From the IMG/VR virus record IMGVR_UViG_3300031857_000005, positions 1 to 64,000 of that record: a stretch of DNA of 64,000 nt. One strand, 5' to 3'. Shown in pieces: positions 1 to 64,000 of this stretch; position 1 is the first letter of the stretch; the number at the start of each line of letters is the position of its first letter. The position numbers and the translations under genes are program-made. Below the pieces are notes generated by a model. It did not search any database. It saw only the letters and a list, made by a program, of their open reading frames with translations, and had not been told where the DNA came from. Source of the stretch: a virus.

Positions 1-1
1 A

Positions 2-361
2 AAAAATATTTCTCAAAATAAAGGATTTTTTTATTATTTGGAAAATAAAACAAATAATCTATATGTTTGGGAATATAACATTAAGAATGCGAATAGAAGT
101 TCCATTGAAAAAAAGACACAAGTCAAATTAATTTATTCCAAACCAAAGAACAATTTGACACTTCCAAAAATAATTGATACGTTTTCAACGTGGTTTTCTG
201 AAGAGGAAAAGTCAAAACTACCTCTTTTTGAGATGAAAAGTAAGGATTTGTTTCCAATAAATGAAACATTATTACCACTTTTCAAACGGAAAGTTATATC
301 TTATATAAATTTAGAAAATTACAACCAAAGAAAAAAAGCGATTCAAATCAAAGTAAATTAA
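2..361 (+). CDS. C-terminal part of an unrecognised protein, cut by the window edge
   Basis: The frame is open to the left edge with no in-frame ATG; the first possible start is a TTG at 38, which has no convincing promoter. I therefore read it as the 3' end of a longer gene. The visible 119 residues are basic and mixed alpha/beta, with a stretch FSTWFSEEEKSKLPLFEMK and no motif that I recognise. The next small gene starts 2 nt after its stop, so it is the head of a rightward run leading into glutamine synthetase. Confidence 0.55.
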   Translation, partial: KNISQNKGFFYYLENKTNNLYVWEYNIKNANRSSIEKKTQVKLIYSKPKNNLTLPKIIDTFSTWFSEEEKSKLPLFEMKSKDLFPINETLLPLFKRKVISYINLENYNQRKKAIQIKVN

Positions 362-362
362 T

Positions 363-503
363 ATGGATATTTTAAAAGAAATAAGCAAGATAGTTAAAGA
401 AAATCCAAATGATATGGATTTAGGAAAAAAAATTAGAGTTTTATATACAGAGTTTAAAGAAAAAAAAGATGGGATTTCACAAAAGAAGATTAAAAAAATC
501 TAA
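363..503 (+). CDS. small hypothetical protein, 46 aa
   Basis: ATG at 363 directly follows the upstream stop. The 46-residue product begins MDILKEISKIVKENPNDMD and is a charged, probably helical peptide rich in Lys and Glu. Its 3' end overlaps the next gene by 35 nt in another frame, a longer overlap than usual here, so one of the two starts may be wrong. Function is unknown. Confidence 0.45.
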   Translation: MDILKEISKIVKENPNDMDLGKKIRVLYTEFKEKKDGISQKKIKKI

Positions 504-660
504 TATTATTCTTCAAAAAGAAAATATAATTAGGTATCTGAGTGCGGATGCAATATTAATCTCAGATGATTTTTCATACAATGTTTATAAATTGTATAGT
601 GAGGGTAAATCGGAAGAAGAAATCATAAAATATATTAACGAAAATCAAGATGAAGATTAA
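469..660 (+). CDS. small hypothetical protein, 63 aa
   Basis: A 63-residue protein with a basic N-terminus (MGFHKRRLKKS) followed by a predicted helical part containing LYSEGKSEEEIIKYINEN, a pattern seen in small helix-turn-helix-like phage proteins, though I cannot assign it. It is the only ATG available in the frame. It overlaps the glutamine synthetase start by 11 nt, which suggests translational coupling within one operon. Confidence 0.5.
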   Translation: MGFHKRRLKKSNIILQKENIIRYLSADAILISDDFSYNVYKLYSEGKSEEEIIKYINENQDED

Positions 661-1855
661 ATTAGAGTACTTGTGGTTGGACGGATATAATCCAGAACCA
701 AATCTTAGAAGTAAGGTAAAAATTGTAAATTATAATGACGTAAAAAACGCATTTTTAGATGGTAATTTCCCCGAATGGAATTTTGACGGTTCATCAACAC
801 AACAAGCGGAAACTGGTAGTTCGGACTGTATATTAAAACCTGTGAGACATTATAGTTCAGAAATTTTGCAAACTGTGTATATAATGTGTGAGGTTATGAA
901 TCCTGATGGGACTCCACACAAAACAAACACAAGAAGTAATATCGAAAGTGATGATGAAGATATGTGGTTCGGATTTGAACAGGAATATTTCATCTATGAT
1001 AGAAATAATAAATGTATTTTAGGTCACAATGAAAATAATCTTGAACCACAAGGAAAATATTATTGTGGTGTTGGACAATATGTTGCTGGAAGAGACTTTG
1101 TAGAAGAACATTTAAATATGTGTTTGAATTATGGTTTAGATATAACGGGAACAAATGCCGAGGTTGCGATTGGACAATGGGAATACCAAGTCTTTTCAAA
1201 AGGAAAATTAAAGGCTGGTGATGATTTATGGGTGTCCAGATATTTCTTACATAAGTTATCGGAAAAATATGATTATGGTATCGAACTTCACCCAAAACCA
1301 ATCCAAAGAGGAGAATGGAATGGTTCAGGACTTCATACGAATTTTTCATCTAAAAAAATGAGAGAAGAAGGTGGTGAGGAATACTTCAAATCTGTATTCT
1401 CAAGTTTTGAAGCAAGACACCAATCTCATATAGAAAATTATGGTTCAGATAATCAACTACGACTGACTGGTAAGTTTGAGACACAATCAATTGATAAATT
1501 CAGTTGGGGTATATCAGATAGAGGAGCATCAATTCGTGTGCCACAGTCAACCGCAAATGAGTGGAAAGGTTATATTGAAGACAGAAGACCATCTTCAAAT
1601 GCAGATCCTTACAAAATTATATATCAAATTTGTGAATCATTGAGAAATGCTGAAACAATAAATGATATTAAACACAAAATGAACTTTAAACTTGATATGG
1701 ACAATCTTAAGACGGATTTCAAAACATTACCCAATGAGGAACTATTGAAAGAGTATTTGAATGATGAAGAATTTGAATTAGACAGTAAAACGATGGTTGA
1801 TAATAGAAATAATATACCAACTGAAGAAATAAATTTTAACTTGAATGGAAAATAA
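650..1855 (+). CDS. glnII: type II (eukaryotic-like) glutamine synthetase
   Basis: Should make glutamine from glutamate, ammonia and ATP in the cytoplasm. Signatures of the GSII family are all present: WNFDGSST (43-50) in the N-terminal beta-grasp domain, WFGFEQEYF (106-114) with metal-binding glutamates, GTNAEVAIGQWEYQ (167-180), NGSGLHTNFS (224-233) with the substrate-binding His, RLTGKFET (271-278), SWGISDRGASIRVPQ (285-299) and EDRRPSSNADPY (310-321). The 401-residue length is some 40-50 longer than usual because of an acidic C-terminal extension. It lacks the adenylylation loop of GSI, so activity would not be silenced by that route. It overlaps both neighbours by 11 nt, so it is embedded in the phage operon and not a stray host fragment. 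All visible catalytic residues are intact. Confidence 0.95.
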   Translation: MKIKLEYLWLDGYNPEPNLRSKVKIVNYNDVKNAFLDGNFPEWNFDGSSTQQAETGSSDCILKPVRHYSSEILQTVYIMCEVMNPDGTPHKTNTRSNIESDDEDMWFGFEQEYFIYDRNNKCILGHNENNLEPQGKYYCGVGQYVAGRDFVEEHLNMCLNYGLDITGTNAEVAIGQWEYQVFSKGKLKAGDDLWVSRYFLHKLSEKYDYGIELHPKPIQRGEWNGSGLHTNFSSKKMREEGGEEYFKSVFSSFEARHQSHIENYGSDNQLRLTGKFETQSIDKFSWGISDRGASIRVPQSTANEWKGYIEDRRPSSNADPYKIIYQICESLRNAETINDIKHKMNFKLDMDNLKTDFKTLPNEELLKEYLNDEEFELDSKTMVDNRNNIPTEEINFNLNGK

Positions 1856-2678
1856 GATAAACATTGATGGTTTAATATTTGGAAAGGGTGAGGGTAATAT
1901 TAGTTGGTATCCTGAAAGGGTTCACACCTTACAAGATTTGGTATATCAGATAAAACCAAGAAACATAATTGAAATTGGTTTTAATGAAGGACATTCAATG
2001 ATTTTAATATGTGAGACACTTTTAAAAATCATTGAAGAAAATCCTGAATTTAATCAGAAACCAATAATAGTCTATGTATTTGATGACTGCAAATATGAAA
2101 GCACGTTTAACAATCATTCAATACTTACAGAACATTATAGAAAGTGGAACATACATTTAAATTTAATTCCTGGTAATTCCCTTGAAGTTGTTCCAAAAGT
2201 TTTAGAAACCTCAAAAATCAAGTTTGATTTCATTGAAATTGATGGATGTCATTTTGAAGAATATGTTAAAGGTGACATTAATAATGTGATTAATTTTATA
2301 AACGATAATGGTATAATATATTTGGATGATTACAAATCCTCAAAAGATCCGACAGAAGGTGTTGATAAAGCAGTTGATTCATTTGACTGGTATGATTTTA
2401 ATACCTATTATATTGACGGAGTGTTTTGGGCACACAAAAAAGAAAAACAAATGACAAACAAAAATGAACAAGTTAATCACCCTAATCACTATGGTGGCGA
2501 AACAAACCAATACGAAGCCATCAAAGTAATTGATGCTTGGGATTTAGGATTTAGTTTGGGAAATACTGTAAAGTATATCTCAAGAGCAGGAAAAAAGAAT
2601 AAAGATAAAGAATTAGAAGATTTGAAGAAAGCCCTTTGGTATCTACAACATCACATTGAAACATTAGAGAAGAAATGA
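1845..2678 (+). CDS. class I methyltransferase-like domain fused to DUF3310
   Basis: Two domains in one frame. Residues 1-195 look like a Rossmann SAM methyltransferase of the Methyltransf_24 type: glycine-rich IIEIGFNEGHS (motif I), then IDGCHFEEYVKGDI and GIIYLDDY. Residues about 208-277 are a DUF3310 domain (VNHPNHYGG, then FSLGNTVKYISRAGKK and EDLKKALWYLQHH), related to T7 gp1.7, which is reported to phosphorylate dTMP/dGMP. An in-frame ATG at 2451 (MTNKNEQ) sits exactly before the second domain and could be an internal start giving a free DUF3310 protein. The gene overlaps the previous by 11 nt and the next by 4 nt. The methyl acceptor is unknown. Confidence 0.8.
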   Translation: MENKINIDGLIFGKGEGNISWYPERVHTLQDLVYQIKPRNIIEIGFNEGHSMILICETLLKIIEENPEFNQKPIIVYVFDDCKYESTFNNHSILTEHYRKWNIHLNLIPGNSLEVVPKVLETSKIKFDFIEIDGCHFEEYVKGDINNVINFINDNGIIYLDDYKSSKDPTEGVDKAVDSFDWYDFNTYYIDGVFWAHKKEKQMTNKNEQVNHPNHYGGETNQYEAIKVIDAWDLGFSLGNTVKYISRAGKKNKDKELEDLKKALWYLQHHIETLEKK

Positions 2679-3523
2679 TAGAGACAGGAAAAATTATAAA
2701 TGGTGATTGTATTGAGGTAATGAAGACATTACCAAATAGTAGTGTGGATTTAATCGTCACATCACCTCCCTATGGTGTTGGTATTGATTATGATGTTCAC
2801 GAAGACGATGTGGAATTTGAAGACTATTTGGTGTTTGCTAAAAATTGGTTAACTGAAGCGTATAATGTCTTGAAAGACGATGGACGAATCGCGTTGAACA
2901 TCCCATACGAAATCAACAGACAAAAAAAGGGTGGAAGAATATTCTTTGTTTCTGAGATGTGGCAAATAATGAAAGAAATTGGGTTTGGTTTCTTCGGTAT
3001 CGTGGATTTGGAAGAACAATCACCCCATCGTAGTAAGACAACTGCTTGGGGTTCTTGGATGAGTCCAAGTTCACCATATATATATAACCCAAAGGAGTGT
3101 GTGATACTTGCATACAAAAAACACCACATTAAAAAGGTTAAAGGAGAACCTCAGTGGAAAGGGACACCTACTGAAATTGAACAGGAGGATGGAACCATAA
3201 AAAAGAAAGTTGTATATGAAGAACAAGATAAGAAGGAGTTTATGGAACTTGTTTTTGGTCAGTGGAATTACTTTGCAGATACTAAATCACTCACCAAGGC
3301 GACGTTCTCAATGGACATCCCAACTAAAGCGATCAAAATATTATCCTACAAAAACGATGTGATTTTAGATCCATTCGCTGGTAGTGGAACAACATTAGTT
3401 GCCGCTGAAGTATTGGGAAGAAGATGGTTAGGTATTGAGTTATCACCAAACTATACCGAGATAGCCAATACGAGAGTAAATTACTTTAAAACCTTACAGG
3501 AAATAAAAGAAGAACAACTCTAA
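2675..3523 (+). CDS. DNA methyltransferase, beta-type N6-adenine or N4-cytosine
   Basis: Order of motifs is catalytic TSPPYGVG (motif IV, residues about 29-36) first and the SAM-binding LDPFAGSGTT (motif I) near residue 230, then RRWLGIELSPNY, which is the beta-class arrangement. The TSPPY form is found in both N4-cytosine and some N6-adenine enzymes, so base specificity cannot be decided. It is 282 aa, a normal length for a stand-alone methylase; no cognate restriction gene is adjacent, so protection of phage DNA from host restriction is the likely role. Starts with a 4-nt ATGA overlap and is followed by a strong terminator. Confidence 0.93.
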   Translation: MIETGKIINGDCIEVMKTLPNSSVDLIVTSPPYGVGIDYDVHEDDVEFEDYLVFAKNWLTEAYNVLKDDGRIALNIPYEINRQKKGGRIFFVSEMWQIMKEIGFGFFGIVDLEEQSPHRSKTTAWGSWMSPSSPYIYNPKECVILAYKKHHIKKVKGEPQWKGTPTEIEQEDGTIKKKVVYEEQDKKEFMELVFGQWNYFADTKSLTKATFSMDIPTKAIKILSYKNDVILDPFAGSGTTLVAAEVLGRRWLGIELSPNYTEIANTRVNYFKTLQEIKEEQL

Positions 3524-3527
3524 TATA

Positions 3528-3554
3528 AAACCCACCTTAAAAGTGGGTTTTTTT
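3528..3554 (+). terminator. rho-independent terminator after the methylase operon
   Basis: Stem AAACCCAC / GTGGGTTT around a 7-nt loop, followed by a T tract. Ends the glnII-methylase unit. Confidence 0.9.
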
Positions 3555-3563
3555 ATTTTATGG

Positions 3564-3571
3564 ATATTTAT
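3564..3571 (+). promoter_or_regulatory. late motif ATATTTAT
   Basis: GATATTTATT, 6 nt before the ATG at 3578, immediately after a terminator. Confidence 0.6.
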
Positions 3572-3577
3572 TCATAT

Positions 3578-3886
3578 ATGAAAATAATTATAACGGAAAA
3601 TAAAAGGGACAGACTGGCGTTAAATTGGTTGAATAATAAATTCGGTAATCTAACTAAGGTTGTTAACTATGATAGAACATTTTATGTTAATAAGGATAAA
3701 AAACCGTTATTTTACTATTATCAAGATGATAAAAATAAGTTTGTTTTTATTGATTACACAAGAATTTGGATATTTTTTGAATCCATTTTTGATATGGAAT
3801 ATGAACAAATACAAGATATTCTAAAAATATGGTTGGAAGAAACCTATAATTTGAGTGGATATTTACCTATTGATTACGGACACTAA
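3578..3886 (+). CDS. tagged (class C) hypothetical protein, 102 aa
   Basis: Begins MKIIITENKRDRLALNWLN, a class C tag with I-T-E at residues 5-7. An ATG six codons upstream lies on the promoter box, so 3578 is preferred. The body is aromatic and basic (YYYQDDKNKFVFIDYTRIWIFFES) and is probably a small alpha/beta domain. No function can be read from it. First of two tagged genes in one unit. Confidence 0.75.
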   Translation: MKIIITENKRDRLALNWLNNKFGNLTKVVNYDRTFYVNKDKKPLFYYYQDDKNKFVFIDYTRIWIFFESIFDMEYEQIQDILKIWLEETYNLSGYLPIDYGH

Positions 3887-3906
3887 CCTATAATATAAAA
3901 TAAAGT

Positions 3907-4782
3907 ATGAAAATATTTCTTACCGAAAAACAATTAAAATATTTAAAGTCAAATCTTATTTCAGAGTCAGATGAGGTAAATCAATATGGGTTTACACAGG
4001 ACGAAATGAAACGAATTGAAGAATTTGTTAGAAAAAATGTTAAACAACAATATGAATGGTTAAAAAAAGAAGTTGAGGAGGGTGAGGAACATGCGGAAAT
4101 TTTGGAAAAAATAAAAAGTCATATTAAAAATAATCCTGATATACCTGAAAAATATTTTGATTATATGATTAAAGAATATGAGGGTAAAGTAAAACAATAC
4201 GAAAGAAATAAAAAGAACCTTGAAAATTTTGATTTTGAAGAGTATGTTAAAGATGGTATTGATAGAGATATACACGGAGGAGCATATTCAATGTCTTGGA
4301 ATATCAGAAGCGAAAAATGGGAGAAAGAACAATTAAATAGAAAGTTAACAAAAGAAGACATAACTGATATTTTAGTTACCGCTCTTGAGGGTGGATCCAA
4401 TTATTGGTATTTAATTGATTTACCTGAAAATATAAAATCATATGGGCAATCAAAATCTGAAGCGGTTGGTGAATATGTCTTACGAGGTGGGTCAATTGAT
4501 TTCTACGATAAGGAAGAATATTATGATGTTAGGAGAGCATTAAAAGATGGTGATTACAATATTGGTGATAGTGATGATATGGTTGATGAAAAGAGTTATC
4601 AGGAAGACATTGAAAATACTAAACTTGGACATATTGATATGAACAGAATATTAGAGGCAATAACAAAAATAAAAAGTGAATATCCTGAAGTTTGGAAAAA
4701 TATATTATTGGAAAATGCGGATGCTGGAGATGCCGATGTATTCTTACAACTATGTGTAATGGGTGAAGTTGTTTATGGGTAA
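3907..4782 (+). CDS. tagged (class C) hypothetical protein, 291 aa
   Basis: The N-terminus MKIFLTEKQLKYLKSNLISE ends in I-S-E at residue 20, a candidate prohead-protease site. A long charged coiled-coil region (about 30-110) follows. Residues about 155-165 read VTALEGGSNYWYL, a motif I associate with small phage proteins of unknown function found in many tailed phages, and the C-terminus has a matching conserved feel (ENADAGDADVFLQLCVMGEVVYG). So this is a known orphan phage domain carrying an added tag and coiled coil. Confidence 0.8.
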   Translation: MKIFLTEKQLKYLKSNLISESDEVNQYGFTQDEMKRIEEFVRKNVKQQYEWLKKEVEEGEEHAEILEKIKSHIKNNPDIPEKYFDYMIKEYEGKVKQYERNKKNLENFDFEEYVKDGIDRDIHGGAYSMSWNIRSEKWEKEQLNRKLTKEDITDILVTALEGGSNYWYLIDLPENIKSYGQSKSEAVGEYVLRGGSIDFYDKEEYYDVRRALKDGDYNIGDSDDMVDEKSYQEDIENTKLGHIDMNRILEAITKIKSEYPEVWKNILLENADAGDADVFLQLCVMGEVVYG

Positions 4783-4804
4783 ATAAAAAATTATAAATTA
4801 AAAA

Positions 4805-4830
4805 CCCCACTCAAAAGGTGGGGATTTTTT
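4805..4830. terminator. bidirectional terminator between convergent genes
   Basis: Stem CCCCAC / GTGGGG with A runs on the left and T runs on the right, so it can stop transcription from the tagged gene (plus) and from the SLT gene (minus). Confidence 0.88.
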
Positions 4831-5377
4831 ATTTAAGTGATAACCACTTTGACTTATAATTTTTGTTAGTTCCACAATACCTACCATACTCATTTACAAT
4901 AGGTCTACCCGTGTTATAACAACCACAAACAACATTCCAGTCACCGTATTTATTATAAAGTTTTCGTAGAAGTTTCATACTTGTCCTAATGTTCAACTCA
5001 ATATCAGTCATAATTTTATGATTTGAATATTTTACTTTATTAATTGAATAAGATGTCATAGGCATAATCTGCATCGGACCCAAAGCCCCAACACAAGAGA
5101 TTCTTTCGGGATTGTACCTCCAATCAAAAGGACCTCTGTATGTTGTTTCTTTATACGCCACATTATATGCAACATACTTAGGAATGTTATATTCATCAGA
5201 GTATTTCTCAATACATTCATACATCCGAATAGAAATTGGTGAATTTGGAATACCTGATCCTTCATTCGTGAATTTACTATTAGATTGAATCTCAATCGTT
5301 GACATACCTGATAAGGTAATAATGGTAACAAGACATCCCATCAAGTATACCAATTTTAAAATGTTGGATACTTTCAT
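4829..5377 (-). CDS. SLT-type lytic transglycosylase, membrane anchored or secreted
   Basis: A 182-aa lysozyme-like goose/SLT fold protein that would cleave peptidoglycan. Residues 8-24 form a hydrophobic signal or anchor (LVYLMGCLVTIITLSG). The catalytic Glu lies in VAYKETTYRG (about 73-81), followed by the family motifs GALGPMQIMP (about 98-107) and CGCYNTGRP (about 152-160). Transcribed leftward with the small membrane gene at 5384-5701, 6 nt upstream, so both probably serve host lysis or entry. No Rz-type spanin is obvious. Confidence 0.9.
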   Translation of the reverse strand: MKVSNILKLVYLMGCLVTIITLSGMSTIEIQSNSKFTNEGSGIPNSPISIRMYECIEKYSDEYNIPKYVAYNVAYKETTYRGPFDWRYNPERISCVGALGPMQIMPMTSYSINKVKYSNHKIMTDIELNIRTSMKLLRKLYNKYGDWNVVCGCYNTGRPIVNEYGRYCGTNKNYKSKWLSLK

Positions 5378-5383
5378 AATCTA

Positions 5384-5701
5384 TTATTTTGATGTGTCTG
5401 AGAAAATATTTCTAGCGTATAGTTTAAACACCGAAACACCGATTGAATCTTGATAAACTGTGTAATCACCAGTTTTCTTGTCAATGATAATTAGATGGTT
5501 ATGTTCATCTAATGCTAAGTTAACCTGACTACGATTAACTTTAACCATATGGATGGTTGGTTTCTTTGGACCATATTCGTTATTATATGCTGAACCTGCG
5601 TAAAATCCCGCAAACAACGAAACCACAATAAACGACACAACTACCACATTTCTAAATAAAGGTTTATACCTTTCCACGAATTCATTAAATTTCTGTTTCA
5701 T
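5384..5701 (-). CDS. small bitopic membrane protein beside the lysozyme-like gene, 105 aa
   Basis: Start is set at the ATG at 5701 (MKQKFNEF); the further upstream TTG lies at the promoter box. One transmembrane segment near residues 17-37 (NVVVVSFIVVSLFAGFYAGSAY) is followed by an exported 65-residue domain with beta-rich sequence (NHLIIIDKKTGDYTVYQD). It is operonic with the SLT gene. A holin, pinholin partner or accessory lysis role fits, but there is no family signature. Confidence 0.72.
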   Translation of the reverse strand: MKQKFNEFVERYKPLFRNVVVVSFIVVSLFAGFYAGSAYNNEYGPKKPTIHMVKVNRSQVNLALDEHNHLIIIDKKTGDYTVYQDSIGVSVFKLYARNIFSDTSK

Positions 5702-5717
5702 ATTTTTAAGTTTTAAA

Positions 5718-5732
5718 GATTTATACAAACAT
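5718..5732 (-). promoter_or_regulatory. host-type -7 box (TATGTTTG on minus strand)
   Basis: Reads TTATGTTTGTATAAAT on the minus strand, upstream of the 5701 start. Drives the leftward lysis pair. Confidence 0.5.
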
Positions 5733-5783
5733 AAGAATTTTTAAACAATAAGACAAATGGTATTTACATTTTGGATCTGAAAG

Positions 5784-5791
5784 GTATTTAT
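5784..5791 (+). promoter_or_regulatory. late motif GTATTTAT
   Basis: Overlaps the first in-frame ATG of the DHH gene (5790), which argues for the second ATG at 5796. Confidence 0.5.
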
Positions 5792-5795
5792 GGTT

Positions 5796-7202
5796 ATGAG
5801 AAAAAATTTAATATTAGAATCAGGATTAAGGGATATTAACAAATTAGCTAAAAGATACCCTAAAGCTAAAATATATTTTCACCAAGATTTAGATGGTGTT
5901 ACTACCGCACTTGCAATGAAACACTATTTGGAGAATAATGGTATTAAAGTTGTTGATGCCGAAATAATCCAATACGGGGATAAAGAATTTTCAGTTAAGA
6001 AATTAGATGCTGAAGGTGATACAATGCCTGTACTGGTAGATTTTGCCCACGGAAAACCAATGTTTGTTATTCATACCGATCACCACGATACTCAAGCCGG
6101 AGTTGAACAAGGAACATCAACAAGTTTTAGATCATCAAGATCGAATGTTGAAACAATATCTCAAACAATATCACCTAAAGATATTTTCTCACCTGAAGAC
6201 ATTACATTAATATCAACTGTGGATTCTGCAGATTATGCAAAACACGATATCGCACCTGAACAAGTGATGAACTACCTATTCAAATTAGATAAGGATAAAA
6301 CATTACAAAGAAATAAAATGTTAATGGGGTTGGTTGTTAATAAACTATTATTAGCATATAAAAATAAACCAGGTTTTCTTGAAGAAATTGTTTTAACCGC
6401 AAATCCATCATTAATGAGTATCCTGAATAATATTAGAGGACAAATGATGAGTAAAGGATACGCTGAGGTTGGAGATCTTGAAAAGAATAAGGAAATGTAT
6501 GTCCAAACGATGAAGTCACATCCTAATGTTAAAATTGATGACAACATTATTGTACAATATGGTGGTGGATCAATGATGAAACCAGGTTCTTATGATAGAT
6601 ACACCCCATTTAGAAATAATCCTGATGCCGACTTCTTAGTTATTGCTTGGCCGTTAGGATTGGTTCAAGCATCCTGTAACCCATTCAAAAAAGAAAGAGC
6701 ACTTAAAGGAGTTAACTTAGGTGAGATTAAAGATGAAGTATTAGGAAAATGGGAATCACAATTAAAAGATAGGGATATTCCATTATCAACAATTAAGTGG
6801 ATATCAGAATCAGGAAAAGGATTTACACCTGAATCTGTTGGGTTCACATATAAAGATTTTAGAGCGTTATACGGAGATAAATTCAAATCAAAAGACGGTA
6901 AAGATTTTATGAGAGATATTGATACGGCAATGTCAAAATCATTTACCGATTTAACTGATGAAGAGATGAGTTTACTTGATAGTGTTACCGTAACTGCTTG
7001 GGACATTATCCAATCAAATAGTGGAGGACATAAATGTATAACTAACATTTCGGGATTAAATTATATGGGTAGAAGTAAAAGACCACCTCAAGGGAAATAC
7101 AAATATAGTTCTGAAAATGAGGACGCTGCGTATGTGAAATTTACTAAAATGATTCAGAATGAATTTGTTAGATTATTGAAAGAGAAAGTTCAAGAAGGTT
7201 AA
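5796..7202 (+). CDS. DHH-DHHA1 family phosphoesterase (RecJ/NrnA-like), tagged
   Basis: A 468-aa member of the DHH superfamily that hydrolyses phosphodiester bonds in single-stranded nucleic acid, oligonucleotides or cyclic dinucleotides. Metal-binding motifs: FHQDLDGVTT (28-37), VDFAHG (81-86), TDHHDT (94-99), a later VDSAD motif (about 145), and the DHHA1 GGHKC near residue 410, which binds substrate. The N-terminal MRKNLILESG resembles a class C/D tag with I-L-E. It has late-type promoter spacing, suggesting that it is made late or packaged. Substrate cannot be decided; a role in nucleotide salvage or in destroying defence signalling dinucleotides is inference. Confidence 0.88.
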   Translation: MRKNLILESGLRDINKLAKRYPKAKIYFHQDLDGVTTALAMKHYLENNGIKVVDAEIIQYGDKEFSVKKLDAEGDTMPVLVDFAHGKPMFVIHTDHHDTQAGVEQGTSTSFRSSRSNVETISQTISPKDIFSPEDITLISTVDSADYAKHDIAPEQVMNYLFKLDKDKTLQRNKMLMGLVVNKLLLAYKNKPGFLEEIVLTANPSLMSILNNIRGQMMSKGYAEVGDLEKNKEMYVQTMKSHPNVKIDDNIIVQYGGGSMMKPGSYDRYTPFRNNPDADFLVIAWPLGLVQASCNPFKKERALKGVNLGEIKDEVLGKWESQLKDRDIPLSTIKWISESGKGFTPESVGFTYKDFRALYGDKFKSKDGKDFMRDIDTAMSKSFTDLTDEEMSLLDSVTVTAWDIIQSNSGGHKCITNISGLNYMGRSKRPPQGKYKYSSENEDAAYVKFTKMIQNEFVRLLKEKVQEG

Positions 7203-7543
7203 TCAAAGTATACTCTATCTCCTTTTGTAATATCATATTCTTCACAGGTTCCGCCCATAACTTCTAATATCATATCACCATTACCAGGATATCTCTTACA
7301 TGGGTTAGAAGTACAAGGTTCACAGTTATGATGTATCTTAACAATAGTATTGTTACTTATATAGATAATATCCAAAGGAATTATACAATCCTTCATCCAA
7401 AAAGAATGTTCACTATCATTCATTATAAATAACATTCCATCAAATGTATCATCAAATTTTTTACCCATCATACCTTGTTGAGTGTCTTTTGATGTCATTA
7501 CACATTTGACATTGAACAAATTGTTATTTATTATTATATCCAT
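7199..7543 (-). CDS. DUF192 family protein
   Basis: A 114-aa protein of the DUF192 (COG1430) fold. Key stretch: GMLFIM, then HSFWMKDCIIPLDIIYI and the tail motif ILEVMGGTCEEYDITKGDRV. Family members are small beta-barrels, often exported or associated with carbohydrate-active proteins; biochemical function is not established. Start is placed at ATG 7543 (MDIIINNN); the ORF runs 19 residues further upstream, into the NUDIX gene promoter. It overlaps the DHH gene end by 4 nt (convergent) and diverges from the NUDIX gene. Confidence 0.82.
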   Translation of the reverse strand: MDIIINNNLFNVKCVMTSKDTQQGMMGKKFDDTFDGMLFIMNDSEHSFWMKDCIIPLDIIYISNNTIVKIHHNCEPCTSNPCKRYPGNGDMILEVMGGTCEEYDITKGDRVYFD

Positions 7544-7556
7544 ATACATAAATATA

Positions 7557-7985
7557 ATGGCTAATAGAAAACTAAAAAGATTTTCGGGAATACTTGTCAA
7601 GTGTGGTAATAAATTTTTACTTTGTAAAAGAAGTCCTGATCAGTCTTCACCTAATATATGGTCGGTTCCTGGTGGTGGTGTTGAGTATGGTGAAAAACCT
7701 AAAGAAACTGCAATTAGGGAGTTTTATGAGGAAACTAATATTGATTTAACTAATGAGATTAATGACATAAGATTAGTTGGTACTTTTAATACATATACTA
7801 AAAATGGTGAAGTTAAAGGGATGATGTATATCTACTATTACCAATCAGATGTAGAGATATATCCTGATTTGGATATGGCTAAAGATGGACACGAACATAG
7901 CGAATGTGGGTACTTTAATTTCATGGATTTACCAATTGATGACCATAAAGACCCATTATTTAGATTAATTTTAACACTTTTGTAA
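7557..7985 (+). CDS. NUDIX hydrolase
   Basis: A 142-aa NUDIX protein that would hydrolyse a nucleoside diphosphate linked to another group. The Nudix box runs from GGVEYGE (about 41-47) to REFYEETN; the usual final Gly is replaced by Asn but the catalytic REFYEE core is intact. The start MANRKLKR at 7557 is preferred over the upstream ATG, which lies inside the divergent DUF192 gene. Phage NUDIX enzymes clear damaged or signalling nucleotides or act on capped RNA; which one applies here is not visible. Confidence 0.88.
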   Translation: MANRKLKRFSGILVKCGNKFLLCKRSPDQSSPNIWSVPGGGVEYGEKPKETAIREFYEETNIDLTNEINDIRLVGTFNTYTKNGEVKGMMYIYYYQSDVEIYPDLDMAKDGHEHSECGYFNFMDLPIDDHKDPLFRLILTLL

Positions 7986-8073
7986 AAAAAAATTGTCTTT
8001 TGGTTAACTACAATATATTTATGTGATACAAAACAACATTCCCTTCTAATTTATTGTTGGTTTAACATTAATG

Positions 8074-8117
8074 AAATCCCAAAAATTTTCGTAGTTGATT
8101 TTTTTTGGGATTTTTTT
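8074..8117 (+). terminator. terminator-like hairpin
   Basis: AAATCCCAAAAA pairs with TTTTTTGGGATTT around about 15 nt, followed by T7. It lies between the NUDIX gene and the next promoter; the rest of 7986-8138 is AT-rich with no ORF. Confidence 0.75.
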
Positions 8118-8138
8118 ATGCCGTATCATTTTTATTTG

Positions 8139-8146
8139 TATATTTG
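8139..8146 (+). promoter_or_regulatory. host-type -7 box TATATTTG
   Basis: 16 nt before the ATG at 8163. Confidence 0.6.
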
Positions 8147-8162
8147 TAGAAATAAAAAACAT

Positions 8163-8495
8163 ATGGGGACTTACATTTACACTTACAAGAAAAAATTTAA
8201 TAAGAACGCAACTCTCAACGGAGAGAAAGTTGTTGTTGGAGAAGCAACATACCTTTGTAGAGCCGATTACAGTAACAACTACACAGCGGTTGAGAATCGT
8301 GAGATGATTAGAGCAACAAAACTTCCAAAAGGTGAACAACCTGACTATATCACTTTTGATGGTGAGAATGTTTACAAAAACAACAAGTTTGGTATGTGGA
8401 ATGATGGTTCAGGGTTTTATAGTGGGATTCATCACGAAAACGATCTTGTTGGAAAATTAAAAAAAGTGGGTAGAAAATTTGTTATTGAGAAATAA
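8163..8495 (+). CDS. hypothetical protein, 110 aa
   Basis: Start at the ATG just after the -7 box, not the longer upstream frame. Basic N-terminus (MGTYIYTYKKKFNK), then a beta-rich body with VVVGEATYLCRADYSNNY and GMWNDGSGFYSGIHHENDLVG. Not recognised. Comparable length and order next to 8513 suggest an early operon. Confidence 0.72.
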   Translation: MGTYIYTYKKKFNKNATLNGEKVVVGEATYLCRADYSNNYTAVENREMIRATKLPKGEQPDYITFDGENVYKNNKFGMWNDGSGFYSGIHHENDLVGKLKKVGRKFVIEK

Positions 8496-8500
8496 TTTAA

Positions 8501-8508
8501 TATCTTTG
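8501..8508 (+). promoter_or_regulatory. host-type -7 box TATCTTTG
   Basis: 4 nt before the ATG at 8513. Confidence 0.6.
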
Positions 8509-8512
8509 AGGT

Positions 8513-8788
8513 ATGAATAAGACGGCATTTAAAATCAGAATTATTAACGAATCGTTTGGAGAGTTACTAAACGAAGTATTTATTGATGAGACACAATTCA
8601 AAATTTTTTTGAAGATGGTTCACGGGTGTTTGGAACTTGAGAATGATTTAAGATTCTTCAACGGAGATACATTCTTAATTAACATCCCATTCCGATTCTT
8701 GAAAGATTCCATTATTGTGACAGGAACTAAAGACATTGATATGGTTGAACCAATCAAAAGTAAAATCGAGGCATTAATAACAAAGTAA
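8513..8788 (+). CDS. hypothetical protein, 91 aa
   Basis: Begins MNKTAFKIRIINESFGELLNE; an alpha/beta protein of 91 residues ending in an amphipathic helix (DMVEPIKSKIEALITK). No known motif. It is followed 3 nt later by the lipoprotein gene, so the two are co-transcribed from the -7 box just upstream. Confidence 0.72.
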   Translation: MNKTAFKIRIINESFGELLNEVFIDETQFKIFLKMVHGCLELENDLRFFNGDTFLINIPFRFLKDSIIVTGTKDIDMVEPIKSKIEALITK

Positions 8789-8791
8789 TAT

Positions 8792-9241
8792 ATGAAAAAG
8801 TTAATTTATTTTATCACCATTATGTTGGTGATTGTTTCTTGTCAAAAGACTAACCCACCACCTTACCCACCACCAATTCCACCACAACCTATTGTGACGG
8901 ATACAACGGTGATTGATACCGCAACAAACCTAATTGGTGAGACATGGGTTATTGATGGTTACCGAGTTAATGGTATTGGTGCAATTATTACGATTAGTGA
9001 TACACTTGTCTTTAACACAATTAATTCGTATACTTTTAATGGTAATACCGCAACCTACTCGTTTTATACAACCGCATCTGCGTATTCACTAACAATGAAC
9101 TACACACCTTGGGGTAATTTAACTGGACCAATATTTGAAGGTAATTTAACTAGTGGAGTAATTCTCGGACTTAAATTCACCGACATTACAATGGGTTCAG
9201 GGAATCAAACGGATTATTACCTGTGGATGCATAGAATATAA
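8792..9241 (+). CDS. predicted lipoprotein with proline-rich linker, 149 aa
   Basis: Type II signal peptide: MKKLIYFITIMLVIVSC, with Cys17 as the lipidation site. A PPPYPPPIPPQP linker follows, then a beta-rich domain (about 45-149) with LIGETWVIDGYRV and repeated T/S/N-rich strands, reminiscent of small lipocalin-like or DUF4923-type Bacteroidota lipoproteins. It would sit at the outer membrane of the infected host; superinfection exclusion is a plausible but unproven job for a phage lipoprotein. Confidence 0.8.
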   Translation: MKKLIYFITIMLVIVSCQKTNPPPYPPPIPPQPIVTDTTVIDTATNLIGETWVIDGYRVNGIGAIITISDTLVFNTINSYTFNGNTATYSFYTTASAYSLTMNYTPWGNLTGPIFEGNLTSGVILGLKFTDITMGSGNQTDYYLWMHRI

Positions 9242-9300
9242 GTTTCCTTGTTTAGAAAAACAAGGTGGTGGTAGATCGATCCGTTAATGGACGACCCAAA

Positions 9301-9331
9301 AAAAAGGAATCAGAAATGGTTCCTTTTTTTT
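9301..9331 (+). terminator. rho-independent terminator
   Basis: AAAAAGGAA pairs with TTCCTTTTT, followed by T8. Confidence 0.85.
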
Positions 9332-9338
9332 ATTTATG

Positions 9339-9351
9339 ATATTTATAAATA
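9339..9351 (+). promoter_or_regulatory. late motif ATATTTAT, also containing TATAAATA
   Basis: ATATTTATAAATA, 8 nt before the ATG at 9360; contains the exact T4 late consensus TATAAATA. Confidence 0.6.
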
Positions 9352-9359
9352 AAAAAGTT

Positions 9360-10196
9360 ATGAATATCAGAAGAATTTTAATTTCCGAACAAGAAAAAAA
9401 AGACATATTATCGCAATATGGTGTAAAAAAAGATGTTATCTCTGAACAAACATTGAATGATGATGGAACATATACAATTAAGAATCTTCAAGAGTTTACA
9501 GTACACGCAATTCAGTATGGGGGTAGTGCACCTAGAGTTTACATTAAAAAAGGTGAGACAGTGAAAAAAAATACCGACGGTAAAAGTCTATCCGTAGATG
9601 TTTACTATAAAAAAGAAGACTCAACAGGTAAATTTACAGGTCCTTTGGTTAAATCAGGGTCTAAAGGGAAATTTATTTGTGGTGATTATTTATTAAGATT
9701 TGAAGGTAGTGAACAAACTTACGAACAAATTGTAATGACTGGACAACCATTTAAAACTGCAATGAATAAATTATTCTGTGATGGAAATAAATTAAAATCT
9801 GATAAAGTAGTTGGAGGTGGTGGTGAAGAACAAAAACCAAAAACAGATAATAGATGTAAATTTGTTGAGAAAGAATTCACAAATCAGCAAGTTTGTTATA
9901 TTCCGAATGATAAAACTTGGATGTATGCAAAAACTGATGATGGAAAATGGTACACAACTAAACAAACTGATAAAAAAACATGGTGTGAATTGACGACACC
10001 TAAATTCCAAAAGGCTATTGATAAATTAAATATTGAATGTAAAGGATTGGAACCAATATCAAAGTTGGAACTTAAACCAATTGGTACTATTGAAACTGAA
10101 AAGAATTTAGAATTGGTACCATCAAAACAACAAATGATTGATAAAGGTTTAGAGGCGGCTAAGTTTGTATCAAATCTACAAAACAGACCACAATAA
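9360..10196 (+). CDS. tagged (class D) protein, 278 aa
   Basis: N-terminus MNIRRILISEQ, then VISEQ at 26-30, giving two possible (I/L)xE cleavage points (E10, E29). Residues 30-150 are a soluble beta-rich domain; a glycine/lysine linker (GGGGEEQKPK) leads to a second cysteine-containing domain (RCKFVEKEF, QQVCYIP, WCELTTP, NIECKG) at 165-235 and a helical tail. A two-domain packaged protein with possible disulfide or zinc chemistry in the second half. The start at 9360 is chosen because of tag homology. Confidence 0.8.
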   Translation: MNIRRILISEQEKKDILSQYGVKKDVISEQTLNDDGTYTIKNLQEFTVHAIQYGGSAPRVYIKKGETVKKNTDGKSLSVDVYYKKEDSTGKFTGPLVKSGSKGKFICGDYLLRFEGSEQTYEQIVMTGQPFKTAMNKLFCDGNKLKSDKVVGGGGEEQKPKTDNRCKFVEKEFTNQQVCYIPNDKTWMYAKTDDGKWYTTKQTDKKTWCELTTPKFQKAIDKLNIECKGLEPISKLELKPIGTIETEKNLELVPSKQQMIDKGLEAAKFVSNLQNRPQ

Positions 10197-10200
10197 AATA

Positions 10201-10225
10201 AAAGGAACTTAGGTTCCTTTTTTTA
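10201..10225 (+). terminator. rho-independent terminator
   Basis: AAAGGAAC / GTTCCTTT with T7. Confidence 0.88.
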
Positions 10226-10240
10226 TTTAATTCTTTTTCA

Positions 10241-10248
10241 TATCTTTG
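10241..10248 (+). promoter_or_regulatory. host-type -7 box TATCTTTG
   Basis: 4 nt before the kinase ATG at 10253. Confidence 0.65.
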
Positions 10249-10252
10249 TGGT

Positions 10253-10642
10253 ATGGAAAATACATTATATATCGTAAGAGGAATACCAGGTAGTGGTAAA
10301 TCAACATTTGCAAAAACTTTAGGTGGACAACACTATGAAGCGGATATGTTCTTCATTGATGAGAATGGTGTGTATAATTTTGATTTCACTAAAATAAAAG
10401 ATGCGCATCAATGGTGTCAGAGTTTTGTTAAATCTGATATGATATTGGAATATCCCAAGATTGTGGTTTCAAATACATTCACACAAGAGTGGGAGATGCA
10501 ACCATACATTGATATGGCGAAAGAACATGGGTATAAAGTATTCACTATTGTAGTTGAGAATAGACACGGAGGTGTAAATGAACATAATGTTCCCGAACAA
10601 GTTTTAGAAAATATGCGTAATCGTTTTGAAATTAACCTTTAA
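10253..10642 (+). CDS. P-loop nucleoside/polynucleotide kinase-like ATPase
   Basis: Short (129 aa) P-loop protein with Walker A GIPGSGKST (10-18) and a downstream YPKIVVSNTF segment typical of zeta-toxin/NEDD4BP2-like and T4 Pnkp-like kinases (AAA_33). It contains no separate phosphatase domain. Likely phosphorylates a 5' OH of nucleic acid or a small molecule. In a genome with an RNA ligase and HAD phosphatases, RNA end repair is a reasonable inference. Converges with the endonuclease gene (11-nt overlap). Confidence 0.85.
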   Translation: MENTLYIVRGIPGSGKSTFAKTLGGQHYEADMFFIDENGVYNFDFTKIKDAHQWCQSFVKSDMILEYPKIVVSNTFTQEWEMQPYIDMAKEHGYKVFTIVVENRHGGVNEHNVPEQVLENMRNRFEINL

Positions 10643-11222
10643 CCAAAAACTTTTTAAAATCGGTTGTTGAAGGTTTTTCATTTTTAAAGTAATAAGTTTC
10701 TGTTTTACCATTATAAGTTATTTTCTTATAATATCCATCAGGAACCGTGGCGCCTGATTTGAGTATTGTGGATTTTTTTGAAAATACACAAATTACAATA
10801 ACAGACACCTCATACTTTAATGCCAATTCTCTTTCATACGCTTCTAATAAACGCCAAGTGGTTCTATTGAGATCTTGTTGTTGTAATGTACAGTTAAGGT
10901 AACTAAATGTTTTCTTTAACATAATCTTATCACAATTAAAATCTGCGGCAGGTGCCATATGTCCCTTGTCCCAAATGTTATTTTCATAATCTTTTGAGTC
11001 AGATGTTTTAACAGAATCACAAGTGAAGAAATCCATACCAGATCTTGATGCATTACCTGACGGACAATCCACGGTATAACTCACAGATAAAGGTTGTTCT
11101 AATTTCTCAGAATAAACAACGGTAAAAATATCACTTTTAATGATTACACTATCTCTTAATGGTTTTTGAGATAATAAAATAAAAGGGAAAATAAAAAATA
11201 AGGATAATAAAAACTTTTTCAT
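10632..11222 (-). CDS. secreted DNA/RNA non-specific endonuclease (NUC family)
   Basis: A 196-aa beta-beta-alpha-metal nuclease. Signal peptide MKKFLLSLFFIFPFILLSQ (1-19). The active-site motif DKGHMAPAADF (about 89-99) carries the catalytic His; SYLNCTLQQQDLNRTTWRLLE (about 111-131, N and E ligands) matches the N-x-x-x-Q-x-x-x-x-N-x-x-x-W-x-x-L-E signature. Start placed at 11222 by the signal peptide. Export would put nuclease in the periplasm, degrading incoming DNA of competing phages or host DNA at lysis. Its promoter box (ATATTTAT) is the late type. Confidence 0.92.
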   Translation of the reverse strand: MKKFLLSLFFIFPFILLSQKPLRDSVIIKSDIFTVVYSEKLEQPLSVSYTVDCPSGNASRSGMDFFTCDSVKTSDSKDYENNIWDKGHMAPAADFNCDKIMLKKTFSYLNCTLQQQDLNRTTWRLLEAYERELALKYEVSVIVICVFSKKSTILKSGATVPDGYYKKITYNGKTETYYFKNEKPSTTDFKKFLVKG

Positions 11223-11226
11223 TTCA

Positions 11227-11234
11227 ATAAATAT
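11227..11234 (-). promoter_or_regulatory. late motif ATATTTAT (minus)
   Basis: Reads GATATTTATTGAAATG on the minus strand, 4 nt before the nuclease start. Confidence 0.6.
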
Positions 11235-11237
11235 CAA

Positions 11238-11245
11238 TATATTTG
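11238..11245 (+). promoter_or_regulatory. host-type -7 box TATATTTG
   Basis: 5 nt before the phosphoesterase ATG at 11251; lies back to back with the minus-strand late motif in a 28-nt intergenic region. Confidence 0.6.
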
Positions 11246-11250
11246 CAATT

Positions 11251-11904
11251 ATGGGATTTAAAAAAATATTAACGACAGGAAAAGTGTTCATCACAAGTGA
11301 TACTCACTATGGACACAAAAATATATGTCGTGGTGTGACAAATTGGAGAACACAAGATGGTGAAGTACCGGTAGATTCTACTCGTGATTTTCAAACTATT
11401 GAACAAATGAACCAACGATTGGTTGACGGTATTAATAGTGTTGTTGGACAAGATGATACCTTAATTATGTTGGGTGATGTTTCATTCGGAGGATTTGATA
11501 ATATTGGAATCTTCCTTGAAAGATTGGTTTGTCACAACATTCACCTCGTACTTGGAAATCATGATCATCATATTGAGAACAACCGTGATTATGTACAAGG
11601 GAGATTCCTGAGTGTACAACACTATTTGGAGGTGAACATCAATGGGAAAGACTTTGTACTTTGTCATTACCCATTACAAAGTTGGAACGGATTGAATAAA
11701 GGTGTTATTCATTTACACGGTCATGTTCACTTACCTGAACACCGTAAATTTGGTAATGGTAAAAGAATGGATGTTGGTGTTGATGGTAACGGTATGGATC
11801 CATATAATATTGATGATATCATTAGAATTATGGGTAAAATACCTGTTGGTTCTGACATGAGTGGTGATCATCATTTGGATGGTTTGGTTGGAGTTGTGGG
11901 TTAA
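11251..11904 (+). CDS. calcineurin-like metallophosphoesterase
   Basis: All five MPE motifs are present in 217 aa: SDTHYGH (16-22), MLGDVSFGG (about 70-78), LGNHDHH (about 96-102), LCHYP (about 133-137) and HGHVHLPEH (about 151-159). Similar compact enzymes are common in T4-like and jumbo phages. Substrate (phosphodiester, phosphoprotein or nucleotide) is not visible. A single gene between two opposite-facing or terminated units, with its own host-type promoter. Confidence 0.9.
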   Translation: MGFKKILTTGKVFITSDTHYGHKNICRGVTNWRTQDGEVPVDSTRDFQTIEQMNQRLVDGINSVVGQDDTLIMLGDVSFGGFDNIGIFLERLVCHNIHLVLGNHDHHIENNRDYVQGRFLSVQHYLEVNINGKDFVLCHYPLQSWNGLNKGVIHLHGHVHLPEHRKFGNGKRMDVGVDGNGMDPYNIDDIIRIMGKIPVGSDMSGDHHLDGLVGVVG

Positions 11905-11918
11905 ATCACAACTCCTTT

Positions 11919-11926
11919 ATATTTAT
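11919..11926 (+). promoter_or_regulatory. late motif ATATTTAT
   Basis: 4 nt before the ATG at 11931. Confidence 0.55.
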
Positions 11927-11930
11927 ATGT

Positions 11931-13181
11931 ATGAAGAAAAATTTAATCATTACTGAAAATCAACTTGAGATTATTGTAAATAATCTCTTACTGAATGAAG
12001 CCGTTGGAGTTCCTGAAGGAATCATTGAATCGGCTGAAGAACTATATGAAATCATATTAAACCTATTAAAAGGTATGGATGATTACGACACAACACAAAC
12101 ATTTACTGAAGATAATTTAGATTTAACAATATCTGATTATAAAATACACGAATTAGAGTTAGCAGTTCAAGTTCACGAAATGGATGAATATGATGGACCA
12201 TTCACTATGATATCAGCCGGTGTTGCAAATCAATTTAATTTTGATAGAAAACTACTAATGAAGGTTCATAAACAGGATAACACAATTGAGTTACAATTAC
12301 ATTTTGCATCAAATGGGGATGATTGGGATTCCCAAGACCCTTATAATTACTTTACTAATGATAGAGTTCAATTAATATCTGTAATTGCTCACGAAATTAA
12401 ACATAAGTTTGATAAACAAAAAAAGACAACTGACTTGATAGGGAAAGATGCTGATTATCAAGCATATGCAAGTCAAGGGTTAAACTTCGGAATTCCGGTT
12501 ATTAGTGAATTTATGAGATATAGTTATTTCATTCAATATGTTGAAAATCTTGTTAGACCAACTGAAATGGCAACAAGAATGAAATTAACTGGAGTAACAA
12601 GAGAAAAGTTTAGAGAATTTTTTGAAAATGATAGTGTTGTTAAAGAACTAAAAGAAATTAGAGATTTTAGTTTTGAACATTTTATGGAAGAATTACATAA
12701 TCAAATGGATCGTGTGGATGGTTTATTAGAACACGCAGATGTGGATTATGAAAATATGACTGAAGAGGAAAAAATAAAGGTAGTTATGGATATAGTTTAT
12801 ATTAATCTTATTAGTGCTAAAAGAGATATTTTTGATAAAATGACGGATAGTGTTGATAGTGAAATGGCTAATTTTATGAGAATGTTAGGTATGGGTGTTA
12901 AGCGTGAGAACGATGAAGGATTGGAAAAAGTTAGACATAAATATTTAAATCAACTTGCCAAATATCGTAATAGAGAAAGTCAGTTCTTTGTTGATGAATG
13001 TGAAAGATTTAACTATGTTGCAACAAAATTAATTAAACGACTTGTAAAAATATATTCACTTATTCCTGACGAAAAAGAACAAACCAACGAATCAATTCTT
13101 AATTGGGAGTTACACCAACAAATAATGGAGAAAAAATACGGAAAAAGAAAAATAGAAAAAGAGTTTAAATTTAAACGGTAA
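11931..13181 (+). CDS. tagged (class C/D) HExxH protein, putative zinc metallopeptidase
   Basis: The 416-aa protein starts MKKNLIITENQLEIIVNN and reaches L-N-E at 21-23, so a tag can be removed to leave A24. Residues about 155-165 read SVIAHEIKHKFD, a full HExxH zinc site inside a helix, preceded by FTNDRVQLI; this is how gluzincin/metzincin-like peptidases look. The candidate third ligand is not obvious (several Glu in the following 60 residues). The rest is helical and charged. If real, this is an enzyme carried inside the capsid and delivered with DNA. The tag and HExxH are visible; the activity is inference. Confidence 0.8.
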   Translation: MKKNLIITENQLEIIVNNLLLNEAVGVPEGIIESAEELYEIILNLLKGMDDYDTTQTFTEDNLDLTISDYKIHELELAVQVHEMDEYDGPFTMISAGVANQFNFDRKLLMKVHKQDNTIELQLHFASNGDDWDSQDPYNYFTNDRVQLISVIAHEIKHKFDKQKKTTDLIGKDADYQAYASQGLNFGIPVISEFMRYSYFIQYVENLVRPTEMATRMKLTGVTREKFREFFENDSVVKELKEIRDFSFEHFMEELHNQMDRVDGLLEHADVDYENMTEEEKIKVVMDIVYINLISAKRDIFDKMTDSVDSEMANFMRMLGMGVKRENDEGLEKVRHKYLNQLAKYRNRESQFFVDECERFNYVATKLIKRLVKIYSLIPDEKEQTNESILNWELHQQIMEKKYGKRKIEKEFKFKR

Positions 13182-13186
13182 AATAT

Positions 13187-13214
13187 AATCCTTCACTTTT
13201 GTGGAGGATTTTTT
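13187..13214 (+). terminator. rho-independent terminator
   Basis: AATCCTTCAC / GTGGAGGATT with a TTTT loop and T tail. Confidence 0.88.
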
Positions 13215-13226
13215 ATTATTCATAAT

Positions 13227-13595
13227 ATGAAAAAACTATTATTATTTATTCCACTAATTACACTATTATCATTTAAATCATCAGAAAAAATCTACACAGG
13301 AACCGCATCTTATTACGGACAACATTGGACAGGTAGAAAGACATCATCAGGAGAACTATTCCACAAAGACAGTTTAACTGCGGCTCATAAGTACTTTAAG
13401 TTCGGAACAATTGTGAAAGTAACAAACACAAGTAATGATTCTGTTAGATATGTTAAGATCAACGACAGGTTACCAAAATCATCAAGTTTTGTGATTGATT
13501 TGAGTTACGGAACCGCAAAGGAACTTAACTTCATTAGAAAAGGAATCACCAAAGTGACACTTGAACCAGTTGACACAGTTCCGATTAAGAAATAA
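13227..13595 (+). CDS. RlpA-like double-psi beta-barrel protein (secreted)
   Basis: A 122-aa RlpA domain with a signal peptide (MKKLLLFIPLITLLSF). Family motifs: GTASYYGQHWTGRKTSSGE (about 24-42), LTAAHKYFKFGTIVKVTN (about 49-66) and KINDRLP (about 76-82), which contain the residues (E, H, D) used by lytic RlpA enzymes acting on glycan strands lacking stem peptides. No SPOR domain is attached. Exported to the periplasm, it would help lysis together with the SLT protein. Same genomic neighbourhood as other exported enzymes. Confidence 0.9.
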   Translation: MKKLLLFIPLITLLSFKSSEKIYTGTASYYGQHWTGRKTSSGELFHKDSLTAAHKYFKFGTIVKVTNTSNDSVRYVKINDRLPKSSSFVIDLSYGTAKELNFIRKGITKVTLEPVDTVPIKK

Positions 13596-13603
13596 ATTTT
13601 ACA

Positions 13604-13637
13604 AACCCCACTTCAAATAAGAGTGGGGTTTTTTGTT
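13604..13637 (+). terminator. rho-independent terminator
   Basis: AACCCCAC / GTGGGGTT with T run. Confidence 0.9.
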
Positions 13638-13644
13638 TAATCAG

Positions 13645-13652
13645 ATATTTAT
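13645..13652 (+). promoter_or_regulatory. late motif ATATTTAT
   Basis: GATATTTATTAATAAATTTG, 15 nt before ATG 13668; the same 20-odd nt recur before the class A gene at 48611. Confidence 0.6.
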
Positions 13653-13667
13653 TAATAAATTTGTAAA

Positions 13668-13964
13668 ATGAAAAAAGTAATAAGACTAACCGAATCAGAC
13701 TTGACAAGAATAATCCAAAGGGTTATTACCGAATCCAAAAAGAAACAAAGTAAATCTGAAATATTAAAGATGTCAAAAGAAGAATTGGAAGATGTTTATG
13801 GTGAATTGGAAATAAAGGGTGAATACCATGGAAAAAAAGGAACATTCCACCATTTTAAAAAAGCTATGTTTGATGTTGTTTGTAGTTTTAGAACTGACGA
13901 TACAACACCATCAGGTTTAAAAAGAAATACAAAAGGAATTAAAGTTAAAAATTTAGATATTTAA
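13668..13964 (+). CDS. tagged (class A) hypothetical protein, 98 aa
   Basis: Class A tag with V-I-T-E ending at residue 22, so the mature protein would start SKKKQS. The body is basic with a probable alpha/beta core (ELEIKGEYHGKKGTFHHFKKAMFDVVCSF). First of three consecutive class A genes separated by 4 nt each; their bodies are unrelated by eye, so only the tag is shared. Confidence 0.8.
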   Translation: MKKVIRLTESDLTRIIQRVITESKKKQSKSEILKMSKEELEDVYGELEIKGEYHGKKGTFHHFKKAMFDVVCSFRTDDTTPSGLKRNTKGIKVKNLDI

Positions 13965-13968
13965 TGTT

Positions 13969-14301
13969 ATGAAAAAAGTAATAAGATTAACCGAATCAGA
14001 TTTAACAAGGATTGTTAAACGAGTGATCAATGAAAATAAGAAAAAACCATCAAATGAAAAAATTGAGGATGTGTTAAAAAAACTTATGGATGATTACATT
14101 GGTGAGGATGAATGGAAAGGTGGTTATAAAGAATCGTCAGATAAACCATATGACAGATTTATGGTTAGTTTTAAACAATCGGGGGATGACACCGAAGAGA
14201 TTGCTGAAGAAATCATTGAGAAACTAAATAATAAATTTGAAAGTAACTTATTTAAACTTGGTAACGCAAGTAAAAACTCATTTTGGTTTTATATAAAATA
14301 A
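13969..14301 (+). CDS. tagged (class A) hypothetical protein, 110 aa
   Basis: The tag ends V-I-N-E at residue 22. The body has a helical KKLMDDYIGEDEW segment, then SFKQSGDDTEEIAEEIIEKLNNKFES and a beta ending NSFWFYIK, compatible with a small ferredoxin-like fold. Second of the three-gene cassette. Confidence 0.8.
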   Translation: MKKVIRLTESDLTRIVKRVINENKKKPSNEKIEDVLKKLMDDYIGEDEWKGGYKESSDKPYDRFMVSFKQSGDDTEEIAEEIIEKLNNKFESNLFKLGNASKNSFWFYIK

Positions 14302-14305
14302 TGAT

Positions 14306-14653
14306 ATGAAAAAAATAATTAAACTAACCGAATCAGACTTGACAAGAATTGTTAATCGTGTGATTAAAGAAAATGAATCTAAATCTGATTTATTAGACTT
14401 AACCGTTTTTCAGTTGAGAAAAAAATTGGGTTTACCTAGTGGGTGTAAGATTGAGATTAAAAAGGGTGATGTTTCAGGAAAGAAACTTAAATATACTAAA
14501 TATGTTAAATACATTATTACTCAATTACCGTCACCTGTTGACGGTAATCGTGAAAAAATAATGGATAAAATAGAATCATTAGAATCTAAAGATATTAATT
14601 CTCATGCATCACCCAATTTTGGAAAGGGAGTGACTTGGATTATTAAATACTAA
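14306..14653 (+). CDS. tagged (class A) hypothetical protein, 115 aa
   Basis: The tag ends V-I-K-E at residue 22. The body has LPSGCKIEIKKGDVSGKKLKYTKYVKYIITQLP and a final GKGVTWIIKY strand; its general plan (helix, strands, helix, strand) resembles the preceding protein, hinting at old duplication. A terminator closes the unit. Confidence 0.8.
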   Translation: MKKIIKLTESDLTRIVNRVIKENESKSDLLDLTVFQLRKKLGLPSGCKIEIKKGDVSGKKLKYTKYVKYIITQLPSPVDGNREKIMDKIESLESKDINSHASPNFGKGVTWIIKY

Positions 14654-14677
14654 AAGTATAACATATAAAAAATATTT

Positions 14678-14713
14678 AACCTCCCTTCAGAAATGTTGGG
14701 AGGTTTTTTGTTT
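14678..14713 (+). terminator. rho-independent terminator
   Basis: AACCTCCC / GGGAGGTT, T6. Confidence 0.9.
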
Positions 14714-14730
14714 TATTAAAAAGTAATTTG

Positions 14731-14738
14731 TATATTTG
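14731..14738 (+). promoter_or_regulatory. host-type -7 box TATATTTG
   Basis: 4 nt before ATG 14743; TTG lies further upstream in an AT-rich stretch. Confidence 0.65.
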
Positions 14739-14742
14739 TGTT

Positions 14743-14919
14743 ATGAAAAAACCCTGTAAAGAATGTCCTCATATCGTCCGTAATCGTCATAATGATATGA
14801 TTGTTGATTTTGCTGAGAGAACCGGTAAGAAACACAATTGTCATATGACGGAAGGAAAAAAAGATTTGTGGAATGTAACGGATAAAAAATTGGAGTGTTA
14901 TGGTATTAAAGTTAAATAA
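14743..14919 (+). CDS. small cysteine/histidine protein (DUF6283-like), 58 aa
   Basis: Start at 14743, right after the promoter. MKKPCKECPHIVRNRHND is followed by GKKHNCHMTEGKKD and ECYG, so four Cys and several His can bind zinc in the pattern CxxCP ... CHMT ... C. I recognise the plan from small phage zinc proteins (DUF6283) of unknown function. Overlaps the next gene by 20 nt. Confidence 0.72.
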   Translation: MKKPCKECPHIVRNRHNDMIVDFAERTGKKHNCHMTEGKKDLWNVTDKKLECYGIKVK

Positions 14920-15112
14920 AGATGTTGCTGGACACGTATACGAAGGTAAATACGGACAATACGATGTTAAAATTGAAAGGGGGGTTTCTAATAAATCCAC
15001 TTATTGGTATCCGTATATAAATGTGGGAGGACATTGGAAATTGTTATCTTACTTCCCAACCCTTGAAGAGGCGAAAAAAATTCTTAAAAAAAGAATTGAT
15101 AATGTAAAATAA
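14900..15112 (+). CDS. hypothetical protein, 70 aa
   Basis: Contains GHVYEGKYGQYDVKIERG, then TYWYPYINVGGHW and a C-terminal helix LEEAKKILKKRID. This looks like a small beta-sheet plus helix (AP2/integrase-N-like dsRBD-like plan), but no family can be named with confidence. Confidence 0.7.
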   Translation: MVLKLNKDVAGHVYEGKYGQYDVKIERGVSNKSTYWYPYINVGGHWKLLSYFPTLEEAKKILKKRIDNVK

Positions 15113-15113
15113 T

Positions 15114-15206
15114 ATGGAACTACTAATTTTAATAGGATTTATAGGATTTTGTTTAGGTAATATATTTCAAATACTGATAAGAGATTATTATTTTAAACGC
15201 AAATGA
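15114..15206 (+). CDS. very small membrane protein, 30 aa
   Basis: ATG one nucleotide after the previous stop. MELLILIGFIGFCLGNIFQI is a single hydrophobic helix with a GxxxxxxxG pattern, then RDYYFKRK, a basic cytoplasmic tail. Similar tiny membrane peptides recur in this genome (18493, 22652, 25164, 30650, 40468). Confidence 0.55.
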   Translation: MELLILIGFIGFCLGNIFQILIRDYYFKRK

Positions 15207-15291
15207 AATTTTTTAAATATTTCATATAACGTCCGATGATCAACAATCGTTTTAATGTTGTTTATTTTTTGTCATATTAAAAAATAATTCT

Positions 15292-15299
15292 TATATTTG
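15292..15299 (+). promoter_or_regulatory. host-type -7 box TATATTTG
   Basis: 4 nt before ATG 15304. The 85 nt upstream hold no ORF. Confidence 0.65.
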
Positions 15300-15303
15300 T
15301 GGT

Positions 15304-15507
15304 ATGGAAAAAACGACAGATAAAAACGGAAGGGACATCAAAGTGGGTGACTATGTTAAGGTAGTTAATAGAATTACAGGATCTGTAGAAGATTCTGGTG
15401 TGATTACCAAAATTGAAGGTAGACAAGTTCATCTTGGTGTTGAATCTGTAAATGGTGTGTCATTTGATAACATTTATTTAAGAGGGGATGTAATTAAACA
15501 ATATTAA
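15304..15507 (+). CDS. SH3-like small beta protein, 67 aa
   Basis: VGDYVKVVNRITGSVEDSGVITKIEGRQVHLG has the alternating pattern of a KOW/SH3-like barrel (G-D-x-V-x-V start, V-I-T-K-I, V-x-L-G). No catalytic residues. Possibly a binding module; function unknown. First gene of the unit 15304-16214. Confidence 0.75.
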   Translation: MEKTTDKNGRDIKVGDYVKVVNRITGSVEDSGVITKIEGRQVHLGVESVNGVSFDNIYLRGDVIKQY

Positions 15508-15511
15508 TGTT

Positions 15512-15838
15512 ATGGAAACAATAGATAATACAAAATTGAGCACCGATAAGTTAAAGGTGTTTGTTGATAGATTGAACAAGATTGGTATTGAAGTTAAACT
15601 TTCAGGAAATTTCCCGTGGATTTATATTAATGAGATATGTGGTATAAGAGTAACTGAAAAGTTTGAAGCAAATCACGGATTTACTGTGATGTTTCTTCCA
15701 GGTAGAAATGACTCACCACCATCCGAGTTTACAGATATCACCGAGATATTCAAATTGATTAGAAAATATAATAGAGAGTCTCTTTTAAGAAAAATAATGG
15801 AAGATGATCAAAAAAACGGATTGTATGAAACTGAATGA
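15512..15838 (+). CDS. hypothetical protein, 108 aa
   Basis: Mixed alpha/beta protein: LKVFVDRLNKIGIEVKLSGNFPWIYINEICG, then a helix EIFKLIRKYNRESLLRKIM. The FPWIY(I/L)N element is one I associate with short Bacteroidota phage proteins of unknown function. Overlaps the next gene by 14 nt. Confidence 0.75.
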   Translation: METIDNTKLSTDKLKVFVDRLNKIGIEVKLSGNFPWIYINEICGIRVTEKFEANHGFTVMFLPGRNDSPPSEFTDITEIFKLIRKYNRESLLRKIMEDDQKNGLYETE

Positions 15839-16214
15839 ATTAAGGGTGGGTAGTATTGTTACCCACCCACTATTTGGAACACCAACAGAAGTTAGAGCAA
15901 TCGCATTTAACGGACTATACATAGGAACGGAAGATGGATTACCGATACACATTGATGACTTCAAACCCGTTGAGATAACTGAAAAAATACTAGACTTACT
16001 TCATTTTGTTGAAATGTCAGATACCGCACCTGGTATTGGTGAATTTCATTGGTGGGAAACTGAAAGTATTACACTAACACACCTTTATAAAGGTTTATAT
16101 GGAATTCAGGGTTTTAGTGATATTAAACCTATGAGATATGTTCACCAACTACAAAATGCTTGTTTTGTCATTGATGGTGAAGATTTGAACACAACAGATT
16201 TGTTAATGATGTAA
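15825..16214 (+). CDS. Bacteroidota-phage orphan family with HQLQN motif, 129 aa
   Basis: Begins MKLNELRVGSIV and ends with YVHQLQNACFVIDGEDL. This start and this end, with a variable middle, mark a family common in Bacteroidota phages and prophages (usually '...HxLQNLYFxLTGEEL'). The role is unknown. Start at 15825 is chosen because the family begins with NELRxGxxV. Confidence 0.8.
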   Translation: MKLNELRVGSIVTHPLFGTPTEVRAIAFNGLYIGTEDGLPIHIDDFKPVEITEKILDLLHFVEMSDTAPGIGEFHWWETESITLTHLYKGLYGIQGFSDIKPMRYVHQLQNACFVIDGEDLNTTDLLMM

Positions 16215-16216
16215 TT

Positions 16217-16543
16217 TTAGAATCTTTTATTATGATAAAATTTGTATAACTGTTTAATCGTGTCCTCAAGCATATCAGAAACTTCTGTCACAAAGTCTAT
16301 TTCCTCTTGTTCTGGTAAATCCTCCCACCCAAGTTCATAATTATTCCACATAATTGATTCTACCGCTCTTAAAGTTAAGTCATATTTAAAACCTCTATAA
16401 CTTTCAGTTTCGTAATACACTTGTTGTGCATTAATTGAAAGTAACTTCTTAACCTCATCTAAATCAATTCTTCTACGGAAGAACTTTGTTTCATTCAATA
16501 ATTCTTCCCTCAATATTCTTCTTATGTTTTCTTGTAGGTTCAT
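16217..16543 (-). CDS. tagged (class B2) RRR-module protein, 108 aa
   Basis: MNLQENIRRILREEL tag (L-R-E at 11-13), then TKFFRRRIDLDEVKKLL, the RRR module: a short basic turn followed by about 80 mainly helical, acidic residues. Closest relatives in this window are at 52777, 53523 and 55533. Leftward, second in a two-gene tagged unit, 2 nt after the upstream stop. Confidence 0.82.
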   Translation of the reverse strand: MNLQENIRRILREELLNETKFFRRRIDLDEVKKLLSINAQQVYYETESYRGFKYDLTLRAVESIMWNNYELGWEDLPEQEEIDFVTEVSDMLEDTIKQLYKFYHNKRF

Positions 16544-16545
16544 AT

Positions 16546-16995
16546 TTAATATTTTATTATTTCATAATTTTCTAAATCCAAGTTTTTCAAGGTAATCTCT
16601 TTTTCATAATTAAAAGTTAAATTTTGAATTATTGTTTGATCTAAATTAATATTTGATTTGTGTGTTTTTATTCTGATTATTTTAGCGTTATCATTTATTT
16701 TAACATCGGATAAAAACAACCAATCCGTATCGTAAAATAAATATTCATCAGAGGTTCTTATCCAATGTATATTTTTATCCTTTTTAAATTCCCCAATAAT
16801 ATTAACTAATCTACTCAATTCAATATATTCAGGTATATTCATCAAACCACCATCATTAAAATCTTTATTAAACAGATTATCCCAATTGTCATCAAACCCT
16901 TCCATGTTACCATGAAAATTAATATATTCTTTTTTATATTTATCTTTTATGGTTTCTTCCCTTAATATTCTTCTTATGGATTCTTGTAGGTTCAT
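16546..16995 (-). CDS. tagged (class B2) hypothetical protein, 149 aa
   Basis: MNLQESIRRILREET tag; start placed at 16995 by tag homology, 6 residues inside the frame. The body lacks the RRR turn: it has an N-terminal helical part and a long beta region (WLFLSDVKINDNAKIIRIKTHKS). Not recognised. First gene of the leftward unit behind a late motif. Confidence 0.78.
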   Translation of the reverse strand: MNLQESIRRILREETIKDKYKKEYINFHGNMEGFDDNWDNLFNKDFNDGGLMNIPEYIELSRLVNIIGEFKKDKNIHWIRTSDEYLFYDTDWLFLSDVKINDNAKIIRIKTHKSNINLDQTIIQNLTFNYEKEITLKNLDLENYEIIKY

Positions 16996-17001
16996 ATTAA
17001 A

Positions 17002-17009
17002 ATAAATAT
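17002..17009 (-). promoter_or_regulatory. late motif ATATTTAT (minus)
   Basis: Reads GGATATTTATTTTAATATG on the minus strand, 6 nt before the 16995 start. Confidence 0.6.
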
Positions 17010-17041
17010 CCAAAAATATTGTTTGGTAAATATAAAATGAT

Positions 17042-17049
17042 TACTTTTG
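17042..17049 (+). promoter_or_regulatory. host-type -7 box TACTTTTG
   Basis: 4 nt before ATG 17054; divergent from the minus-strand late motif. Confidence 0.55.
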
Positions 17050-17053
17050 TAAA

Positions 17054-17590
17054 ATGAAAATGGACTTAACTAAACTTACAATGGACGAACTTATTTCTTT
17101 AAGAAATAAAATTGAAGGACTTATTCATTCATATGATGATGGGTATTTGTATATCTGTTCTGTTCGTCAGTTCGGTAGTGTGTGGGAAGAAAGACCAAGT
17201 AGTTTACATTCTTTAAAAGAACTTTGTGGTGAATACAATGGAGACAATGGTATTGTTGATGTATATACCAACAACCCAAATTTGAAATTCCCTGAGATGG
17301 ATTTTTATAATTATGGTGATGTTATGTATATCAAATCCGAAGATGATTATAGACAATGGAATAAGTACAATAAGGATAAAAACCTAATTGAGGATGTAAC
17401 ACAACGACTTGAAGATTGGGAAAATAAAGACAATGTTCCGTTTAGTTACCGTCCACATTTTGCTCCATTTTGGACAAGAGAAGAATTGAATGAATGGATC
17501 ACAGAGTTTGAAAACACTGTTTGGGATTTCACCCCACCAGTTTCAATGAAAGTAGATGAATATTATGATGATGAAAATGAACAAGATTGA
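17054..17590 (+). CDS. hypothetical protein, 178 aa
   Basis: Starts MKMDLTKLTMDELISLRNKIEGLI, a helical start like a small coiled coil, followed by aromatic-rich acidic sequence (YLYICSVRQFGSVWEERP; YRPHFAPFWTREELNEWITEFEN). Ends in an acidic tail. Not recognised; first gene of an early-type unit leading to RNA ligase. Confidence 0.78.
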   Translation: MKMDLTKLTMDELISLRNKIEGLIHSYDDGYLYICSVRQFGSVWEERPSSLHSLKELCGEYNGDNGIVDVYTNNPNLKFPEMDFYNYGDVMYIKSEDDYRQWNKYNKDKNLIEDVTQRLEDWENKDNVPFSYRPHFAPFWTREELNEWITEFENTVWDFTPPVSMKVDEYYDDENEQD

Positions 17591-18182
17591 TAACATAGAT
17601 TTAATAAAACCATTATTGAATTTTTCACATTATGGTGACTTCTATATGTTATATGTATTTAAACGAAAGAAGGATCAACCGGAAGGTGAAAGGGATAATC
17701 ACCAATCAGTAAGAACAATTAAAACTTATTGTATTGAGTCCATCCCATATTTGGAAAAAAGATATGATGAGATTAAACAACTTTGTGAAATGTTTAAGGC
17801 TCGTGCATATATCCATGTCCAAAAACAAAACCACAAAGATGTGTCATTAAATATGTTGGCAATACTTGCCGAACGGATTAGAGACGGTGTATCAAACCAA
17901 AAAGGTTTATTTGATTCAGTTGTTGGGCAAATTAAAACTCAAGAGAAACGGTGGATTGTGGATATTGACGTAACCGATTTTCATGCCGTTACTGAACTAT
18001 CACAATTTATTAATTATCTTAAACCTGAAGGTAAAAAAATTGAAGCGGTTATACCAACAAAGAATGGGTGGCATTTGATAACTGGTAAGTTTGATGTTAA
18101 GACTTTCAAGGAGAGATTTCCTGATATAGACATCGCTAAAAAAAACCCAACATTATTGTATTATCCTGAAAGTTTGGGGTAG
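17577..18182 (+). CDS. hypothetical protein with hhDhD and NGWHLI motifs (possible primase-fold), 201 aa
   Basis: The middle reads CEMFKARAYIHVQKQNHKDV and then KRWIVDIDVTD (about 130-140), followed by AVIPTKNGWHLITGKF (about 164-179). An h-h-D-h-D strand followed by a G-x-H strand is the order of motifs I and II in archaeo-eukaryotic primases, so a degenerate or minimal AEP-like fold is possible; no clear third motif is seen. I have also seen this arrangement in unassigned Bacteroidota phage proteins. Start at 17577 overlaps the previous gene by 14 nt. Confidence 0.72.
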   Translation: MNKIDNIDLIKPLLNFSHYGDFYMLYVFKRKKDQPEGERDNHQSVRTIKTYCIESIPYLEKRYDEIKQLCEMFKARAYIHVQKQNHKDVSLNMLAILAERIRDGVSNQKGLFDSVVGQIKTQEKRWIVDIDVTDFHAVTELSQFINYLKPEGKKIEAVIPTKNGWHLITGKFDVKTFKERFPDIDIAKKNPTLLYYPESLG

Positions 18183-18207
18183 TGTTGTGGTATAAAAAAA
18201 TTATTAA

Positions 18208-18215
18208 TATATTTG
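18208..18215 (+). promoter_or_regulatory. host-type -7 box TATATTTG
   Basis: 5 nt before ATG 18221. Confidence 0.6.
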
Positions 18216-18220
18216 TCAAA

Positions 18221-18481
18221 ATGGAAGTAGAAAAATTTGAACAAGCAAAAAAAGTTAAAGAAGATCTTGATAGATTGGAAAGACAGAAGTATAAATTAGA
18301 ATCTGCGCTTAAATCTTGTGGTTTGAGTGTCACGATTGGATTTACACACTCTGGAGGTTTCAACGGAAAAGGTGAGGTTAGTTTCTATAACAAAGAGATT
18401 ATTAAAGAAATGATAACCAAAGAACTTGAGAGGTTGAATGAAGAAATAGATTTGGTAAAAGAAGAATTTGAAAAATTGTAA
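18221..18481 (+). CDS. coiled-coil small protein, 86 aa
   Basis: MEVEKFEQAKKVKEDLDRLERQKYKLE and a C-terminal LERLNEEIDLVKEEFEKL make two heptad helices around a central loop (LSVTIGFTHSGGFNGKGEV). A helical hairpin dimer is likely. The ORF extends upstream, but the promoter box fixes the start at 18221. Unknown role. Confidence 0.72.
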   Translation: MEVEKFEQAKKVKEDLDRLERQKYKLESALKSCGLSVTIGFTHSGGFNGKGEVSFYNKEIIKEMITKELERLNEEIDLVKEEFEKL

Positions 18482-18492
18482 AAAAAGAAAAT

Positions 18493-18585
18493 ATGATAGT
18501 GTATCTTGTAGGAGGAATTTGTATGGGTGTAATGTTGAGACCATATGTGGATAAATTAATAACAAATTATGTTAATAGAAAATAA
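18493..18585 (+). CDS. very small membrane protein, 30 aa
   Basis: MIVYLVGGICMGVMLRPYVDK: a short glycine-containing hydrophobic helix with a basic tail (NRK). Its stop overlaps the RNA ligase start (TAATG), so translation is probably coupled. Confidence 0.55.
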   Translation: MIVYLVGGICMGVMLRPYVDKLITNYVNRK

Positions 18586-19715
18586 TGGAAAATCAAAATA
18601 GCGTAGCATATGTTGGAAAAATAGGTTCAGTAGTTGAAATACCAAATGCTGACAACATAGAACTTGTACTTGTTGGTGGATGGCAGGCGATAACCAAAAA
18701 AGGTGAATACCAAGAAGGAGATAAAGTTGTTGTTGCAACCACTGATGCGGTAATACCACAAGCATTGTCTGACTTGATGGAAGTGACTAACTACCTTCGT
18801 AAAGGACAACGAGTTAGAACCGTAAAACTTCGTGGATTTTATTCCGAATGTTTGTTAATACCATTCAAGTACTTGGCACCAAAATCATTGGTGAACAATG
18901 TTAATGAAGGTGATGATATGATGGAAATACTTGGAATAACCAAATACGAACCACCGGTTAAAATGGTTACTTTGGGTGGAGGTAAGAAAGTTAGATACCA
19001 CCAAAATCCAAACTTCCATATCTATCACAAATTCCCAAACATGAAGAATGTTCCTGATATGTTCACCGAAGAAGATGAGGTTGTTATCACCCGTAAAATA
19101 CACGGAACTAATGCCAGATTTGGAATAGTTAGAAAGAAAAAACTTTCTTTGTGGGATAGAGTGAAAAAGTTCTTCGGTAATGAGTGGGTTGAGTTTGAAT
19201 ATGTGTATGGTTCTCATAATGTGGAGAAAGGATCTGATTCTCAAGGATTCTACGATACTGATGTGTGGAGAGAAGTTGCCAACAAATATGACATACGAAA
19301 AAAACTTTGGGATCATGTTAAGGATACATATTACCCTGAATCTTTGGAACAAGGACTTACTATCTATGGGGAAATCTATGGTAAAGGAATCCAAAAAAAC
19401 TATGAATATGGTTTGGAGGAAATAAAGTTTGTTGGTTTTGATGTTGAAGTTGATGGTGTTTATCAACCACACCTTGAAGAAACCGTTCATTTTGATTGTT
19501 TGGAACTCCCACAAGTTGAAGTATTATATGAAGGAACTTGGAGTAAAGAAGAACAAGATAAATATGTCTTCGGTAATTTTATAAAAGGAACCAAAGTTCC
19601 TCACGAAGGTATCGTTGTTAAATCTGTGACTGGTGATCGTCATAAAGTTGCAAAGGTTATCAATCCTGATTATTTAATATATGGGGAGAAAAATAATGTT
19701 GGTGACTCCCATTGA
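18585..19715 (+). CDS. RNA ligase (DraRnl/Rnl5-like)
   Basis: A 376-aa ATP-dependent ligase. Residues 1-120 form an N-terminal OB-like domain (VGKIGSVVEIPNADNIELVLVGGW), typical of the Deinococcus Rnl/Rnl5 group. The adenylated lysine is K171 in TRKIHGTNARFG (motif I). Further motifs: LTIYGEIYGKG (IIIa), EGIVVKSV (IV) and HKVAKVINPDYL (V). Such enzymes seal 3'-OH/5'-P ends at nicks or breaks in RNA. With a P-loop kinase and several HAD phosphatases in the window, tRNA repair after host anticodon nuclease attack is a plausible role. Confidence 0.92.
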   Translation: MENQNSVAYVGKIGSVVEIPNADNIELVLVGGWQAITKKGEYQEGDKVVVATTDAVIPQALSDLMEVTNYLRKGQRVRTVKLRGFYSECLLIPFKYLAPKSLVNNVNEGDDMMEILGITKYEPPVKMVTLGGGKKVRYHQNPNFHIYHKFPNMKNVPDMFTEEDEVVITRKIHGTNARFGIVRKKKLSLWDRVKKFFGNEWVEFEYVYGSHNVEKGSDSQGFYDTDVWREVANKYDIRKKLWDHVKDTYYPESLEQGLTIYGEIYGKGIQKNYEYGLEEIKFVGFDVEVDGVYQPHLEETVHFDCLELPQVEVLYEGTWSKEEQDKYVFGNFIKGTKVPHEGIVVKSVTGDRHKVAKVINPDYLIYGEKNNVGDSH

Positions 19716-19732
19716 TGGAGTCATCATTTTTT
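19704..19732 (+). terminator. rho-independent terminator overlapping the ligase stop
   Basis: GACTCC / GGAGTC stem then T6; the stem starts inside the last codons. Confidence 0.75.
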
Positions 19733-19754
19733 CATATAATTAAAAAAAGAAATT

Positions 19755-20021
19755 ATGAGTAGTGTTAGAGTTTATGTGGACCTTGATGATGTCTACGATG
19801 AGATGGATAGAAGTGACAAAAGAACTATGGCTCAGTGGTTACACGATGACGGCATATTAGAATCACACCCAAATCCTGAAATAAGAAAAGTTGTTAGAGG
19901 TGATATAGAATCTCAAGGAGAAAAAGAATTAAGAGATAACCTCACAAAACTATGGAACAATTATTACCTACTAACAAACGAAGAAGAAGAATTAATTAAA
20001 AAACTTTCAAGTAGATTTTAA
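19755..20021 (+). CDS. hypothetical protein, 88 aa
   Basis: Starts SVRVYVDLDDVYDEMDRSDKRTMAQWLHDDG, an acidic helical protein with a C-terminal helix EEEELIKKLSSRF. No motif I know. It precedes the HAD gene by 1 nt, and both probably belong to one unit. Confidence 0.7.
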   Translation: MSSVRVYVDLDDVYDEMDRSDKRTMAQWLHDDGILESHPNPEIRKVVRGDIESQGEKELRDNLTKLWNNYYLLTNEEEELIKKLSSRF

Positions 20022-20022
20022 T

Positions 20023-20442
20023 ATGAGACATCACGCAAATTTCTTCATTAACCGACTTGCAACTGAATGGTTAAAAAATGGTAAATTGATTATTGGTTGT
20101 GATCTTGATGACACAATAATTCCATATAATGAAGAATTAAAAGAACATTGTCAAAAAGTTGTTGACTTGATTTTGGAATGTCAAAAAGAAGGTATTATAT
20201 TTTTAATTAATACTGCAAGAAGTGAACGACAATTGGAAACCGCAAAAGAACAAGTTGAAAAGTTGGGTATTGAAGTTCATGGGGTAAATCAAATGCATCC
20301 TGAGTGGGATAAACCATATGGGATGAATGGTAAGATATATGCAAACATATTCCTTGATGATAGAGGTGGAATAAAAAGTACATATTGGGATTTAAGTGAG
20401 GTTTTATCAATAGTAAAAAGAGAAAGAAGAAATGAAAAATAG
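20023..20442 (+). CDS. HAD-superfamily phosphatase-like protein, 139 aa
   Basis: HAD motif I CDLDDTIIPYNEE (about 26-38), motif II-like INTARS (about 66-71) and motif IV FLDDRGG (about 117-123) show the fold with an intact DxDD nucleophile. It has no large cap. A small-substrate or polynucleotide 3'-phosphatase is plausible. One of four HAD proteins in the window (also 23071, 27014, 33008), each of a different subfamily. Overlaps the next gene by 11 nt. Confidence 0.85.
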   Translation: MRHHANFFINRLATEWLKNGKLIIGCDLDDTIIPYNEELKEHCQKVVDLILECQKEGIIFLINTARSERQLETAKEQVEKLGIEVHGVNQMHPEWDKPYGMNGKIYANIFLDDRGGIKSTYWDLSEVLSIVKRERRNEK

Positions 20443-20677
20443 AATAGAAACAAGACAAATTATTTTTGGTGTGTATGAAAAAGGACACGGATGTGATTCA
20501 TATGTGGGTTATTTTAAATTTGAAAATGATGCAAAAAAAGAACTCAAATCTCAGATGAATCGACTTAAAGAAGAATATGGGACTTCAGATCTTGAGTTGA
20601 AAAACGATAGAGTTGTTAAGGTTGATGGTAGAACAGAAGAAATATTTTTTATTATTCATCCAATTGTATTAAGATAA
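20432..20677 (+). CDS. hypothetical protein, 81 aa
   Basis: IIFGVYEKGHGCDSYVGYFKFENDAKKELKSQMNRLKEEYG suggests a strand-helix unit of the type seen in small 'DUF' proteins that end in a beta strand (EEIFFIIHPIVLR). No assignment. Coupled to the HAD gene upstream. Confidence 0.7.
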   Translation: MKNRIETRQIIFGVYEKGHGCDSYVGYFKFENDAKKELKSQMNRLKEEYGTSDLELKNDRVVKVDGRTEEIFFIIHPIVLR

Positions 20678-20681
20678 AATT

Positions 20682-21656
20682 ATGGGACTAAAACATTTAA
20701 AAGAACAGAATCCTGATTTGAATATCAATTTAATTGATTTGATTTCCAAATTGGATCCGACTAAAACAAAAAAGTTAACACCTTTATTAATTAAGATGTT
20801 AAAAGATGGTATTGAAATTCGTAAAAATGATATGTATTGGGGCGGGAATGAAAATGACTCACCAACAGTAAAAATAATTAAAGAATTACCCGATTCAAAA
20901 ATGACACTTTTGAATTGGTTGTGTGTAAATTATTTCAATGTGGAAAATTTGGATAAACTTCCCCTATTTACAGAATATCTTGAAAGAGGATTGGTGGAAA
21001 ATACGGACATATCAACATATAAAGATTTCAACGACATAATTAGGGAAGTTGGAAAGGCAGCAACTAAAGAGATGTTGAAAAAATCCAAAAAGGATATTAT
21101 GATTGTTCACGACGACGATGAATGGTTATTCTTTAAACCATTAACTCACGATGCTGCGATTACATATGGGTTTGGAACAAAGTGGTGTACATCAATGAAG
21201 AACGATGGTGAGTACTTCTATAGATATTCGGCACAAGGAGTTTTGATTTATGTAATAAATAAAAAGACAAACAGAAAGTTTGGTATTCATAGTAATAATG
21301 AGGTTAAAATTGGTATATATGATGAAGTTGATAATCATATTGATTCATTTGAAACTGGTTTACCTAATGAATTGATTAAAAAACTTTTTGAGTGGTTGGA
21401 TGTTAAAACTAATCATACTAATTATGACTTGTTCTCACCTGAAGAAAAAATTAAGAGTCGTAAACATTATTTCAATGGGAAAGACGAAATTATAGAACTA
21501 ACCGAACAAACTATGGATGAACTTCCAATTCCTGTTGAGGATATGATGATGGAAGAGCCAAGATTGGTACCAAGAATGGCACCAAGGTTAGTACCGATGA
21601 CTATACCAATGAGAAATTATCCTGCAATTTTAAGAGATTTTGACGATTTACCATAA
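20682..21656 (+). CDS. phage protein with GTKWCTS motif, 324 aa
   Basis: Central segment TYGFGTKWCTSMKNDGEYFYRYSAQGVLIYVIN (about 168-200). The KWCT-x(n)-Y-x-x-x-G-x-L-x-Y-x-I arrangement recurs in tailed phages of many hosts, often near a VHDDDEW-like strand as here, and resembles the RHCVG core of PcfJ-type proteins; function is not established. The C-terminus has a short repeat, PRLVPRMAPRLVPM. N-terminal 150 residues are helical. Confidence 0.78.
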   Translation: MGLKHLKEQNPDLNINLIDLISKLDPTKTKKLTPLLIKMLKDGIEIRKNDMYWGGNENDSPTVKIIKELPDSKMTLLNWLCVNYFNVENLDKLPLFTEYLERGLVENTDISTYKDFNDIIREVGKAATKEMLKKSKKDIMIVHDDDEWLFFKPLTHDAAITYGFGTKWCTSMKNDGEYFYRYSAQGVLIYVINKKTNRKFGIHSNNEVKIGIYDEVDNHIDSFETGLPNELIKKLFEWLDVKTNHTNYDLFSPEEKIKSRKHYFNGKDEIIELTEQTMDELPIPVEDMMMEEPRLVPRMAPRLVPMTIPMRNYPAILRDFDDLP

Positions 21657-21685
21657 ATAAATTTGTTTTAATTAAAGTCTTTTAC

Positions 21686-21693
21686 TATATTTG
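21686..21693 (+). promoter_or_regulatory. host-type -7 box TATATTTG
   Basis: 4 nt before the GTG start at 21698. Confidence 0.6.
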
Positions 21694-21697
21694 CAAA

Positions 21698-21904
21698 GTG
21701 AGATTGGGTAAAAGAAAATATAGGATGGTTCTTGATGAACGAAACAAAAGATTCATAATTGAAAAAAAAGTGGATCTTTTGTTTATTAAATATTGGAGTA
21801 GAAGATATCTACGAAACAATAATGATACTTTTTACCATACTGAAGAACATACTTTGGCAAGAAAGATTGTTAACATATTGAATGGGAATGAACATCTTAT
21901 TTAA
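21698..21904 (+). CDS. small basic protein with GTG start, 68 aa
   Basis: GTG start supported by the -7 box. KRKYRMVLDERNKRFIIEKKVDLLFIKYWSRRYLR is strongly basic, followed by HTEEHTLARKIVNILNGNEHLI. The final F/L-x-G-N-E-H-L-I element also starts the gene at 24194 (IFKGNEHLIDL), suggesting a shared piece. May bind nucleic acid; unknown. Confidence 0.65.
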   Translation: MRLGKRKYRMVLDERNKRFIIEKKVDLLFIKYWSRRYLRNNNDTFYHTEEHTLARKIVNILNGNEHLI

Positions 21905-21976
21905 AAATAAAATTTTAGTTTACTATTGACACAATAAAATAAAAAACCTAAACTTTCACTTATAAAAAATAAAGTT

Positions 21977-22411
21977 ATGACAATTAAACAAGCGTTAAAA
22001 GCAAAAAATAAACTCGTCAAAAGTATTGGTGAGAATACAAAATTAATGCAACAGTACAACTCTGTTGAAGTAGGTAACCAACGACCATATAGCACGGAAG
22101 TATTATTCAACCAAATCAGTAAAGACACTTTAGAGTTGGCTGAATTAAAATCTAAAATCCATAAGGCAAACACTCCGGTGTTGGGGGACATTTTTTATAT
22201 GTCAGAATTGAAGTCAATGATTCAGGCTCTTAAGAAAATGGATTGTACCGAAGGTAAATCAAACAAAGATAGATACCGAATGGAGAGTGAATTGGTGATG
22301 ACATCTGAAATTTCATTGGTAACAAGAAATGAAATGGTTAAGTCAATGGAGGATAGAATTGAGAACATCCAAGATAAGTTGGATATTTTCAATGCAACCA
22401 CTGAGATTTAA
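21977..22411 (+). CDS. DIP1984-like helical protein, 144 aa
   Basis: MTIKQALKAKNKLVKSIGENTKLMQQYNSVEVG, then LELAELKSKIHKANTPV and MEDRIENIQDKLDIFNA: three long helices with the spacing of the DIP1984 (septicolysin-like) family, which includes phage and bacterial proteins of unclear function. Assignment is by pattern only. Confidence 0.7.
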   Translation: MTIKQALKAKNKLVKSIGENTKLMQQYNSVEVGNQRPYSTEVLFNQISKDTLELAELKSKIHKANTPVLGDIFYMSELKSMIQALKKMDCTEGKSNKDRYRMESELVMTSEISLVTRNEMVKSMEDRIENIQDKLDIFNATTEI

Positions 22412-22592
22412 TATGGTTTGGGGATAAGGTTAAAAGTATTGGTTTTTCTAACTATACGATCGGCTGATTTGATAATTGATTATGATATAGAAATAGTCCA
22501 CTAAAATTGAACATTCAAATACTCAACCTGCATTTTATTAAAGCTTAAAACTCTTTTTTTGACCTATTTTAATCTTTGAAACAAACTATATA
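22412..22592 (+). other. 180-nt region without a gene
   Basis: No ORF longer than about 25 codons on either strand. It has locally unusual words for this genome (ACTATACGATCGGCTG near 22456) but no clear hairpin other than the downstream terminator. Could hold an untranslated RNA or the decayed end of the gene upstream; nothing firm. Confidence 0.3.
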
Positions 22593-22624
22593 AAACCCCC
22601 AATGTAAGTTGGGGGTTTGTTTTA
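22593..22624 (+). terminator. rho-independent terminator
   Basis: AAACCCCCAA / TTGGGGGTTT, loop TGTAAG, then GTTTT. Confidence 0.9.
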
Positions 22625-22639
22625 TATAAAAAAAATTAT

Positions 22640-22647
22640 TATATTTG
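22640..22647 (+). promoter_or_regulatory. host-type -7 box TATATTTG
   Basis: 4 nt before ATG 22652; heads a run of about 20 tiny coupled genes. Confidence 0.65.
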
Positions 22648-22651
22648 TGAT

Positions 22652-22732
22652 ATGGGATTATTGTTGTTTGTATTATATACATCATTAGTTTTATTAATTG
22701 CGTATTTTTTTAAACACAAAAAAAATATGTAA
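22652..22732 (+). CDS. very small membrane protein, 26 aa
   Basis: MGLLLFVLYTSLVLLIAYFF then KHKKNM: one transmembrane helix and a basic tail. The promoter, the ATG and the overlapping downstream start (TAATG) support translation. Confidence 0.55.
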   Translation: MGLLLFVLYTSLVLLIAYFFKHKKNM

Positions 22733-22848
22733 TGAATGTTGAAGAATTAATTGAGTATTTTCGTGAGGTACACGAAAGTGAACATAAGATATGGTTCACA
22801 ATGGAAGAAATTGAAAAAATAATTAAAGAATATGGAAAAAAGAAGTAA
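22732..22848 (+). CDS. small acidic helical protein, 38 aa
   Basis: MNVEELIEYFREVHESEHK, then MEEIEKIIKEYGKKK; two short amphipathic helices. It overlaps genes on both sides, as is usual in this unit. Unknown. Confidence 0.5.
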   Translation: MNVEELIEYFREVHESEHKIWFTMEEIEKIIKEYGKKK

Positions 22849-23071
22849 TCACTACGGAGATGTTGCAAAATGGATTGAAAAGGTTATTGACTCTTGTGAG
22901 ACATACCAACAAACTTTTACTGCCAAAAAATTGATTAGAAATTTTAATGATCAACTAAGGAGAGACACTCCTGACAAGTATTGGGGAGATTATCAGTATA
23001 GTGTTATTTGGCCACTTGAGGCAATGGTAACATCCAAACGACAATCATTCATAAACAAAATTGAGGGGTAA
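22832..23071 (+). CDS. hypothetical protein, 79 aa
   Basis: HYGDVAKWIEKVIDSCETYQQTFTAKKLIRNFNDQLRRD, then DYQYSVIWPLEAMVTSKRQ: a helical protein of a type seen in many phages as a small orphan (residues resembling 'T..QL..A..L...F...' repeats). Its stop overlaps the next start. Confidence 0.7.
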   Translation: MEKRSNHYGDVAKWIEKVIDSCETYQQTFTAKKLIRNFNDQLRRDTPDKYWGDYQYSVIWPLEAMVTSKRQSFINKIEG

Positions 23072-23652
23072 TGAAAGTTATATTTTTGGATCACGATGGA
23101 GTTATTTGTCTTTCCAATAATTGGGGAGGACGAACGAAAAAATGGGCAAACTATCGTAGTGAAAACCCTGATAGTAGTAAGGAAAAAAAAGACGCTCCAG
23201 TATCTTTTCGTTTTGATGATTTTGACACTAAGTCGGTTAAAGTTCTTAATGAAATTCTTGAAGAAACAGGAGCTGAGATTGTGGTATCTTCAGATTGGAA
23301 ACTACACGCTACACTAGAAGAACTTGGTGAGTACTATGAGTTACACGGAATAAGTAAAAAACCAATATCATTAACACCAAACATAGGTACGTGTACAGTT
23401 CATGGTAATTTATTTATTTGGTCCCCACGATGGGATTTAGAACAAACACGAACAATTGAAATTAGACAATATCTTCATGATCACCCTGAAGTAACTCATT
23501 GGGTCTCTATTGATGACTTGAATATGGGTAAAATTGGTGAACCCTGGAAAGATGAGTGGGCGATAGATAATTTTGTATTGACACCAAAATCAAACGAAGG
23601 TATTAAACAATCTGGGGTTAAAGAAAAGATATTAAAATATTTGAAAGATTAA
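23071..23652 (+). CDS. HAD-fold protein resembling RNA-repair phosphatases, 193 aa
   Basis: MKVIFLDHDGVICL is HAD motif I with D8 and D10 (D-H-D); EIVVSSDWK (about 70-78) is motif II with the Ser-Ser-Asp form; VSIDDLNMG (about 148-156) holds motif IV acids. The 'IVVSSDWR' style motif II is characteristic of the HAD_2-like domain found in 'Swiss army knife' RNA-repair proteins, so a 2',3'-cyclic or 3'-phosphate removing enzyme is possible. The N-terminal region carries a phage-specific insertion (res 14-45). Confidence 0.8.
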   Translation: MKVIFLDHDGVICLSNNWGGRTKKWANYRSENPDSSKEKKDAPVSFRFDDFDTKSVKVLNEILEETGAEIVVSSDWKLHATLEELGEYYELHGISKKPISLTPNIGTCTVHGNLFIWSPRWDLEQTRTIEIRQYLHDHPEVTHWVSIDDLNMGKIGEPWKDEWAIDNFVLTPKSNEGIKQSGVKEKILKYLKD

Positions 23653-23656
23653 TAAA

Positions 23657-23827
23657 ATGAAGGATATAGTTGGGTGTGCTGATTATGATAGTATGGGGAA
23701 TCACGGGAGATTCCCAAAATCAAAATATAAAGAGATGAAAACATTTAAAAGAGGAATTCAAAAAGTTATTTTATGGTTTTCATTTAAGTTTACCAAAAAA
23801 AGAAAAAAAGATATTTGGGAATTGTAA
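23657..23827 (+). CDS. small basic protein, 56 aa
   Basis: MKDIVGCADYDSMGNHGRFPKSKY followed by a basic stretch with KRGIQKVILWFSFKFTKKRKKD. Very high Lys/Arg content suggests nucleic acid or membrane binding. The ATG is 4 nt after the HAD stop. Confidence 0.5.
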   Translation: MKDIVGCADYDSMGNHGRFPKSKYKEMKTFKRGIQKVILWFSFKFTKKRKKDIWEL

Positions 23828-23838
23828 AAAATATTGAT

Positions 23839-24210
23839 ATGACTAAAGAAGAAATGAATAAATACCTTGAGTCCATAGGCGGACTTGAGAATGGGTATTA
23901 CACAGACAGACCACCGATTACAAAATGTGGATTCTTTGGTGTTGATAGTGGTTGGTACCCATTAATTAAAGAATTAATTGAGGATTTAATTAAACTTGGG
24001 TGGAACAAACAAACTTGTCAAGTTAAAGAAAAATTTGGTGGTCTTAGATTTTATATTAATGAAGGTTCTAACGAGATTTATGAAAGAATTGTTAAAGCTG
24101 AAAAAGATAGTTATGAAATCTGTGAAACCTGTGGTGAAAAGGGTAATATGAGAACAGATATTGGTTGGTATAGAACATTATGTAATAAACACTATGAAGA
24201 GTATATATGA
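23839..24210 (+). CDS. phage zinc-motif protein with VKEKFGGLRFY, 123 aa
   Basis: MTKEEMNKYLESIGGLENGYY, then QVKEKFGGLRFYINEG (about 63-78), then ICETCGEKGN and LCNKHYEEY, a likely Zn site (CxxC ... CxxH). The KEKFGGLRFY element is frequent in small phage proteins with a C-terminal zinc knuckle, of unknown role. Start at 23839 is preferred to a TTG-like start upstream. Confidence 0.75.
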   Translation: MTKEEMNKYLESIGGLENGYYTDRPPITKCGFFGVDSGWYPLIKELIEDLIKLGWNKQTCQVKEKFGGLRFYINEGSNEIYERIVKAEKDSYEICETCGEKGNMRTDIGWYRTLCNKHYEEYI

Positions 24211-24502
24211 AATATTTAAAGGTAATGAACATCTAATAGATTTACATCCTGTTGAAGAGTTAATTGATTATACTCAAGAACTTGAGGGTATGATATTTGA
24301 AAAAAATATGGAGAAAGATAAAGAACACATCTTCAAATCAATGTTAGAGGATATACTTACCAGTTGTAATGAACTTGAAGAAAATAAATTACTTGTGGAA
24401 AGATATCCTGATTTGTATAAAAAAATGGATGCCGATATAATAGTTGAAAGTCTAAAAAAGTTTATTTTAGAAATGAACAGAAATCATAGATTAGGGTTAT
24501 GA
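24194..24502 (+). CDS. hypothetical helical protein, 102 aa
   Basis: MKSIYEIFKGNEHLIDLHPVEELIDYTQELEGM and later MLEDILTSCNELEENKLLVERYPDLYKKMD: all-helical and acidic, with the GNEHLIDL element shared with 21698. Overlaps neighbours (17 nt and 4 nt). Confidence 0.65.
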   Translation: MKSIYEIFKGNEHLIDLHPVEELIDYTQELEGMIFEKNMEKDKEHIFKSMLEDILTSCNELEENKLLVERYPDLYKKMDADIIVESLKKFILEMNRNHRLGL

Positions 24503-24807
24503 AAAAAATTGAAATTAGTGAGGGTTGTTTTGGACCTGATGTTATGGTGGATGATGAGTCTTTATTCATGCACGAATATGATAACAGGAAACCTGAAATG
24601 ATTACTGACTTACAGGACGAATTAATTGATGAATTAAAATCATTAAAGGATAAACTCGGTATGAATGATTGGTATCAGATTGCTGAAATGGTTGTTACTA
24701 CTTCTGAAAAATACGAATACGATACGGAAGAATCTGATGAAGGAGATTCTTGTGGACAATGTGGAAATTATAATTGGAAATACATCTATAAAAAAGTGGA
24801 AAAATGA
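24499..24807 (+). CDS. hypothetical protein with C-terminal CxxC, 102 aa
   Basis: KIEISEGCFGPDVMVDDESLFMHE at the start, then acidic residues and GDSCGQCGNYNWKYIYKK at the end, with one CxxC pair. The CGQCGN(Y/W) end is a common zinc-ribbon-like tail in phage orphans, but with only one pair here zinc would need dimerisation or the upstream Cys. Confidence 0.68.
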   Translation: MKKIEISEGCFGPDVMVDDESLFMHEYDNRKPEMITDLQDELIDELKSLKDKLGMNDWYQIAEMVVTTSEKYEYDTEESDEGDSCGQCGNYNWKYIYKKVEK

Positions 24808-25157
24808 GAAAAAGTGTAAAGTTGGTATTGGTTGATCCAAATGAGTTACCGTATGTGGTTGCAAAACAACCAATAATGAAAAATGATTTATATCTAACCC
24901 CAAACAATGAGATTAAAACTTGTGTTGGTGGTGAGACAAGAAAAGAATTAAGTGAATGTCTAAAAATAATGGCAACACCTAATCAAGTACCTAATGATGA
25001 GAATTCATTAAAAAAATTAACAGAGATACTAAGTAGTGGTGGAGAGTTTGAATTGGAGATGGAAGATGAATTCACTAACCCGAAAGCATTTGAAAATGTT
25101 GGATGGGGAGATGGATTACCACAACCTATTTTAGTTGATAATAAAATAGTAATATAA
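24804..25157 (+). CDS. hypothetical protein, 117 aa
   Basis: SVKLVLVDPNELPYVVAKQPIMKNDLYLTPNNEIKTCVGG, then LKIMATPNQVP: beta-rich first half, helical second half, Gly-rich end (NVGWGDGLPQPIL). Short beta-plus-helix orphans of this style are frequent in phages; no function. Confidence 0.68.
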   Translation: MRKSVKLVLVDPNELPYVVAKQPIMKNDLYLTPNNEIKTCVGGETRKELSECLKIMATPNQVPNDENSLKKLTEILSSGGEFELEMEDEFTNPKAFENVGWGDGLPQPILVDNKIVI

Positions 25158-25163
25158 AGAAGT

Positions 25164-25265
25164 ATGTTAAGTATTATTGAACAAGTTATGCATTTATCTG
25201 TAATTGGTTTAACCATTATAGTTATTACCGCACAAATAATTTTTGATGTTTGTTGTAAAGATTAA
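25164..25265 (+). CDS. very small membrane protein, 33 aa
   Basis: MLSIIEQVMHLSVIGLTIIVITAQIIFDVCCKD; one transmembrane helix with a cysteine pair at the end. ATG 6 nt after the previous stop. Confidence 0.5.
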   Translation: MLSIIEQVMHLSVIGLTIIVITAQIIFDVCCKD

Positions 25266-25270
25266 GTATT

Positions 25271-25522
25271 ATGTTAGAAGAAATTGTGGAGTATTATCAA
25301 GATGAGGAAATCCTGAAGGCGGATGGATTTGACGATGCGGTAATTGGAATTGATGAAAAATCAATGAGATTAATTTATTCTGTGAGAAAATGTATTGAAA
25401 TCTTAATCACCGAAGAAGATATGACTTTGGAAGATGCCTTAGAACATTTCAGTTTTAATGTTAGTGGATCCTATGTTGGAGAAAAAACACCAATTTGGTG
25501 TGAAGATATGTTTGAGAATTAA
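25271..25522 (+). CDS. widespread phage orphan (ADGFDDAVIG family), 83 aa
   Basis: Contains ILKADGFDDAVIGIDEKSMRLIYSV and FNVSGSYVGEKTPIWCEDMF. These two stretches mark a small protein family I recognise from many tailed phages of Bacteroidota and Proteobacteria; function is not known. Here it lacks any fusion and is complete. Confidence 0.82.
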   Translation: MLEEIVEYYQDEEILKADGFDDAVIGIDEKSMRLIYSVRKCIEILITEEDMTLEDALEHFSFNVSGSYVGEKTPIWCEDMFEN

Positions 25523-25532
25523 AAATTTTTAT

Positions 25533-25540
25533 TATATTTG
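25533..25540 (+). promoter_or_regulatory. host-type -7 box TATATTTG
   Basis: 4 nt before ATG 25545, inside an otherwise continuous gene run. Confidence 0.6.
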
Positions 25541-25544
25541 TGAA

Positions 25545-25730
25545 ATGAAGAATCCAAAGATTAACACACCAAAGGGTGTTGGTGAAATTGAAACAGTGTA
25601 TATTTCAGAATTAGGGTTCCTTATGATTCGTGTTTATTATGAGGACAAGACTTATGTTTCTTATAACCTTGGTAAACACGATGTTAATGAAAATGTATTC
25701 ACAGATAAAATTATGAATGATGTCAGATAA
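25545..25730 (+). CDS. hypothetical beta protein, 61 aa
   Basis: INTPKGVGEIETVYISELGFLMIRVYYEDKTYVSYNLG looks like a small barrel (GVGxI start, as in KOW-like folds). The start follows the -7 box. Overlaps the next gene by 14 nt. Confidence 0.65.
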   Translation: MKNPKINTPKGVGEIETVYISELGFLMIRVYYEDKTYVSYNLGKHDVNENVFTDKIMNDVR

Positions 25731-25956
25731 ACCTTCTATTATTGATCAAGAATTTAAAATCACATTTACTCAGGACAACGATTGTTGTTCAAATGAATAT
25801 CAATTCATTACAGTTAAAACACAGAATGGTGGTGGTGGAGACTTCTTTGTTATTGAAACTCAAAGATGGGCATTTGATTCTATTGAAGATTTGGTAAGGA
25901 TATTATATCAATTTAAAAATAAACACGACAGAATTAAAATTGAAGAAAAATGTTAA
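25717..25956 (+). CDS. hypothetical protein, 79 aa
   Basis: IDQEFKITFTQDNDCCSNEYQFITVKTQNGGGGDFFVIETQRWAFDSIEDLVRIL: beta-rich with a glycine turn and a C-terminal helix. Begins with two ATG codons (25717/25720). Sequence plan 'GGGGDYxxIETxRWA' is one I have seen in phage orphans; function unknown. Confidence 0.7.
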   Translation: MMSDKPSIIDQEFKITFTQDNDCCSNEYQFITVKTQNGGGGDFFVIETQRWAFDSIEDLVRILYQFKNKHDRIKIEEKC

Positions 25957-26066
25957 GACTTTGGGATTGGATGAGAATGCACATTCCTTATATGTTTGAA
26001 TTGGATCATTACATTAAAGGAATAATTATTAAACGAATTAAAAAAAAACTTAGAAAAAATGACTGA
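25950..26066 (+). CDS. small basic protein, 38 aa
   Basis: MLRLWDWMRMHIPYMFELDHYIKGIIIKRIKKKLRKND: amphipathic, Trp/Met-rich then very basic. It overlaps neighbours by 7-8 nt on each side. May be membrane active; no evidence beyond composition. Confidence 0.48.
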   Translation: MLRLWDWMRMHIPYMFELDHYIKGIIIKRIKKKLRKND

Positions 26067-26313
26067 GAGAGAACTAATACTTTTAGGGTTTAAAAGTGAA
26101 GAAATTATTGATTTTGAAGGACAAGAAAATCCTGATTATTACTATGCGTATGATGTGGTAAATGGATTAACACTTATTACACCATCCAAAGGAGAATTGG
26201 TAGGTGAAGAATGGTATGTTGAAATATTTAATACTGATCCATCTATTAGATTTTATAAGATGGAAAAAGTTCAGGTATTAATTAACACATTGGAAAAAGC
26301 GATAATTAAATAA
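26059..26313 (+). CDS. small phage orphan (MTExELxxLGF type), 84 aa
   Basis: MTERELILLGFKSEEIIDFEGQENPDYYYAYDVVNGLTLITP, then EEWYVEIFNTDPSIRF and a final helix LINTLEKAIIK. The order helix, YYYY strand, WYVE strand and C-terminal helix is typical of a common phage family of unknown function. Stop overlaps the lipoprotein start. Confidence 0.75.
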   Translation: MTERELILLGFKSEEIIDFEGQENPDYYYAYDVVNGLTLITPSKGELVGEEWYVEIFNTDPSIRFYKMEKVQVLINTLEKAIIK

Positions 26314-26624
26314 TGAAAAAACTATTGTTTATTGTTGGATTAATCTCTATTCTTATTGGGTGTAGAACAACATATGTTGATGTTTATTATCTTGAAAAGT
26401 ATCCTGTTGAATGGTCTGATACATTAGTACAACAACCCGATCATTGGCACTACCATAGTAGTGATGGTTGGCTTTGTTTGGAAATACCCGCAGACACCTT
26501 CTGTTTAGATATTAAAGATACTATTATCGTCCCAACATATATGGGAACATATAAAAAAAAAGAATATGAAATAAAATGGAATCTAAAAACATTAAACAGT
26601 TATGAAGGAAAAAAATGTCATTGA
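26313..26624 (+). CDS. predicted lipoprotein, 103 aa
   Basis: Lipobox ILIGC in MKKLLFIVGLISILIGCRTT, Cys17 being lipidated. The mature part is 86 residues with W/Y/H-rich sequence (QPDHWHYHSSDGWLCLEIPADTFC) and a second Cys pair that could form a disulfide. Early-type expression suggests that it modifies the host envelope during infection. Confidence 0.78.
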   Translation: MKKLLFIVGLISILIGCRTTYVDVYYLEKYPVEWSDTLVQQPDHWHYHSSDGWLCLEIPADTFCLDIKDTIIVPTYMGTYKKKEYEIKWNLKTLNSYEGKKCH

Positions 26625-26751
26625 AGTTTGTTTTGGTGTGGGAATGAATCAACTATTTCCAGAGACAATTAAAATTGTGATTGAAAGCGTTAAAAAACCA
26701 ATTAAAGAAAAAGAAGAAGATAGGGATCATGATAAATACATTTATTATTAA
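26602..26751 (+). CDS. small hypothetical protein, 49 aa
   Basis: MKEKNVIEVCFGVGMNQLFPETIKIVIE then a charged tail (KKPIKEKEEDRDHDKYIYY). Starts within the end of the lipoprotein gene (23-nt overlap). Codon pattern is consistent with coding; unknown function. Confidence 0.45.
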   Translation: MKEKNVIEVCFGVGMNQLFPETIKIVIESVKKPIKEKEEDRDHDKYIYY

Positions 26752-26753
26752 TT

Positions 26754-27017
26754 GTGATTAAGGATAATTTTACATATTCAGAAGTACTTGAATTACTTGA
26801 AAAACTTAACGGTAATAAAGTAGAAAATGTTAAGTATTGGTTTGATGAAACTTTGGATGATGGGTTAAGTAATGTTGAAAAAATTTCTTATATCTGTGAT
26901 AATGAGTCAAAAATATTGGAGGCAATTATGAAAGGACATAAGGCTTGTGATAATGACGAGTTTCAAATTGCAAGAGATAAAATGAAAAAGTATAGAAAGG
27001 AGTTAGGATTAATATGA
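26754..27017 (+). CDS. hypothetical helical protein with GTG start, 87 aa
   Basis: GTG start 2 nt after the previous stop. FTYSEVLELLEKLNGNKVENVKYWFDETLDDG and FQIARDKMKKYRKELGLI: acidic helices. No family recognised. Overlaps the next gene by 4 nt. Confidence 0.6.
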   Translation: MIKDNFTYSEVLELLEKLNGNKVENVKYWFDETLDDGLSNVEKISYICDNESKILEAIMKGHKACDNDEFQIARDKMKKYRKELGLI

Positions 27018-27643
27018 AAGGTTATTTAAAATATTACGAACCATTTGAAGATAACGGATATACATCACCAGGTGGGTGGTGGTTAAAGACAACAAAAGAG
27101 TGGGATGTTAATGGACAATCATTTAGTTTATCTGATGAAAGTAAAGAATGGGTTAAAGAAACAAATCCACCCAAGTTAATGGAAGTAGATTTTGATGTAA
27201 TACCTGTTTGTTACTATGATGAAAAAACTCAAAAAGGGTATCATAAGTTTGTTGGGAAAATAAACATACCAAACAAACCTAAATCAAAAATATTCTTGAT
27301 TGACATTGATGGAACAATTTGTGATGACATTAAGAACGAGGACTCTCACCTATACCCAACTGCAAAAGTTATTCAGGGATCATTGGAACAGATTAATAAA
27401 TGGGCGGAAGAAGGACACACCATTACTTTTTTTACCGCAAGGGAGGAAAAGGATAGAGTGGTTACATTAAAATGGCTTTGGGAACATGGATTCAAATTTC
27501 ATCAATTAATTATGGACAAACCAAGAATTAGTGATAATCAAGAATATGTTTGGATTGATAATAGAAAAGTAAGGGCGGTAACATACTTAGGTACTTGGAC
27601 GGATTTAGTTGAGGTGAATGCAAAGATCCAAACATTTGGATAA
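27014..27643 (+). CDS. two-domain protein with C-terminal HAD phosphatase, 209 aa
   Basis: Residues 1-90 (GYTSPGGWWLKTTKEWDVNGQ, PVCYYDEKTQKGYHK) are an unassigned N-terminal domain. From about 93 FLIDIDGTICDD is HAD motif I, FFTAREEKDR (about 137-146) motif II, and VWIDNRKVRA (about 184-193) motif IV. The DIDGTICDD form with a following E-H-x-x-P-x-x-x-x-I pattern matches the BT0820-like/sugar-phosphatase type common in phages. Likely a phosphatase on a small metabolite or nucleotide. Confidence 0.85.
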   Translation: MKGYLKYYEPFEDNGYTSPGGWWLKTTKEWDVNGQSFSLSDESKEWVKETNPPKLMEVDFDVIPVCYYDEKTQKGYHKFVGKINIPNKPKSKIFLIDIDGTICDDIKNEDSHLYPTAKVIQGSLEQINKWAEEGHTITFFTAREEKDRVVTLKWLWEHGFKFHQLIMDKPRISDNQEYVWIDNRKVRAVTYLGTWTDLVEVNAKIQTFG

Positions 27644-27688
27644 TTCAAATTTTTTTAGTAGTATTGTAATCAATATAAAAAAATCAGT

Positions 27689-27883
27689 ATGAAATATTTT
27701 AAATTATTTTTGATGTGGTTGACATTTATTGTCATCGCATCACTTTACGGTGAGTATGTCGTAAGTAGAAATGTTAACGGGTTCCTCCAACTTTTAGGTT
27801 TCGTTGGTATGGTAGGGATCTTTGGAATAATGGGAAACGAAACAATAAAAATTTTAACAAACAATAAGAAAGAAGAAAAATGA
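27689..27883 (+). CDS. small membrane protein upstream of SPFH gene, 64 aa
   Basis: Two hydrophobic segments (LFLMWLTFIVIASLYGEYVV; LLGFVGMVGIFGIMG) and a basic tail. ATG overlaps nothing upstream and ends 4 nt into the SPFH gene, so the pair is translationally coupled and may act as a membrane complex. Confidence 0.75.
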   Translation: MKYFKLFLMWLTFIVIASLYGEYVVSRNVNGFLQLLGFVGMVGIFGIMGNETIKILTNNKKEEK

Positions 27884-28830
27884 TTAGTACAGTAATTTTT
27901 GTAGTGTGTTTGATTGCGGCGGTAGTATTCGCAATGAAAACAAGAGGTAATATGTATGTAACAAGTACAGACAGATGGGGAGATAATAGAGAAAAGTTTA
28001 ATGCGGCGTGGTTATTTAAACCACTTGGTATTTTTGTCTTTGGAACTCTTGTATCGTTATTCCAACCATTTGCGGTTGAAAGAATTGATGCGGGACATAA
28101 GGGTATTATTGTAAACTTAACTGGTGACAACAGAGGTGTACAAAATTACCAATATACAACAGGGTGGGTTATGTATAATACTTGGTTTAAACAAGTTCTT
28201 GAGTTCCCAACTTACCAACAACATATTGAGTATGATGATCAGGTGGTAATTACAAAAGGTGGATTCTCAGCAACAATTAAACCATCATTTAACTACTCAT
28301 TAAAACCTGATGCGATTGGTGATATGTTCGTTAATCTTCGTCTTGAGGTTAAAGATATTGAACAAGGATGGTTGAAAAATGCAATCGTTGGAGCAGTTAA
28401 TGATGAAGCAAATAAATGGGAAGTTGATAGTATCTTTAGTAATCGTCAACAATTTGAGGCGGCAATCGTGGCGGAATGTAATAAACGATTGACAAAATGG
28501 TTTGATGTTTCACAGTTGAGAACGAATATTACACCACCTGAAGCGTTACAAGAATCAATTATCGCAAAGACAAAGGCGATACAACAGGCTGAAGCGTCAG
28601 AACAACAGGCAATCGCAGCAATCGCGGAAGGTAAAAGAAAGGTTGCGGTGGCAAGAGCGGATTCTGCTGAGACAGTTATTAATGCCAATGCCGCAGCACT
28701 TGCAATCAAGATTAAACAAGATAGGTTAACACCGTTGTATATTGAATATTTGAAAGCAAATTCGTGGGATGGGAAGTTACCAACAACGGTGGCAGGTAAT
28801 TCAGGAATGTTCTTAAACTTGAATAAATAA
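27880..28830 (+). CDS. SPFH/prohibitin-family membrane protein, 316 aa
   Basis: Two N-terminal hydrophobic segments (res 2-20 and about 47-65) anchor a Band 7 domain: VERIDAGHKGIIVNLTGDNRG at the start, then the long helical IAKTKAIQQAEASEQQAIAAIAEGKRKVAVARADSAE coiled coil at about 225-275 and LYIEYLKANSWDGKLPTT. Length fits bacterial prohibitin-like proteins. SPFH proteins form large membrane rings that hold proteases (HflKC-FtsH) or organise lipid domains. This gene is visibly GC-richer (GCGGC, GCG codons) than its neighbours, hinting at later acquisition from a host. Likely role: modifying host membrane or blocking membrane-sensed defence (inference). Confidence 0.9.
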   Translation: MISTVIFVVCLIAAVVFAMKTRGNMYVTSTDRWGDNREKFNAAWLFKPLGIFVFGTLVSLFQPFAVERIDAGHKGIIVNLTGDNRGVQNYQYTTGWVMYNTWFKQVLEFPTYQQHIEYDDQVVITKGGFSATIKPSFNYSLKPDAIGDMFVNLRLEVKDIEQGWLKNAIVGAVNDEANKWEVDSIFSNRQQFEAAIVAECNKRLTKWFDVSQLRTNITPPEALQESIIAKTKAIQQAEASEQQAIAAIAEGKRKVAVARADSAETVINANAAALAIKIKQDRLTPLYIEYLKANSWDGKLPTTVAGNSGMFLNLNK

Positions 28831-29099
28831 TGGTTAAGGGATTATTTGGGATGGTGATAATAGTTGTTACCATCCTATTTCTAACAGGATGTGGTTGTAG
28901 TGATGAAGAATATTACAAACGAAAGTTTAAATTTAGTCCAGGTGACTTTGTAACACATAAGGTTAGTGGTGATAAAATTTTAATCACCGATACCTCAAGG
29001 TTTAACTCTGAATGTGGTTGTAATGTGGTGTTAGAATATTATGGAGTAAATTCCGCAGAAAACAATAATCTTTACGAAGAAATTGAATTAACAAAATAA
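28830..29099 (+). CDS. predicted small lipoprotein with SH3-like domain, 89 aa
   Basis: MVKGLFGMVIIVVTILFLTGCGC has a lipobox (LTGC). The mature part FSPGDFVTHKVSGDKILITDT resembles a small barrel as in the 15304 protein. Coupled to the SPFH gene by TAATG, so the three-gene block 27689-29099 looks like a membrane module. Confidence 0.75.
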   Translation: MVKGLFGMVIIVVTILFLTGCGCSDEEYYKRKFKFSPGDFVTHKVSGDKILITDTSRFNSECGCNVVLEYYGVNSAENNNLYEEIELTK

Positions 29100-29117
29100 A
29101 AAAGATTCAAAATACTT

Positions 29118-29147
29118 AACCCTTCCTTAATCGGAGGGGTTTTTTAT
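29118..29147 (+). terminator. rho-independent terminator
   Basis: AACCCTTCC / GGAGGGGTT, T6. Confidence 0.88.
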
Positions 29148-29182
29148 TTCATATTAATTTCTTATTATTAGAAAAAAGAATT

Positions 29183-29368
29183 ATGAGAGAAACAAAATTT
29201 AAGGTAGGAGACAAGGCGTGGAAACCAAAAGGTTATAAATTCCCCTGTACAATAATTGGGGTATTTGAGACAATCAAAGGTGATATCCGTGTTGTAGGTG
29301 AAATGGATGATTACGGATTATTACACATCTTCAACGAAGAACAATTGGATCATTATGGAGAACAATAA
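29183..29368 (+). CDS. SH3-like small protein, 61 aa
   Basis: FKVGDKAWKPKGYKFPCTIIGVFETIKGDIRVVGEM has a KOW-like barrel pattern. Third such protein in the early region. Overlaps the next gene by 14 nt. Confidence 0.72.
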   Translation: MRETKFKVGDKAWKPKGYKFPCTIIGVFETIKGDIRVVGEMDDYGLLHIFNEEQLDHYGEQ

Positions 29369-29561
29369 TATACAATCACCAGTAGAATGGTTGATAGACG
29401 AGGCAATGAAATTAATGATTCAATATATGACAGGAACATTAAATGAAGACACTATTGAAGATGATGTTTATAGAATTGGAACTAGAGCAAAAGAAATGGA
29501 AAAAGAAAGATTGGAATCCCTTAAGGATTTTGATACTTGGAAAGAATGGAAAAACTCTTAA
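29355..29561 (+). CDS. small phage orphan (PVEWL...AKEMEKE), 68 aa
   Basis: SPVEWLIDEAMKLMIQYMTGTL ... TRAKEMEKERLESLKDF: the QSPVEWL start and AKEMEK end define a well-spread family of short phage proteins; role unknown. Start at 29355 is set by the family pattern rather than the longer upstream frame. Confidence 0.75.
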   Translation: MENNNIQSPVEWLIDEAMKLMIQYMTGTLNEDTIEDDVYRIGTRAKEMEKERLESLKDFDTWKEWKNS

Positions 29562-29573
29562 TATATTTTAACA

Positions 29574-29831
29574 ATGACAACAAAATACCCAAAACCAGGA
29601 GAAAAATACCAACATTACAAAGGTGGACAATATGAAGTCATTTGTATGTGTAATCACACGGAGACAAATGAACCACTTGTTGTGTATCGTTCATTATCAT
29701 TTGGATCACAATACGCTCGTCCATTTAGTGAGTGGTACGAACAAGTTAGTACTGTAAAAATAGGTGCGTATGATCAACCAATATATAGATTCCAAAGTAC
29801 TGAAGAACCTAATTATGTAATTCACAAATAA
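29574..29831 (+). CDS. DUF1653 protein, 85 aa
   Basis: PGEKYQHYKGGQYEVICMCNHTETNEPLVVYRSLSFGSQYARPFSEWYEQV is a clean DUF1653 domain: H-Y-K-G-G-x-Y-E-V, then H-T-E-T-x-E-x-L-V-V-Y-R and a RP-x-x-x-W-x-E end. A small beta-barrel of unknown biochemical role, frequent in bacteria and phages, often fused to other enzymes; here alone. Confidence 0.9.
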   Translation: MTTKYPKPGEKYQHYKGGQYEVICMCNHTETNEPLVVYRSLSFGSQYARPFSEWYEQVSTVKIGAYDQPIYRFQSTEEPNYVIHK

Positions 29832-29839
29832 AAAAGGTT

Positions 29840-30079
29840 ATGTATAGAATTAAGATTGAAGAAAGAAACAATGGAGAGAAACGATATATACCACAGAAAG
29901 GTTATTTACACATTTCAGGTGGATGGATTAAACGACAAGAAATAAGATGGGATAATTTATTTTGTGGTTCATTTAGTAGTGAATCTCTTGCTTTGGAAAA
30001 AATTGAAGAATACAAAAAACTGGTTGAAAAAAGAAAGGGTGAAGAAGTTAAATCCACAACTTATAAAATGATTGATTGA
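29840..30079 (+). CDS. hypothetical protein, 79 aa
   Basis: YRIKIEERNNGEKRYIPQKGYLHISGGWIKRQEIRWDNL, then FSSESLALEKIEEYKKLVEKRK: beta start and C-terminal helix, the same strand-helix plan as the 20432 protein, possibly a distant paralogue. ATGA coupling with the next gene. Confidence 0.7.
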   Translation: MYRIKIEERNNGEKRYIPQKGYLHISGGWIKRQEIRWDNLFCGSFSSESLALEKIEEYKKLVEKRKGEEVKSTTYKMID

Positions 30080-30648
30080 TGAAAGCAAAATTGATTAAAA
30101 CAGAAGTAAACTATATCCTTGAAGATGACAAGGGGGTTGTTATCGCGTCAACATCATTGAATAAAGAAGGATTATCATTATCTATTAAAAACTGCCAAGT
30201 CATTGAGAATGGTTATGATTTGGATGAGTTGGCTGAAGAATTAACAGGGCAATATGCAACATTAAATCCAAAATCATTTAAAAGAGGTGTTTTATATGGT
30301 TTCCAAAAAGCACTTGAGTTGATGGGTGATAATAGGTTTAGTGAGGGGGATGTTATGTTAGGGTGGGACGCTGGCGTTATGTCACAGGTTATATGTCACA
30401 CCACTAATTTTGGTTTAAAACGAGAAGATGAACTTAAAAAACATAGAGAATCATATCAAATAGATTTAAAACCAGCATCACTACAACAAACTGAATGGGA
30501 TGTTGAGATTGTGATGAAAAAAGTTATAGATGAAACTAAAATAATTGGTGCTGTAAAAGGTGTAAAAGGGAGTGGAAATAAAATAACAACATATAAATCA
30601 GTCCCAAAACTTGATGTTGATGGATGTTTAATACTTAAAAGAATTTGA
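30079..30648 (+). CDS. Bacteroidota-phage orphan protein, 189 aa
   Basis: MKAKLIKTEVNYILEDDKGVVIASTS ... SLSIKNCQVIENGYDLDELAEELTGQ, then KSFKRGVLYGFQKALEL. I recognise the start and the LSLKNCxxIENGYDLDELA stretch from many phage and prophage proteins of Bacteroidota; function is not established. The C-terminal half (KVIDETKIIGAVKGVKGSGNKIT) is variable. Confidence 0.8.
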   Translation: MKAKLIKTEVNYILEDDKGVVIASTSLNKEGLSLSIKNCQVIENGYDLDELAEELTGQYATLNPKSFKRGVLYGFQKALELMGDNRFSEGDVMLGWDAGVMSQVICHTTNFGLKREDELKKHRESYQIDLKPASLQQTEWDVEIVMKKVIDETKIIGAVKGVKGSGNKITTYKSVPKLDVDGCLILKRI

Positions 30649-30649
30649 T

Positions 30650-30727
30650 ATGGAATGGATTGCAATATCAATGTGCGGTGGAGCTTTATTCTTATGTATA
30701 GTAATGTTAATTGAAAACAACAGATAA
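30650..30727 (+). CDS. very small membrane protein, 25 aa
   Basis: MEWIAISMCGGALFLCIVMLIENNR: a single hydrophobic helix with GG. ATG immediately after the previous stop. Confidence 0.5.
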   Translation: MEWIAISMCGGALFLCIVMLIENNR

Positions 30728-30731
30728 TAAG

Positions 30732-31190
30732 ATGAAAAATAATAAGGAAGAAACACTGAAAAAGTGGGGAGAGTTGTTAGACAAAATGGGTTTAAATGAT
30801 ACGTCAACAACAAAAATAAATATTGCCGAAATGATGGAGGGTAAAGCATCAAAACTATTGAAAGAAGATATGAATAAAGAAAGATATAATCAAATTATTG
30901 ATGAGGTGTATGACAAATACCTAACCAAGTATGTGGGTTATGATGATGTCCCCTCCAAAGAATTGATCCTGTTTGAGATTAAAAACAATACAGAGTTCTC
31001 CGAAAAGTGGGGATTGAAGATTGAGGAAAAAGAATTGAGTGAAAATGAGAGATATAAAATATTTGATGAAAGAGGTTATGAATTTAGAATGAACAATTGG
31101 TCTAAAGAAGAACAATATGATAAAGCAAACATTCCAACCAAACTAATCACACTTGAATATAACCAAGAAAAAATATACATTTATGAATGA
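30732..31190 (+). CDS. hypothetical helical protein, 152 aa
   Basis: Begins MKNNKEETLKKWGELLDKMGL at ATG 30732. All-helical and acidic, with EVYDKYLTKYVGYDDVPSKELILFEIKNN and LSENERYKIFDERGYEFRMN. No motif. Overlaps the next small gene by 8 nt. Confidence 0.7.
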   Translation: MKNNKEETLKKWGELLDKMGLNDTSTTKINIAEMMEGKASKLLKEDMNKERYNQIIDEVYDKYLTKYVGYDDVPSKELILFEIKNNTEFSEKWGLKIEEKELSENERYKIFDERGYEFRMNNWSKEEQYDKANIPTKLITLEYNQEKIYIYE

Positions 31191-31332
31191 ACAAGAAATA
31201 ATCAAAACACAACAGGAGTTAATTGATTTGTTATACTCACAAGTTGTGGACTTATCAATGATGTCCAAGGTTGAATTGGGTGATGATGTAATTGAGGAAA
31301 TTAACCGATTAAAAGGATTGTTGAATGGATGA
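31183..31332 (+). CDS. small helical protein, 49 aa
   Basis: MNEQEIIKTQQELIDLLYSQ, then ELGDDVIEEINRLKGLLNG: two helices, probably a coiled-coil hairpin. Overlaps both neighbours by 8 nt. Confidence 0.55.
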   Translation: MNEQEIIKTQQELIDLLYSQVVDLSMMSKVELGDDVIEEINRLKGLLNG

Positions 31333-31489
31333 TAAAAAACTATCAAAGGAAGAGATTGAAGATATTGAATACCTCCAAAAAAATATAATTAAATCGTTAA
31401 CACTCCCAATACATTTACACGGACTGAAGGAAGATGATGTTGTGGGTGTGAAATCATTGGAAATAACAAAACAAAATAAAGATGAATAA
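31325..31489 (+). CDS. small hypothetical protein, 54 aa
   Basis: MDDKKLSKEEIEDIEYLQKN, then SLTLPIHLHGLKEDDVVGVK. Coupled to thymidylate synthase by an 8-nt overlap. Confidence 0.52.
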   Translation: MDDKKLSKEEIEDIEYLQKNIIKSLTLPIHLHGLKEDDVVGVKSLEITKQNKDE

Positions 31490-32315
31490 AGCCGACAAAT
31501 ATTATATTCAAAATCTACAAAAGATTATATCAGAAGGATCTTGGGATGAAAATCCAAGACCCAAATATTCTGATGGAACACCATCACACTCAAAGTTTAT
31601 AACACAAGTGTTTGAAGAGTATGATATTTTAAAAGGTGAGTTTCCAATTACAACATTAAGGAATACTGCAATCAAAACAGGAATTAAAGAAATACTTTGG
31701 ATATACCAAAAACAAACTTCATCACTTGAGGTTGCTCGTGAATTGGGAATTAACTGGTGGGAAGAATGGAATATTGGTGATAATAGTATTGGGCAAAGAT
31801 ATGGTGCAACAATCAAAAGATACAATTTAATGAATAAATTACTTGATGGGTTAGTTAATGACCCATTTGGTAGGAGACACATTATTAGTATGTATCAGTA
31901 TGTTGATTTAAAAGAAACAAATGGTTTATTTCCTTGTGCATATGAAATCCTTTGTTCCGTTAGAAAGGTAGGTGAAGATAAAGTGTTGGATATGACATTA
32001 ATCCAAAGATCAAACGACTACTTGGTTGCAGGATATATCAACAAGATACAATATTTAGCATTACAAATGATGATTGCAGGACATTGTGGTTATAAGATTG
32101 GTAAGTTTTGTCATCTCGTTCAAAATCTTCATATATATGATAGACATTTTGATGGTGTTTATGAATTATTAAATAGAACACCATTGGAAACAGATTTACC
32201 ATACATTGAGTTAACGGAAAATAAAAACTTCTATGATTATACTATTGACGACTTCAAAGTCCGTAATGTAGATAAAATAACAAAGTTAAGTTCAGAATTG
32301 GAACTTGCAATATAA
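31482..32315 (+). CDS. thyA: thymidylate synthase
   Basis: A 277-aa ThyA that methylates dUMP to dTMP with methylene-tetrahydrofolate. Family landmarks: FPITTLRNTAIKTGIKEILW (about 54-73), DPFGRRHIIS (about 127-136), catalytic Cys in FPCAYEILC (about 147-155), QRSNDYLVAGYINKIQYLALQ (about 172-192) and NLHIYDRH (about 218-225). The usual Asn in the PFN position is Ile-Asn here; the catalytic residues look intact. Supplies dTTP for phage DNA. The DUF3310 kinase-like domain at 2.4 kb would act on its product. Confidence 0.95.
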   Translation: MNKADKYYIQNLQKIISEGSWDENPRPKYSDGTPSHSKFITQVFEEYDILKGEFPITTLRNTAIKTGIKEILWIYQKQTSSLEVARELGINWWEEWNIGDNSIGQRYGATIKRYNLMNKLLDGLVNDPFGRRHIISMYQYVDLKETNGLFPCAYEILCSVRKVGEDKVLDMTLIQRSNDYLVAGYINKIQYLALQMMIAGHCGYKIGKFCHLVQNLHIYDRHFDGVYELLNRTPLETDLPYIELTENKNFYDYTIDDFKVRNVDKITKLSSELELAI

Positions 32316-32327
32316 AATTAAAAAACT

Positions 32328-32576
32328 ATGGAAAGAGACACATCGTGGGATGATCCACAACTATCAGATGGTGATATGCCAATCAGACAACAGAACGCAC
32401 TTAAAAACACATTTCCTGATATGGAAATCCAAAAAGAAATTAAACCACAATCACAACTTGAGGAACTTGATGACTATTTGAGAATGTTGGCAGATATGGA
32501 TAAGATTGGAATTAGAAGAAAGATTGTATTATTGGAAGGATATATTAATAAGATTAAAAACCAAATAAAGGATTAA
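32328..32576 (+). CDS. small acidic/helical protein, 82 aa
   Basis: MERDTSWDDPQLSDGDMPIRQQNALKNTFPDMEIQKE, then LEELDDYLRMLADMDKIGIRRKIVLLEGYINK: a disordered first half and a helical second half. Next to DUF2452, 1 nt apart. Unknown. Confidence 0.68.
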   Translation: MERDTSWDDPQLSDGDMPIRQQNALKNTFPDMEIQKEIKPQSQLEELDDYLRMLADMDKIGIRRKIVLLEGYINKIKNQIKD

Positions 32577-32577
32577 A

Positions 32578-32958
32578 ATGTCCAATAAAAAACCTGATAA
32601 TGTTTCTGACAATCCTGGCATATTACCTTATGGTAGTAATGTCGGGGCACCAGCAATTATTCAAGATAACATTGATGAGTGGAAATTGATTAAAGTAAAT
32701 AAGGTTAATAAACAATTTGAAAGTAAGTTTTTGGAGATTAAAAAAGAATATGAAAAACTTATTGAAGAATATGAATGGAACGAACTTGTTTATAAATCAA
32801 AATTCAATTTTGAACCTGTGATAGGTGAGACATATCATCTTTATTATAACAAGATGGGAAATACATTCTTATCTATTATTGAACCAAACCAATGGAATTA
32901 TGATCTAATTGGTTCATTCATATATAACCACGATAATAAATGGATAAAAAAGGGTTGA
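32578..32958 (+). CDS. DUF2452 protein, 126 aa
   Basis: DNPGILPYGSNVGAPAI near the N-terminus, then KVNKQFESKFLEIKKEYEKLIEEYEWNELVY and FEPVIGETYHLYYNKMGNTFLSIIEPNQWN. This is the complete DUF2452 family pattern, known from large phages, marine viruses and eukaryotes, without an assigned reaction. Length matches the family. Confidence 0.9.
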   Translation: MSNKKPDNVSDNPGILPYGSNVGAPAIIQDNIDEWKLIKVNKVNKQFESKFLEIKKEYEKLIEEYEWNELVYKSKFNFEPVIGETYHLYYNKMGNTFLSIIEPNQWNYDLIGSFIYNHDNKWIKKG

Positions 32959-33007
32959 AGTTTTAATTTTCAATATTAATATATATTAAGAAAAACAAAT
33001 TAAGGAT

Positions 33008-33400
33008 ATGAAGAAAGTAAGTTTTGATTTTGATGGAACCATTTCCCGTCACTTTGGCGGACAACCAAATCCATTTGAGGATGATGTTAGAAATATGGTT
33101 AAACGATTAATAAATGATGGGCATGATGTTCACATTATAACAAGACGATATGGAAATCCAATGATGACAGAAAATCGTGTTGTTTATGATGTTGCGGAAA
33201 TGTTGGGAATAAATCCTGAGAATATTCATTTTACCAATAGAGAATGGAAGTTTAATAAAATTAATGAATTGGGTATTGAATATCACATTGATGATGATAT
33301 GACAGATATTGATTATATTAAAAATAATTGTGGTAATACAAAAGGATTTTTATTGAATAACAATGGACCTGAAGGGTTTTATAAATTGATTAACCAATGA
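33008..33400 (+). CDS. HAD-superfamily phosphatase-like protein, 130 aa
   Basis: MKKVSFDFDGTISRHFGG gives HAD motif I (D7-F-D9-G), HIITRRYGNP (about 43-52) motif II, and YHIDDDMTDI (about 96-105) motif IV. Small, capless. Similar proteins in phages are described as putative 5'-nucleotidases or PNKP-like phosphatases. ATGA-coupled to the next gene. Confidence 0.85.
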   Translation: MKKVSFDFDGTISRHFGGQPNPFEDDVRNMVKRLINDGHDVHIITRRYGNPMMTENRVVYDVAEMLGINPENIHFTNREWKFNKINELGIEYHIDDDMTDIDYIKNNCGNTKGFLLNNNGPEGFYKLINQ

Positions 33401-33633
33401 TAATACATATTTTACCTGAAGAATTTGAGGAAGGATTAAAGGATCCTTGGAAAGCTGGTTTAATTAAAAATCCTTCTATTGATTATGCAACCAACTGTGT
33501 TCACGGATGGTTTGAGGATCAAGATGTGATAGTGTTTAGATTCAAACCATATGGATTTATAAATGACAATAGATACAATTCATACGAAATCTCATATGGA
33601 ATGGCAGGAATAACAATTAATATTACTGTATAA
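33397..33633 (+). CDS. hypothetical protein, 78 aa
   Basis: IIHILPEEFEEGLKDPWKAGLIKNPSIDYATNCVHGWFEDQDVIVFRFKPYG: alpha/beta with a single Cys and aromatic strands. Its stop overlaps the next ATG (TAATG). Confidence 0.65.
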   Translation: MIIHILPEEFEEGLKDPWKAGLIKNPSIDYATNCVHGWFEDQDVIVFRFKPYGFINDNRYNSYEISYGMAGITINITV

Positions 33634-33866
33634 TGAAAACAAGAATCCATGTTAATCAACATTATATTCGATCCAATAAGACAAAGGATACCAAACTTCC
33701 TGTTATAACAATCAAACAAGGAAGAAAGAACACCTATTGTAATGAGGTTGAGATACTTGGACCAAGTAGAATTGTTTATTGTGGAAGTGGGGATAAAAAA
33801 CCAATATTAAGTTGTGGTGCAAGGGTTGTGATAGAAACTGAAAGTGAAATTAAAATTATAAGTTAA
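33633..33866 (+). CDS. hypothetical basic beta protein, 77 aa
   Basis: KTRIHVNQHYIRSNKTKDTKLPVITIKQGRKNTYCNEVEILGPSRIVYC, Lys-rich with regular strands. The VNQHxIRxNKK start is one I know from small phage orphans. Immediately upstream of the repeat-array gene. Confidence 0.68.
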   Translation: MKTRIHVNQHYIRSNKTKDTKLPVITIKQGRKNTYCNEVEILGPSRIVYCGSGDKKPILSCGARVVIETESEIKIIS

Positions 33867-33867
33867 T

Positions 33868-34623
33868 ATGAAAAGAATAGAAAAAATATTATTTAAAATA
33901 ATTGATAAGGAAATTACTAATGTTGACACATACTATAATTCTGGTTCACTTTGGTTAATTTTTACTGATGAGAAAAAGTGGGTTGTTGAATTTACTGACA
34001 GTGGTGTATTATGGTTTAATTATTCTTTTTTTAATGATATTTTTTCTTGGATTGGATTAACTGATAAAAAAGAAGAATACATTAAAAAATGGTTTGAAGA
34101 AAGATTTTTATTTAAACCAAAGGTTGAAGATACCATCCAAAATGGGGTGAAGAACACCAAAATGATAGGAATTTGGAATCAAACTCGTGTTGAAGATACC
34201 ATTCAAAATGGGGTGAAACACACCAGTTGTCTAGAGCTGCGTACCCTAAAAATAGTTGAAGATACCATTCAAAATGGGGTGAAGGACACCCTTCCTTGGT
34301 CAAACAATCCGTTGCAAGCAGTTGAATATACCATTCAAAATGGGGTGAAACACACCTTTAAAGGTAACCTCCGTTTTAACGATAAAGTTGAGGACACCAT
34401 TCAAAATGGGGTGAAGGAAATATATAGCACACTACGACGAACTATTCTTGGGGTTGATGATATCCTTAAAAATGGGATTAAGGAAACCAAAAGTATGGGT
34501 GGAAAAAGAAATGGTAGAGTTGATAATACCATTGAAAATGGGGTAAAACATTGTGAAGATGGTGATTGGTTAGATGGAGACGAAAGAATTGATAAAATTG
34601 TTGAAAATGGTTTGAAAGTATAA
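33868..34623 (+). CDS. open reading frame with N-terminal domain plus eight 22-residue repeats (CRISPR-like array)
   Basis: Residues 1-84 form a compact domain (SLWLIFTDEKKWVVEFTDSGVLWFNYSFF, IKKWFEERFLF). From residue 86 the protein consists of a 12-residue unit V-E-D-T-I-Q-N-G-V-K-x-T alternating with unrelated 10-residue inserts. At the DNA level this is a 36-nt repeat plus 30-nt insert with an exact 66-nt period, so the frame stays open. Repeats 1-5 are nearly identical in DNA, whereas 6-8 diverge mostly by conservative amino acid changes (V/I, E/D, K kept). A repeat protein, an RNA array, or both may be encoded. The N-terminal domain runs directly into the first repeat. Confidence 0.8.
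   Translation: MKRIEKILFKIIDKEITNVDTYYNSGSLWLIFTDEKKWVVEFTDSGVLWFNYSFFNDIFSWIGLTDKKEEYIKKWFEERFLFKPKVEDTIQNGVKNTKMIGIWNQTRVEDTIQNGVKHTSCLELRTLKIVEDTIQNGVKDTLPWSNNPLQAVEYTIQNGVKHTFKGNLRFNDKVEDTIQNGVKEIYSTLRRTILGVDDILKNGIKETKSMGGKRNGRVDNTIENGVKHCEDGDWLDGDERIDKIVENGLKV
34123..34623 (+). repeat. CRISPR-like 36/30-nt interspaced repeat array (8 units)
   Basis: Repeat starts: 34123, 34189, 34255, 34321, 34387, 34453, 34519 and a terminal one at 34588. Each begins GTTGAAGATACC (or close) and contains CAAAATGGGGTGAA, ending in ACACC-like sequence. Inserts at 34159, 34225, 34291, 34357, 34423, 34489 (each 30 nt) and 34555 (33 nt) are unrelated to each other; those at 34225, 34291 and 34423 are 40-47% GC and C-rich, unlike the surrounding gene strand. 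The repeat holds a short hairpin, CCATT-CAA-AATGG. The last repeats decay, as in CRISPR arrays. There is no cas gene nearby and no separate leader, since the upstream sequence is coding. Confidence 0.85.
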
Positions 34624-34632
34624 AAAATGTTG

Positions 34633-34640
34633 TATATTTG
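34633..34640 (+). promoter_or_regulatory. host-type -7 box TATATTTG
   Basis: 4 nt before ATG 34645, 10 nt after the array stop. Confidence 0.65.
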
Positions 34641-34644
34641 TCAT

Positions 34645-34932
34645 ATGAATTTATGGGAAAAAGCACATTCTGAAATATACAACTCTAAAGAAGGAGATTC
34701 TTGGGGTGACATTAAAGTAGTTAAACGAACTCCAAAAAAAATATATTTGGAATCAGGTTTAATTATAACAATAAAAGATAGTAAATACGGGTTTCAGTAT
34801 CTGACATCCAAAAGTATAAAAAGGGGAACAAGAAGTTACCCATTGGTTGATCAAATATTGAGAGACATTGAAGGTTATTTAATTTACAAAATACACTCAA
34901 AAAATGAAATACAAATTAACAATAATATCTGA
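34645..34932 (+). CDS. hypothetical protein, 95 aa
   Basis: MNLWEKAHSEIYNSKEGDSWGDIKVVKRTPKKIYLESGLIITIK: beta-rich, basic, with a helical C-terminus (LVDQILRDIEGYLIYKI). MNLWEKA does not match the tag classes beyond the first residues. Start at 34645 by promoter. Overlaps the next gene by 29 nt. Confidence 0.7.
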   Translation: MNLWEKAHSEIYNSKEGDSWGDIKVVKRTPKKIYLESGLIITIKDSKYGFQYLTSKSIKRGTRSYPLVDQILRDIEGYLIYKIHSKNEIQINNNI

Positions 34933-35602
34933 CACACATAATAAACACAAAGTGTTAAATGGGGATTTACCAGGTGGTGATATTCTACTTCATGGTGGTG
35001 ACATATCCTCAATGGGATATGAACACGAGATTGAGGGGTTTGCCAAGTGGTACGACAAACTTGATAACTACGATCATAAAGCGTTCATTGCAGGAAATCA
35101 CGATTGGGGATTCCAAAATAATGTAGAAAAGATTAAAGGTATTTTGACAGGATATAAATCAATTGATTATATTCAAGACGAGATGATTACCATCCAAGAT
35201 GGTGATAAACCTGAGATTAAAATTTGGGGTAGTCCTTGGCAACCTGAGTTTTATGATTGGGCTTTTAATTTACCAAAAAATGGTGAAGAGTTGAAATCAA
35301 AATGGGACATGATCCCTGAAGGTATTGATATCTTAATTACACACGGACCTGCTTGGGGTATGTTGGATGATGTTGAAGGTAGAAGAGGACAACATTTGGG
35401 TTGTGAATTACTTGCGGAAAGAATCAAACAAATCAAACCAAAGATTCATATCTGTGGACATATCCATAGTGGGTACGGACACTATTATGATGGACACACA
35501 CATTACTTCAATGCGTCAGTATTGAATGAACAATACTTATATACACATACTCCTTGGAATATTGAGTGGAATCCAATAACAAATGAAATTAATTTTTTAT
35601 GA
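34904..35602 (+). CDS. metallophosphoesterase of the MPPED/UPF0046 type, 232 aa
   Basis: Motifs: ISDTHNKH (8-15), LLHGGDISSMG (about 28-38), AGNHDWG (about 62-68), LITHGPAWGMLD (about 143-154) and CGHIHSGYG (about 182-190), with a following FNASVLNEQY. This is the class III cyclic nucleotide phosphodiesterase-like subfamily (MPPED1/2, UPF0046), different from the 11251 enzyme. A 2',3'-cyclic or 3',5'-cyclic nucleotide substrate is possible; degradation of defence messengers is inference. Confidence 0.9.
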   Translation: MKYKLTIISDTHNKHKVLNGDLPGGDILLHGGDISSMGYEHEIEGFAKWYDKLDNYDHKAFIAGNHDWGFQNNVEKIKGILTGYKSIDYIQDEMITIQDGDKPEIKIWGSPWQPEFYDWAFNLPKNGEELKSKWDMIPEGIDILITHGPAWGMLDDVEGRRGQHLGCELLAERIKQIKPKIHICGHIHSGYGHYYDGHTHYFNASVLNEQYLYTHTPWNIEWNPITNEINFL

Positions 35603-36054
35603 TGGAATTAGAAGTTAGAACATTAAATATGACTCAATTGAAATTAATTAGATTTGATTTTGATATGTCACAAAGAGAATTGATAGAAGAATTATTTGGT
35701 TCTATGACAAGAGAAGAACAAGTATGGGCTCAAAAAATGAGTTTAACCATTCCAAATATTAGTTCTGAGGAATTTGATAAGGATGTTTGGGACATTGTAT
35801 TGGTGGATAATTATTTACTTGATTGTATAGAATATATACTAAATAAGTACAATACAAGATATACCGTGGCTGACATTAGTGAAAATTATTATCATCGCGA
35901 TATCTTAATTGAAGAGTTGTTATCTACCAGCATTGATTCATATCTTGATGAATACCTAACAATAGACATGGTTCTTGATAGGATTAATGAAATTGGGATT
36001 AATGGGATTAATAAATTTGAAAAATCTTTTTTAGAAAGATACAATTCAATTTGA
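35599..36054 (+). CDS. hypothetical protein, 151 aa
   Basis: MMELEVRTLNMTQLKLIRFDFDMSQREL, then long acidic helices (SSEEFDKDVWDIVLVDNYLLDCIEYILN) and a C-terminal DYLTIDMVLDRINEIGINGINKFEKS-like region. No known motif. ATGA overlap with the phosphoesterase. Confidence 0.68.
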   Translation: MMELEVRTLNMTQLKLIRFDFDMSQRELIEELFGSMTREEQVWAQKMSLTIPNISSEEFDKDVWDIVLVDNYLLDCIEYILNKYNTRYTVADISENYYHRDILIEELLSTSIDSYLDEYLTIDMVLDRINEIGINGINKFEKSFLERYNSI

Positions 36055-36073
36055 TTATTCAAAAGTAAATTTA

Positions 36074-36081
36074 TATATTTG
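36074..36081 (+). promoter_or_regulatory. host-type -7 box TATATTTG
   Basis: 33 nt before ATG 36115, giving a longer leader than usual. Confidence 0.55.
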
Positions 36082-36114
36082 TATTATTGTTAAACTAAAA
36101 ATAAAAGAAAAAAA

Positions 36115-36366
36115 ATGGCAACAAAATCAGGATTAAAAGGAAGGTACATTTGTAAAGTTGGACACTTGGATGTTTACGCTAAAGACACAATGAAACCAAA
36201 GAAAAACCGTAGACCTGGATCAACAGAAACAGAAGTTGGATCGACGGTATACAATGTTTATCATTCTAAGAAAATGGTTGAGAAAGGTATGAAAACCAAA
36301 GACGAGGCGATTGTTAAAGCAATTGAGGCTTTGGGTAATAAGTACCGAGCAATTTATAATTTGTAA
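36115..36366 (+). CDS. small basic protein, 83 aa
   Basis: MATKSGLKGRYICKVGHLDVYAKDTMKPKKNRRPGSTETEVGSTVYNVYHSKKMVEKGMKTKDEAIVKA, pI high. The N-terminal basic arm, beta core and C-terminal helix resemble small nucleoid-binding proteins, but no HU or H-NS signature is present. Single-gene unit with its own promoter and terminator, consistent with high expression. Confidence 0.75.
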   Translation: MATKSGLKGRYICKVGHLDVYAKDTMKPKKNRRPGSTETEVGSTVYNVYHSKKMVEKGMKTKDEAIVKAIEALGNKYRAIYNL

Positions 36367-36367
36367 A

Positions 36368-36397
36368 ACAAAAGTCGGATGAAAGTCCGACTTTGTT
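36368..36397 (+). terminator. terminator-like hairpin
   Basis: AAAGTCGGA / TCCGACTTT with a short loop; the T tail is weak (GTTGTATTT). Confidence 0.6.
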
Positions 36398-36405
36398 GTA
36401 TTTAT
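36398..36405 (+). promoter_or_regulatory. late motif GTATTTAT
   Basis: 4 nt before the GTG start at 36410. Confidence 0.5.
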
Positions 36406-36409
36406 AAGT

Positions 36410-36829
36410 GTGAGAAATATTATTAGACAGATATTAAAAGAAGAAACCAAAATAGCTGACAGAATTAAAAAAATGATTCAGAGGTTATTTCCTGATACAT
36501 TAGTTTATACTGATTTTTTTTACGATAATTATGATGACGAGGATGTTGAGTATAATATAAGAATAACTTATAGATTGTCAGAAAAAACAAGAATTAGTGA
36601 GGATGAATATGGTGGTGTTAAACCATATGAAGGAGTTATAGTTTTTGATATTCTAAAAATTGAGTCAACAACATATGATAGTCGTGATGAATATAAAACT
36701 TTCTATTATGACGATGACTTACCTGAAGTGGTTTGGGATGTGTTCCAAGAATCCTTATATGAAAAGATTGAACCAATTACACCATTCTTATATTCCTATA
36801 TAAGTTTTGATATTAATACAAGAACATAG
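36410..36829 (+). CDS. tagged (class B) protein with GTG start, 139 aa
   Basis: GTG start; tag (M)RNIIRQILKEETK with L-K-E. The body starts IADRIKKMIQRLFPDTL, then a beta-rich acidic region with YNIRITYRL and FDILKIES. Its plan (helix, hydrophobic turn, strands, helix with PF) matches the bodies of 48239 and the first half of 50176: a third repeated domain type. Ends 17 nt into the convergent gene. Confidence 0.75.
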   Translation: MRNIIRQILKEETKIADRIKKMIQRLFPDTLVYTDFFYDNYDDEDVEYNIRITYRLSEKTRISEDEYGGVKPYEGVIVFDILKIESTTYDSRDEYKTFYYDDDLPEVVWDVFQESLYEKIEPITPFLYSYISFDINTRT

Positions 36830-37823
36830 ATTGAAATGTGTTAAACGACATTGGTTGTTTAACATTTGGATTATATTTAAATGATACATTCATATCAACA
36901 ACAGGTCTTCTACCTAATGGAATTGAAAGTCCCCTACTAACCTGATACTCCAAAGATTCTTTAATATCGTCCTCACCAACATTTGGCATTTCACCTTTAA
37001 AGAATTCACCATCACCTTTAACAACTTTTCTTTCTTCCATCTTTTGAACATTTGTTACTAGTACATCAACAATCGCTCTATTCTCAATAACATCAAATGA
37101 TGTAATCTTAAATGTGACTTTTATTTTACTGTCACCCCATCCTGAAGTTATAAATAAGTTTTTGTTTTCAACCTCTGAACTTGTTAATGATGATTTAAAA
37201 TGCTCTTCTTTCTTTGATATTAATTCATCTAAAGTAATTCTACCCTCAATAATTTTATTCATTTCTTCTCTTGATACTGAAATCATTTCCTCACCAATTT
37301 CTCTATTATATCTGGTAGGACGAGAATGACTCATATGTTTGGAAGTTGATGAAGAATAATTATAATCTACGGCAAACCATTTACCAAATTTGAATGCGTA
37401 TATTGGATACCAACCATATGATGAAACAACATAAACCCATTCATTATCACGACTATTCTTCCAATTACCCTCCAAGTTAGAACCTTTAAATGGTATTTTG
37501 TCGGCAACATAAGTTGAGGATAATGTATTACTTGTTCTTTTTTGATTTAAGAACCTTTTTGGATCCTTGTAATTAGATTGAGTTACATTCTCATAATCAC
37601 CATCAGGACGATAGTTTAATGTGTAGATATTATAATATTTACGAGCTTCATTCCTTGGAATATTAAATGTGGATAATGAGTTCTCAAAGAAGTCTAACAT
37701 CTTTTTTTCAGTTCCCAAATCTCTTTTAAATTTATTAACAAATTTAAAAAGACGAATCTCCATCGGATTGAAGATACTTTTTTCAGTTTCTTCCTTTATA
37801 ATGTATTTAATTAAATCTTTCAT
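36813..37823 (-). CDS. tagged (class B1) protein, 336 aa
   Basis: MKDLIKYIIKEETEKSIF tag (I-K-E), then a large unique domain: FVNKFKRDLGTEKKMLDFFENSLS, VVSSYGWYPIYAFKFGKWFAVDYN (about 130-155), a helical region, then FITSGWGDSKIKVTFKITSFD and a beta-rich C-terminus ending SMFLY. Nothing recognised; it looks like a two-domain soluble protein. Single leftward gene behind its own late motif. Confidence 0.8.
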   Translation of the reverse strand: MKDLIKYIIKEETEKSIFNPMEIRLFKFVNKFKRDLGTEKKMLDFFENSLSTFNIPRNEARKYYNIYTLNYRPDGDYENVTQSNYKDPKRFLNQKRTSNTLSSTYVADKIPFKGSNLEGNWKNSRDNEWVYVVSSYGWYPIYAFKFGKWFAVDYNYSSSTSKHMSHSRPTRYNREIGEEMISVSREEMNKIIEGRITLDELISKKEEHFKSSLTSSEVENKNLFITSGWGDSKIKVTFKITSFDVIENRAIVDVLVTNVQKMEERKVVKGDGEFFKGEMPNVGEDDIKESLEYQVSRGLSIPLGRRPVVDMNVSFKYNPNVKQPMSFNTFQSMFLY

Positions 37824-37829
37824 CTCTTA

Positions 37830-37837
37830 ATAAATAT
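37830..37837 (-). promoter_or_regulatory. late motif ATATTTAT (minus)
   Basis: 6 nt upstream of the 37823 start on the minus strand. Confidence 0.6.
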
Positions 37838-37883
37838 ATCTACAATAATGTTTTGATACATATTATAATTAAATAAAAAGAAA

Positions 37884-38237
37884 ATGGCACATCCAATAAT
37901 CCACGCAAAAAGCTCGGCAAAACAATTCGGAGGGAATTGGGAAGAATACATACATCTACACGAATGGATGGATCAAACTAAATCATGGGTAGGACATTCA
38001 GATCATAGAATGTTTCTACATCATTCGGAAGGTATTTTTATAGGGGAGAAAACCTTTGGGACACACTTCAAAAATAGTGAGGATAAAATAGTATACACCA
38101 GATATGTTTTAGAACAACATATAAAAGAAGACTGTAATAATTACATTCCGTCTGCAAAAGAATGGGTTACGGCAATGAAAAATCACGACAAACCATTATG
38201 GATGATTAAAACGATGAAGTTAGATTTCAACGATTAA
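37884..38237 (+). CDS. DUF6915 family protein, 117 aa
   Basis: AHPIIHAKSSAKQFGGNWEEYIHLHEWMDQTKSW, then DHRMFLHHSEGIFIGEKTFG, EQHIKEDCNNYIPSAKEWV: conserved His, GG and E-x-x-F-G pattern matching the DUF6915 family of phage and bacterial proteins. The many His and acidic residues suggest a metal-binding helical fold; activity is unknown. Confidence 0.82.
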   Translation: MAHPIIHAKSSAKQFGGNWEEYIHLHEWMDQTKSWVGHSDHRMFLHHSEGIFIGEKTFGTHFKNSEDKIVYTRYVLEQHIKEDCNNYIPSAKEWVTAMKNHDKPLWMIKTMKLDFND

Positions 38238-38239
38238 TA

Positions 38240-38247
38240 CTATTTAT
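38240..38247 (+). promoter_or_regulatory. late-like motif CTATTTAT
   Basis: 14 nt before ATG 38262. Confidence 0.4.
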
Positions 38248-38261
38248 TAATAAAAATTAAG

Positions 38262-38945
38262 ATGAATAGACAACTTAAATCATTATTTGACTTCCTAAAA
38301 AGAATGGGTGCAACCGAAGGAAATATAAACTTTGGAATTTGGGATGATAATATTGAATATACTGATCAAAATATCACAAATGAAAATGGGAAAAACATCC
38401 CAATACCACCACCACTTGATAGATATCTTGAAACTATTGTTGATGAGCATATGGATGAAATATATAAAGATAAAAGGGAAGAAGATACGGGGTATAGAAG
38501 AGTGTATATGACATTTGATTTAGATAATTATAAAATCAAAATGGAAATTGAAGCTCAGTTTTATGATAGTGAGACTGACGGAAGTTCGTATGATTTTAAA
38601 GATGAAAAACCTAATTGGGGTAAAGTTGTTAACGAAGTATTTGATGAATTAGATTACAATGGTGTAATCATTTTAAGTTATGAAGGTGGTGGAGATAGTG
38701 GATACATACAATCTGAAATGAGTTTAACTGATAAAGGTGAAGAGGTTCCTATTGACGATAGATTAGAGGACATTGGATATTTTATGTTAAATGGTTCATT
38801 TAGTGGTTGGGAAATTAATGAAGGTTCTCAAGGACATATGTACTTCAATAGACAAGAGGCTTGGATTGAACATACTTGGAATACCGAAAAAGACAGAGAA
38901 TGTTATAATGATATTATAATATCTGCGAATGACACTACCGACTAA
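38262..38945 (+). CDS. DUF6878-like protein, 227 aa
   Basis: The middle and end hold LSYEGGGDSGYIQ (about 146-158) and FSGWEINEGSQGHMYFN (about 184-200), followed by an I-x-H-T-x-N end. The GGGDSG and GWE(I/N)NxGxxG pair is characteristic of phage proteins related to DUF6878. The N-terminal 60 residues (LFDFLKRMGATEGNINFGIWDD) are extra. No tag. Confidence 0.75.
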   Translation: MNRQLKSLFDFLKRMGATEGNINFGIWDDNIEYTDQNITNENGKNIPIPPPLDRYLETIVDEHMDEIYKDKREEDTGYRRVYMTFDLDNYKIKMEIEAQFYDSETDGSSYDFKDEKPNWGKVVNEVFDELDYNGVIILSYEGGGDSGYIQSEMSLTDKGEEVPIDDRLEDIGYFMLNGSFSGWEINEGSQGHMYFNRQEAWIEHTWNTEKDRECYNDIIISANDTTD

Positions 38946-38957
38946 TCAAACAATGAC

Positions 38958-38965
38958 ATATTTAT
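38958..38965 (+). promoter_or_regulatory. late motif ATATTTAT
   Basis: 28 nt before ATG 38994. Confidence 0.5.
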
Positions 38966-38993
38966 AATAAAATAAACAAATAAAATTTTAAAT

Positions 38994-39590
38994 ATGTCTT
39001 ATACTAAAGAACAAGTTGAAACGGCAGTAAAAGCCAAAGGGTATGTTTGGTTTGAAGATACCAACAATAAAGGTTATGATGTTAATATTGTAGGAATTAG
39101 AAATTCTGCAACAGGTGATAAAGTAACAAATCTTTTTGATGATTATCTAACAATTTCTTACAAAGAAAATGGTGAATGGAAATTCCATATTTGGGCAGCA
39201 ACAACTGATCCAGGAACAAAAGGTGTAATGCAATATGGTAATAAAGCTGGTGTTGCAAGATTGGTTGAGGGACAATATCGTGGTTCACACACTATGAGAC
39301 TTCATGCTGGTAAATATGAGGCTTTAGGGCAAAACAAACCTGTGAAAGTATTTAGAGATCCTAACAAGGATATGAAATATGATGAAACCAAAATTCAGGA
39401 AGGAGTTTTTGGTATTAATATTCATAAGGCAGGTGCCGACTCAACTTATGTTGAAAACTGGAGTGAGGGATGTCAAGTATTTAAAAAATCAAAAGATTTT
39501 GAAGAATTTATGAATATTTGTAGAAAGGCTAAAGGGATTCACGGAAATTCATTTACATATACTTTAATTGAAACTGCGGATATTAAATAA
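38994..39590 (+). CDS. L,D-transpeptidase-like phage protein, 198 aa
   Basis: The C-terminal half reads FGINIHKAGADSTYVENWSEGCQVFKKSKDFEEFM (about 136-170). H-x(13)-S-x-G-C is the active-site order of YkuD-type L,D-transpeptidases (His, Ser-x-Gly-Cys), so a cell-wall cross-bridge enzyme or carboxypeptidase fold is likely. A GSHTMRLHAGKYEALGQ stretch lies before it. No signal peptide and no tag; the late motif suggests a virion or lysis role. The stop overlaps the next ATG (TAATG). Confidence 0.75.
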   Translation: MSYTKEQVETAVKAKGYVWFEDTNNKGYDVNIVGIRNSATGDKVTNLFDDYLTISYKENGEWKFHIWAATTDPGTKGVMQYGNKAGVARLVEGQYRGSHTMRLHAGKYEALGQNKPVKVFRDPNKDMKYDETKIQEGVFGINIHKAGADSTYVENWSEGCQVFKKSKDFEEFMNICRKAKGIHGNSFTYTLIETADIK

Positions 39591-39889
39591 TGAAAATTAT
39601 TATCACTGAAAAACAAATGTCTAAACTTGCGGGTAACAAAATTACCTGCAAGTGTGGACATTCTTGGGTAAAAGAAGATGGTGATGAACACCCATATTTA
39701 TGTCATTCTTGTGGTTGGGATCAAGACCAAGGTAAGTATGATAAAAAAGAACTTAAGAAGTTTTGGGATAATTATGATGGAGAAATAAATGAAAAGTGGT
39801 CTGAAAAATACAAACAATCAATAGATTGTAATAATGCAAAAGGATTCTCTCAAAGAGCACATTGTCAAGGAAGAAAGAAAAGAAAATGA
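39590..39889 (+). CDS. tagged (class C) zinc-ribbon protein, 99 aa
   Basis: MKIIITEKQMSKLAG tag followed at once by TCKCGHSWVKEDGDEHPYLCHSCGWDQ, two CxxC pairs forming a zinc ribbon, then a helix and a C-terminal IDCNNAKGFSQRAHCQGRKKRK, a basic motif that I recognise at the end of many phage virion-associated proteins. The tag-plus-DNA-binding-zinc combination fits a DNA-associated head protein. Confidence 0.82.
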   Translation: MKIIITEKQMSKLAGNKITCKCGHSWVKEDGDEHPYLCHSCGWDQDQGKYDKKELKKFWDNYDGEINEKWSEKYKQSIDCNNAKGFSQRAHCQGRKKRK

Positions 39890-40431
39890 AACTAATCTTA
39901 AATGAAAATCAAATTACCAAATTAGCAATCCAAGGAAACAAAAGGATTAAGAATGCGATATTCAAAATATGGAATGATATCGGAGATAACGATATGCTTT
40001 TTGCTCAAACACATAATATATTAGGGTTTTCACCTGAAACAATTGAACAAACCACAGGTTTAGGACGCACATTATCAATGTATTATTTAGAATGGAAAGG
40101 TGGTGTTGATGAAAACGGGAATTTAAATTTTTCAAAATTGGAAGAAGAGTTATTTAAGCCAAGAACTATTACCTCATCTCATTTGAAAATTAAATTAAAT
40201 TATGAACCATTTGATTATGAGATTGAGAATGACAAAGTACCATATGACATTCTTGTTAAAATAAAGATTTGGGAGAATTGGGGTGCTAAATTTAAGGAAT
40301 ATTATGATGATTTTGGTGATGATAGTCAGGTAGTTCATGATGTTTTATATGATATTTATGAAGAACTAAATGCCGAAATATACAAAAAAACAGGATTTTT
40401 CATAATGACTATTATGGAATTTGTTGATTAA
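39886..40431 (+). CDS. tagged (class C) hypothetical protein, 181 aa
   Basis: Start at 39886 (MKLILNENQITKLAIQG, L-N-E at 4-6), ATGA-coupled to the zinc-ribbon gene. The body has FAQTHNILGFSPETIEQTTGLGRTLSMYYLEWKG, then a beta-rich acidic half and a helical C-terminus. Not recognised. Confidence 0.78.
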   Translation: MKLILNENQITKLAIQGNKRIKNAIFKIWNDIGDNDMLFAQTHNILGFSPETIEQTTGLGRTLSMYYLEWKGGVDENGNLNFSKLEEELFKPRTITSSHLKIKLNYEPFDYEIENDKVPYDILVKIKIWENWGAKFKEYYDDFGDDSQVVHDVLYDIYEELNAEIYKKTGFFIMTIMEFVD

Positions 40432-40443
40432 TAATTTTATTCT

Positions 40444-40451
40444 TATATTTG
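40444..40451 (+). promoter_or_regulatory. host-type -7 box TATATTTG
   Basis: 16 nt before ATG 40468. Confidence 0.6.
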
Positions 40452-40467
40452 TAAAAAATATAATTTT

Positions 40468-40641
40468 ATGGGTAGTAAAGATGTTAAAAATTTAATTCTA
40501 ATTGCGTTTGGGCTTTTTTTAATTTTCAGTTATATTTCAGGAACCTTAGATCCATTTGAATCGGGTAAATTTGCAAGATTTATTCAGGTTTGTGTATTTG
40601 GATTTATTGCTTATTTGTATTTAGATTCAAAAAGTAATTGA
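40468..40641 (+). CDS. two-helix small membrane protein, 57 aa
   Basis: LILIAFGLFLIFSYISG and FIQVCVFGFIAYLYL are two transmembrane helices joined by a short polar loop (TLDPFESGK). Clear -7 box upstream. A small early membrane protein; unknown. Confidence 0.62.
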   Translation: MGSKDVKNLILIAFGLFLIFSYISGTLDPFESGKFARFIQVCVFGFIAYLYLDSKSN

Positions 40642-40673
40642 TAATCTAAGAATTTATCTGTATATTATTACAG

Positions 40674-40862
40674 ATGAAATTTAAAATAGAAGAAAATACT
40701 AGACCAATACAAACGCAGTATTATGTTTTGTACAAGAAGAACTTTCTTTCAAGATGGAAATATACTAAAAATAAACTCGGTTTGACGGCATATTGGGTAA
40801 CAAAAAAAGGTGCTGAAGTATATATTCAACAAGAAAAAATTAGATTAGGTTTAATTAAATAG
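40674..40862 (+). CDS. small basic protein, 62 aa
   Basis: MKFKIEENTRPIQTQYYVLYKKNFLSRWKYTKNKLGLTAYWVTKKGAEVYIQQEK: strands and a C-terminal helix, strongly basic; possible nucleic acid binder. Starts 32 nt after the previous gene. Confidence 0.65.
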   Translation: MKFKIEENTRPIQTQYYVLYKKNFLSRWKYTKNKLGLTAYWVTKKGAEVYIQQEKIRLGLIK

Positions 40863-40864
40863 TA

Positions 40865-41125
40865 ATGAAAAGTTATAGACAAAAATTGGCAATTTGGGTT
40901 GATGAAAAAATTAGTCAAACTGAAAATCCTGAAGTATTATCCGTTTTGAATGATGTTAAAAAACAAATCAAAGGTATGGAAACTGAGGAAGAGTATATGG
41001 TAAATAAATCATACGATAAAGGTTATACTGACGCATCACAAAATAGAGGTAGAAGTTCTAATTATTATAAGACATTATATAAGTTAACAGATTATCTTAA
41101 ACGAAGTGTTAGTAAAAAAGTTTAG
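40865..41125 (+). CDS. hypothetical protein, 86 aa
   Basis: KLAIWVDEKISQTENPEVLSVLNDVKKQI, then a Tyr/Asn-rich disordered part and KTLYKLTDYLKRSVSKKV. Helical, basic tail. Two nt after the previous stop. Confidence 0.65.
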   Translation: MKSYRQKLAIWVDEKISQTENPEVLSVLNDVKKQIKGMETEEEYMVNKSYDKGYTDASQNRGRSSNYYKTLYKLTDYLKRSVSKKV

Positions 41126-41126
41126 T

Positions 41127-41348
41127 ATGTTCAAAAAGTTAAAAAACTTACTATATGGTAAGTTACCTGAAAGTAAGTTTGAAAAAAAAATAGTTTTAGT
41201 TAAGTATCCCCCAGTTTGTATTACCTGTGAAAAAGAAATGGATTCTTTGAGAATGAATCGTCCATTTTGTGATGAATGTCTTAATACTATTAAAGATGTT
41301 ATAAATAAAAAAAATAAAAAGAATGAGAGGAAATCTAAAAAAATATAG
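41127..41348 (+). CDS. small zinc-finger protein, 73 aa
   Basis: MFKKLKNLLYGKLPE, then PVCITCEKEMDSLRMNRPFCDECLNTIK: two CxxC pairs 16 residues apart, a treble-clef-like site, with a very basic tail (KKNKKNERKSKK). Likely nucleic acid binding. Overlaps the next gene by 26 nt. Confidence 0.7.
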   Translation: MFKKLKNLLYGKLPESKFEKKIVLVKYPPVCITCEKEMDSLRMNRPFCDECLNTIKDVINKKNKKNERKSKKI

Positions 41349-41799
41349 TGATGGGTGGTTTATTGAATCCATAGTTGACGATAATGGAATTAAGTTACCA
41401 CACCCAAGTAGAATAAGAGTCCATCCTGAACAATTAACTAATGATGATCCTTATCGTACAAAATATGGTGTTGATGATGAGGTTTATTTTGAAGTTAAAA
41501 CTATTGCCTTTGGTGATTCGGAGTTCAATGTAATGGATGAGGATGTTGCGATGATTATTGAAACTAAAACTGATACTTCAGAAAAAGAAGAAGTGGAAAC
41601 TGAAGAAGAAGTTAATGTTGAAGAACCTGAATTTAATTTTGAAAACAACTCTAAAATGGAATACAGAATTGCGGTTGGTACGGATCCATTGAAACTTATT
41701 ATTTCGGTGAACGAACTTTTACAACAAGATTGGATACCTCAAGGTGGAATGTGTGTTGACGATACTTATTTTTATCAGGCAATGGTTAAAATAAATTAA
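41323..41799 (+). CDS. protein with C-terminal DUF1737 domain, 158 aa
   Basis: N-terminal LKKYSDGWFIESIVDDNGIKLPHPSRIRVHPEQL is a small barrel; a very acidic linker (SEKEEVETEEEVNVEEPE) leads to MEYRIAVGTDPLKLIISVNELLQQDWIPQGGMCVDDTYFYQAMVK, a clean DUF1737 domain (about 110-158). DUF1737 is a small alpha/beta module of unknown function, found in phages and bacteria. Confidence 0.82.
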   Translation: MRGNLKKYSDGWFIESIVDDNGIKLPHPSRIRVHPEQLTNDDPYRTKYGVDDEVYFEVKTIAFGDSEFNVMDEDVAMIIETKTDTSEKEEVETEEEVNVEEPEFNFENNSKMEYRIAVGTDPLKLIISVNELLQQDWIPQGGMCVDDTYFYQAMVKIN

Positions 41800-41801
41800 G
41801 T

Positions 41802-42194
41802 ATGTCTTTGTTTAATATACAACCAAGATATTCAAATCCTGTAGAAAAGTTCGGTTATAAAAAACTTGATTTAATACAGAGGTTTTTAAAAAAATATTTT
41901 AATGATAATCAAATCTATATCAGAAATATTGAAATTCAAAAAAAACTTGAATTACCTTCATTTGCGAGTGTGACATTTAGTACCTCTGAAACGATAACAC
42001 CAATAGAAGTAACTACTTTAATTATAAATTATTATAGTTCATCTATTAATGGTTTATATTGGAATATATCAGTAAAACCCGAAGTTGAAAAAATGATTGT
42101 TGATATTTTTACTTTAAAAAATCAAGGAATTGATGAAGCTTTATTAAAAAATATTGAGGAAACTGAAAGAAATTATTTAAGAGAATTATATTAA
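41802..42194 (+). CDS. hypothetical protein, 130 aa
   Basis: YSNPVEKFGYKKLDLIQRFLKKYFND, a beta middle (ASVTFSTSETITPIEVTTLIINYY) and a C-terminal helix with KNIEETERNYLREL. No recognised motif. Ends 4 nt into a convergent small gene. Confidence 0.68.
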   Translation: MSLFNIQPRYSNPVEKFGYKKLDLIQRFLKKYFNDNQIYIRNIEIQKKLELPSFASVTFSTSETITPIEVTTLIINYYSSSINGLYWNISVKPEVEKMIVDIFTLKNQGIDEALLKNIEETERNYLRELY

Positions 42195-42319
42195 TTCTGA
42201 CTCTTTAATTCCGTAGTTAACTTATTTAATAATACTCTATTATTCTCAAGACGCTTTAAGTTCTTGGTTAAGTTTCTTCTATTTTTTTTTCCTTTACCTT
42301 CTTTTCTTGCTTTTGCCAT
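42191..42319 (-). CDS. small very basic protein, 42 aa
   Basis: MAKARKEGKGKKNRRNLTKNLKRLENNRVLLNKLTTELKSQN: an extremely basic N-terminus and a leucine-zipper-like helix. ATG at 42319 on the minus strand; only short ORF in an otherwise empty 180-nt gap. Could bind DNA or RNA. Confidence 0.5.
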   Translation of the reverse strand: MAKARKEGKGKKNRRNLTKNLKRLENNRVLLNKLTTELKSQN

Positions 42320-42361
42320 TGTTATATGTTTAAATTTTATTAATTAAAGTTGTATATAAAT

Positions 42362-42369
42362 ATATTTAT
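42362..42369 (+). promoter_or_regulatory. late motif ATATTTAT
   Basis: 5 nt before ATG 42375. Confidence 0.6.
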
Positions 42370-42374
42370 GATTA

Positions 42375-43985
42375 ATGAAAGATCTAATCCGACAAATATT
42401 AAGAGAAGATATAAGTACAAGTTTACCAATTAAACTTAGTGGTAGTTATAGAGTTCCAAAAAATATACCATCACGAGGAGATGCATTACACGCATTCAAC
42501 AGAAGAAAATCTGATGGGTTTGGTGGATATATGTTAACAGGTGGACCAATACCAAGTCAATGGAGCGGTTATGTTACACTAAATCAAGGGAAAGGTATTA
42601 ATCAAGTTTTAAGAGAGTTAATTGACAAAGGCGTTAAACCTGATGTTACAGATATTACTATTAATATTAATGATTATACTGTTAATTGGAGTGCAACTAT
42701 TGATGAGAGTAGTGATGGTAAATCATATTATGGTGTAGGATCAAGAGGTTCTGCTGGCGGAAATGCCGATTCAAGAGCGTTAGGACAGATATCAAAATTA
42801 AAATCTAAAAATCCTGAGTATTGTAATTGGAAAGAAGTGTTGGATTTAAATGTAACAACACCGTTTAAGATTAGACAATTCTTTTTAAAATACACTAAAT
42901 GTAAAGAAGGTGAAGAAAATGATGTTGATAAACTTTATGATAAATTAAAAACTAAAGGAGGTAAGAATTTAGAAAATAAAGTTAAAGATTGGATTAAAGA
43001 TACTGGAATTGAAAGTAAATTCAAATCATTCAAAGACATTATCAACTCAAATGAGTACAAGGATTTGTTAAAGTTTCTTGAAGTTAAGGAATCAATACAA
43101 CTAAAGGAAGAATCTAACATACAATCAAGATTAATTTCTGTAATGAAAAATGCAGGATTTAAAACCGCCGCAGATTCCGTTGGGGGAATTGAGAACCTAT
43201 TCAGAATACTTGGTAGGGATAAAGAAATTACTATGAAATATCTTCTTAGTCATTTTAATGATTTAAAACTTGAAAAGTTCGGAAATGGATTTTATTTGTC
43301 TCAGGGTTATAATGCATTTTTAGAAAAGGATTCACCATTTTGGGGTGGAAATATAAAAGTATTTGATGATTACTTTTCCCATTTCTTGCATGACATACCT
43401 TATGAATTATACCTTGAATATAGAAAAGATTTACTGAGAGAAATAATAAGTAGATATCCTGAATTAAATGATGGGAGTCAAGTAATCGTATATAAAGACA
43501 GAGGATTATATCAAATATTAGACAGGTTTTATGTAAATGATGAGGTAATTACCGAAAGCACTTCAAGAAAAGATAGAACCATTTCAATGATAGATGACAT
43601 CGGTATTTTGGATACAATACAATTAGTAGGAGGTATTGATAATCTAAAACGAATTTTAGGTAATGATTATTTTAATAAACATAAAAAAATTGAAGTAATT
43701 AGTGAAATTGCAGGTCATTTTGGAGGTAGAGGTGAAATACATTTTAGTGATTTTGATATTGATGTTAGTTTAGGTAAGGATGTTTATAGTGATGGAAGTT
43801 ATCAAGAGACATTTGTACATTATGTTGATGATAATGAATATTTTTACCATAAAACATGGATGTTTGATGAAGATGGATGGATGTTGGATGAACCAATTGA
43901 TGAAGGATATATGAATTTATATAGTTTGGTGGATTATCAAATTGATGAAATATTTAATGTATTAATTGATAAATTTTTAATTTAA
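42375..43985 (+). CDS. tagged (class B1) multidomain protein with two GG modules, 536 aa
   Basis: MKDLIRQILREDISTS tag, then a unique 220-residue domain with GGYMLTGGPIPSQWSGYVTL and GVGSRGSAGGNADSRALGQ. At about 243 LKEESNIQSRLISVMKNAG starts GG module 1 (SVGGIENLFRILG), and at about 393 ITESTSRKDRTISMIDDIG starts GG module 2 (LVGGIDNLKRILG). Each module is preceded by an (I/L)-x-E site that looks like a copy of the N-terminal tag, so cleavage could release three pieces. Late unit, first of four consecutive tagged genes. Confidence 0.82.
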   Translation: MKDLIRQILREDISTSLPIKLSGSYRVPKNIPSRGDALHAFNRRKSDGFGGYMLTGGPIPSQWSGYVTLNQGKGINQVLRELIDKGVKPDVTDITININDYTVNWSATIDESSDGKSYYGVGSRGSAGGNADSRALGQISKLKSKNPEYCNWKEVLDLNVTTPFKIRQFFLKYTKCKEGEENDVDKLYDKLKTKGGKNLENKVKDWIKDTGIESKFKSFKDIINSNEYKDLLKFLEVKESIQLKEESNIQSRLISVMKNAGFKTAADSVGGIENLFRILGRDKEITMKYLLSHFNDLKLEKFGNGFYLSQGYNAFLEKDSPFWGGNIKVFDDYFSHFLHDIPYELYLEYRKDLLREIISRYPELNDGSQVIVYKDRGLYQILDRFYVNDEVITESTSRKDRTISMIDDIGILDTIQLVGGIDNLKRILGNDYFNKHKKIEVISEIAGHFGGRGEIHFSDFDIDVSLGKDVYSDGSYQETFVHYVDDNEYFYHKTWMFDEDGWMLDEPIDEGYMNLYSLVDYQIDEIFNVLIDKFLI

Positions 43986-43992
43986 TGAATGA

Positions 43993-45363
43993 ATGATTAC
44001 AAAATTGTTAAAAGAAGAATTATTTAGAATACAAGACTTAATGAATATTAAGAGAACTATTCTTAATGAGGAAAAAGCCGCAACCTCTACAGTTGAGGGA
44101 AAATGTTTAAATCTTAAAGATTATTCAAAATCGTTTAGTGCCGCTCAGGCAGCAACTGATTTAAGAGCACAAGAATTTATAAATGGTATTTTAGAGTATG
44201 TTAAGACAACTACACCTGATTTATATAGTAAATGGCAATCAGGAACATTTTTAAGTATTAGTAAAGTAACATTAATTGGATGTGCATCAAATAGGGTGAC
44301 AAGTGATAGAGAAAAAAAATATGTTCAGTATTCATCTACTGGTGGTAGAGCAGTGTTACCTACTATGGATAATAATTATGTGGTAAAAACATATAATAAA
44401 GCTTCTTATAATACTGTGTTATCAGGTTCGGGAATAAGTGATTTAAATTATCCAGAATACCAAGTATTTTTTGATGATAATCTTAAATATGCGTCAGACA
44501 GAGTAAATAACTTATGGAAAACAATGAAAAACCTCTTAACAAAAAACAGAATTGTGTTTATAGACACACCAACAATAGAAGCTCATATAGTTAATACGGG
44601 TGGAAGGTTAGATGAAAATAGAGACACCGCAAGTTACCCTAATCCAGGACAAATAGTCTTATTCAAAGGTACAATCTGTGAATATAAAGGAGAAAGAAGT
44701 CCTGATTTATCTTGTATTAAAGGGTTAACGGTTGAGTTTAACTATGATGAAGTTGTTGAAGCAACGGAAGGTGCCGCACATTGTTGTAATAAAGGTAGAT
44801 TTAACTTAACACTAAATGGTGAACCAATAGTTAGAGATGATGGTAAATTATACGCAAGTGTTAACAACGCGAGTGCAGAACAAGAAGAAACAGGATATGG
44901 AAATGAATTTTACAGAACCACGAAAGACTCCAAAGGAAAGGATGTTTTAAATAAAAATGTTTTTGGAAAACTTGGTACTATGGATATACAAGTTTTACCT
45001 GATAAAGAACAGTTGACAAGTGTTAGATGGAATAGTACACACAAATGTTGTGAAACTACTAAAAACCAAGGAAATATGAAAAATAAAGATCGAAAAACCG
45101 CTTGTTTTCCTGCGGGAAATTATAGATATAATGTCTTTACAATTGATGATGAAAAGGCTAAGGCAATATATGATAAGGCAGTTGCAAATAATGATAAATT
45201 TTTGACTTTAAAAAGTAGTACTGATCATCCTGAAGCTCATAAAGAATCCGTAAGAGTTTTAGTAAAAAATGCAAACGGGGAAACCGTTTATGATGTTATT
45301 GGTAGTCCATATGGACCGTTTCAAATACCATTCTGTGCTAAACCAACCAATATAGTAGCGTAA
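43993..45363 (+). CDS. tagged (class D) large soluble protein, 456 aa
   Basis: The N-terminus MITKLLKEELFRIQDLMNIK continues to I-L-N-E at 23-26. After it come a helical segment (FSAAQAATDLRAQEFINGILEYVK) and a long beta-rich region with cysteines in pairs (AAHCCNKGRF; HKCCETTKN), a GRLDENRDTASYPNPGQIVLF stretch and a C-terminal domain with YDVIGSPYGPFQIP. It lacks transmembrane segments. Could be an enzyme or structural cargo; I do not recognise the fold. Confidence 0.78.
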   Translation: MITKLLKEELFRIQDLMNIKRTILNEEKAATSTVEGKCLNLKDYSKSFSAAQAATDLRAQEFINGILEYVKTTTPDLYSKWQSGTFLSISKVTLIGCASNRVTSDREKKYVQYSSTGGRAVLPTMDNNYVVKTYNKASYNTVLSGSGISDLNYPEYQVFFDDNLKYASDRVNNLWKTMKNLLTKNRIVFIDTPTIEAHIVNTGGRLDENRDTASYPNPGQIVLFKGTICEYKGERSPDLSCIKGLTVEFNYDEVVEATEGAAHCCNKGRFNLTLNGEPIVRDDGKLYASVNNASAEQEETGYGNEFYRTTKDSKGKDVLNKNVFGKLGTMDIQVLPDKEQLTSVRWNSTHKCCETTKNQGNMKNKDRKTACFPAGNYRYNVFTIDDEKAKAIYDKAVANNDKFLTLKSSTDHPEAHKESVRVLVKNANGETVYDVIGSPYGPFQIPFCAKPTNIVA

Positions 45364-45375
45364 TATTTTTATTAA

Positions 45376-45723
45376 ATGAAAGATTTGATTAAACATATAT
45401 TAAAAGAAGAAACAGAACCAAATGATATTGATAAAAAACTTCTTAATTTTTTATTGAGAAGAGTTAGAATTGAGGAAAAAGATTTGGGAACCGATTGGCT
45501 TGATAATAGACCCTTAAGAGTTACAGAATATAGATTTGAGGGATTACCTGGTTATGGATTTAATAGTTTTAATAATAAACCAACAATGGAATATAAAATT
45601 ATTGAAATGTTATATGAAAATGACATAACCGAATATGTTTATAACATGAATGAAAGAAATCCTGAAAGAATAAAAATAATCAAAACCATAAGACATTTTT
45701 TAAATAATCTATTAACAAAATAA
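45376..45723 (+). CDS. tagged (class B1) hypothetical protein, 115 aa
   Basis: MKDLIKHILKEETEPND tag. The body LLNFLLRRVRIEEKDLG then LRVTEYRFEGLPGYGFNS, and a C-terminal helix KTIRHFLNNLL. Same general plan as 36410 and 48239 (third domain type) by pattern only. Confidence 0.75.
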   Translation: MKDLIKHILKEETEPNDIDKKLLNFLLRRVRIEEKDLGTDWLDNRPLRVTEYRFEGLPGYGFNSFNNKPTMEYKIIEMLYENDITEYVYNMNERNPERIKIIKTIRHFLNNLLTK

Positions 45724-46130
45724 TGAACTTACAAGAAAATATACATAGGATTAAATCAATGATGGGTTTATACGAACAAACATCTGAGATTAAAGTTAAG
45801 GCATCTATTGAGGGACTCATTAATTTCTTTGATCCTGCAAATAAAAAAGTTTACAGGTACCAACTTCAAGCCAAAGTGGATGAAAAAACTTCAGTTAATA
45901 TATTTGTTAAATCAATTGATGATATAACTGGTAGTTTAACTTATATTAATCCTGAAGATGATACTGAAGAAACACAACAAATACCTGTAGATGAATTAAA
46001 TAAAATTAAACTTGATTCACCAAAAAAAATGGATATTAATAATATCTTATCATTTAGAAAATATCTAAAGACAATAGAGATTAATTTAATATTTGTTGAG
46101 GAAAAACAGTTACAAATTGTTAGTCATTAA
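45723..46130 (+). CDS. tagged (class B2 variant) protein, 135 aa
   Basis: MNLQENIHRIKSMMGLYEQ: the variant ending M-M-G-L-x-E-(Q/I) is shared with 52049 (RIQSMMGLNEI), with cleavage expected after E18. The body is a beta-rich domain (IKVKASIEGLINFFDP, YRYQLQAKVDEKTSVNIFVKSIDD) that looks like a small barrel. Overlaps the upstream stop. Confidence 0.78.
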   Translation: MNLQENIHRIKSMMGLYEQTSEIKVKASIEGLINFFDPANKKVYRYQLQAKVDEKTSVNIFVKSIDDITGSLTYINPEDDTEETQQIPVDELNKIKLDSPKKMDINNILSFRKYLKTIEINLIFVEEKQLQIVSH

Positions 46131-46175
46131 TCAACACCTCTTTTTTATTAAAATTACTTTTTGTATTATTAATAT

Positions 46176-46376
46176 ATGTCAGTGGTATATGTTAAAATAT
46201 TAAATTACGAGAATGGTGTTACCTACACCAAACAAAAAGTATGTACAATACTTGATGAGGATCAGTATGGTAATGTTACCGTTAAAATTTATAACGATGA
46301 TATTAAAGATTACGAATTAAGAGTGTTAATGAAAGGACAATATTCAAGTCACCCATACTTAATGGAGTTTGATTAA
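46176..46376 (+). CDS. small beta protein, 66 aa
   Basis: VYVKILNYENGVTYTKQKVCTILDEDQYGNVTVKIYNDD: five-strand pattern like a KOW barrel. No tag. The upstream region has only a weak -7-like sequence (TTTTTGTATTATTAATATATG). Confidence 0.65.
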   Translation: MSVVYVKILNYENGVTYTKQKVCTILDEDQYGNVTVKIYNDDIKDYELRVLMKGQYSSHPYLMEFD

Positions 46377-46406
46377 AAATTAATATACTCATAATTAAGA
46401 TTCTTC

Positions 46407-46414
46407 ATATTTAT
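46407..46414 (+). promoter_or_regulatory. late motif ATATTTAT
   Basis: 6 nt before ATG 46421. Confidence 0.6.
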
Positions 46415-46420
46415 AGTAAT

Positions 46421-47200
46421 ATGAAAGAACACATAAGACATATCTTAAGAGAAGAAACCTCAAGACAAACCAAACTCATTCATATGATAACTAATTTGGG
46501 GTTAACCAATACCGCAAAAGCCGTTGGTGGATACAATAGATTAGTTAAAGCATTAGAAGGTACCCATTTTTTTTTAACTCAAATTGATATAACACCAATA
46601 GATATTCGTTATTATTTGTCTGGTAGTAGAGGACAAGGTAAAGGTAATCTTTTTTATAGAATTATTATGGACCCTTATGATTTTTGGGATAGTTGGGAAG
46701 ATTATGACACATACCAATTAATGGAAGAATTAAATGAGGAAAATCTTAAAAATGTAAGAAAAATATTATCTGAAGAGGAAGGTGAGGATTTATCGGATAT
46801 ACCTTTAAATGAATTACTTTGGTATGATCAATCTGATCGTATTGGTAACGCTTTGAGAAATTCGGCAAATATTGTTGATGGAGATGCTTATGGTGATCAC
46901 TTATATAAACAGATGAGTGATGCTCTTGAAAAATACGGAGGAAAAGTATTGGAGTTCAATAACGAAAACATATCCTTCACCGTAGATATGGAAACCTATA
47001 TCTCAGAATTAAATGATGAAACAATTGATTATATTATAGAAAGATGTGGACTTGATTTCTCTTGTTTATTTGATGAGTTAAAGAGTGATGGTTGGATAGA
47101 TAAACCAAAACCGAGATTCAATGAGGATTGGTACAATAATAACTTTGATACCAAGTACTTCAACGAGGTATTTTCAGACAATATAGGCGAATATTTATAA
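46421..47200 (+). CDS. tagged (class B1) GG-module protein, 259 aa
   Basis: MKEHIRHILREETSRQTKL tag leads directly into a GG module: MITNLGLTNTAKAVGGYNRLVKAL (about 21-44). A large acidic domain follows (DPYDFWDSWEDYDTYQLMEELNEENLK; FTVDMETYISELNDE; RFNEDWYNNNFDTKYFNEVF). The distal part is specific to this protein. Function unknown. Confidence 0.8.
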   Translation: MKEHIRHILREETSRQTKLIHMITNLGLTNTAKAVGGYNRLVKALEGTHFFLTQIDITPIDIRYYLSGSRGQGKGNLFYRIIMDPYDFWDSWEDYDTYQLMEELNEENLKNVRKILSEEEGEDLSDIPLNELLWYDQSDRIGNALRNSANIVDGDAYGDHLYKQMSDALEKYGGKVLEFNNENISFTVDMETYISELNDETIDYIIERCGLDFSCLFDELKSDGWIDKPKPRFNEDWYNNNFDTKYFNEVFSDNIGEYL

Positions 47201-47204
47201 TAAT

Positions 47205-48242
47205 ATGAAAAAACTCATAAGACATACACTAAAAGAAGAAACAGGAATACAAAATAGATTAAATCAATTAATCAAACAAAGTGGTATTATAAATGCATCA
47301 AATGCGGTTGGTGGTTTTACTAATTTAGTGAAGATATTGGGGTTAGAAATGAGTGATTTAAAAACCCAAGAGATGTTAGTTAAAAACTTTATTTATTATG
47401 TAGATATAGAAGATATTGATATATCACATTTAGAAATTAATAAAGATAGATCAGATAAAGTAAGAATTAAAATACATTTTGAGACAAATAATCCTGCCAG
47501 TAATATGGAATCTTGGCTTGTAAGGACTTTATGTGATGAAATGAATAAGTTTTTTCCATTTAAAACAGCAGCATCCTGGGAACCTGCATTTGCTGGCAGA
47601 GGTGTAACGGTAATATTAAATTCTGAAAGAATAGAGGAAACTGATGAAATAAATGAATCATCATATATCCGTCCTGAAATTAGACGAAGAGTACGAAATT
47701 TAGATAGATTGGTTAATGCAATTCTACCTAATCTTTATACTTGTGACTATCCCAATGGAGAGACATTTATTCAAGGAGTTGTGGATGAGATACGATGGTT
47801 ATCTTTTGAGGATGATTATGGTTTACAGGATTTAAAATTTGAAGAACTTTCAGATTTCGTTTTTAATTATATGGGTGATGAATTGATTGAGTATTATGAA
47901 GACAGATGTAGTGGTATGATGGAAAGTAGAAAGATTATTAAAAAAGTATTAATGGAGGAAGAAATTAAAAAATTACCATCATTCTTTACAAGAAGAATCG
48001 ATCATCACAAGTTTGAGAAGATGATGAGAAAAGGAATACCATATATATTTCACGATTCAAACTCATTAGAAGAGTTTAAATATAAATTGGTTGAGGCAAC
48101 ATTAGAAAACTATATACACTATAAGTATGAAATAAATATTGATGAACTACCACAGGAAGATAAAGACACATTCATAAAATATATGATAGAAGTATATGAT
48201 CCAGTATTAACGGCATATTATAGAAACTTTTATAAAAGATGA
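47205..48242 (+). CDS. tagged (class B1) three-module protein, 345 aa
   Basis: MKKLIRHTLKEETGIQN tag; GG module at 22-46 (SGIINASNAVGGFTNLVKILG); an EINESSYIRPEIRRRVRNL site starts a first RRR module near residue 147; RKIIKKVLMEEEIKKLPSFFTRRID (about 243-267) is an internal tag-like sequence followed by a second RRR module. Thus three different modules, each preceded by (I/L)-x-E (L-K-E, I-N-E, L-M-E). It looks like fused former single-module genes. Confidence 0.82.
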   Translation: MKKLIRHTLKEETGIQNRLNQLIKQSGIINASNAVGGFTNLVKILGLEMSDLKTQEMLVKNFIYYVDIEDIDISHLEINKDRSDKVRIKIHFETNNPASNMESWLVRTLCDEMNKFFPFKTAASWEPAFAGRGVTVILNSERIEETDEINESSYIRPEIRRRVRNLDRLVNAILPNLYTCDYPNGETFIQGVVDEIRWLSFEDDYGLQDLKFEELSDFVFNYMGDELIEYYEDRCSGMMESRKIIKKVLMEEEIKKLPSFFTRRIDHHKFEKMMRKGIPYIFHDSNSLEEFKYKLVEATLENYIHYKYEINIDELPQEDKDTFIKYMIEVYDPVLTAYYRNFYKR

Positions 48243-48568
48243 AAGAACTAATCAGATATATATTAAAAGAAGAAGTTAATCATAAAAAACTAAATATGAT
48301 TAAGAAATATGTTGAGAAATATATTGATAGTAACAAAAATCTTAAAGGTAATGTGTGTGAGGTATCGGCTCAAAGTGATAGAGGAACAATTGTTGTTGAT
48401 ATTTATATAGATGATGATCATTATATATCGTTAGATTATGAATATAACTTGTATTTTTTACAAAAAAATATTGAAAGTAAAATAATGGAAGCATTTGGGA
48501 TTAAAAATAGATATGACATTATTGTGTACACAGAAAAATGTTCATCAGATAGACTTACATATGATTAA
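48239..48568 (+). CDS. tagged (class B1) hypothetical protein, 109 aa
   Basis: MKELIRYILKEEVNHKKL tag. The body is helix (NMIKKYVEKYIDSNKNLKG) plus strands (TIVVDIYIDDDHYISLDYEYN) plus helix (IESKIMEAFGI) plus strand, the third domain type, also in the first half of 50176. 4-nt overlap with the upstream gene. Confidence 0.78.
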   Translation: MKELIRYILKEEVNHKKLNMIKKYVEKYIDSNKNLKGNVCEVSAQSDRGTIVVDIYIDDDHYISLDYEYNLYFLQKNIESKIMEAFGIKNRYDIIVYTEKCSSDRLTYD

Positions 48569-48587
48569 AAGTAAAAGAGTTAATTAG

Positions 48588-48595
48588 ATATTTAT
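48588..48595 (+). promoter_or_regulatory. late motif ATATTTAT
   Basis: Same leader as at 13645 (ATATTTATTAATAAATTTG), 15 nt before ATG 48611. Confidence 0.6.
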
Positions 48596-48610
48596 TAATA
48601 AATTTGTAAA

Positions 48611-49135
48611 ATGAAAAAAATTATAAGATTAACAGAATCAGATTTAACAAGAATTGTTAATCGTGTGATTAATGAAAATCAAGAAGAAGTTGATCGCATA
48701 TTAGATAAAATAAGTGATGGTGGATATGGGTCTTTAAGTATTGATGAAAAAAGATACTTGAACGCATTTTCTAAACACGAAGGACGACCTGATGATTTTG
48801 TTGACCCATCAGAACAATATGATGAAAGTGAAAAAGAAGGTGAAAAATTCACATCATCATTTAAACATATACCCACAATAGAATTTGTTGTTACTTCAAT
48901 AGAAAAAAAGACAAAGAACTTATATATTTTATATGGTACTATACAATTTAACAATAAAGAATATATAGGTGGTTTGTATTTGAATAAACTTGGTAAACTT
49001 ATTGATTTTGATTTTTATGAAGAACCAAAAAGTATTCATGACGATGTTAGTATATTCAAAGATGATATTGAAGGTATTGAACACGAGGTTACGATGTTTT
49101 TTAAAGATGAGGTTATACCATCTTTAATAAATTAA
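48611..49135 (+). CDS. tagged (class A) hypothetical protein, 174 aa
   Basis: The tag ends V-I-N-E at residue 22. The body begins RILDKISDGGYGSLSIDEKRYLNAFSKHEG, a helical pattern like the DUF6576-type C-terminal helix of bacterial proteins, then a beta domain (IEFVVTSIEKKTKNLYILYGTIQFNNKEYIGGLYL). Likely a two-part cargo protein. A terminator follows. Confidence 0.8.
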   Translation: MKKIIRLTESDLTRIVNRVINENQEEVDRILDKISDGGYGSLSIDEKRYLNAFSKHEGRPDDFVDPSEQYDESEKEGEKFTSSFKHIPTIEFVVTSIEKKTKNLYILYGTIQFNNKEYIGGLYLNKLGKLIDFDFYEEPKSIHDDVSIFKDDIEGIEHEVTMFFKDEVIPSLIN

Positions 49136-49146
49136 AATCTATTTAC

Positions 49147-49180
49147 AAACCCACACTTTAACAGGTTGTGGGTTTTTTGT
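49147..49180 (+). terminator. rho-independent terminator
   Basis: AAACCCACA / TGTGGGTTT, T6. Confidence 0.88.
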
Positions 49181-49188
49181 TTGCACCA

Positions 49189-49196
49189 TATCTTTG
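49189..49196 (+). promoter_or_regulatory. host-type -7 box TATCTTTG
   Basis: 17 nt before ATG 49214. Confidence 0.6.
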
Positions 49197-49213
49197 TAGA
49201 AACGATAAGAGAT

Positions 49214-49486
49214 ATGAAAACCAGAGAAGAAATTAAAAAAGACATTTCAATTATTATTATTAACATGCACGATCAAAAACACAATAGTGATGATATTTTA
49301 AGACGATTGGGTGCGATTGAAGGTATGTTAATAATATTAGGTAAAACCAAAATGCACGAACCATTACCGTTTAAAGAAACGGAAGTAACTATTACTGGGT
49401 TTTGGGGTAAAACCACTACAGGTGTTGAAACAGAGTCGTACAAAGATTGTATTTTAAGATTGGCTAAAGAAGTTATTAATGAATAA
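49214..49486 (+). CDS. hypothetical protein, 90 aa
   Basis: MKTREEIKKDISIIIINMHDQKHNSDDILRRLGAIEGMLIILG: helical first half; second half beta (ETEVTITGFWGKTTTGVETESYKDCILRLAKEVI). Start chosen from the promoter. Untagged, early type, inside the late region. Confidence 0.68.
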   Translation: MKTREEIKKDISIIIINMHDQKHNSDDILRRLGAIEGMLIILGKTKMHEPLPFKETEVTITGFWGKTTTGVETESYKDCILRLAKEVINE

Positions 49487-49501
49487 TAAACAATAAGAGA
49501 T

Positions 49502-49681
49502 ATGGAAAAACATACACAAATAGTAAAGATGGATAAATCAATCCTTGAATATTTTAGAATGGTTATGGATTTTGATAACCAAAGTAAGAAATACAGAGAA
49601 GTTACCGAAAAAGAGTTTATCAATGAATTAACCAAGTCATTGAATTGTTGTGTAGGAAACAAAGAAATTGTTTGGGTGTAA
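49502..49681 (+). CDS. small hypothetical protein, 59 aa
   Basis: MEKHTQIVKMDKSILEYFRMVMDF then KYREVTEKEFINELTKSLNCCVG; helical, with a Cys pair near the end. 15 nt after the previous gene, same unit. Confidence 0.58.
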   Translation: MEKHTQIVKMDKSILEYFRMVMDFDNQSKKYREVTEKEFINELTKSLNCCVGNKEIVWV

Positions 49682-49705
49682 TTTGTTTAATTAAAAATAG
49701 TTTTC

Positions 49706-49713
49706 TATCTTTG
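49706..49713 (+). promoter_or_regulatory. host-type -7 box TATCTTTG
   Basis: 5 nt before the GTG start at 49719. Confidence 0.6.
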
Positions 49714-49718
49714 TTTTT

Positions 49719-50015
49719 GTGAGAGATTTAACAAAATATATTGAGTCCATTTTTAAAACCAGTAACCATTACACCCTTATAATGGAAACTCCATATGTTA
49801 TTACATATGAAAACGGAGTTAATGTAATTACATTTCATGTTGATTATAAGAATGATGATTTTATTTTTGAAATCTGTAATTCAGTATACCGTGTTGGGTT
49901 AAAAATAGTTTGTGACGGATTATTAAAACACCTCCCAAAAGGTTCATATATTTATAAATTAAACGAAATTAACATACCAATATCAAATATTGTCAAAGAA
50001 TATTTCATAATATGA
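49719..50015 (+). CDS. hypothetical protein with GTG start, 98 aa
   Basis: (M)RDLTKYIESIFKTSNHYTLIMETPYVITYENGVNVITFHVDYK; beta-rich middle and Gly turn (LLKHLPKGSYIYK). Superficially RDLTKYI resembles a tag, but there is no (I/L)xE and the promoter is host type, so I do not count it as tagged. Confidence 0.65.
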   Translation: MRDLTKYIESIFKTSNHYTLIMETPYVITYENGVNVITFHVDYKNDDFIFEICNSVYRVGLKIVCDGLLKHLPKGSYIYKLNEINIPISNIVKEYFII

Positions 50016-50155
50016 GAAAGTGTAAAGATTGTGAAAGTGATGAGGTGTTTGTGGAGTGTAATTATCCCAATTTAGATTATCCATTATATCAATGTTTCGG
50101 TTGTTATTGTGAAGAATATGATTATTATGTTTTTGGTGGAGATGATGAAGAATAA
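50012..50155 (+). CDS. small cysteine-rich acidic protein, 47 aa
   Basis: MRKCKDCESDEVFVECNYPN ... QCFGCYCEEYDYYVFGGDDEE: CxxC at the start and CxxCxC in the middle, a likely zinc knuckle. ATGA-coupled to the previous gene. Confidence 0.6.
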   Translation: MRKCKDCESDEVFVECNYPNLDYPLYQCFGCYCEEYDYYVFGGDDEE

Positions 50156-50163
50156 ATAAGTGT

Positions 50164-50171
50164 ATATTTAT
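50164..50171 (+). promoter_or_regulatory. late motif ATATTTAT
   Basis: 4 nt before ATG 50176. Confidence 0.6.
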
Positions 50172-50175
50172 TTGT

Positions 50176-50934
50176 ATGAATCTAAAAGAATCAATAAAAA
50201 AAGTATTAAGGGAAGAGAGGAATCATAGTAAATTAATAGTTAAATTATTAAATAGACTGATAGTTTCAAAATACGAAGATGTATGTAAGATTGAAGTTGT
50301 TCATCCTTCTGTTGATTCTGATTACGATTTTTATAGAGTGTTTGTTTATTTTAATCAGCATGGAAAAAATGGGTCTAAATATTGGGAAGAGAATATACTG
50401 AATGAAGTTTGGGAATATGTTCACGATACATTTGGGATTTCACCAGCTCTTCATTCAGTTCGTGTACCATCTTGTAATGATAATAAACTTAATGAAAATA
50501 GTGTGGATACAAGATTTAACAGAATAAAATCAATGGTTGATGAATTTGGCGTATTTAATACCATCAAAGCGTTAGGTAGTTATACCAAGTTTAAAAAAAT
50601 ATATGGTGACAATCTAACAAAAGATGAGAAAGTTATTTTAATAAGGGAACTTGTAAAAGAATATGGTGAAGACGGAGATTATATTGATGTTATGCCATAT
50701 GACATTTTTGTTGAAATTGATTATAATCAAACTGATTCATACGATTACACCACTGAAGTCATATATGTAAACAAGGGTGGTTACTTTAATTTTAGACAAT
50801 ATAGTTATGATGATGAACTTGATGATTATGATTGGGAAGATTATCATAATGGGAGTGAATATTTGTTTGTATTATCTGAATCAGAGTTAGAAAATATTAT
50901 TCGTGTTATATTTGAGAGGGTAATTCATAAATAG
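50176..50934 (+). CDS. tagged (class B2) two-module protein, 252 aa
   Basis: MNLKESIKKVLREERNHS tag. Module 1 (about 18-100) is the third domain type (LIVKLLNRLIVSKYEDVCKIEVVHPSVDS ... WEYVHDTFGISP). K-L-N-E-N at about 108-112 precedes a GG-type module 2: FNRIKSMVDEFGVFNTIKALGSYTKFKKIYG, where the G-G is G-S. Then an acidic C-terminal domain. Each module again follows an L-x-E. Confidence 0.78.
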   Translation: MNLKESIKKVLREERNHSKLIVKLLNRLIVSKYEDVCKIEVVHPSVDSDYDFYRVFVYFNQHGKNGSKYWEENILNEVWEYVHDTFGISPALHSVRVPSCNDNKLNENSVDTRFNRIKSMVDEFGVFNTIKALGSYTKFKKIYGDNLTKDEKVILIRELVKEYGEDGDYIDVMPYDIFVEIDYNQTDSYDYTTEVIYVNKGGYFNFRQYSYDDELDDYDWEDYHNGSEYLFVLSESELENIIRVIFERVIHK

Positions 50935-50992
50935 ATTCTTTCTTTACAATGAAATTAAAAAGAATTATACTTCAGGGTAAATAAAGAGAATT

Positions 50993-51622
50993 ATGGAATT
51001 ATTAGAATCACTACAGTGGAGATACGCCACCAAGAAAATGAATGGGGAGAAAATCCCACAGGACAAATTAGAAAGAATCCTACAAGCAACAAAACTCGCA
51101 CCAAGTTCATACGGACTAACTCCGTATAAAGTAATTGTTGTAGAGGATCAGAAACTAAAAGAAGAACTACAAGGAGTATGTTACGGACAAACACAGTTAA
51201 CTGAATCATCGGCAGTACTTGTATTTGCAACTTGGGATGATGTAACTGAAGAATCCGTGGATACATATATGAAAGAGATTGCAAGTCAAAGGGAAGTTCC
51301 TGTAGAGTCATTAGAGGGGTTGTCAGGAATGATTAAAGGATCACTATCCAATATGACACAAGAACAAAAGATTTCATGGGCACAGAGACAAGCATATATT
51401 GGTTTAGGATTTGCTCTAACGGCAGCAGCAACAGAACAAGTAGACAGTACACCAATGGAAGGATTTAATCCTGTTGCGGTAGATAGAGTACTTGGATTAC
51501 AAGATTATGGTTTAATGTCAGTAGTTGTATTACCGTTAGGATATAGAGATAGTGAGAATGATTACCTTTCAAATCTAAAGAAAGTAAGAAGAGATGATGA
51601 AATGTTTTTTATTAGAAAGTAA
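50993..51622 (+). CDS. NfsB-like nitroreductase, 209 aa
   Basis: FMN-dependent NAD(P)H oxidoreductase. Landmarks: LLESLQWRYATKKMNGEKIP (3-22), ILQATKLAPSSYGLTPYKVIVV (about 29-50) with the FMN phosphate contacts, and WAQRQAYIGLGFALTAAATEQVDSTPMEGFNP (about 124-155), typical of NfsB/YfkO-type enzymes. Complete. It is GC-richer than its neighbours and behaves as an auxiliary metabolic gene acquired from a host. It has no tag. Possible roles: redox balance or detoxification during infection. Confidence 0.92.
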   Translation: MELLESLQWRYATKKMNGEKIPQDKLERILQATKLAPSSYGLTPYKVIVVEDQKLKEELQGVCYGQTQLTESSAVLVFATWDDVTEESVDTYMKEIASQREVPVESLEGLSGMIKGSLSNMTQEQKISWAQRQAYIGLGFALTAAATEQVDSTPMEGFNPVAVDRVLGLQDYGLMSVVVLPLGYRDSENDYLSNLKKVRRDDEMFFIRK

Positions 51623-51642
51623 TATGTTTTTATTAAAATGTG

Positions 51643-51650
51643 ATATTTAT
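51643..51650 (+). promoter_or_regulatory. late motif ATATTTAT (with TATAAATA)
   Basis: GATATTTATAAATAAAA, 12 nt before ATG 51663. Confidence 0.6.
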
Positions 51651-51662
51651 AAATAAAAACCC

Positions 51663-51926
51663 ATGAAAAAAGTTATAAGATTAACAGAAAGTGAATTAAC
51701 TCGTCTGATTAAAAGAATCATTAAAGAAAATGAAGATGATATAGATATGTCTAATTACTCAAACGATGACAGACTAAAAGGACTTAAAGATCAAATTATC
51801 ACTTATTTAAATGATAATGGGGTTTATCCTAATGAGGAATCTGATGATGATATTCTTGATGAATTATATTCCTTATATAGTCAAAGAGATCCACAAGCAA
51901 TTAGATTTGTAAGAAGATTAAGCTAA
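51663..51926 (+). CDS. tagged (class A) hypothetical protein, 87 aa
   Basis: Class A tag (E-S-E-L-T-R-L-I variant) ending I-I-K-E at residue 22. The body is acidic and helical (DRLKGLKDQIITYLNDNG, DDILDELYSLYSQRDPQAIRFVRRL). Lies between the nitroreductase and a 20-nt duplicate of that gene's 3' end at 51957. Confidence 0.78.
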   Translation: MKKVIRLTESELTRLIKRIIKENEDDIDMSNYSNDDRLKGLKDQIITYLNDNGVYPNEESDDDILDELYSLYSQRDPQAIRFVRRLS

Positions 51927-51956
51927 ATTCTTTTAAGAATATTAAAAGAATGTAAT

Positions 51957-51976
51957 ATGTTCTTTATTAGAAAATA
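51957..51976 (+). repeat. partial duplicate of the nitroreductase 3' end
   Basis: Reads ATGTTCTTTATTAGAAAATAA, encoding MFFIRK-stop, as does the true nitroreductase end at 51602-51622 (ATGTTTTTTATTAGAAAG then TAA). The tagged gene at 51663 sits between the two copies, as if inserted. Confidence 0.55.
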
Positions 51977-52001
51977 ATAATTAAAGAAAAGATTTAAGAA
52001 T

Positions 52002-52029
52002 GGGGATATAATAAATGTCCCCTTTTTTA
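52002..52029 (+). terminator. terminator-like hairpin
   Basis: GGGGAT / GTCCCC with T6. Confidence 0.75.
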
Positions 52030-52036
52030 TTTTGTG

Positions 52037-52044
52037 GTATTTAT
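52037..52044 (+). promoter_or_regulatory. late motif GTATTTAT
   Basis: 4 nt before ATG 52049. Confidence 0.55.
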
Positions 52045-52048
52045 ATAT

Positions 52049-52780
52049 ATGAATTTACAAGAACAAATATCAAGGATCCAATCAATGATGGGACTGAATG
52101 AAATATCAAACCCATACTCAATTACTTGGTTAGAACCAACAAAAGAATATTTTACTCAAGAGTTAGACGAATTACTTGGAAATGATATGAGGTTCAGCAA
52201 AGATGAGTTCTTCCATCCACAAAATTATGATTTAATGTATTCATTATTTCCACATACATTTAAACTTATTGCGGAACACGCAAAAGGAAGTGAAGTGGAT
52301 GATGAACAAGAAATTAAAGACATTCTATTAGATAAAGAAATATCTGATTTAATGAATGATTGGGACGATTTCAGAAAGGTTCTATTAAATGATAGACAAT
52401 CACAAAGGGAGGGGTTTAATCTGTTTAATAAAGGAAGAATGAAAGAGTGGGATGATAATAAAATCAACAACACATTTTATATGGGAAAGTTCTCAAAAGA
52501 GTTTCCAGGAATGTTTAAAGATACAACATCGTCAGGTTTAATTAAACAAATGAAAAGTGATGATGGTGAAGTTAATCCACACCACAAAGGATATTTTGAT
52601 AATATAGAAAACTTAAGAAACGAAAGACACAGAGAACTTCCATCTCCATTTGTTATGAAATTACCGTCAGGTGGGAGAGAAGGAAATGAATATACATTAA
52701 TTGGTGGACACAAACGCTCAACAATTGCTAATCAACTAAATGTACCAATATCTGTTTGGTTTATAGATTTATCGGAATGA
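52049..52780 (+). CDS. tagged (class B2 variant) protein with ParB/sulfiredoxin-like C-terminus, 243 aa
   Basis: MNLQEQISRIQSMMGLNEI tag (L-N-E at 16-18). The C-terminal 50 residues read PSPFVMKLPSGGREGNEYTLIGGHKRSTIANQLNVPISVWFID. The I-G-G-H-(K/R)-R-x-x-x-A pattern is the ParB/sulfiredoxin nucleotide-binding core, used in CTP switches or as a nuclease/kinase fold. The middle helical domain (PTKEYFTQELDELLGNDMRF) is unassigned. A packaged ParB-like enzyme would be delivered with the genome. Confidence 0.78.
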   Translation: MNLQEQISRIQSMMGLNEISNPYSITWLEPTKEYFTQELDELLGNDMRFSKDEFFHPQNYDLMYSLFPHTFKLIAEHAKGSEVDDEQEIKDILLDKEISDLMNDWDDFRKVLLNDRQSQREGFNLFNKGRMKEWDDNKINNTFYMGKFSKEFPGMFKDTTSSGLIKQMKSDDGEVNPHHKGYFDNIENLRNERHRELPSPFVMKLPSGGREGNEYTLIGGHKRSTIANQLNVPISVWFIDLSE

Positions 52781-53511
52781 ATTCACAAGAAAACATATTA
52801 ATATTAAAAAGTATCGCCAAAAAGATATCAGATAAACTTCATTGTGATAGACACGGATCCTGTGTACATTTTGCGGAAATATTTGTTGAGGAAGTTAATG
52901 ATAAACATCCTGAATTATTAAATGATTTTGATGTTATTGAGGGATATGTTAATGTAAAGTTTGGGAATGGAATACCTCAAGAACATACTTGGATTAGATT
53001 AAATAATGGTGAAATTATTGATCCAACATTTTCACAGTTTGACAAATACGATAAAAACGCACAGTACAGTAAAAAAAGAACTAAAGTTTATTCAGGACAA
53101 GAATATTATGATGAGGGTAAAGAAGGATCGTGGTTCTCCGAAAGAAGAAAAAACCTCCCAAGTTCAGTATTCAAGGAAGGAAAAAGAGAGTCTATAAGAA
53201 AGGTATTAAGGGAAGAAACCAAATTACCATTAATCATTAGGAGAAGGATTAACACCTTGGAGGATTTGTTATACAATCATATGGCAACATCATATGCTCC
53301 ACACAAAGTTTGTAGATATAAAAACGAAGATGACTTACTTATGTATGTTATTGCATCGGTAATAGAAGATATGTATTATAGATACTTTGATGAAGAGATT
53401 AGTGATTTATCAAAAGAGTGGGAAGATATGTATAGATTAATGGAAAAATACATTACGGATGAATTTGGGGATAAAATAAAAAATTATTACCACATCCACT
53501 GTGGAGATTAA
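52777..53511 (+). CDS. tagged protein: transglutaminase/cysteine-peptidase-like domain plus RRR module, 244 aa
   Basis: MNSQENILILKSIAKKIS (weak B2 tag), then CDRHGSCVHFAEIFVEEV (about 25-42), PQEHTWIRLNNGEIIDPTFSQF (about 70-91): the Cys, His and Asp of a transglutaminase-like catalytic triad in the correct order. At about 141-165 GKRESIRKVLREETKLPLIIRRRI is an internal B2 tag followed by an RRR module to the end. Likely cleaved between the enzyme and the module. ATGA overlap with the upstream gene. Confidence 0.78.
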   Translation: MNSQENILILKSIAKKISDKLHCDRHGSCVHFAEIFVEEVNDKHPELLNDFDVIEGYVNVKFGNGIPQEHTWIRLNNGEIIDPTFSQFDKYDKNAQYSKKRTKVYSGQEYYDEGKEGSWFSERRKNLPSSVFKEGKRESIRKVLREETKLPLIIRRRINTLEDLLYNHMATSYAPHKVCRYKNEDDLLMYVIASVIEDMYYRYFDEEISDLSKEWEDMYRLMEKYITDEFGDKIKNYYHIHCGD

Positions 53512-53522
53512 TGAGTAATACT

Positions 53523-54218
53523 ATGAACCTACAAGAACATATAAGAAGAGTATTAAGGGAAGAAAAAAGATTCTCACCATTTATCAGTAGAAGATTACCA
53601 GAGGATGAGATAAATACATACTTCAATGAAGTTAAGAATCGTTTAATGGGAATGATAACAAGTGATAAGTCATCTATGATGGAAAAAGATGAATTTAAAC
53701 AATTTATCATTACATACACAATTAATTTCATAATGGAAAACTATTATGATACATTTCCTGAAATGACGGACTTCTATGAAAAATTATTTGATGATTTATA
53801 TGAATATTATAATAATGAAATGGATGAATCTTATGAGAGTATAAATAATATGAACCTACAAGAGAACATAAGAAAAGTATTGAGGGAAGAAAATAATATA
53901 CCGTCATATATTAGAAGAAGACTCGGTATTTTACAGGAGTATATGGATGATTTGGATCCAAACGATATTTGTAAATACTGGGATTATGATGAGGTTGATG
54001 GATTCACAAATGAGGTATTATCAGAGATAGTTAGAATTATAGTTAATAGTATTCCTGAAATACATTCAGAAGATTGGTTTAATGCTTATGATGAAGTACT
54101 TGGTGTGTTAACCGATTTAAATTACCACTTGGAAATTAACGACTTTTTTATTCACACACTTGATAATTGTGATAATTATGTAAATGAATCAATAGATAGA
54201 AATGAAAGAATTAATTAG
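53523..54218 (+). CDS. double-tagged protein with two RRR modules, 231 aa
   Basis: MNLQEHIRRVLREEKRFSPF starts module 1 (FISRRLPEDEINTYF); at about 110 a complete second tag, MNLQENIRKVLREENN, starts module 2 (IPSYIRRRLGILQEYM). The internal ATG at 53851 with its own tag shows that two single-module genes were fused by loss of a stop codon; it may still be used as a start. An ATG four codons upstream (53511) exists but the tag begins at 53523. Confidence 0.82.
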   Translation: MNLQEHIRRVLREEKRFSPFISRRLPEDEINTYFNEVKNRLMGMITSDKSSMMEKDEFKQFIITYTINFIMENYYDTFPEMTDFYEKLFDDLYEYYNNEMDESYESINNMNLQENIRKVLREENNIPSYIRRRLGILQEYMDDLDPNDICKYWDYDEVDGFTNEVLSEIVRIIVNSIPEIHSEDWFNAYDEVLGVLTDLNYHLEINDFFIHTLDNCDNYVNESIDRNERIN

Positions 54219-54636
54219 ACATATAATAAAAGAAGAAACATCAAGAAAAACTAAACTATTAAAAATGGTTGATAGTATTGGGGTTCTAAACACGGCAGAT
54301 GTTGTTGGTGGGGTGGAAAAATTATTTGATATATTAGGAAACGAGTTCTTCACCGACTCCAATAAGATTGATATTATTAAAGAAATTATAGAATCAAATA
54401 ATGGGGAATATATCTCATTGAGTGAACTAGGTGAAGAACCAATATTGGTAGATGATGACGGTGTAGAGTTTTCACAAATAGAAATATTATATTCAACAGA
54501 TGTAATGTTATATCATTATGAAAAAGAAACAGGAAAAGATCATGGAGAATCATTTATGGATTATGTACAATTACGAAGTTATATAATAGATGATATCTTT
54601 AATATGTTGGTTGACTATTATATAAATAACAATTAA
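54202..54636 (+). CDS. tagged (class B1) GG-module protein, 144 aa
   Basis: MKELIRHIIKEETSRKTKLL tag, then KMVDSIGVLNTADVVGGVEKLFDILG, a clear GG module, then an acidic part (YISLSELGEEPILVDDDGVEFSQIEILY) and C-terminal helix IDDIFNMLVDYYINN. Closest to module 2 of 42375, including the DDIFNMLVD-like end. Overlaps the upstream gene by 17 nt. Confidence 0.82.
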   Translation: MKELIRHIIKEETSRKTKLLKMVDSIGVLNTADVVGGVEKLFDILGNEFFTDSNKIDIIKEIIESNNGEYISLSELGEEPILVDDDGVEFSQIEILYSTDVMLYHYEKETGKDHGESFMDYVQLRSYIIDDIFNMLVDYYINNN

Positions 54637-54641
54637 GTGGA

Positions 54642-55073
54642 ATGAAAGAATTAATCAGACATATAATAAAAGAAGAAACCAACCGAAAGACAAGGATGGT
54701 AAAAATCATTAATAATATGGGAATTGATAAAACCATAGAGATGATAGGGGGATTTGATAAGTTTGAGAAAATAATGGATATAAATGATCCGATGGATTAC
54801 CTACATCTATTTAACGGAATGGATGAAGTCGAATCAAAACAATACGAAAAATCTTTTATATATCGTTTTAACCCAAAACGCAATATAATGATGGTTAACC
54901 CTAATATAGAAAGAGTATATATCAATCAATATGAAATATGGAATGTTCTAAGGCGTGAATTTGATTTAAATAATAATGAAGCTCTTGATGCCGTAAATGA
55001 ATGGTTAAAAGATGAATATGGTGTAGAAGATTTTATGTTATTAGTTTCAAGCGCTTTAGATACAATTAAATAA
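54642..55073 (+). CDS. tagged (class B1) GG-module protein, 143 aa
   Basis: MKELIRHIIKEETNRKTRMV tag identical in its first 13 residues to that of 54202, then KIINNMGIDKTIEMIGGFDKFEKIM. The middle shares YLHLFNGMDEVE with FLNLFNDMDEII of 55073, so these two are closer sisters. C-terminal helix NEALDAVNEWLKDEYGVED. Confidence 0.82.
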   Translation: MKELIRHIIKEETNRKTRMVKIINNMGIDKTIEMIGGFDKFEKIMDINDPMDYLHLFNGMDEVESKQYEKSFIYRFNPKRNIMMVNPNIERVYINQYEIWNVLRREFDLNNNEALDAVNEWLKDEYGVEDFMLLVSSALDTIK

Positions 55074-55531
55074 TGAAAGAATTAATTAGACATATATTAA
55101 GGGAAGATCAAAACAGAGAAGAAAGACTCAGGTTAAAAATTATCTCCATTATTAGAGATGCAGGACTTTCCCAAGCAATAAGTGTGATAGGAGGGGTTAA
55201 TAATTTGATTAGAATATTGGGGGTAGAAAACTCAATGAAATTTCTCAATTTGTTTAATGATATGGATGAGATAATTTTTGTTGATGAATACAATGATGAC
55301 GATGAGTATACATTATTTAGATTCAGGGAAGGATTAAATTATTTTGTCCTAAGAAATGATACAGGAACATTATTCATCTCCAAAGATATTATGGATGTAT
55401 TAAAGACTATGGAAAATGATGATTATTTCTATATTTATCTATGGATTAAAAGATGGGTTAAAAATCAATACGGAATAGAACCAAGAAATATCTTAACAAC
55501 TGCTGGCGGAGATTTAGAAACGATGGGATAA
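55073..55531 (+). CDS. tagged (class B1) GG-module protein, 152 aa
   Basis: MKELIRHILREDQNREERL tag (L-R-E), then SIIRDAGLSQAISVIGGVNNLIRILG and FLNLFNDMDEIIFVDEYND. C-terminus YLWIKRWVKNQYGIEPRNIL resembles the 54642 end. The start codon overlaps the upstream stop. Confidence 0.82.
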   Translation: MKELIRHILREDQNREERLRLKIISIIRDAGLSQAISVIGGVNNLIRILGVENSMKFLNLFNDMDEIIFVDEYNDDDEYTLFRFREGLNYFVLRNDTGTLFISKDIMDVLKTMENDDYFYIYLWIKRWVKNQYGIEPRNILTTAGGDLETMG

Positions 55532-55532
55532 C

Positions 55533-55880
55533 ATGAAAGAATTAATTAGACATATAATAAAGGAGGAAACAAAGTTACCGGCATTAATCAGAAGAAGGGT
55601 ATCTGAAGATGAGTTAGAACGAGAGTTTAAAGAATCGTTAAAAGATGCATTGGCAATGATTAAGAGAGGAAAAGACGATAGTTTACAATCCTTTACATAC
55701 CAACGAATGTTAGAACATCTAATATGGGTAACAATTAGTATGTTAATTGATTCGATCCATTATGAATTATTCTCAACAATCCCTGAAAATATAAATTGGT
55801 ATGATGAAGTATTCAAAATGTTAGAGAAACATTACAGAAGTAGAATTGTTGATGAATACATGAAACATTTTAGATTATAA
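55533..55880 (+). CDS. tagged (class B1) RRR-module protein, 115 aa
   Basis: MKELIRHIIKEETKLPALIRRRVSEDELEREF: B1 tag joined to an RRR module whose linker ETKLPxxIRRR is identical in form to that of 52777, so tag classes B1 and B2 have been swapped on the same module by recombination. The rest is helical with a WYDEVFKMLEKHY end shared in style with 53523 module 1 (FYEKLFDDLYEYY). Confidence 0.82.
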   Translation: MKELIRHIIKEETKLPALIRRRVSEDELEREFKESLKDALAMIKRGKDDSLQSFTYQRMLEHLIWVTISMLIDSIHYELFSTIPENINWYDEVFKMLEKHYRSRIVDEYMKHFRL

Positions 55881-55888
55881 TTAAGTAT

Positions 55889-56302
55889 ATGAATATACAA
55901 GAAAACATAAGAAGAATATTAAGGGAAATGAGTGATGACTTATATGTTATACAGGATGAAGATAATCTTTTTTTACAAAGTCTTCCTCGTTCTATTAAAA
56001 GAAGAATAACCCATAAAGATTTAAAATGGTTTGATAATAGAATTGATGATTATATTCGTACAGTAACACACAAAGTCGGTTATAATTTATTTAAATCAAT
56101 GGTTCTTGAGGGTATTATCAATGAATTTGTAACTGTATTTAAACTTAATGAATTTTCAGATGAACAAAATGAATGGGGGTTTTTTGAGTATGAATCAGAA
56201 GAATCAAAAAAGGCATTTGATTTGTTTTCTAAATTAAAACCATTTCTTGATGATAAATATGGAAAAAGAATACGACAAGGATGGGAACAAAAAATGAGAT
56301 AG
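55889..56302 (+). CDS. tagged (class B2) RRR-module protein, 137 aa
   Basis: MNIQENIRRILREMSDDL tag, then a 16-residue spacer and SLPRSIKRRITHKDLKWFDNRI, an RRR module with K for the middle R. Last gene of the tandem array; the next 870 nt carry no long ORF. Confidence 0.8.
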   Translation: MNIQENIRRILREMSDDLYVIQDEDNLFLQSLPRSIKRRITHKDLKWFDNRIDDYIRTVTHKVGYNLFKSMVLEGIINEFVTVFKLNEFSDEQNEWGFFEYESEESKKAFDLFSKLKPFLDDKYGKRIRQGWEQKMR

Positions 56303-56324
56303 AATTAAAGGATTTATTATAATA

Positions 56325-56411
56325 AAAGAGTATAGACTCAAATCATTCATTCCATCTTACCGTTCGTAAACTCACTACAGATTCCATTCATAATTTTATC
56401 CTATACTCTTT
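56325..56411 (+). ncRNA. candidate structured RNA: 11-bp stem closing an 87-nt element
   Basis: AAAGAGTATAG (56325-56335) pairs perfectly with CTATACTCTTT (56401-56411), enclosing 65 nt. It follows the last gene of the array and is not a standard terminator, since the loop is too long and only a short T tract follows. Transcript existence is unproven. Confidence 0.4.
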
Positions 56412-56425
56412 GTTTACAGTAAACA
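56411..56425. promoter_or_regulatory. palindrome TGTTTACAGTAAACA
   Basis: Perfect 7-bp arms around a single A. GTTTAC/GTAAAC arms recur at 58822 and as half-sites near 56432, 56739 and 56755, suggesting one DNA-binding regulator. Confidence 0.5.
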
Positions 56426-56549
56426 GGTTAGTGTAAACAACTATAACCAAATAAGGATACAACCTTATAATCCATCATTATAAGTCTCCTACCTTATAAT
56501 GTAAAATACTATTAACATTATGTAGGGTATTTGTAAAAAGTATTTCCCC

Positions 56550-56615
56550 CATTTAAATCACTCCACTTCGTTCCGTTCTCCCTCATTTAAATCACTACAC
56601 TTCGTTCCGTTCCCC
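56550..56615 (+). repeat. tandem direct repeat, 2 copies, 34-nt period
   Basis: Copies begin CATTTAAATCACT at 56550 and 56584 and continue CACTTCGTTCCGTTC, with two or three differences. Each contains the palindrome ATTTAAAT. Confidence 0.8.
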
Positions 56616-56676
56616 ATATATAAAAGACAATAGAGTAACACATATAGAAATCCATTGGTGTTCACTAAAAGAGAAT

Positions 56677-56693
56677 GTTCACGGATCGTGAAC
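56677..56693. promoter_or_regulatory. operator-like palindrome GTTCACGGATCGTGAAC
   Basis: 7-bp perfect arms, 3-nt centre; half-sites GTTCAC at 56660 and TGAAC at 56706 flank it. Upstream of two tiny ORFs. Confidence 0.55.
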
Positions 56694-56712
56694 AAAGGAA
56701 AATAATGAACAG

Positions 56713-56787
56713 ATGAGGGGATTAGTTTTAGTAAACATAAGTGTCATCATATTAGTAAACGTAGTTTATAATGAAATGATGAGGTGA
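56713..56787 (+). CDS. possible 24-aa membrane peptide
   Basis: MRGLVLVNISVIILVNVVYN, then EMMR: one hydrophobic helix. No cleavable signal. It is directly followed 2 nt later by a second tiny ORF. Weak evidence: length is within chance, but composition and coupling are suggestive. Confidence 0.3.
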   Translation: MRGLVLVNISVIILVNVVYNEMMR

Positions 56788-56788
56788 A

Positions 56789-56878
56789 ATGTTATTTACA
56801 AGTGTTGTAAGTATGTCTAAATTTGGAGGGGATATTACTGAAGGATTCCTTAACGGATTCGTTGAAGAACTATTCTAA
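56789..56878 (+). CDS. possible 29-aa amphipathic peptide
   Basis: MLFTSVVSMSKFGGDITEGF, then LNGFVEELF: amphipathic, in the style of small toxic or phenol-soluble-modulin-like peptides. GAGGTG precedes the ATG at a Shine-Dalgarno distance, unusual here. The palindrome TTACAA-GTG-TTGTAA (56796-56810) lies inside its 5' end. Confidence 0.35.
   Translation: MLFTSVVSMSKFGGDITEGFLNGFVEELF
56796..56810. promoter_or_regulatory. palindrome TTACAAGTGTTGTAA
   Basis: 6-bp perfect arms, centre GTG. Confidence 0.4.
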
Positions 56879-56879
56879 C

Positions 56880-57120
56880 GACATAAATGTCTGTCCCCCG
56901 CTAGTGGATAGTAACCTTACATTTTTTGCTGGATTTTGTATATAGTAAAAAAAGTGTTGTTCTTGGTACCGATAGAGGGGAAAAATTGACGCCAGACATA
57001 GTGTCAGGGACATTTTGTCAGGTAAATTTAGTTGATTGTGGGAGAGAGTGGGAACATCAAAACCCTGTGAGGGGATTGTCCCGTGTTTAACTCTCGACTG
57101 ACATTTTGACAAAAACAAGT
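56880..57120. repeat. cluster of GACAT-type inverted repeats
   Basis: GACATAAATGTC (56880), GACATAGTGTC (56995), GACATTTTGTCAGGTAAA (57009) and GACATTTTGAC (57110) share the form GACAT-N-TG(T/A)C. A fifth copy, GACATTTTGACAGGTAAA, is at 58960. Spacing of the copies is irregular. Likely protein-binding sites or part of a replication origin. Confidence 0.55.
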
Positions 57121-57134
57121 TTTTTAACATAAAA

Positions 57135-57145
57135 AGTTATTAACA
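57135..57145 (+). repeat. AGTTATTAACA element
   Basis: Same 11-mer as the left arm of the inverted repeat at 58803; followed by a CCCC-TCTGACG-GGG hairpin just before the next gene. Confidence 0.45.
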
Positions 57146-57178
57146 ATTCCCCTCTGACGGGGTTAACAAATGTAAATT

Positions 57179-57490
57179 ATGAAAGAATTATTAGATGAAT
57201 TTATATGTACCGTTACTGAAGAAAACCGTACTATAACCCTGACATACTGTCATCCCACTTATTCCCACTCAGGAACTTGTGTATTTGAGTCACACCAAAT
57301 GAAGGGAACCTCCAAACCAATTGTTCAAAAGTTTTTAATCATGACGGGATGTGACATGGGGGATGTGATAGAATATATCTATCAGACAAGGGGATTATCA
57401 GAAAAAGATTTTGATGAGGTGAATATGATTATCAGGGAACACTCAAGGACTATAGTTGAGAAGGAGGATCCAGATCCTCATCAGTCATAA
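57179..57490 (+). CDS. hypothetical protein, 103 aa
   Basis: MKELLDEFICTVTEENRTITLTYCHPTYSHSGTCVFESHQMKG: three Cys and several His in the first 40 residues, then helices (PIVQKFLIMTGCDMGDVIEYIYQ) and an acidic end. MKELLDEFI only loosely resembles a B1 tag and lacks the basic face. The codon and word usage (GGGG, CCCC) differs from genes left of 56 kb. Confidence 0.65.
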   Translation: MKELLDEFICTVTEENRTITLTYCHPTYSHSGTCVFESHQMKGTSKPIVQKFLIMTGCDMGDVIEYIYQTRGLSEKDFDEVNMIIREHSRTIVEKEDPDPHQS

Positions 57491-57605
57491 TATGTTTTCT
57501 AATATAATTGGACACACAACCATTGGGGAAATACTTCAACATAAGGGAAGATACCAAGATGACAAGGGGAAAGATAATCCCCAATAGAAATAAAATGTAG
57601 AACAT
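57450..57605 (-). CDS. small membrane protein, 51 aa
   Basis: MFYILFLLGIIFPLVILVSS, then LMLKYFPNGC and a polar tail. Leftward; overlaps the 3' end of the plus gene by 41 nt and starts 2 nt after the stop of the next leftward ORF. Confidence 0.42.
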   Translation of the reverse strand: MFYILFLLGIIFPLVILVSSLMLKYFPNGCVSNYIRKHIMTDEDLDPPSQL

Positions 57606-57607
57606 AA

Positions 57608-57703
57608 CTAATCCTTAAATAAATAAATGATAAGTCCTGATATGATGAGGGATATGATACACACAACCAACATCCCCACGGTAACAACAGACTTCAACAA
57701 CAT
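57608..57703 (-). CDS. very small membrane protein, 31 aa
   Basis: MLLKSVVTVGMLVVCIISLI, then ISGLIIYLFKD: a hydrophobic helix. TTGTATCTTTATG upstream on the minus strand resembles a -7 box. Forms a pair with 57450-57605. Confidence 0.42.
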   Translation of the reverse strand: MLLKSVVTVGMLVVCIISLIISGLIIYLFKD

Positions 57704-57787
57704 AACATAAAGATACAAAACAATTTGTGTTATTCCAACATCTTTTTATAAAAAGATTAAATGTGTGAAACAATTTAAATTACTCCG

Positions 57788-57795
57788 ATATTTAT
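57788..57795 (+). promoter_or_regulatory. late motif ATATTTAT
   Basis: 13 nt before ATG 57809. Confidence 0.55.
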
Positions 57796-57808
57796 TGTTA
57801 AAAAGATT

Positions 57809-58630
57809 ATGGGAAATTTATTTCAACAAATAAAAGATTCAGTAAAAGGACAGAAAAGTGATTTCTGTTCAAGATCCACAAGGGTTACACTACTAACTCA
57901 AGGTAGAGTTGAGTCAGATGAAATCACATATACAAACTGTTATGGAGTTTCATCAGGGATTACCTATTCTGACATACAACTAAATAATAACTATATCCCC
58001 GACTGTGTTAGAGGGGGAAGTCCAATTGTTTCTAAATCGGGGTATAAATATTTTGTTCAGTATGGAACAACCAATTGTGAAACTCCACCATCAGGGGAGA
58101 ATAAAATATTATTTCCTTGTGCAGGTTTAGGTGAAGTAGTTGTTGATACAACGGGATATAATCTAACACAAGGTAGTATATATGAAATGACACTTAATCC
58201 ATTAAATCCTGGACCAATACCTAGATTACAATGTTTTACAGTTGGAGAACAAACAAATCAACAAGCTGAGTATAACATTATGGGAATCAAGGGAACTGTT
58301 GAAGACTGTAATGTATGTGGAGGTCCACCAAAACCAACTGTAACATTCCCAACTTCAACACCAACACCAACTCTACCTACATATTTTTCATATATAGTTG
58401 GTGATACATCATATAATAATCAAATAGATGCTTGTACGCCAGGTGGGGGAACAATTACTGTTTATTCAAGTACTAATGATCCAATTGTTAATTCAACATT
58501 CTTATATAGTGATATACTATTAACAATACCATACAATTCAGAAGGTTTTGTTTATTACTCAGGAAAAGGAGACTCTGTAATCAGTACGGGATCTGATGGT
58601 AAACTCACAAGTTTTAGTCTTTGTACTTAA
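57809..58630 (+). CDS. probable virion surface/fibre-like protein, 273 aa
   Basis: Beta-rich, Gly/Ser/Thr/Asn-rich with scattered Cys (CSRSTRVTLL, VRGGSPIVSKSGYKYFVQYG, LFPCAGLGEVVVD). A Pro/Thr linker (PPKPTVTFPTSTPTPTLP, about 175-193) separates two beta domains, the second with TYFSYIVGDTSYNNQIDAC and ending LTSFSLCT. This is the look of a phage fibre, head-decoration or adhesin protein; no family is named. Late motif in front, strong terminator behind. Confidence 0.7.
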   Translation: MGNLFQQIKDSVKGQKSDFCSRSTRVTLLTQGRVESDEITYTNCYGVSSGITYSDIQLNNNYIPDCVRGGSPIVSKSGYKYFVQYGTTNCETPPSGENKILFPCAGLGEVVVDTTGYNLTQGSIYEMTLNPLNPGPIPRLQCFTVGEQTNQQAEYNIMGIKGTVEDCNVCGGPPKPTVTFPTSTPTPTLPTYFSYIVGDTSYNNQIDACTPGGGTITVYSSTNDPIVNSTFLYSDILLTIPYNSEGFVYYSGKGDSVISTGSDGKLTSFSLCT

Positions 58631-58634
58631 ATAC

Positions 58635-58668
58635 AATCCCCCACATTACATGGGGGATTTCTTTTTTT
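58635..58668 (+). terminator. rho-independent terminator
   Basis: AATCCCCC / GGGGGATT, then a T-rich tail. Confidence 0.9.
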
Positions 58669-58673
58669 ATATA

Positions 58674-58740
58674 AGCAGGTTGGAGTCCACCCTCTTAGAG
58701 AAGAACCTGTTTCCCTGACCCGTCTTCGGACTGAACCACT
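58674..58740. ncRNA. candidate structured RNA with a GTC-TTCG-GAC tetraloop hairpin
   Basis: CAGGTT (58676-58681) pairs with AACCTG (58704-58709); GTC-TTCG-GAC at 58722-58731 is a stable tetraloop; AGTCC (58684) can alternatively pair with GGACT (58728). GC is far above the local average. No ORF fits. Not a tRNA by arm geometry. Confidence 0.4.
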
Positions 58741-59072
58741 GACAATACAAAGGTACGGATTATAATTGACACCACAAAACATTCCCCCATATATTTTATG
58801 TGAGTTATTAACAATGGGGTTGTTTACATATGTAAACTGATAGGGGGAGGTATTACTTATGAACATATGTTAATAACTTAATATCCCCTCCCTCAGATAG
58901 TGGCATACCCCCTATATTGGGGATTACCCCCTCCCCCCTCCCGTATGCCCCCCATATATGACATTTTGACAGGTAAAAAGGGGGGACAATCCCAAAAACA
59001 AAGTATTCGTAAAAAAAATTTTGGAAAAAATTTTTGGTATTTTTCCATTTCTATATTATAGGAATTTTTTAT
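58741..59072. other. non-coding region with nested inverted repeats and C/G runs
   Basis: Contains inverted repeats AGTTATTAACA (58803) / TGTTAATAACT (58868) enclosing the palindrome at 58822, GGCATAC (58902) / GTATGCC (58943) around C-runs, and the GACATTTTGACAGGTAAA motif at 58960. No convincing gene on either strand. Confidence 0.6.
58822..58837. promoter_or_regulatory. palindrome GTTTACATATGTAAAC
   Basis: Perfect 16-nt palindrome; arms match the palindrome at 56411. Confidence 0.55.
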
Positions 59073-59080
59073 TATATTTG
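59073..59080 (+). promoter_or_regulatory. host-type -7 box TATATTTG
   Basis: 4 nt before ATG 59085. Confidence 0.65.
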
Positions 59081-59084
59081 TATT

Positions 59085-59585
59085 ATGGAAAAAATCTGTA
59101 AAAAGTGTGAAACAGAAAAAGAATTGTCTTACTATAGAAAGGGGAGGACTACTTGTAAATTATGTGAAAATAAAATTAGGTATATACAAAAACAGGAAAG
59201 AAGAAAAGTGGATCCCCAATATGACAAAGAAATTAAGTCATATGATGTAATGAGAAAAAGGAAAAAAGAGAAGGAGAATCAACTAACGGGGTTTATTCAG
59301 AAGATGAGACAATCCATTAGAAAATCATTCAAAAGACAAGGGTATACAAAGAACTCAAGAACATATGATATACTTGGGGAATCTTGGGGGAATGTGAAAT
59401 TATATTTTGAGTCTTTATTCCAAGATGGAATGACATGGGATAATCATGGGGAATGGGAGATTGATCACATTATTCCATTATCAACATCCAATTGTGAAGA
59501 AGATGTTATTCGTCTATGTCATTACTCCAATCTTCAACCCCTATGGAAAAAGGATAATAAATTGAAGGGGTGTAAAATTCTGTAG
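59085..59585 (+). CDS. HNH homing-type endonuclease, 166 aa
   Basis: N-terminal zinc knuckle ICKKCETEKELSYYRKGRTTCKLCENK (two CxxC), a basic helical linker (about 30-95), then the HNH core: WEIDHIIPLSTSNCEEDVIRLCHYSNLQPLWKKDNKLKG (about 125-163) with the D-H, N and K-x-D-N-x-x-K residues intact. Free-standing phage HNH enzymes of this type act as mobile elements inserted between genes. Its own host-type promoter and the flanking repeats fit that view. Confidence 0.9.
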   Translation: MEKICKKCETEKELSYYRKGRTTCKLCENKIRYIQKQERRKVDPQYDKEIKSYDVMRKRKKEKENQLTGFIQKMRQSIRKSFKRQGYTKNSRTYDILGESWGNVKLYFESLFQDGMTWDNHGEWEIDHIIPLSTSNCEEDVIRLCHYSNLQPLWKKDNKLKGCKIL

Positions 59586-59666
59586 TGTTGTTTATCCCCC
59601 TATATATGTAAAAAAATTCTGGAAAAATTTTTGATAAAATCGGGTATTATGTATATCATTATGATT

Positions 59667-59948
59667 ATGTCTAAACAAAAAAATAAAAAAAGAAATATTA
59701 GGATAGGGGATAATATAATAAGGGTTCCTTCTAAATCAATTAAATTTACTGACTTATATAATGAGTTTGAATTTGCTACTACCAAAGTGGGGGATAAACA
59801 TTATATATTTGAATCATCTTCAGGATATGTAATTGGTCAAGGGGATAGTTACACAAGAGCAAGAAATAACTCAAAGGAATTTCTTAATAGGACTAATGGT
59901 AGATTTTCAGAATTGATTAATTATTTTTTAACCCCTCCAACTAAGTAG
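59667..59948 (+). CDS. hypothetical basic protein, 93 aa
   Basis: MSKQKNKKRNIRIGDNIIRVPSKSIKFTDLYNEFEFATTKVG ... YIFESSSGYVIGQGDSYTRARNNSKEFLNR: basic arm, small beta domain. ATGs at 59649 and 59661 are alternatives. No tag. Confidence 0.65.
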   Translation: MSKQKNKKRNIRIGDNIIRVPSKSIKFTDLYNEFEFATTKVGDKHYIFESSSGYVIGQGDSYTRARNNSKEFLNRTNGRFSELINYFLTPPTK

Positions 59949-59960
59949 GGTTTTTTATTT
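59930..59960 (+). terminator. weak terminator overlapping the stop codon
   Basis: AACCC / GGGTT stem, then T6. Confidence 0.55.
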
Positions 59961-59965
59961 CCCGT

Positions 59966-59973
59966 ATATTTAT
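59966..59973 (+). promoter_or_regulatory. late motif ATATTTAT
   Basis: 5 nt before ATG 59979. Confidence 0.6.
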
Positions 59974-59978
59974 CTTAT

Positions 59979-60275
59979 ATGAAAATTATTATCACCGAGA
60001 ATCAAAACGATTTAATAAGACGATACCAATTATTCAAAGATGAGGTATATAAACAAATGGGAACTTCAAACCCTTGTTATTATAATGATTACTTTGATTT
60101 TGACAGATACAAACGGGATATGATAAATTCCTCAATTAATGAGGTTGTTGGTGATTTGGGTATTGATGAAAGAATATTGACAACATTCAAAGGTGAATTA
60201 TTAAATGAGTTACTTGGTATTATTAGAAGATACTACAATAAATTCCTTAAGGAGAACTGTCGTCCAAGATGGTAA
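59979..60275 (+). CDS. tagged (class C) protein, 98 aa
   Basis: MKIIITENQNDLIRRYQLF: class C tag, then a helical body (EVYKQMGTSNPCYYNDYFDF, SSINEVVGDLG, LLNELLGIIRRYYNKFLKE). The CYYNDYFDFDRYKRDMI part resembles the middle of RRR-module proteins (for example CEHYPTLKIFMEGFI in 60294), so it may be a diverged copy. Confidence 0.78.
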   Translation: MKIIITENQNDLIRRYQLFKDEVYKQMGTSNPCYYNDYFDFDRYKRDMINSSINEVVGDLGIDERILTTFKGELLNELLGIIRRYYNKFLKENCRPRW

Positions 60276-60281
60276 TGTAAT

Positions 60282-60289
60282 ATATTTAT
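60282..60289 (+). promoter_or_regulatory. late motif ATATTTAT
   Basis: 4 nt before ATG 60294. Confidence 0.6.
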
Positions 60290-60293
60290 CTAT

Positions 60294-60620
60294 ATGAAGA
60301 TTATTATAACGGAAGAACAATATGACAATTTATATTTAAGGAGAAGATTGTCTGATATAATGGATGAAGGATTATTCTTAATTGATAATGCCCATAATCT
60401 TTATAGGGGTACTGACTTTTGTGAACATTACCCCACTCTTAAGATATTCATGGAAGGTTTTATTGAGGACATTATAAATCAATATTATAATATGACTGGT
60501 GATGATATACGGGAATTTATCTATGATTATATTGGGCAAGAAAACTTTATTGATATGTTGCTTGATGTTCATGGTGAGGAGATTGAAACCTTATATAATG
60601 AAATAACAAAAGATTGTTAA
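60294..60620 (+). CDS. tagged (class C) RRR-module protein, 108 aa
   Basis: MKIIITEEQYDNLYLRRRLSDIMDEG: class C tag on an RRR module, the third tag class seen on this domain. Body FCEHYPTLKIFMEGFIEDIINQYYN, then IYDYIGQENFIDMLLDVHGEEIETLYNEI. Own late motif, as for its neighbour. Confidence 0.8.
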   Translation: MKIIITEEQYDNLYLRRRLSDIMDEGLFLIDNAHNLYRGTDFCEHYPTLKIFMEGFIEDIINQYYNMTGDDIREFIYDYIGQENFIDMLLDVHGEEIETLYNEITKDC

Positions 60621-60698
60621 TATAACATCACCCCCCATCTCTAATTTATCCCCCATATCTCAAAAAAAAATTTCCAGAAAAATTTTCAGAAAATCCGA

Positions 60699-60706
60699 GT
60701 ATTTAT
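60699..60706 (+). promoter_or_regulatory. late motif GTATTTAT
   Basis: 13 nt before ATG 60720. Confidence 0.55.
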
Positions 60707-60719
60707 AATAAAAGATACT

Positions 60720-61058
60720 ATGAAAAAATTTATTATAACAGAAGAAGAAAAAAGTAGAATCTTGGGTATGCACAAATCATACGCATCAATGATTAACGAA
60801 CAAGTGTTAACCGATGAAGAAGTACAAAATCGTTTAGCGGTTTTATATATAATGAAAACACAAAAATTAGATAAACTAAAGTCAGAAAACTATTTAAAAA
60901 ATGAGGGTGGTTATGACAACTTTATTACAGGATTTGATGGACAAAATGAGCCTTATATGGATTGGTTAAAATCTATAGGGTTAGAAAGAGGTGATGTTTA
61001 TATTGATGGTGGTAATAGAGATCGTGTTTTAACTAAATTAAAAGAACTTGAAAAATAA
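60720..61058 (+). CDS. tagged (class C/D) hypothetical protein, 112 aa
   Basis: MKKFIITEEEKSRILGMHKS, continuing to M-I-N-E at residue 27 with Q28 after the cut. The body LTDEEVQNRLAVLYIMKTQKLDKLKSENYLK, then GGYDNFITGFDGQNEPYMDWLKSIGLERG: helical, acidic. The EEEKSRILxMHK stretch is a tag form I have seen on phage virion proteins. Confidence 0.78.
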   Translation: MKKFIITEEEKSRILGMHKSYASMINEQVLTDEEVQNRLAVLYIMKTQKLDKLKSENYLKNEGGYDNFITGFDGQNEPYMDWLKSIGLERGDVYIDGGNRDRVLTKLKELEK

Positions 61059-61081
61059 ATAAAAGTCATTTTATAATTATT

Positions 61082-61112
61082 AACCCCTCCAGTTAGAGGG
61101 GTTTTTTATTTT
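61082..61112 (+). terminator. rho-independent terminator
   Basis: AACCCCTC / GAGGGGTT, T6. Confidence 0.9.
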
Positions 61113-61117
61113 TCCAT

Positions 61118-61125
61118 ATATTTAT
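61118..61125 (+). promoter_or_regulatory. late motif ATATTTAT
   Basis: 9 nt before ATG 61135. Confidence 0.55.
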
Positions 61126-61134
61126 CTTTATACC

Positions 61135-61530
61135 ATGGAAGAAAATCTTAAAATAAAACAAACCCTTAAAAGGACATTTGAGAATAAGACATATGAAACT
61201 TCATTTGAAGATGAGGTTAATAGTTGGAATGGGGAAAGTGATTATGAGGAATATGTATTCAAATACTATATTGAGGTTGGGAAGGTAATTGGTAAGGGTG
61301 GTAATACCGGTGCTGGAATCAATGTGGTTATCACGGATATTCATAGAGATGGTGATGACTATTATTATGATTGGGCTGAATCTGATTATAGTGAAAACGC
61401 TTGGTATATTGATAAATTGTCGGATATCTTATATGACGAAATAATTTCTATGTATCCATTCTCCATTTATCCCACTTTCTATGGTTATGATGAATATGAG
61501 AATTTATCTGACAATCAAAAAAATATTTAA
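61135..61530 (+). CDS. hypothetical protein, 131 aa, untagged
   Basis: MEENLKIKQTLKRTFENKTYETSFEDEVNSW, then a beta domain IEVGKVIGKGGNTGAGINVVITDIHRDGDDYYYD and an acidic end. Late motif but no (I/L)xE tag, so either a virion protein by another route or a tagless late gene. Confidence 0.7.
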   Translation: MEENLKIKQTLKRTFENKTYETSFEDEVNSWNGESDYEEYVFKYYIEVGKVIGKGGNTGAGINVVITDIHRDGDDYYYDWAESDYSENAWYIDKLSDILYDEIISMYPFSIYPTFYGYDEYENLSDNQKNI

Positions 61531-61533
61531 TTG

Positions 61534-61541
61534 ATATTTAT
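61534..61541 (+). promoter_or_regulatory. late motif ATATTTAT
   Basis: 5 nt before ATG 61547. Confidence 0.6.
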
Positions 61542-61546
61542 TTAAT

Positions 61547-61861
61547 ATGAAAAAGATTATTAAATTAACGGAATCAGATTTAACAAGAATTGTTAATCGT
61601 GTAATTAACGAGGATTATTCTTCTAATTTTAAAAGAAGGTTTAAATCAATTAATGATGAAATATTGGAGTTGATTGATAGTGCTAAGGATGAGGTTGATG
61701 AGGATGATTTTGATGACTATTATGATTATTTGGAGGGTCTTGTTTATTGGGTTGTACAAGAACTACAATCAAGATATGGAGATGATGATGATTTTTGGTA
61801 TGATGACGAGGACGAAATAATTGAGTACATTAAAGATAAGTATGATGAGTACTTGGAATAA
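61547..61861 (+). CDS. tagged (class A) acidic protein, 104 aa
   Basis: The tag ends V-I-N-E at residue 22. The body is extremely acidic after a basic start (FKRRFKSINDEILELIDSAKDEVDEDDFDDYYDYLEGL; GDDDDFWYDDEDEIIEYI), about one third Asp/Glu. A DNA-mimic-like surface is possible; such proteins can inhibit DNA-binding host factors, but this is inference from composition. Confidence 0.78.
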   Translation: MKKIIKLTESDLTRIVNRVINEDYSSNFKRRFKSINDEILELIDSAKDEVDEDDFDDYYDYLEGLVYWVVQELQSRYGDDDDFWYDDEDEIIEYIKDKYDEYLE

Positions 61862-61873
61862 ATAAAATAAGTT

Positions 61874-62413
61874 ATGAACAGAAGCTATAGTAAAATCAGG
61901 CATATACAAGAATCTAATTTAAAATTGGAAAAAAGATTCTTAAATGAACAAATAACAACGGGAACAACAACGGGAACAACAACGGGAACAACTCAAGTTG
62001 ACATTAATGAAGAACAAGGTATAACTCCTTCGTGGGAATCAAAATACACCGAATGGGCGAATAATAAATCAGGCAATCCCGAATTGGCAATGAAACTAAT
62101 GTCAAGATATTGGGATTTAAAAAATCATCCTGAAATGCCTGTTAAGTACAAAGATTTTAATAATTTAACTGACGCTAACGAACTACAAGATCTTATTGAT
62201 GAAATGGAAGAGGCGGTAATAATTAACAAACTGAATCAAGACATTACAAGAGTAAATCATTTTGGGGATTATCATGATGGTAGATATCAATCCGATTATC
62301 ATAAAAAACATGATATAAGTGTTGGTCCTGAGGCTAAAAAAGAGAGAGAAAAAAGACAAGAAGAAAGAAGACGAGAAGAAGATAGAAAATGGTTTGAAAG
62401 AATGAGACACTGA
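61874..62413 (+). CDS. tagged (class D) protein with TTG repeat, 179 aa
   Basis: MNRSYSKIRHIQESNLKLEK, continuing to F-L-N-E at residue 25, then ITTGTTTGTTTGTTQ, encoded by a 12-nt unit (ACAACGGGAACA) repeated three times in tandem, and so able to change length in frame by slippage. The rest: WESKYTEWANNKSGNPELAMKL, YWDLKNHPEMP and a highly charged C-terminal helix KKEREKRQEERRREEDRKW. Confidence 0.75.
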   Translation: MNRSYSKIRHIQESNLKLEKRFLNEQITTGTTTGTTTGTTQVDINEEQGITPSWESKYTEWANNKSGNPELAMKLMSRYWDLKNHPEMPVKYKDFNNLTDANELQDLIDEMEEAVIINKLNQDITRVNHFGDYHDGRYQSDYHKKHDISVGPEAKKEREKRQEERRREEDRKWFERMRH

Positions 62414-62429
62414 ATATGAAATAAACATT

Positions 62430-62464
62430 ACCCCCATTCCTAATAAGAGTGGGGTTTTTTGTTT
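62430..62464 (+). terminator. rho-independent terminator
   Basis: CCCCA / TGGGG stem, then T6. A second small hairpin CCGAC-TTC-GTCGG follows at 62496-62508 with its own T run. Confidence 0.8.
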
Positions 62465-62528
62465 TCTGCCTTTTATGTGTTTTTTTGTCCCGTTCCCGAC
62501 TTCGTCGGTTATTTTTTGTTTGGATGAT

Positions 62529-62536
62529 ATATTTAT
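62529..62536 (+). promoter_or_regulatory. late motif ATATTTAT (with TATAAATA)
   Basis: ATATTTATAAATAAAA, 14 nt before ATG 62551. Confidence 0.6.
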
Positions 62537-62550
62537 AAATAAAATTAATT

Positions 62551-63357
62551 ATGAAACATATTTTAAACGACATATCTTTGGAAGACAAGAAGAGAATCCT
62601 TGAACAACATGACGGTGGAAAAAAATTGGTTATTGAAAACTTTAATAAATTGGTTAATAACAAATTGGGTACCGTAAAGGTTTTGGTTGAACAAGATGAC
62701 GAGTTCTTAAAGACTGACTGGGTTCAGACAAGTTATGTAACCCCATTGTTAACCAATGGTTATTCTCAAGTTGCTGAAATAGATCTTCCTGATGGTACAT
62801 ACAAAATGGGAGGTAGTGGATATCAAATTAATATTAACGATTCCACTGATAAAGAAACTGGATATTCATTAATTGTTCAGAGTGGAATTAGAGGTGAATG
62901 GGAAGGTGATATAACAATTACATCAAAAAAACCAAGTAAAAATTATGCTGGTATATTCTTTAAAAATGTTGGATATACTGCACCTGAAAAAACTATTCAA
63001 ACAGGACAAACTCAAACTTTATCAAGTAAGGTATCAACTGAAGGACTTAAAAATGTTTCCGACTCAATGATACAATCCCCACCATTTAAAGGTTATTATA
63101 GTGGTTATGTAATTGGTGGGACTTTTAATGGTGTAAATTATGAATGGGATTTTAATGGTGTTGAGGGTATGTCAGGAGTTAGAGGTATGGTTGATGGACA
63201 GATTATTTGTGATAATAATACTGGTTTAAATAAACAAACAAAAAAGGAAATCACAGATGCTATTAACCCAGGATTTTGGCTTGGTTTTTATAGTTCACAA
63301 TCAAAATTTGTGTGTTATATGACAACAAATAATACCCCTAAAGTGGTGACATTTTAA
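62551..63357 (+). CDS. tagged (class D) beta-rich protein, 268 aa
   Basis: MKHILNDISLEDKKRILEQH: tag with R-I-L-E-Q at 15-19, and V-L-V-E-Q near residue 46-50 as a second possible cut. The rest is beta-rich and Gly/Ser-rich (GTYKMGGSGYQININDSTDKE, GYYSGYVIGGTFNGVNYEWDFNG), like a virion or lectin-like domain. The downstream class A gene is 22 nt away. Confidence 0.78.
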   Translation: MKHILNDISLEDKKRILEQHDGGKKLVIENFNKLVNNKLGTVKVLVEQDDEFLKTDWVQTSYVTPLLTNGYSQVAEIDLPDGTYKMGGSGYQININDSTDKETGYSLIVQSGIRGEWEGDITITSKKPSKNYAGIFFKNVGYTAPEKTIQTGQTQTLSSKVSTEGLKNVSDSMIQSPPFKGYYSGYVIGGTFNGVNYEWDFNGVEGMSGVRGMVDGQIICDNNTGLNKQTKKEITDAINPGFWLGFYSSQSKFVCYMTTNNTPKVVTF

Positions 63358-63379
63358 ATAAATAAATAAAAACAAAAAA

Positions 63380-63700
63380 ATGAAAAAAGTAATTAGATTA
63401 ACCGAATCAGATTTAGTCCGAATAGTTAGAAGAGTAATTAAAGAAGGGGTAACCGTAGTAAACCCTTGGTCGGATATTGAAAGTGTCGATAAAGGAGATA
63501 CTATGAAAGTAACTTCTAAAGATGGTGCCATTGATCATTTTAAGAATGGAAAAAGATGGACTGGATATATTGGATACAATATTATACAAAATCCAAGACA
63601 GGTACAACTTGATCAATCAGGTGCTATGAATGTTGTTTCATTTGACCCAACAAGAAAAACCGTAACATTCCAAAACGGAGTTGTAATTGGACCGGCATAA
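63380..63700 (+). CDS. tagged (class A) beta protein, 106 aa
   Basis: Class A tag (L-V-R-I-V-R-R variant) ending V-I-K-E at residue 22. The body VDKGDTMKVTSKDGAIDHFKNGKRWTGYIGYN, then VVSFDPTRKTVTFQNGVVIGPA, looks like a small SH3/OB-type barrel. Closes with a strong terminator. Confidence 0.8.
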   Translation: MKKVIRLTESDLVRIVRRVIKEGVTVVNPWSDIESVDKGDTMKVTSKDGAIDHFKNGKRWTGYIGYNIIQNPRQVQLDQSGAMNVVSFDPTRKTVTFQNGVVIGPA

Positions 63701-63718
63701 TAATACAAAAATAATTTT

Positions 63719-63749
63719 AAAACCCCACCTCATCCGTGGGGTTTTTTGT
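63719..63749 (+). terminator. rho-independent terminator
   Basis: AACCCCAC / GTGGGGTT, T6. Confidence 0.9.
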
Positions 63750-63756
63750 TTTCAAT

Positions 63757-63764
63757 ATATTTAT
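63757..63764 (+). promoter_or_regulatory. late motif ATATTTAT
   Basis: 5 nt before ATG 63770. Confidence 0.55.
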
Positions 63765-63769
63765 CTAAT

Positions 63770-64000
63770 ATGAAAATACAAAACGATGCAATACTATGGT
63801 TTAGGAGACGAATAAATGATCCTGAAATAATGGATGTTCTTAAAGATATTGTTGAGGAGGGGTATGAATATGTTAATCCCTGTGATTATAAGAACAATTT
63901 TAAATCTTATTTAAATGACATTGTTTATGGTTCCGTTCAGACATTCATAAATTCATATGATGAATTGTATAAAACAAAAAGTGATATGAGGGTTCTTGAG
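63770..64000 (+). CDS. RRR-module protein, cut by the right edge
   Basis: MKIQNDAILWFRRRINDPEIMDVLKDIVEEGYEYVNPCDYKNNFKSYLND: an RRR module (WFRRRI) with almost no tag, only MKIQNDA remaining. The 77 visible residues align in plan with 16217 and 60294. Continues beyond the window. Confidence 0.7.
   Translation, partial: MKIQNDAILWFRRRINDPEIMDVLKDIVEEGYEYVNPCDYKNNFKSYLNDIVYGSVQTFINSYDELYKTKSDMRVLE

What the first reader, a model, noticed from the sequence alone, without database searches (positions are those of the whole stretch)
3578..63700. About 38 proteins share an N-terminal tag that fits a capsid-targeting propeptide
Seen: otherwise unrelated proteins start with one of a few 10-27 residue amphipathic peptides (MKKVIRLTESDLTRIV, MKELIRHIIKEE, MNLQENIRRILREE, MKIIITEKQ and irregular forms), and nearly all contain (I/L)-x-E at the tag end (V-I-N-E, I-K-E-E, L-R-E-E, I-T-E, G-L-N-E). 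Known: T4 packages internal proteins by an N-terminal capsid targeting sequence removed by prohead protease gp21 at (L/I)-x-E. Inference: this phage packs and injects dozens of different proteins, far more than T4's few internal proteins.
Basis: partly seen in the sequence, partly recalled or inferred. Interest (0 to 1): 0.88.

Follow-up and report, generated by a model that had tools for sequence, protein, structure and literature searches.

The report
Jumbo phage's tagged, capsid-loaded cargo proteins
A giant bacterial virus, probably of Bacteroidetes, appears to put short, removable address tags on dozens of its own proteins so that they are loaded into the virus head, far more than the few known in the classic phage T4; the sequence evidence is strong but no virus particle has been examined.

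Summary
The record is a 304 kb T4-like jumbo phage with a gp21-type (S77) prohead protease, gp23-type capsid protein and gp20-type portal. Several lines point to capsid targeting plus gp21 cleavage. Class A conservation stops at (I/V/L)-x-E. In one cargo family 59 of 59 sequences have [IL]xE|A at the tag/cargo border with four tag lengths. Cargo families swap tag types. The gp23 site aligns as LINE|A. Tagged genes share a promoter motif with the protease and scaffold genes. Tagged cargo avoids internal [IL]xE: strongly in class A, weakly in D, not in B/C, and not significantly in this genome alone. All 11 tag-selected contigs of 180 kb or more that were tested have S77. Presence in virions and injection are untested. 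Best reading: a greatly expanded, multi-tag version of the T4 internal-protein system.

The parts
3578..3886 (+). tagged gene, class D (MKIIITEN...)
   Evidence: TATTTAT starts 13 nt before the tag ATG
3907..4782 (+). tagged gene, class D, predicted tag MKIFLTEKQLKYLKSNLISE|SDEV
9360..10196 (+). tagged gene, class D (MNIRRILISEQEKKDILSQYG...VISE|Q)
   Evidence: two TATTTAT copies upstream
11931..13181 (+). tagged gene, class D, MKKNLIITENQLEIIVNNLLLNE|AVGVPEG; HExxH-containing cargo; [IL]xE|A in 59 of 59 sequences (this one and 58 relatives)
   Evidence: residues 1-24 below pLDDT 50 in the model
13668..13964 (+). tagged gene, class A (MKKVIRLTESDLTRIIQRVITE|S)
13969..14301 (+). tagged gene, class A (...RVINE|N)
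14306..14653 (+). tagged gene, class A (...RVIKE|N)
16217..16543 (-). tagged gene, class C (MNLQENIRRILREELLNE|TKFF); relative in L049 has ...TINE|SKFF
16546..16995 (-). tagged gene, class C (MNLQESIRRILREE)
36410..36829 (+). irregular tagged gene, class B with GTG start (MRNIIRQILKEE)
   Evidence: by eye; not found by the strict patterns
36813..37823 (-). tagged gene, class B (MKDLIKYIIKEE)
39590..39889 (+). tagged gene, class D (MKIIITEKQ)
39886..40431 (+). tagged gene, class D (MKLILNENQ)
42375..43985 (+). tagged gene, class B; two internal VGG-domain copies, each preceded by [IL]xE (QLKE, VITE)
43993..45363 (+). irregular tagged gene (MITKLLKEELFRIQDLMNIKRTILNE|E)
   Evidence: not found by the strict patterns
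45376..45723 (+). tagged gene, class B (MKDLIKHILKEE)
45723..46130 (+). tagged gene, class C (MNLQENIHRIKSMMGLYE|Q)
46421..47200 (+). tagged gene, class B, VGG-domain cargo
47205..48242 (+). tagged gene, class B, VGG-domain cargo plus an internal tag-like helix (ESRKIIKKVLMEEE)
48239..48568 (+). tagged gene, class B (MKELIRYILKEE)
48611..49135 (+). tagged gene, class A (...VINE|NQEEVD), DUF6576 cargo; class D paralog in the same genome has LIE|NQKYVD
50176..50934 (+). tagged gene, class C; internal VGG domain preceded by KLNE
51663..51926 (+). tagged gene, class A (...RIIKE|N)
52049..52780 (+). tagged gene, class C (MNLQEQISRIQSMMGLNE|ISNPY)
52777..53511 (+). tagged gene, class C, no clear terminal [IL]xE; internal tag-like RESIRKVLREE
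53523..54218 (+). tagged gene, class C, with a second complete tag inside (MNLQENIRKVLREE)
54202..54636 (+). tagged gene, class B, VGG-domain cargo
54642..55073 (+). tagged gene, class B, VGG-domain cargo; relatives carry class D tags
55073..55531 (+). tagged gene, class B (MKELIRHILRED), VGG-domain cargo
55533..55880 (+). tagged gene, class B (MKELIRHIIKEE)
55889..56302 (+). tagged gene, class C (MNIQENIRRILRE|M)
59979..60275 (+). tagged gene, class D (MKIIITENQ)
60294..60620 (+). tagged gene, class D (MKIIITEEQ)
60720..61058 (+). tagged gene, class D (MKKFIITEEEKSRILGMHKSYASMINE|Q)
61547..61861 (+). tagged gene, class A (...RVINE|D)
61874..62413 (+). irregular tagged gene (MNRSYSKIRHIQESNLKLEKRFLNE|Q)
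   Evidence: listed as irregular
62551..63357 (+). irregular tagged gene (MKHILNDISLEDKKRILEQH)
   Evidence: listed as irregular; TATTTAT starts 21 nt upstream
63380..63700 (+). tagged gene, class A (MKKVIRLTESDLVRIVRRVIKE|G)

Best explanation
The tags are capsid-targeting propeptides. Late in infection, tagged proteins are made together with the head proteins. Their N-terminal helix docks them into the prohead core. The phage's gp21-type S77 protease then cuts after (I/L)-x-E, freeing mature cargo inside the head, and the cargo leaves with the DNA into the next host. Shown by sequence: the tags, their modularity and exchange between cargos, the invariant site at the tag/cargo border in one large family, the protease and the matching capsid-protein site, the shared promoter motif, and avoidance of the site in class A cargo. 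Inferred: that the shared promoter is late, docking into the core, cutting in the particle, presence in virions, injection, and the functions of the cargo (most likely counter-defence and host take-over, by analogy with T4 Ip1-Ip3).
For: S77 protease, E 3e-23; phrog_207 head maturation protease, E 3e-42; gp23-type capsid protein. Capsid-protein site LINE|A aligns with T4 FLTE|A and is LINE in 80 of 80 aligned close relatives, this one included. In 121 tagged IMG/VR proteins chosen by residues 1-12 only, conservation runs to E22 (105 of 121) with a free residue at P2 and falls off after it; codons vary at fixed residues. 59 of 59 sequences of the 11931 family have [IL]xE|A with tag lengths 15, 16, 21 and 23. 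The same cargo occurs with different tags. TATTTAT within 40 nt of the start: 182 of 299 tagged against 239 of 1048 untagged in 118 related stretches; the same motif, within 50 nt, precedes the protease in 41 of 43 and the scaffold in 55 of 60. Tagged cargo [IL]xE observed/expected 0.91 against 1.12, p 0.0005, while [IL]xD, xK, xQ, xN and [VMF]xE are not depleted; class A 0.70 against 1.14. S77 in 11 of 11 tag-selected contigs of 180 kb or more and 18 of 22 of 100 kb or more; neither class A tag nor S77 in 6 of 6 non-T4-like controls. 0 strict tags of 79 genes in the sampled 120-150, 170-190, 215-235 and 265-285 kb.
Against: No virion data. Site avoidance is weak in class D (0.89, p 0.04), absent in B+C (0.97, p 0.42) and not significant within this genome alone (0.90, p 0.13, where the [IL]xD control is 0.93). 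The promoter excess is carried by classes A (110 of 154) and D (63 of 120); C is 6 of 20, B only 3 of 5, and the reverse-complement motif is also commoner before class A genes (26 of 154 against 69 of 1048). The motif precedes only half or fewer of the terminase (13 of 26), portal (13 of 32) and MCP (12 of 63) genes. 8 of 22 class D proteins lack a second [IL]xE, so they would have to be cut at the first ITE or not at all. The class A tag finds nothing in T4. Tagged cargo is on average slightly acidic, while T4 IPs are positive. 4 of 22 tag-selected and 2 of 19 gp23-selected contigs lack S77, perhaps because they are fragments. The helix-amphipathicity test beats shuffles clearly for one A and one C peptide, is borderline for B (0.056) and fails for the second C type and D.
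Confidence: 0.83

Rival explanations
1. The tagged proteins enter the prohead core and are cut, but mainly build, size or fill the core and are largely degraded or expelled before DNA packaging, as with T4 gp22, gp67 and gp68; few reach the next cell.
For: Several proteins carry internal tags or [IL]xE sites at domain borders (53523, 42375, 47205, 50176, 52777, and the head-module ORF 141536-142969). B and C cargo shows no site avoidance. T4 core proteins are cut into fragments (passages of PMC9026906).
Against: Class A cargo avoids the site, as expected if it must survive whole. The 11931 cargo is well conserved and predicted mostly folded, not what a disposable scaffold needs. The tagged genes are many and varied, and strict tags lie almost all outside the head region.
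Confidence: 0.15
2. The tags are addresses for another place (tail, outer surface, membrane, or a replication compartment) and the (I/L)-x-E is only the end of a binding helix.
For: Some class D cargo looks by eye like wall-active proteins (101642, 100822), which would suit a tail or lysis role; Pfam gave no hit for them.
Against: In three internal copies the (I/L)-x-E remains where the tag helix is not recognisable. P2 is free while P3 and P1 are fixed, and P1' is A in all of the 11931 family. Depletion of [IL]xE but not [IL]xD or VxE in tagged cargo suggests a protease. No strict tag among the 26 genes read in the two stretches taken as tail regions.
Confidence: 0.07
3. The common N-termini are by-products: DNA cassettes spread by recombination, translation leaders suited to the phage's own S21 protein, or simple paralogy.
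For: The phage encodes bS21. Tagged genes cluster in tandem and some cargo families are paralogs.
Against: Synonymous codons vary at invariant residues. Same cargo with different tags and same tag with different cargo. Conservation extends to residue 22 and ends at E.
Confidence: 0.03

Closest known systems
Phage T4 internal proteins IPI-IPIII and Alt with capsid-targeting sequence, cut by gp21
   Same: Short N-terminal peptide (10-19 residues for IPs) ending in L/I-X-E; S77 protease; unrelated cargo behind a shared leader (passages of PMC9026906; passages of PMC12373910; sequences).
   Different: Here four tag types of different sequence, 56 strictly tagged genes in the 214 kb read, tag exchange between cargos, tags inside longer proteins; T4 has three IPs, and related T-even phages at least 10 reported.
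Giant phages phiKZ and SPN3US ejection proteins
   Same: Many different head proteins, cut by a diverged gp21 relative, many ejected (passages of PMC5694885, and PMC9026906; beginnings of the abstracts of PMC7411985 and PMC10052503).
   Different: In SPN3US most propeptides are long (several over 100 residues) and not a shared short tag set; neither phage has a class A tag or a PF03420 match.
Flavobacterium phage immuto (NC_055915)
   Same: T4-like phage of a Flavobacterium with its own N-terminal peptides ending in (I/L)-x-E, e.g. MENFDLKKFLVENKLTTNSKILKE and MKKQILSEQFKRMQFLAGIITE (by eye).
   Different: Far fewer: 12 of 206 genes pass the pair score, of which 5 look like tags; no class A tag.
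bS21-encoding Bacteroidetes jumbo phages (PMC9723584)
   Same: Same genome anatomy: S21 gene on the reverse strand inside the terminase-portal-protease-capsid region, genomes up to 331 kb, predicted Bacteroidetes hosts (abstract and passages; here).
   Different: Nothing on N-terminal tags appeared in the passages seen; the whole text was not read.
Phage P1 DarA/Hdf
   Same: Head-associated defence-against-restriction proteins (title and beginning of the abstract of PMC12810830 in search listings; that they are delivered with the DNA is recalled).
   Different: No shared short tag family or S77 link was tested here.

Membership tests
T4-type capsid-targeting sequence / internal proteins | Short N-terminal propeptide shared by otherwise different proteins | tested here: met
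   138 high-scoring N-terminal pairs against 4 internal and 1 shuffled; 56 of 283 genes by strict pattern. That it is a propeptide is inferred.
T4-type capsid-targeting sequence / internal proteins | Peptide ends in (L/I)-X-E | tested here: met
   A 15 of 15, C 8 of 9, D 14 of 22 in this genome; 59 of 59 in the 11931 family; in IMG/VR class A, P3 is I, V or L in 119 of 121.
T4-type capsid-targeting sequence / internal proteins | gp21-family (S77) prohead protease and gp23-type capsid protein with the same kind of site | tested here: met
T4-type capsid-targeting sequence / internal proteins | Recognisable sequence similarity of the tag to the T4 CTS (MKTYQEFIAE) | tested here: not met
   the class A profile finds nothing in T4 or KVP40. 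Classes B-D were not searched there.
T4-type capsid-targeting sequence / internal proteins | Basic mature protein | tested here: not met
   mean net charge of tagged cargo -0.033 per residue, 39% basic (untagged -0.020, 33%); the three T4 IPs are positive.
T4-type capsid-targeting sequence / internal proteins | Expressed with the head genes | tested here: inconclusive
   Shared promoter-like motif; no transcript data for the tagged genes were examined.
T4-type capsid-targeting sequence / internal proteins | Present in the virion, tag removed | not testable with these tools
   Needs virion proteomics.
T4-type capsid-targeting sequence / internal proteins | Injected into the host | not testable with these tools
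   Needs an infection experiment.
phiKZ/SPN3US-type ejection proteins | phiKZ-type protease and mostly long propeptides | tested here: not met
   The protease here is an S77 match while phiKZ and SPN3US give no PF03420 match; predicted tags are about 7-27 residues.

The most novel reading that the evidence does not exclude
A large, widespread group of T4-like phages, probably of Bacteroidetes, has turned the T4 internal-protein trick into a general export system: several interchangeable address tags, a single cutting rule (I/L)-x-E, and about 60 or more different cargo proteins per genome, some of them polyproteins with internal tags that the prohead protease would split into separate injected effectors.
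Probability: 0.6. Interest if true: 0.9.

Novelty: new variant of a known kind. Interest (0 to 1): 0.8.

Why it matters
If right, a rule of a few residues names a large part of a jumbo phage's dark proteins as virion cargo, and cargo can be listed in many environmental phage genomes by sequence alone. It would point to a large untapped set of injected counter-defence and take-over proteins, probably aimed at Bacteroidetes, give natural, interchangeable packaging tags for protein delivery, and offer a simple system in which to study how cargo is chosen for a phage head.

Tried and rejected
The 22-residue class A tag gave no hit in the INPHARED phage collection by tblastn; the query is short, so this says little. 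Pfam, PHROGs and PADLOC on the 38 window proteins gave almost nothing: Pfam DUF6576 in one protein and a weak DNTTIP1_dimer hit (0.0027) in one; seven PHROGs families, one protein each, the best at 1.5e-13 without description and two named ones at 0.002 and 0.005; six PADLOC families, one protein each, at 0.0006 to 0.004 and unrelated to each other, taken as chance. The 11931 family has no PDB sequence match; its AlphaFold model (pLDDT 71, other low stretches besides the tag) has no PDB fold match at E 0.001 and three uncharacterised phage matches in BFVD, so its HExxH cargo stays unidentified. A T4-late TATAAATA reading of the promoter was considered; TATTTAT separates tagged from untagged genes better (4 of 51 against 24 of 51 tagged within 70 nt). 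The motif is not in front of most MCP genes (12 of 63), which I read as MCP being transcribed from the scaffold promoter, in line with the statement in PMC9723584 that MCP and its upstream gene may be transcribed together (passage). Relatives of 48611 gave one locus, identical in sequence. No paper describing these tags was found in the searches and 107 of the open-licence PMC library; most subscription papers are not held there, nor are bioRxiv preprints.

Full report
What was checked. The window is bases 1-64000 of a 304,365-base virus record. Genes were predicted from ORFs by a simple longest-first rule. Many proteins begin with a few peptide types: class A (MKKVIRLTESDLTRIVxRVINE), B (MKELIRHIIKEE), C (MNLQENIRRILREE and MNLQEQISRIQSMMGLNE) and D (MKIIITEKQ..., often with a second (I/L)-x-E further on). 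N-terminal pair scores of 45 or more: 138 pairs in 43 of 285 genes, against 4 pairs in residues 36-65 and 1 pair after shuffling. Strict patterns mark 34 of 119 window genes and 56 of 283 genes in the 214 kb read: 55 of 187 in 1-90 and 100-120 kb, 1 of 17 in 290-304 kb, and 0 of 79 in 120-150, 170-190, 215-235 and 265-285 kb. The 120-150 kb stretch holds the head genes, 215-235 kb the tail tube and baseplate hub, 170-190 kb looks like tail fibres by eye, and 265-285 kb is mixed, with a sigma factor. Irregular tags do occur in the head region by eye (128996, 143912 on the minus strand, 141536), and a few irregular candidates elsewhere. The same pair score gives 14 of 246 genes in T4 (only ipII and ipIII have the capsid-targeting leader), 2 of 142 in RM378, 12 of 206 in immuto (5 look like tags) and 14 of 362 in KVP40 (none looks like a tag); T4 was read nearly whole, while RM378, immuto and KVP40 lacked about 10, 10 and 5 kb.

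The machinery. The genome has a gp21-type protease (PF03420, E 3e-23; phrog_207), a gp23-type capsid protein, a gp20-type portal, a T4-type terminase, an S21 ribosomal protein gene on the reverse strand inside the head module and a sigma-70 factor. The S21 arrangement matches the Bacteroidetes jumbo phages of PMC9723584 (abstract and passages); the host here is inferred from that likeness. T4 gp23 loses a 65-residue propeptide and gp21 cuts after L/I-X-E (passages of PMC9026906). In an alignment, the T4 site FLTE|A falls on LINE|A in this phage (60 residues) and on VSE|A in immuto, where P3 is V. LINE is unchanged in 80 of 80 capsid proteins (this one and 79 relatives); these are close relatives, so part of this is shared descent. 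By eye, more distant ones read LISE|A (Mel-JY01) and LLKE|A (LR756508).

The tag end. From IMG/VR, 121 distinct proteins were taken by a pattern that fixes residues 1-12 only. Conservation continues to E22 (105 of 121), with I, V or L at position 20 in 119 of 121 and a free residue at 21, and drops at 23 (1.2 bits) and 24 (0.7 bits); three shifted cases among the 40 printed (L040, L043, L044) have four extra residues and still end in (I/L)-x-E. Codons for invariant residues vary, so selection is on protein. In the 11931 cargo family, 60 relatives were found; of the 59 sequences compared (this one and 58 relatives) 59 have [IL]xE followed by A at the tag/cargo border, with tags of 15, 16, 21 or 23 residues and 25 distinct sequences. 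The earlier Glu of these tags is missing in 4 of the 25 as printed (the script's own count, 20 present, missed one with wider spacing), so the second site is the constant one. A further relative, in L035, reads by eye as a class B tag, MRELIRQVLRE|ALGVP. Class A and class D tags stand before the same DUF6576-type cargo in this genome: VINE|NQEEVD (48611) and LIE|NQKYVD (72090), and LLE|NQEYIN in L089. VGG-domain cargo occurs with B tags here and with C or D tags elsewhere, and three internal copies are preceded by QLKE, VITE and KLNE. In the predicted structure of the 11931 family, residues 1-24 are below pLDDT 50 while the cargo after about residue 30 is mostly folded, with some other low stretches.

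Expression. TATTTAT lies within 40 nt of the start in 25 of 51 tagged genes (one of the 51 is the thymidylate synthase false positive), 14 of 46 head/tail genes, 20 of 134 other variable-region genes and 4 of 23 genes of 265-285 kb; tagged against other variable p 5e-6, against 265-285 kb p 0.01, against head/tail p 0.10. In the 118 IMG/VR stretches it is 182 of 299 tagged (A 110 of 154, D 63 of 120, C 6 of 20, B 3 of 5) against 239 of 1048 untagged, p 9e-34; the reverse-complement motif is 35 of 299 against 69 of 1048 and an unrelated AT motif 27 of 299 against 74 of 1048. These genes come from related phages, so they are not fully independent. Within 50 nt the motif precedes the protease in 41 of 43, the scaffold in 55 of 60, a conserved gene (134290) in 6 of 6, the terminase in 13 of 26, the portal in 13 of 32, MCP in 12 of 63, S21 in 1 of 8, 128996 in 0 of 4, and the gene after the protease in 0 of 42. 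The protease and scaffold pattern fits the statement in PMC9723584 that protease plus downstream gene, and MCP plus upstream gene, may each be transcribed together (passage). So the tagged genes appear to use the promoter of head genes; that it is a late promoter is inference.

A footprint of the protease. If tagged cargo meets an (I/L)-x-E protease, it should avoid that motif. Among 291 tagged and 734 untagged de-duplicated proteins, [IL]xE observed/expected is 0.91 against 1.12 (ratio 0.81, p 0.0005, the floor of 2000 permutations). Controls: [IL]xD 1.07, [IL]xK 1.03, [IL]xQ 1.15, [IL]xN 1.11, [VMF]xE 1.06, [KR]xE 1.00, [ST]xE 0.97, [IL]xxE 0.97. In the full scan some other pairs are low too ([IL]xC 0.61, [IL]xI 0.84, [IL]xL 0.86, CxE 0.65, QxE 0.86), without a test. 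By class: A 0.62 (138 proteins, p 0.0005), D 0.89 (118, p 0.04), B+C 0.97 (31, p 0.42); this genome alone 0.90 (48 against 156, p 0.13; [IL]xD there 0.93); IMG/VR 0.76 (239 against 610, p 0.0005). The effect is thus carried by class A.

Co-occurrence. Of the 22 contigs of 100 kb or more among the 80 printed tag hits, 18 have an S77 match, and 11 of 11 at 180 kb or more. Of 19 gp23-selected contigs of 40 kb or more (one more was the same record as a tag-selected one), 17 have S77 and 12 a class A tag. Six non-T4-like controls (phiKZ, crAss001, phi38:1, phi14:2, SPN3US, G) have neither. Six T4-like named phages (immuto, T4, Mel-JY01, RM378, P-SSM2, KVP40) have S77 but no class A tag; LR756508 has S77 and one marginal tag hit (E 0.004). 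The class A vocabulary thus looks specific to this clade.

Cargo. Pfam, PHROGs and PADLOC name almost none of the 38, as would suit fast-evolving counter-defence proteins such as T4 Ip1-Ip3, which share only the leader and inhibit GmrSD variants (passages of PMC12373910). Any such function here is inference.

Verdict. The step from there to dozens of injected proteins is likely but untested. As a kind it belongs beside the T4 internal-protein system, with differences large enough (several interchangeable tags, dozens of cargos, tags within longer proteins) to call it a new variant.

Noticed in passing
G000 135003-135188 (minus), outside the window: Ribosomal protein S21 gene inside the head module, as in published Bacteroidetes jumbo phages.
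   Followed up: partly
window 42375-43985, 47205-48242, 50176-50934, 52777-53511, 53523-54218; G000 141536-142969: Tags or (I/L)-x-E sites inside longer proteins, at domain borders: possible polyproteins cut by the prohead protease.
   Followed up: partly
window 42375-55531: A recurring 34-residue cargo domain (VGG) in eight copies in six or seven tagged genes, also found with other tags in related phages.
   Followed up: partly
upstream of tagged and head genes, sampled stretches of the record: Promoter-like motif (G)ATATTTAT(A/T), mostly 11-30 nt before starts; the phage has its own sigma-70 factor (G000 280552-281352).
   Followed up: partly
window 11931-13181; G000 86652-87251: Two tagged proteins with HExxH-like motifs, possibly metallopeptidases; no database or PDB fold match for the first, no Pfam hit for the second.
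   Followed up: partly
window 650-2678 and G000 301746-303774: A two-gene pair near the start of the record has a diverged copy near its end (by eye); if the genome is circular they would be neighbours.
   Followed up: no
window 31482-32315: Thymidylate synthase whose natural N-terminus mimics a tag end (KIISE|G).
   Followed up: yes
G000 100822-102595 (minus): Two class D tagged proteins that by eye resemble wall-active proteins (peptidoglycan-binding and L,D-transpeptidase-like); no Pfam hit.
   Followed up: no
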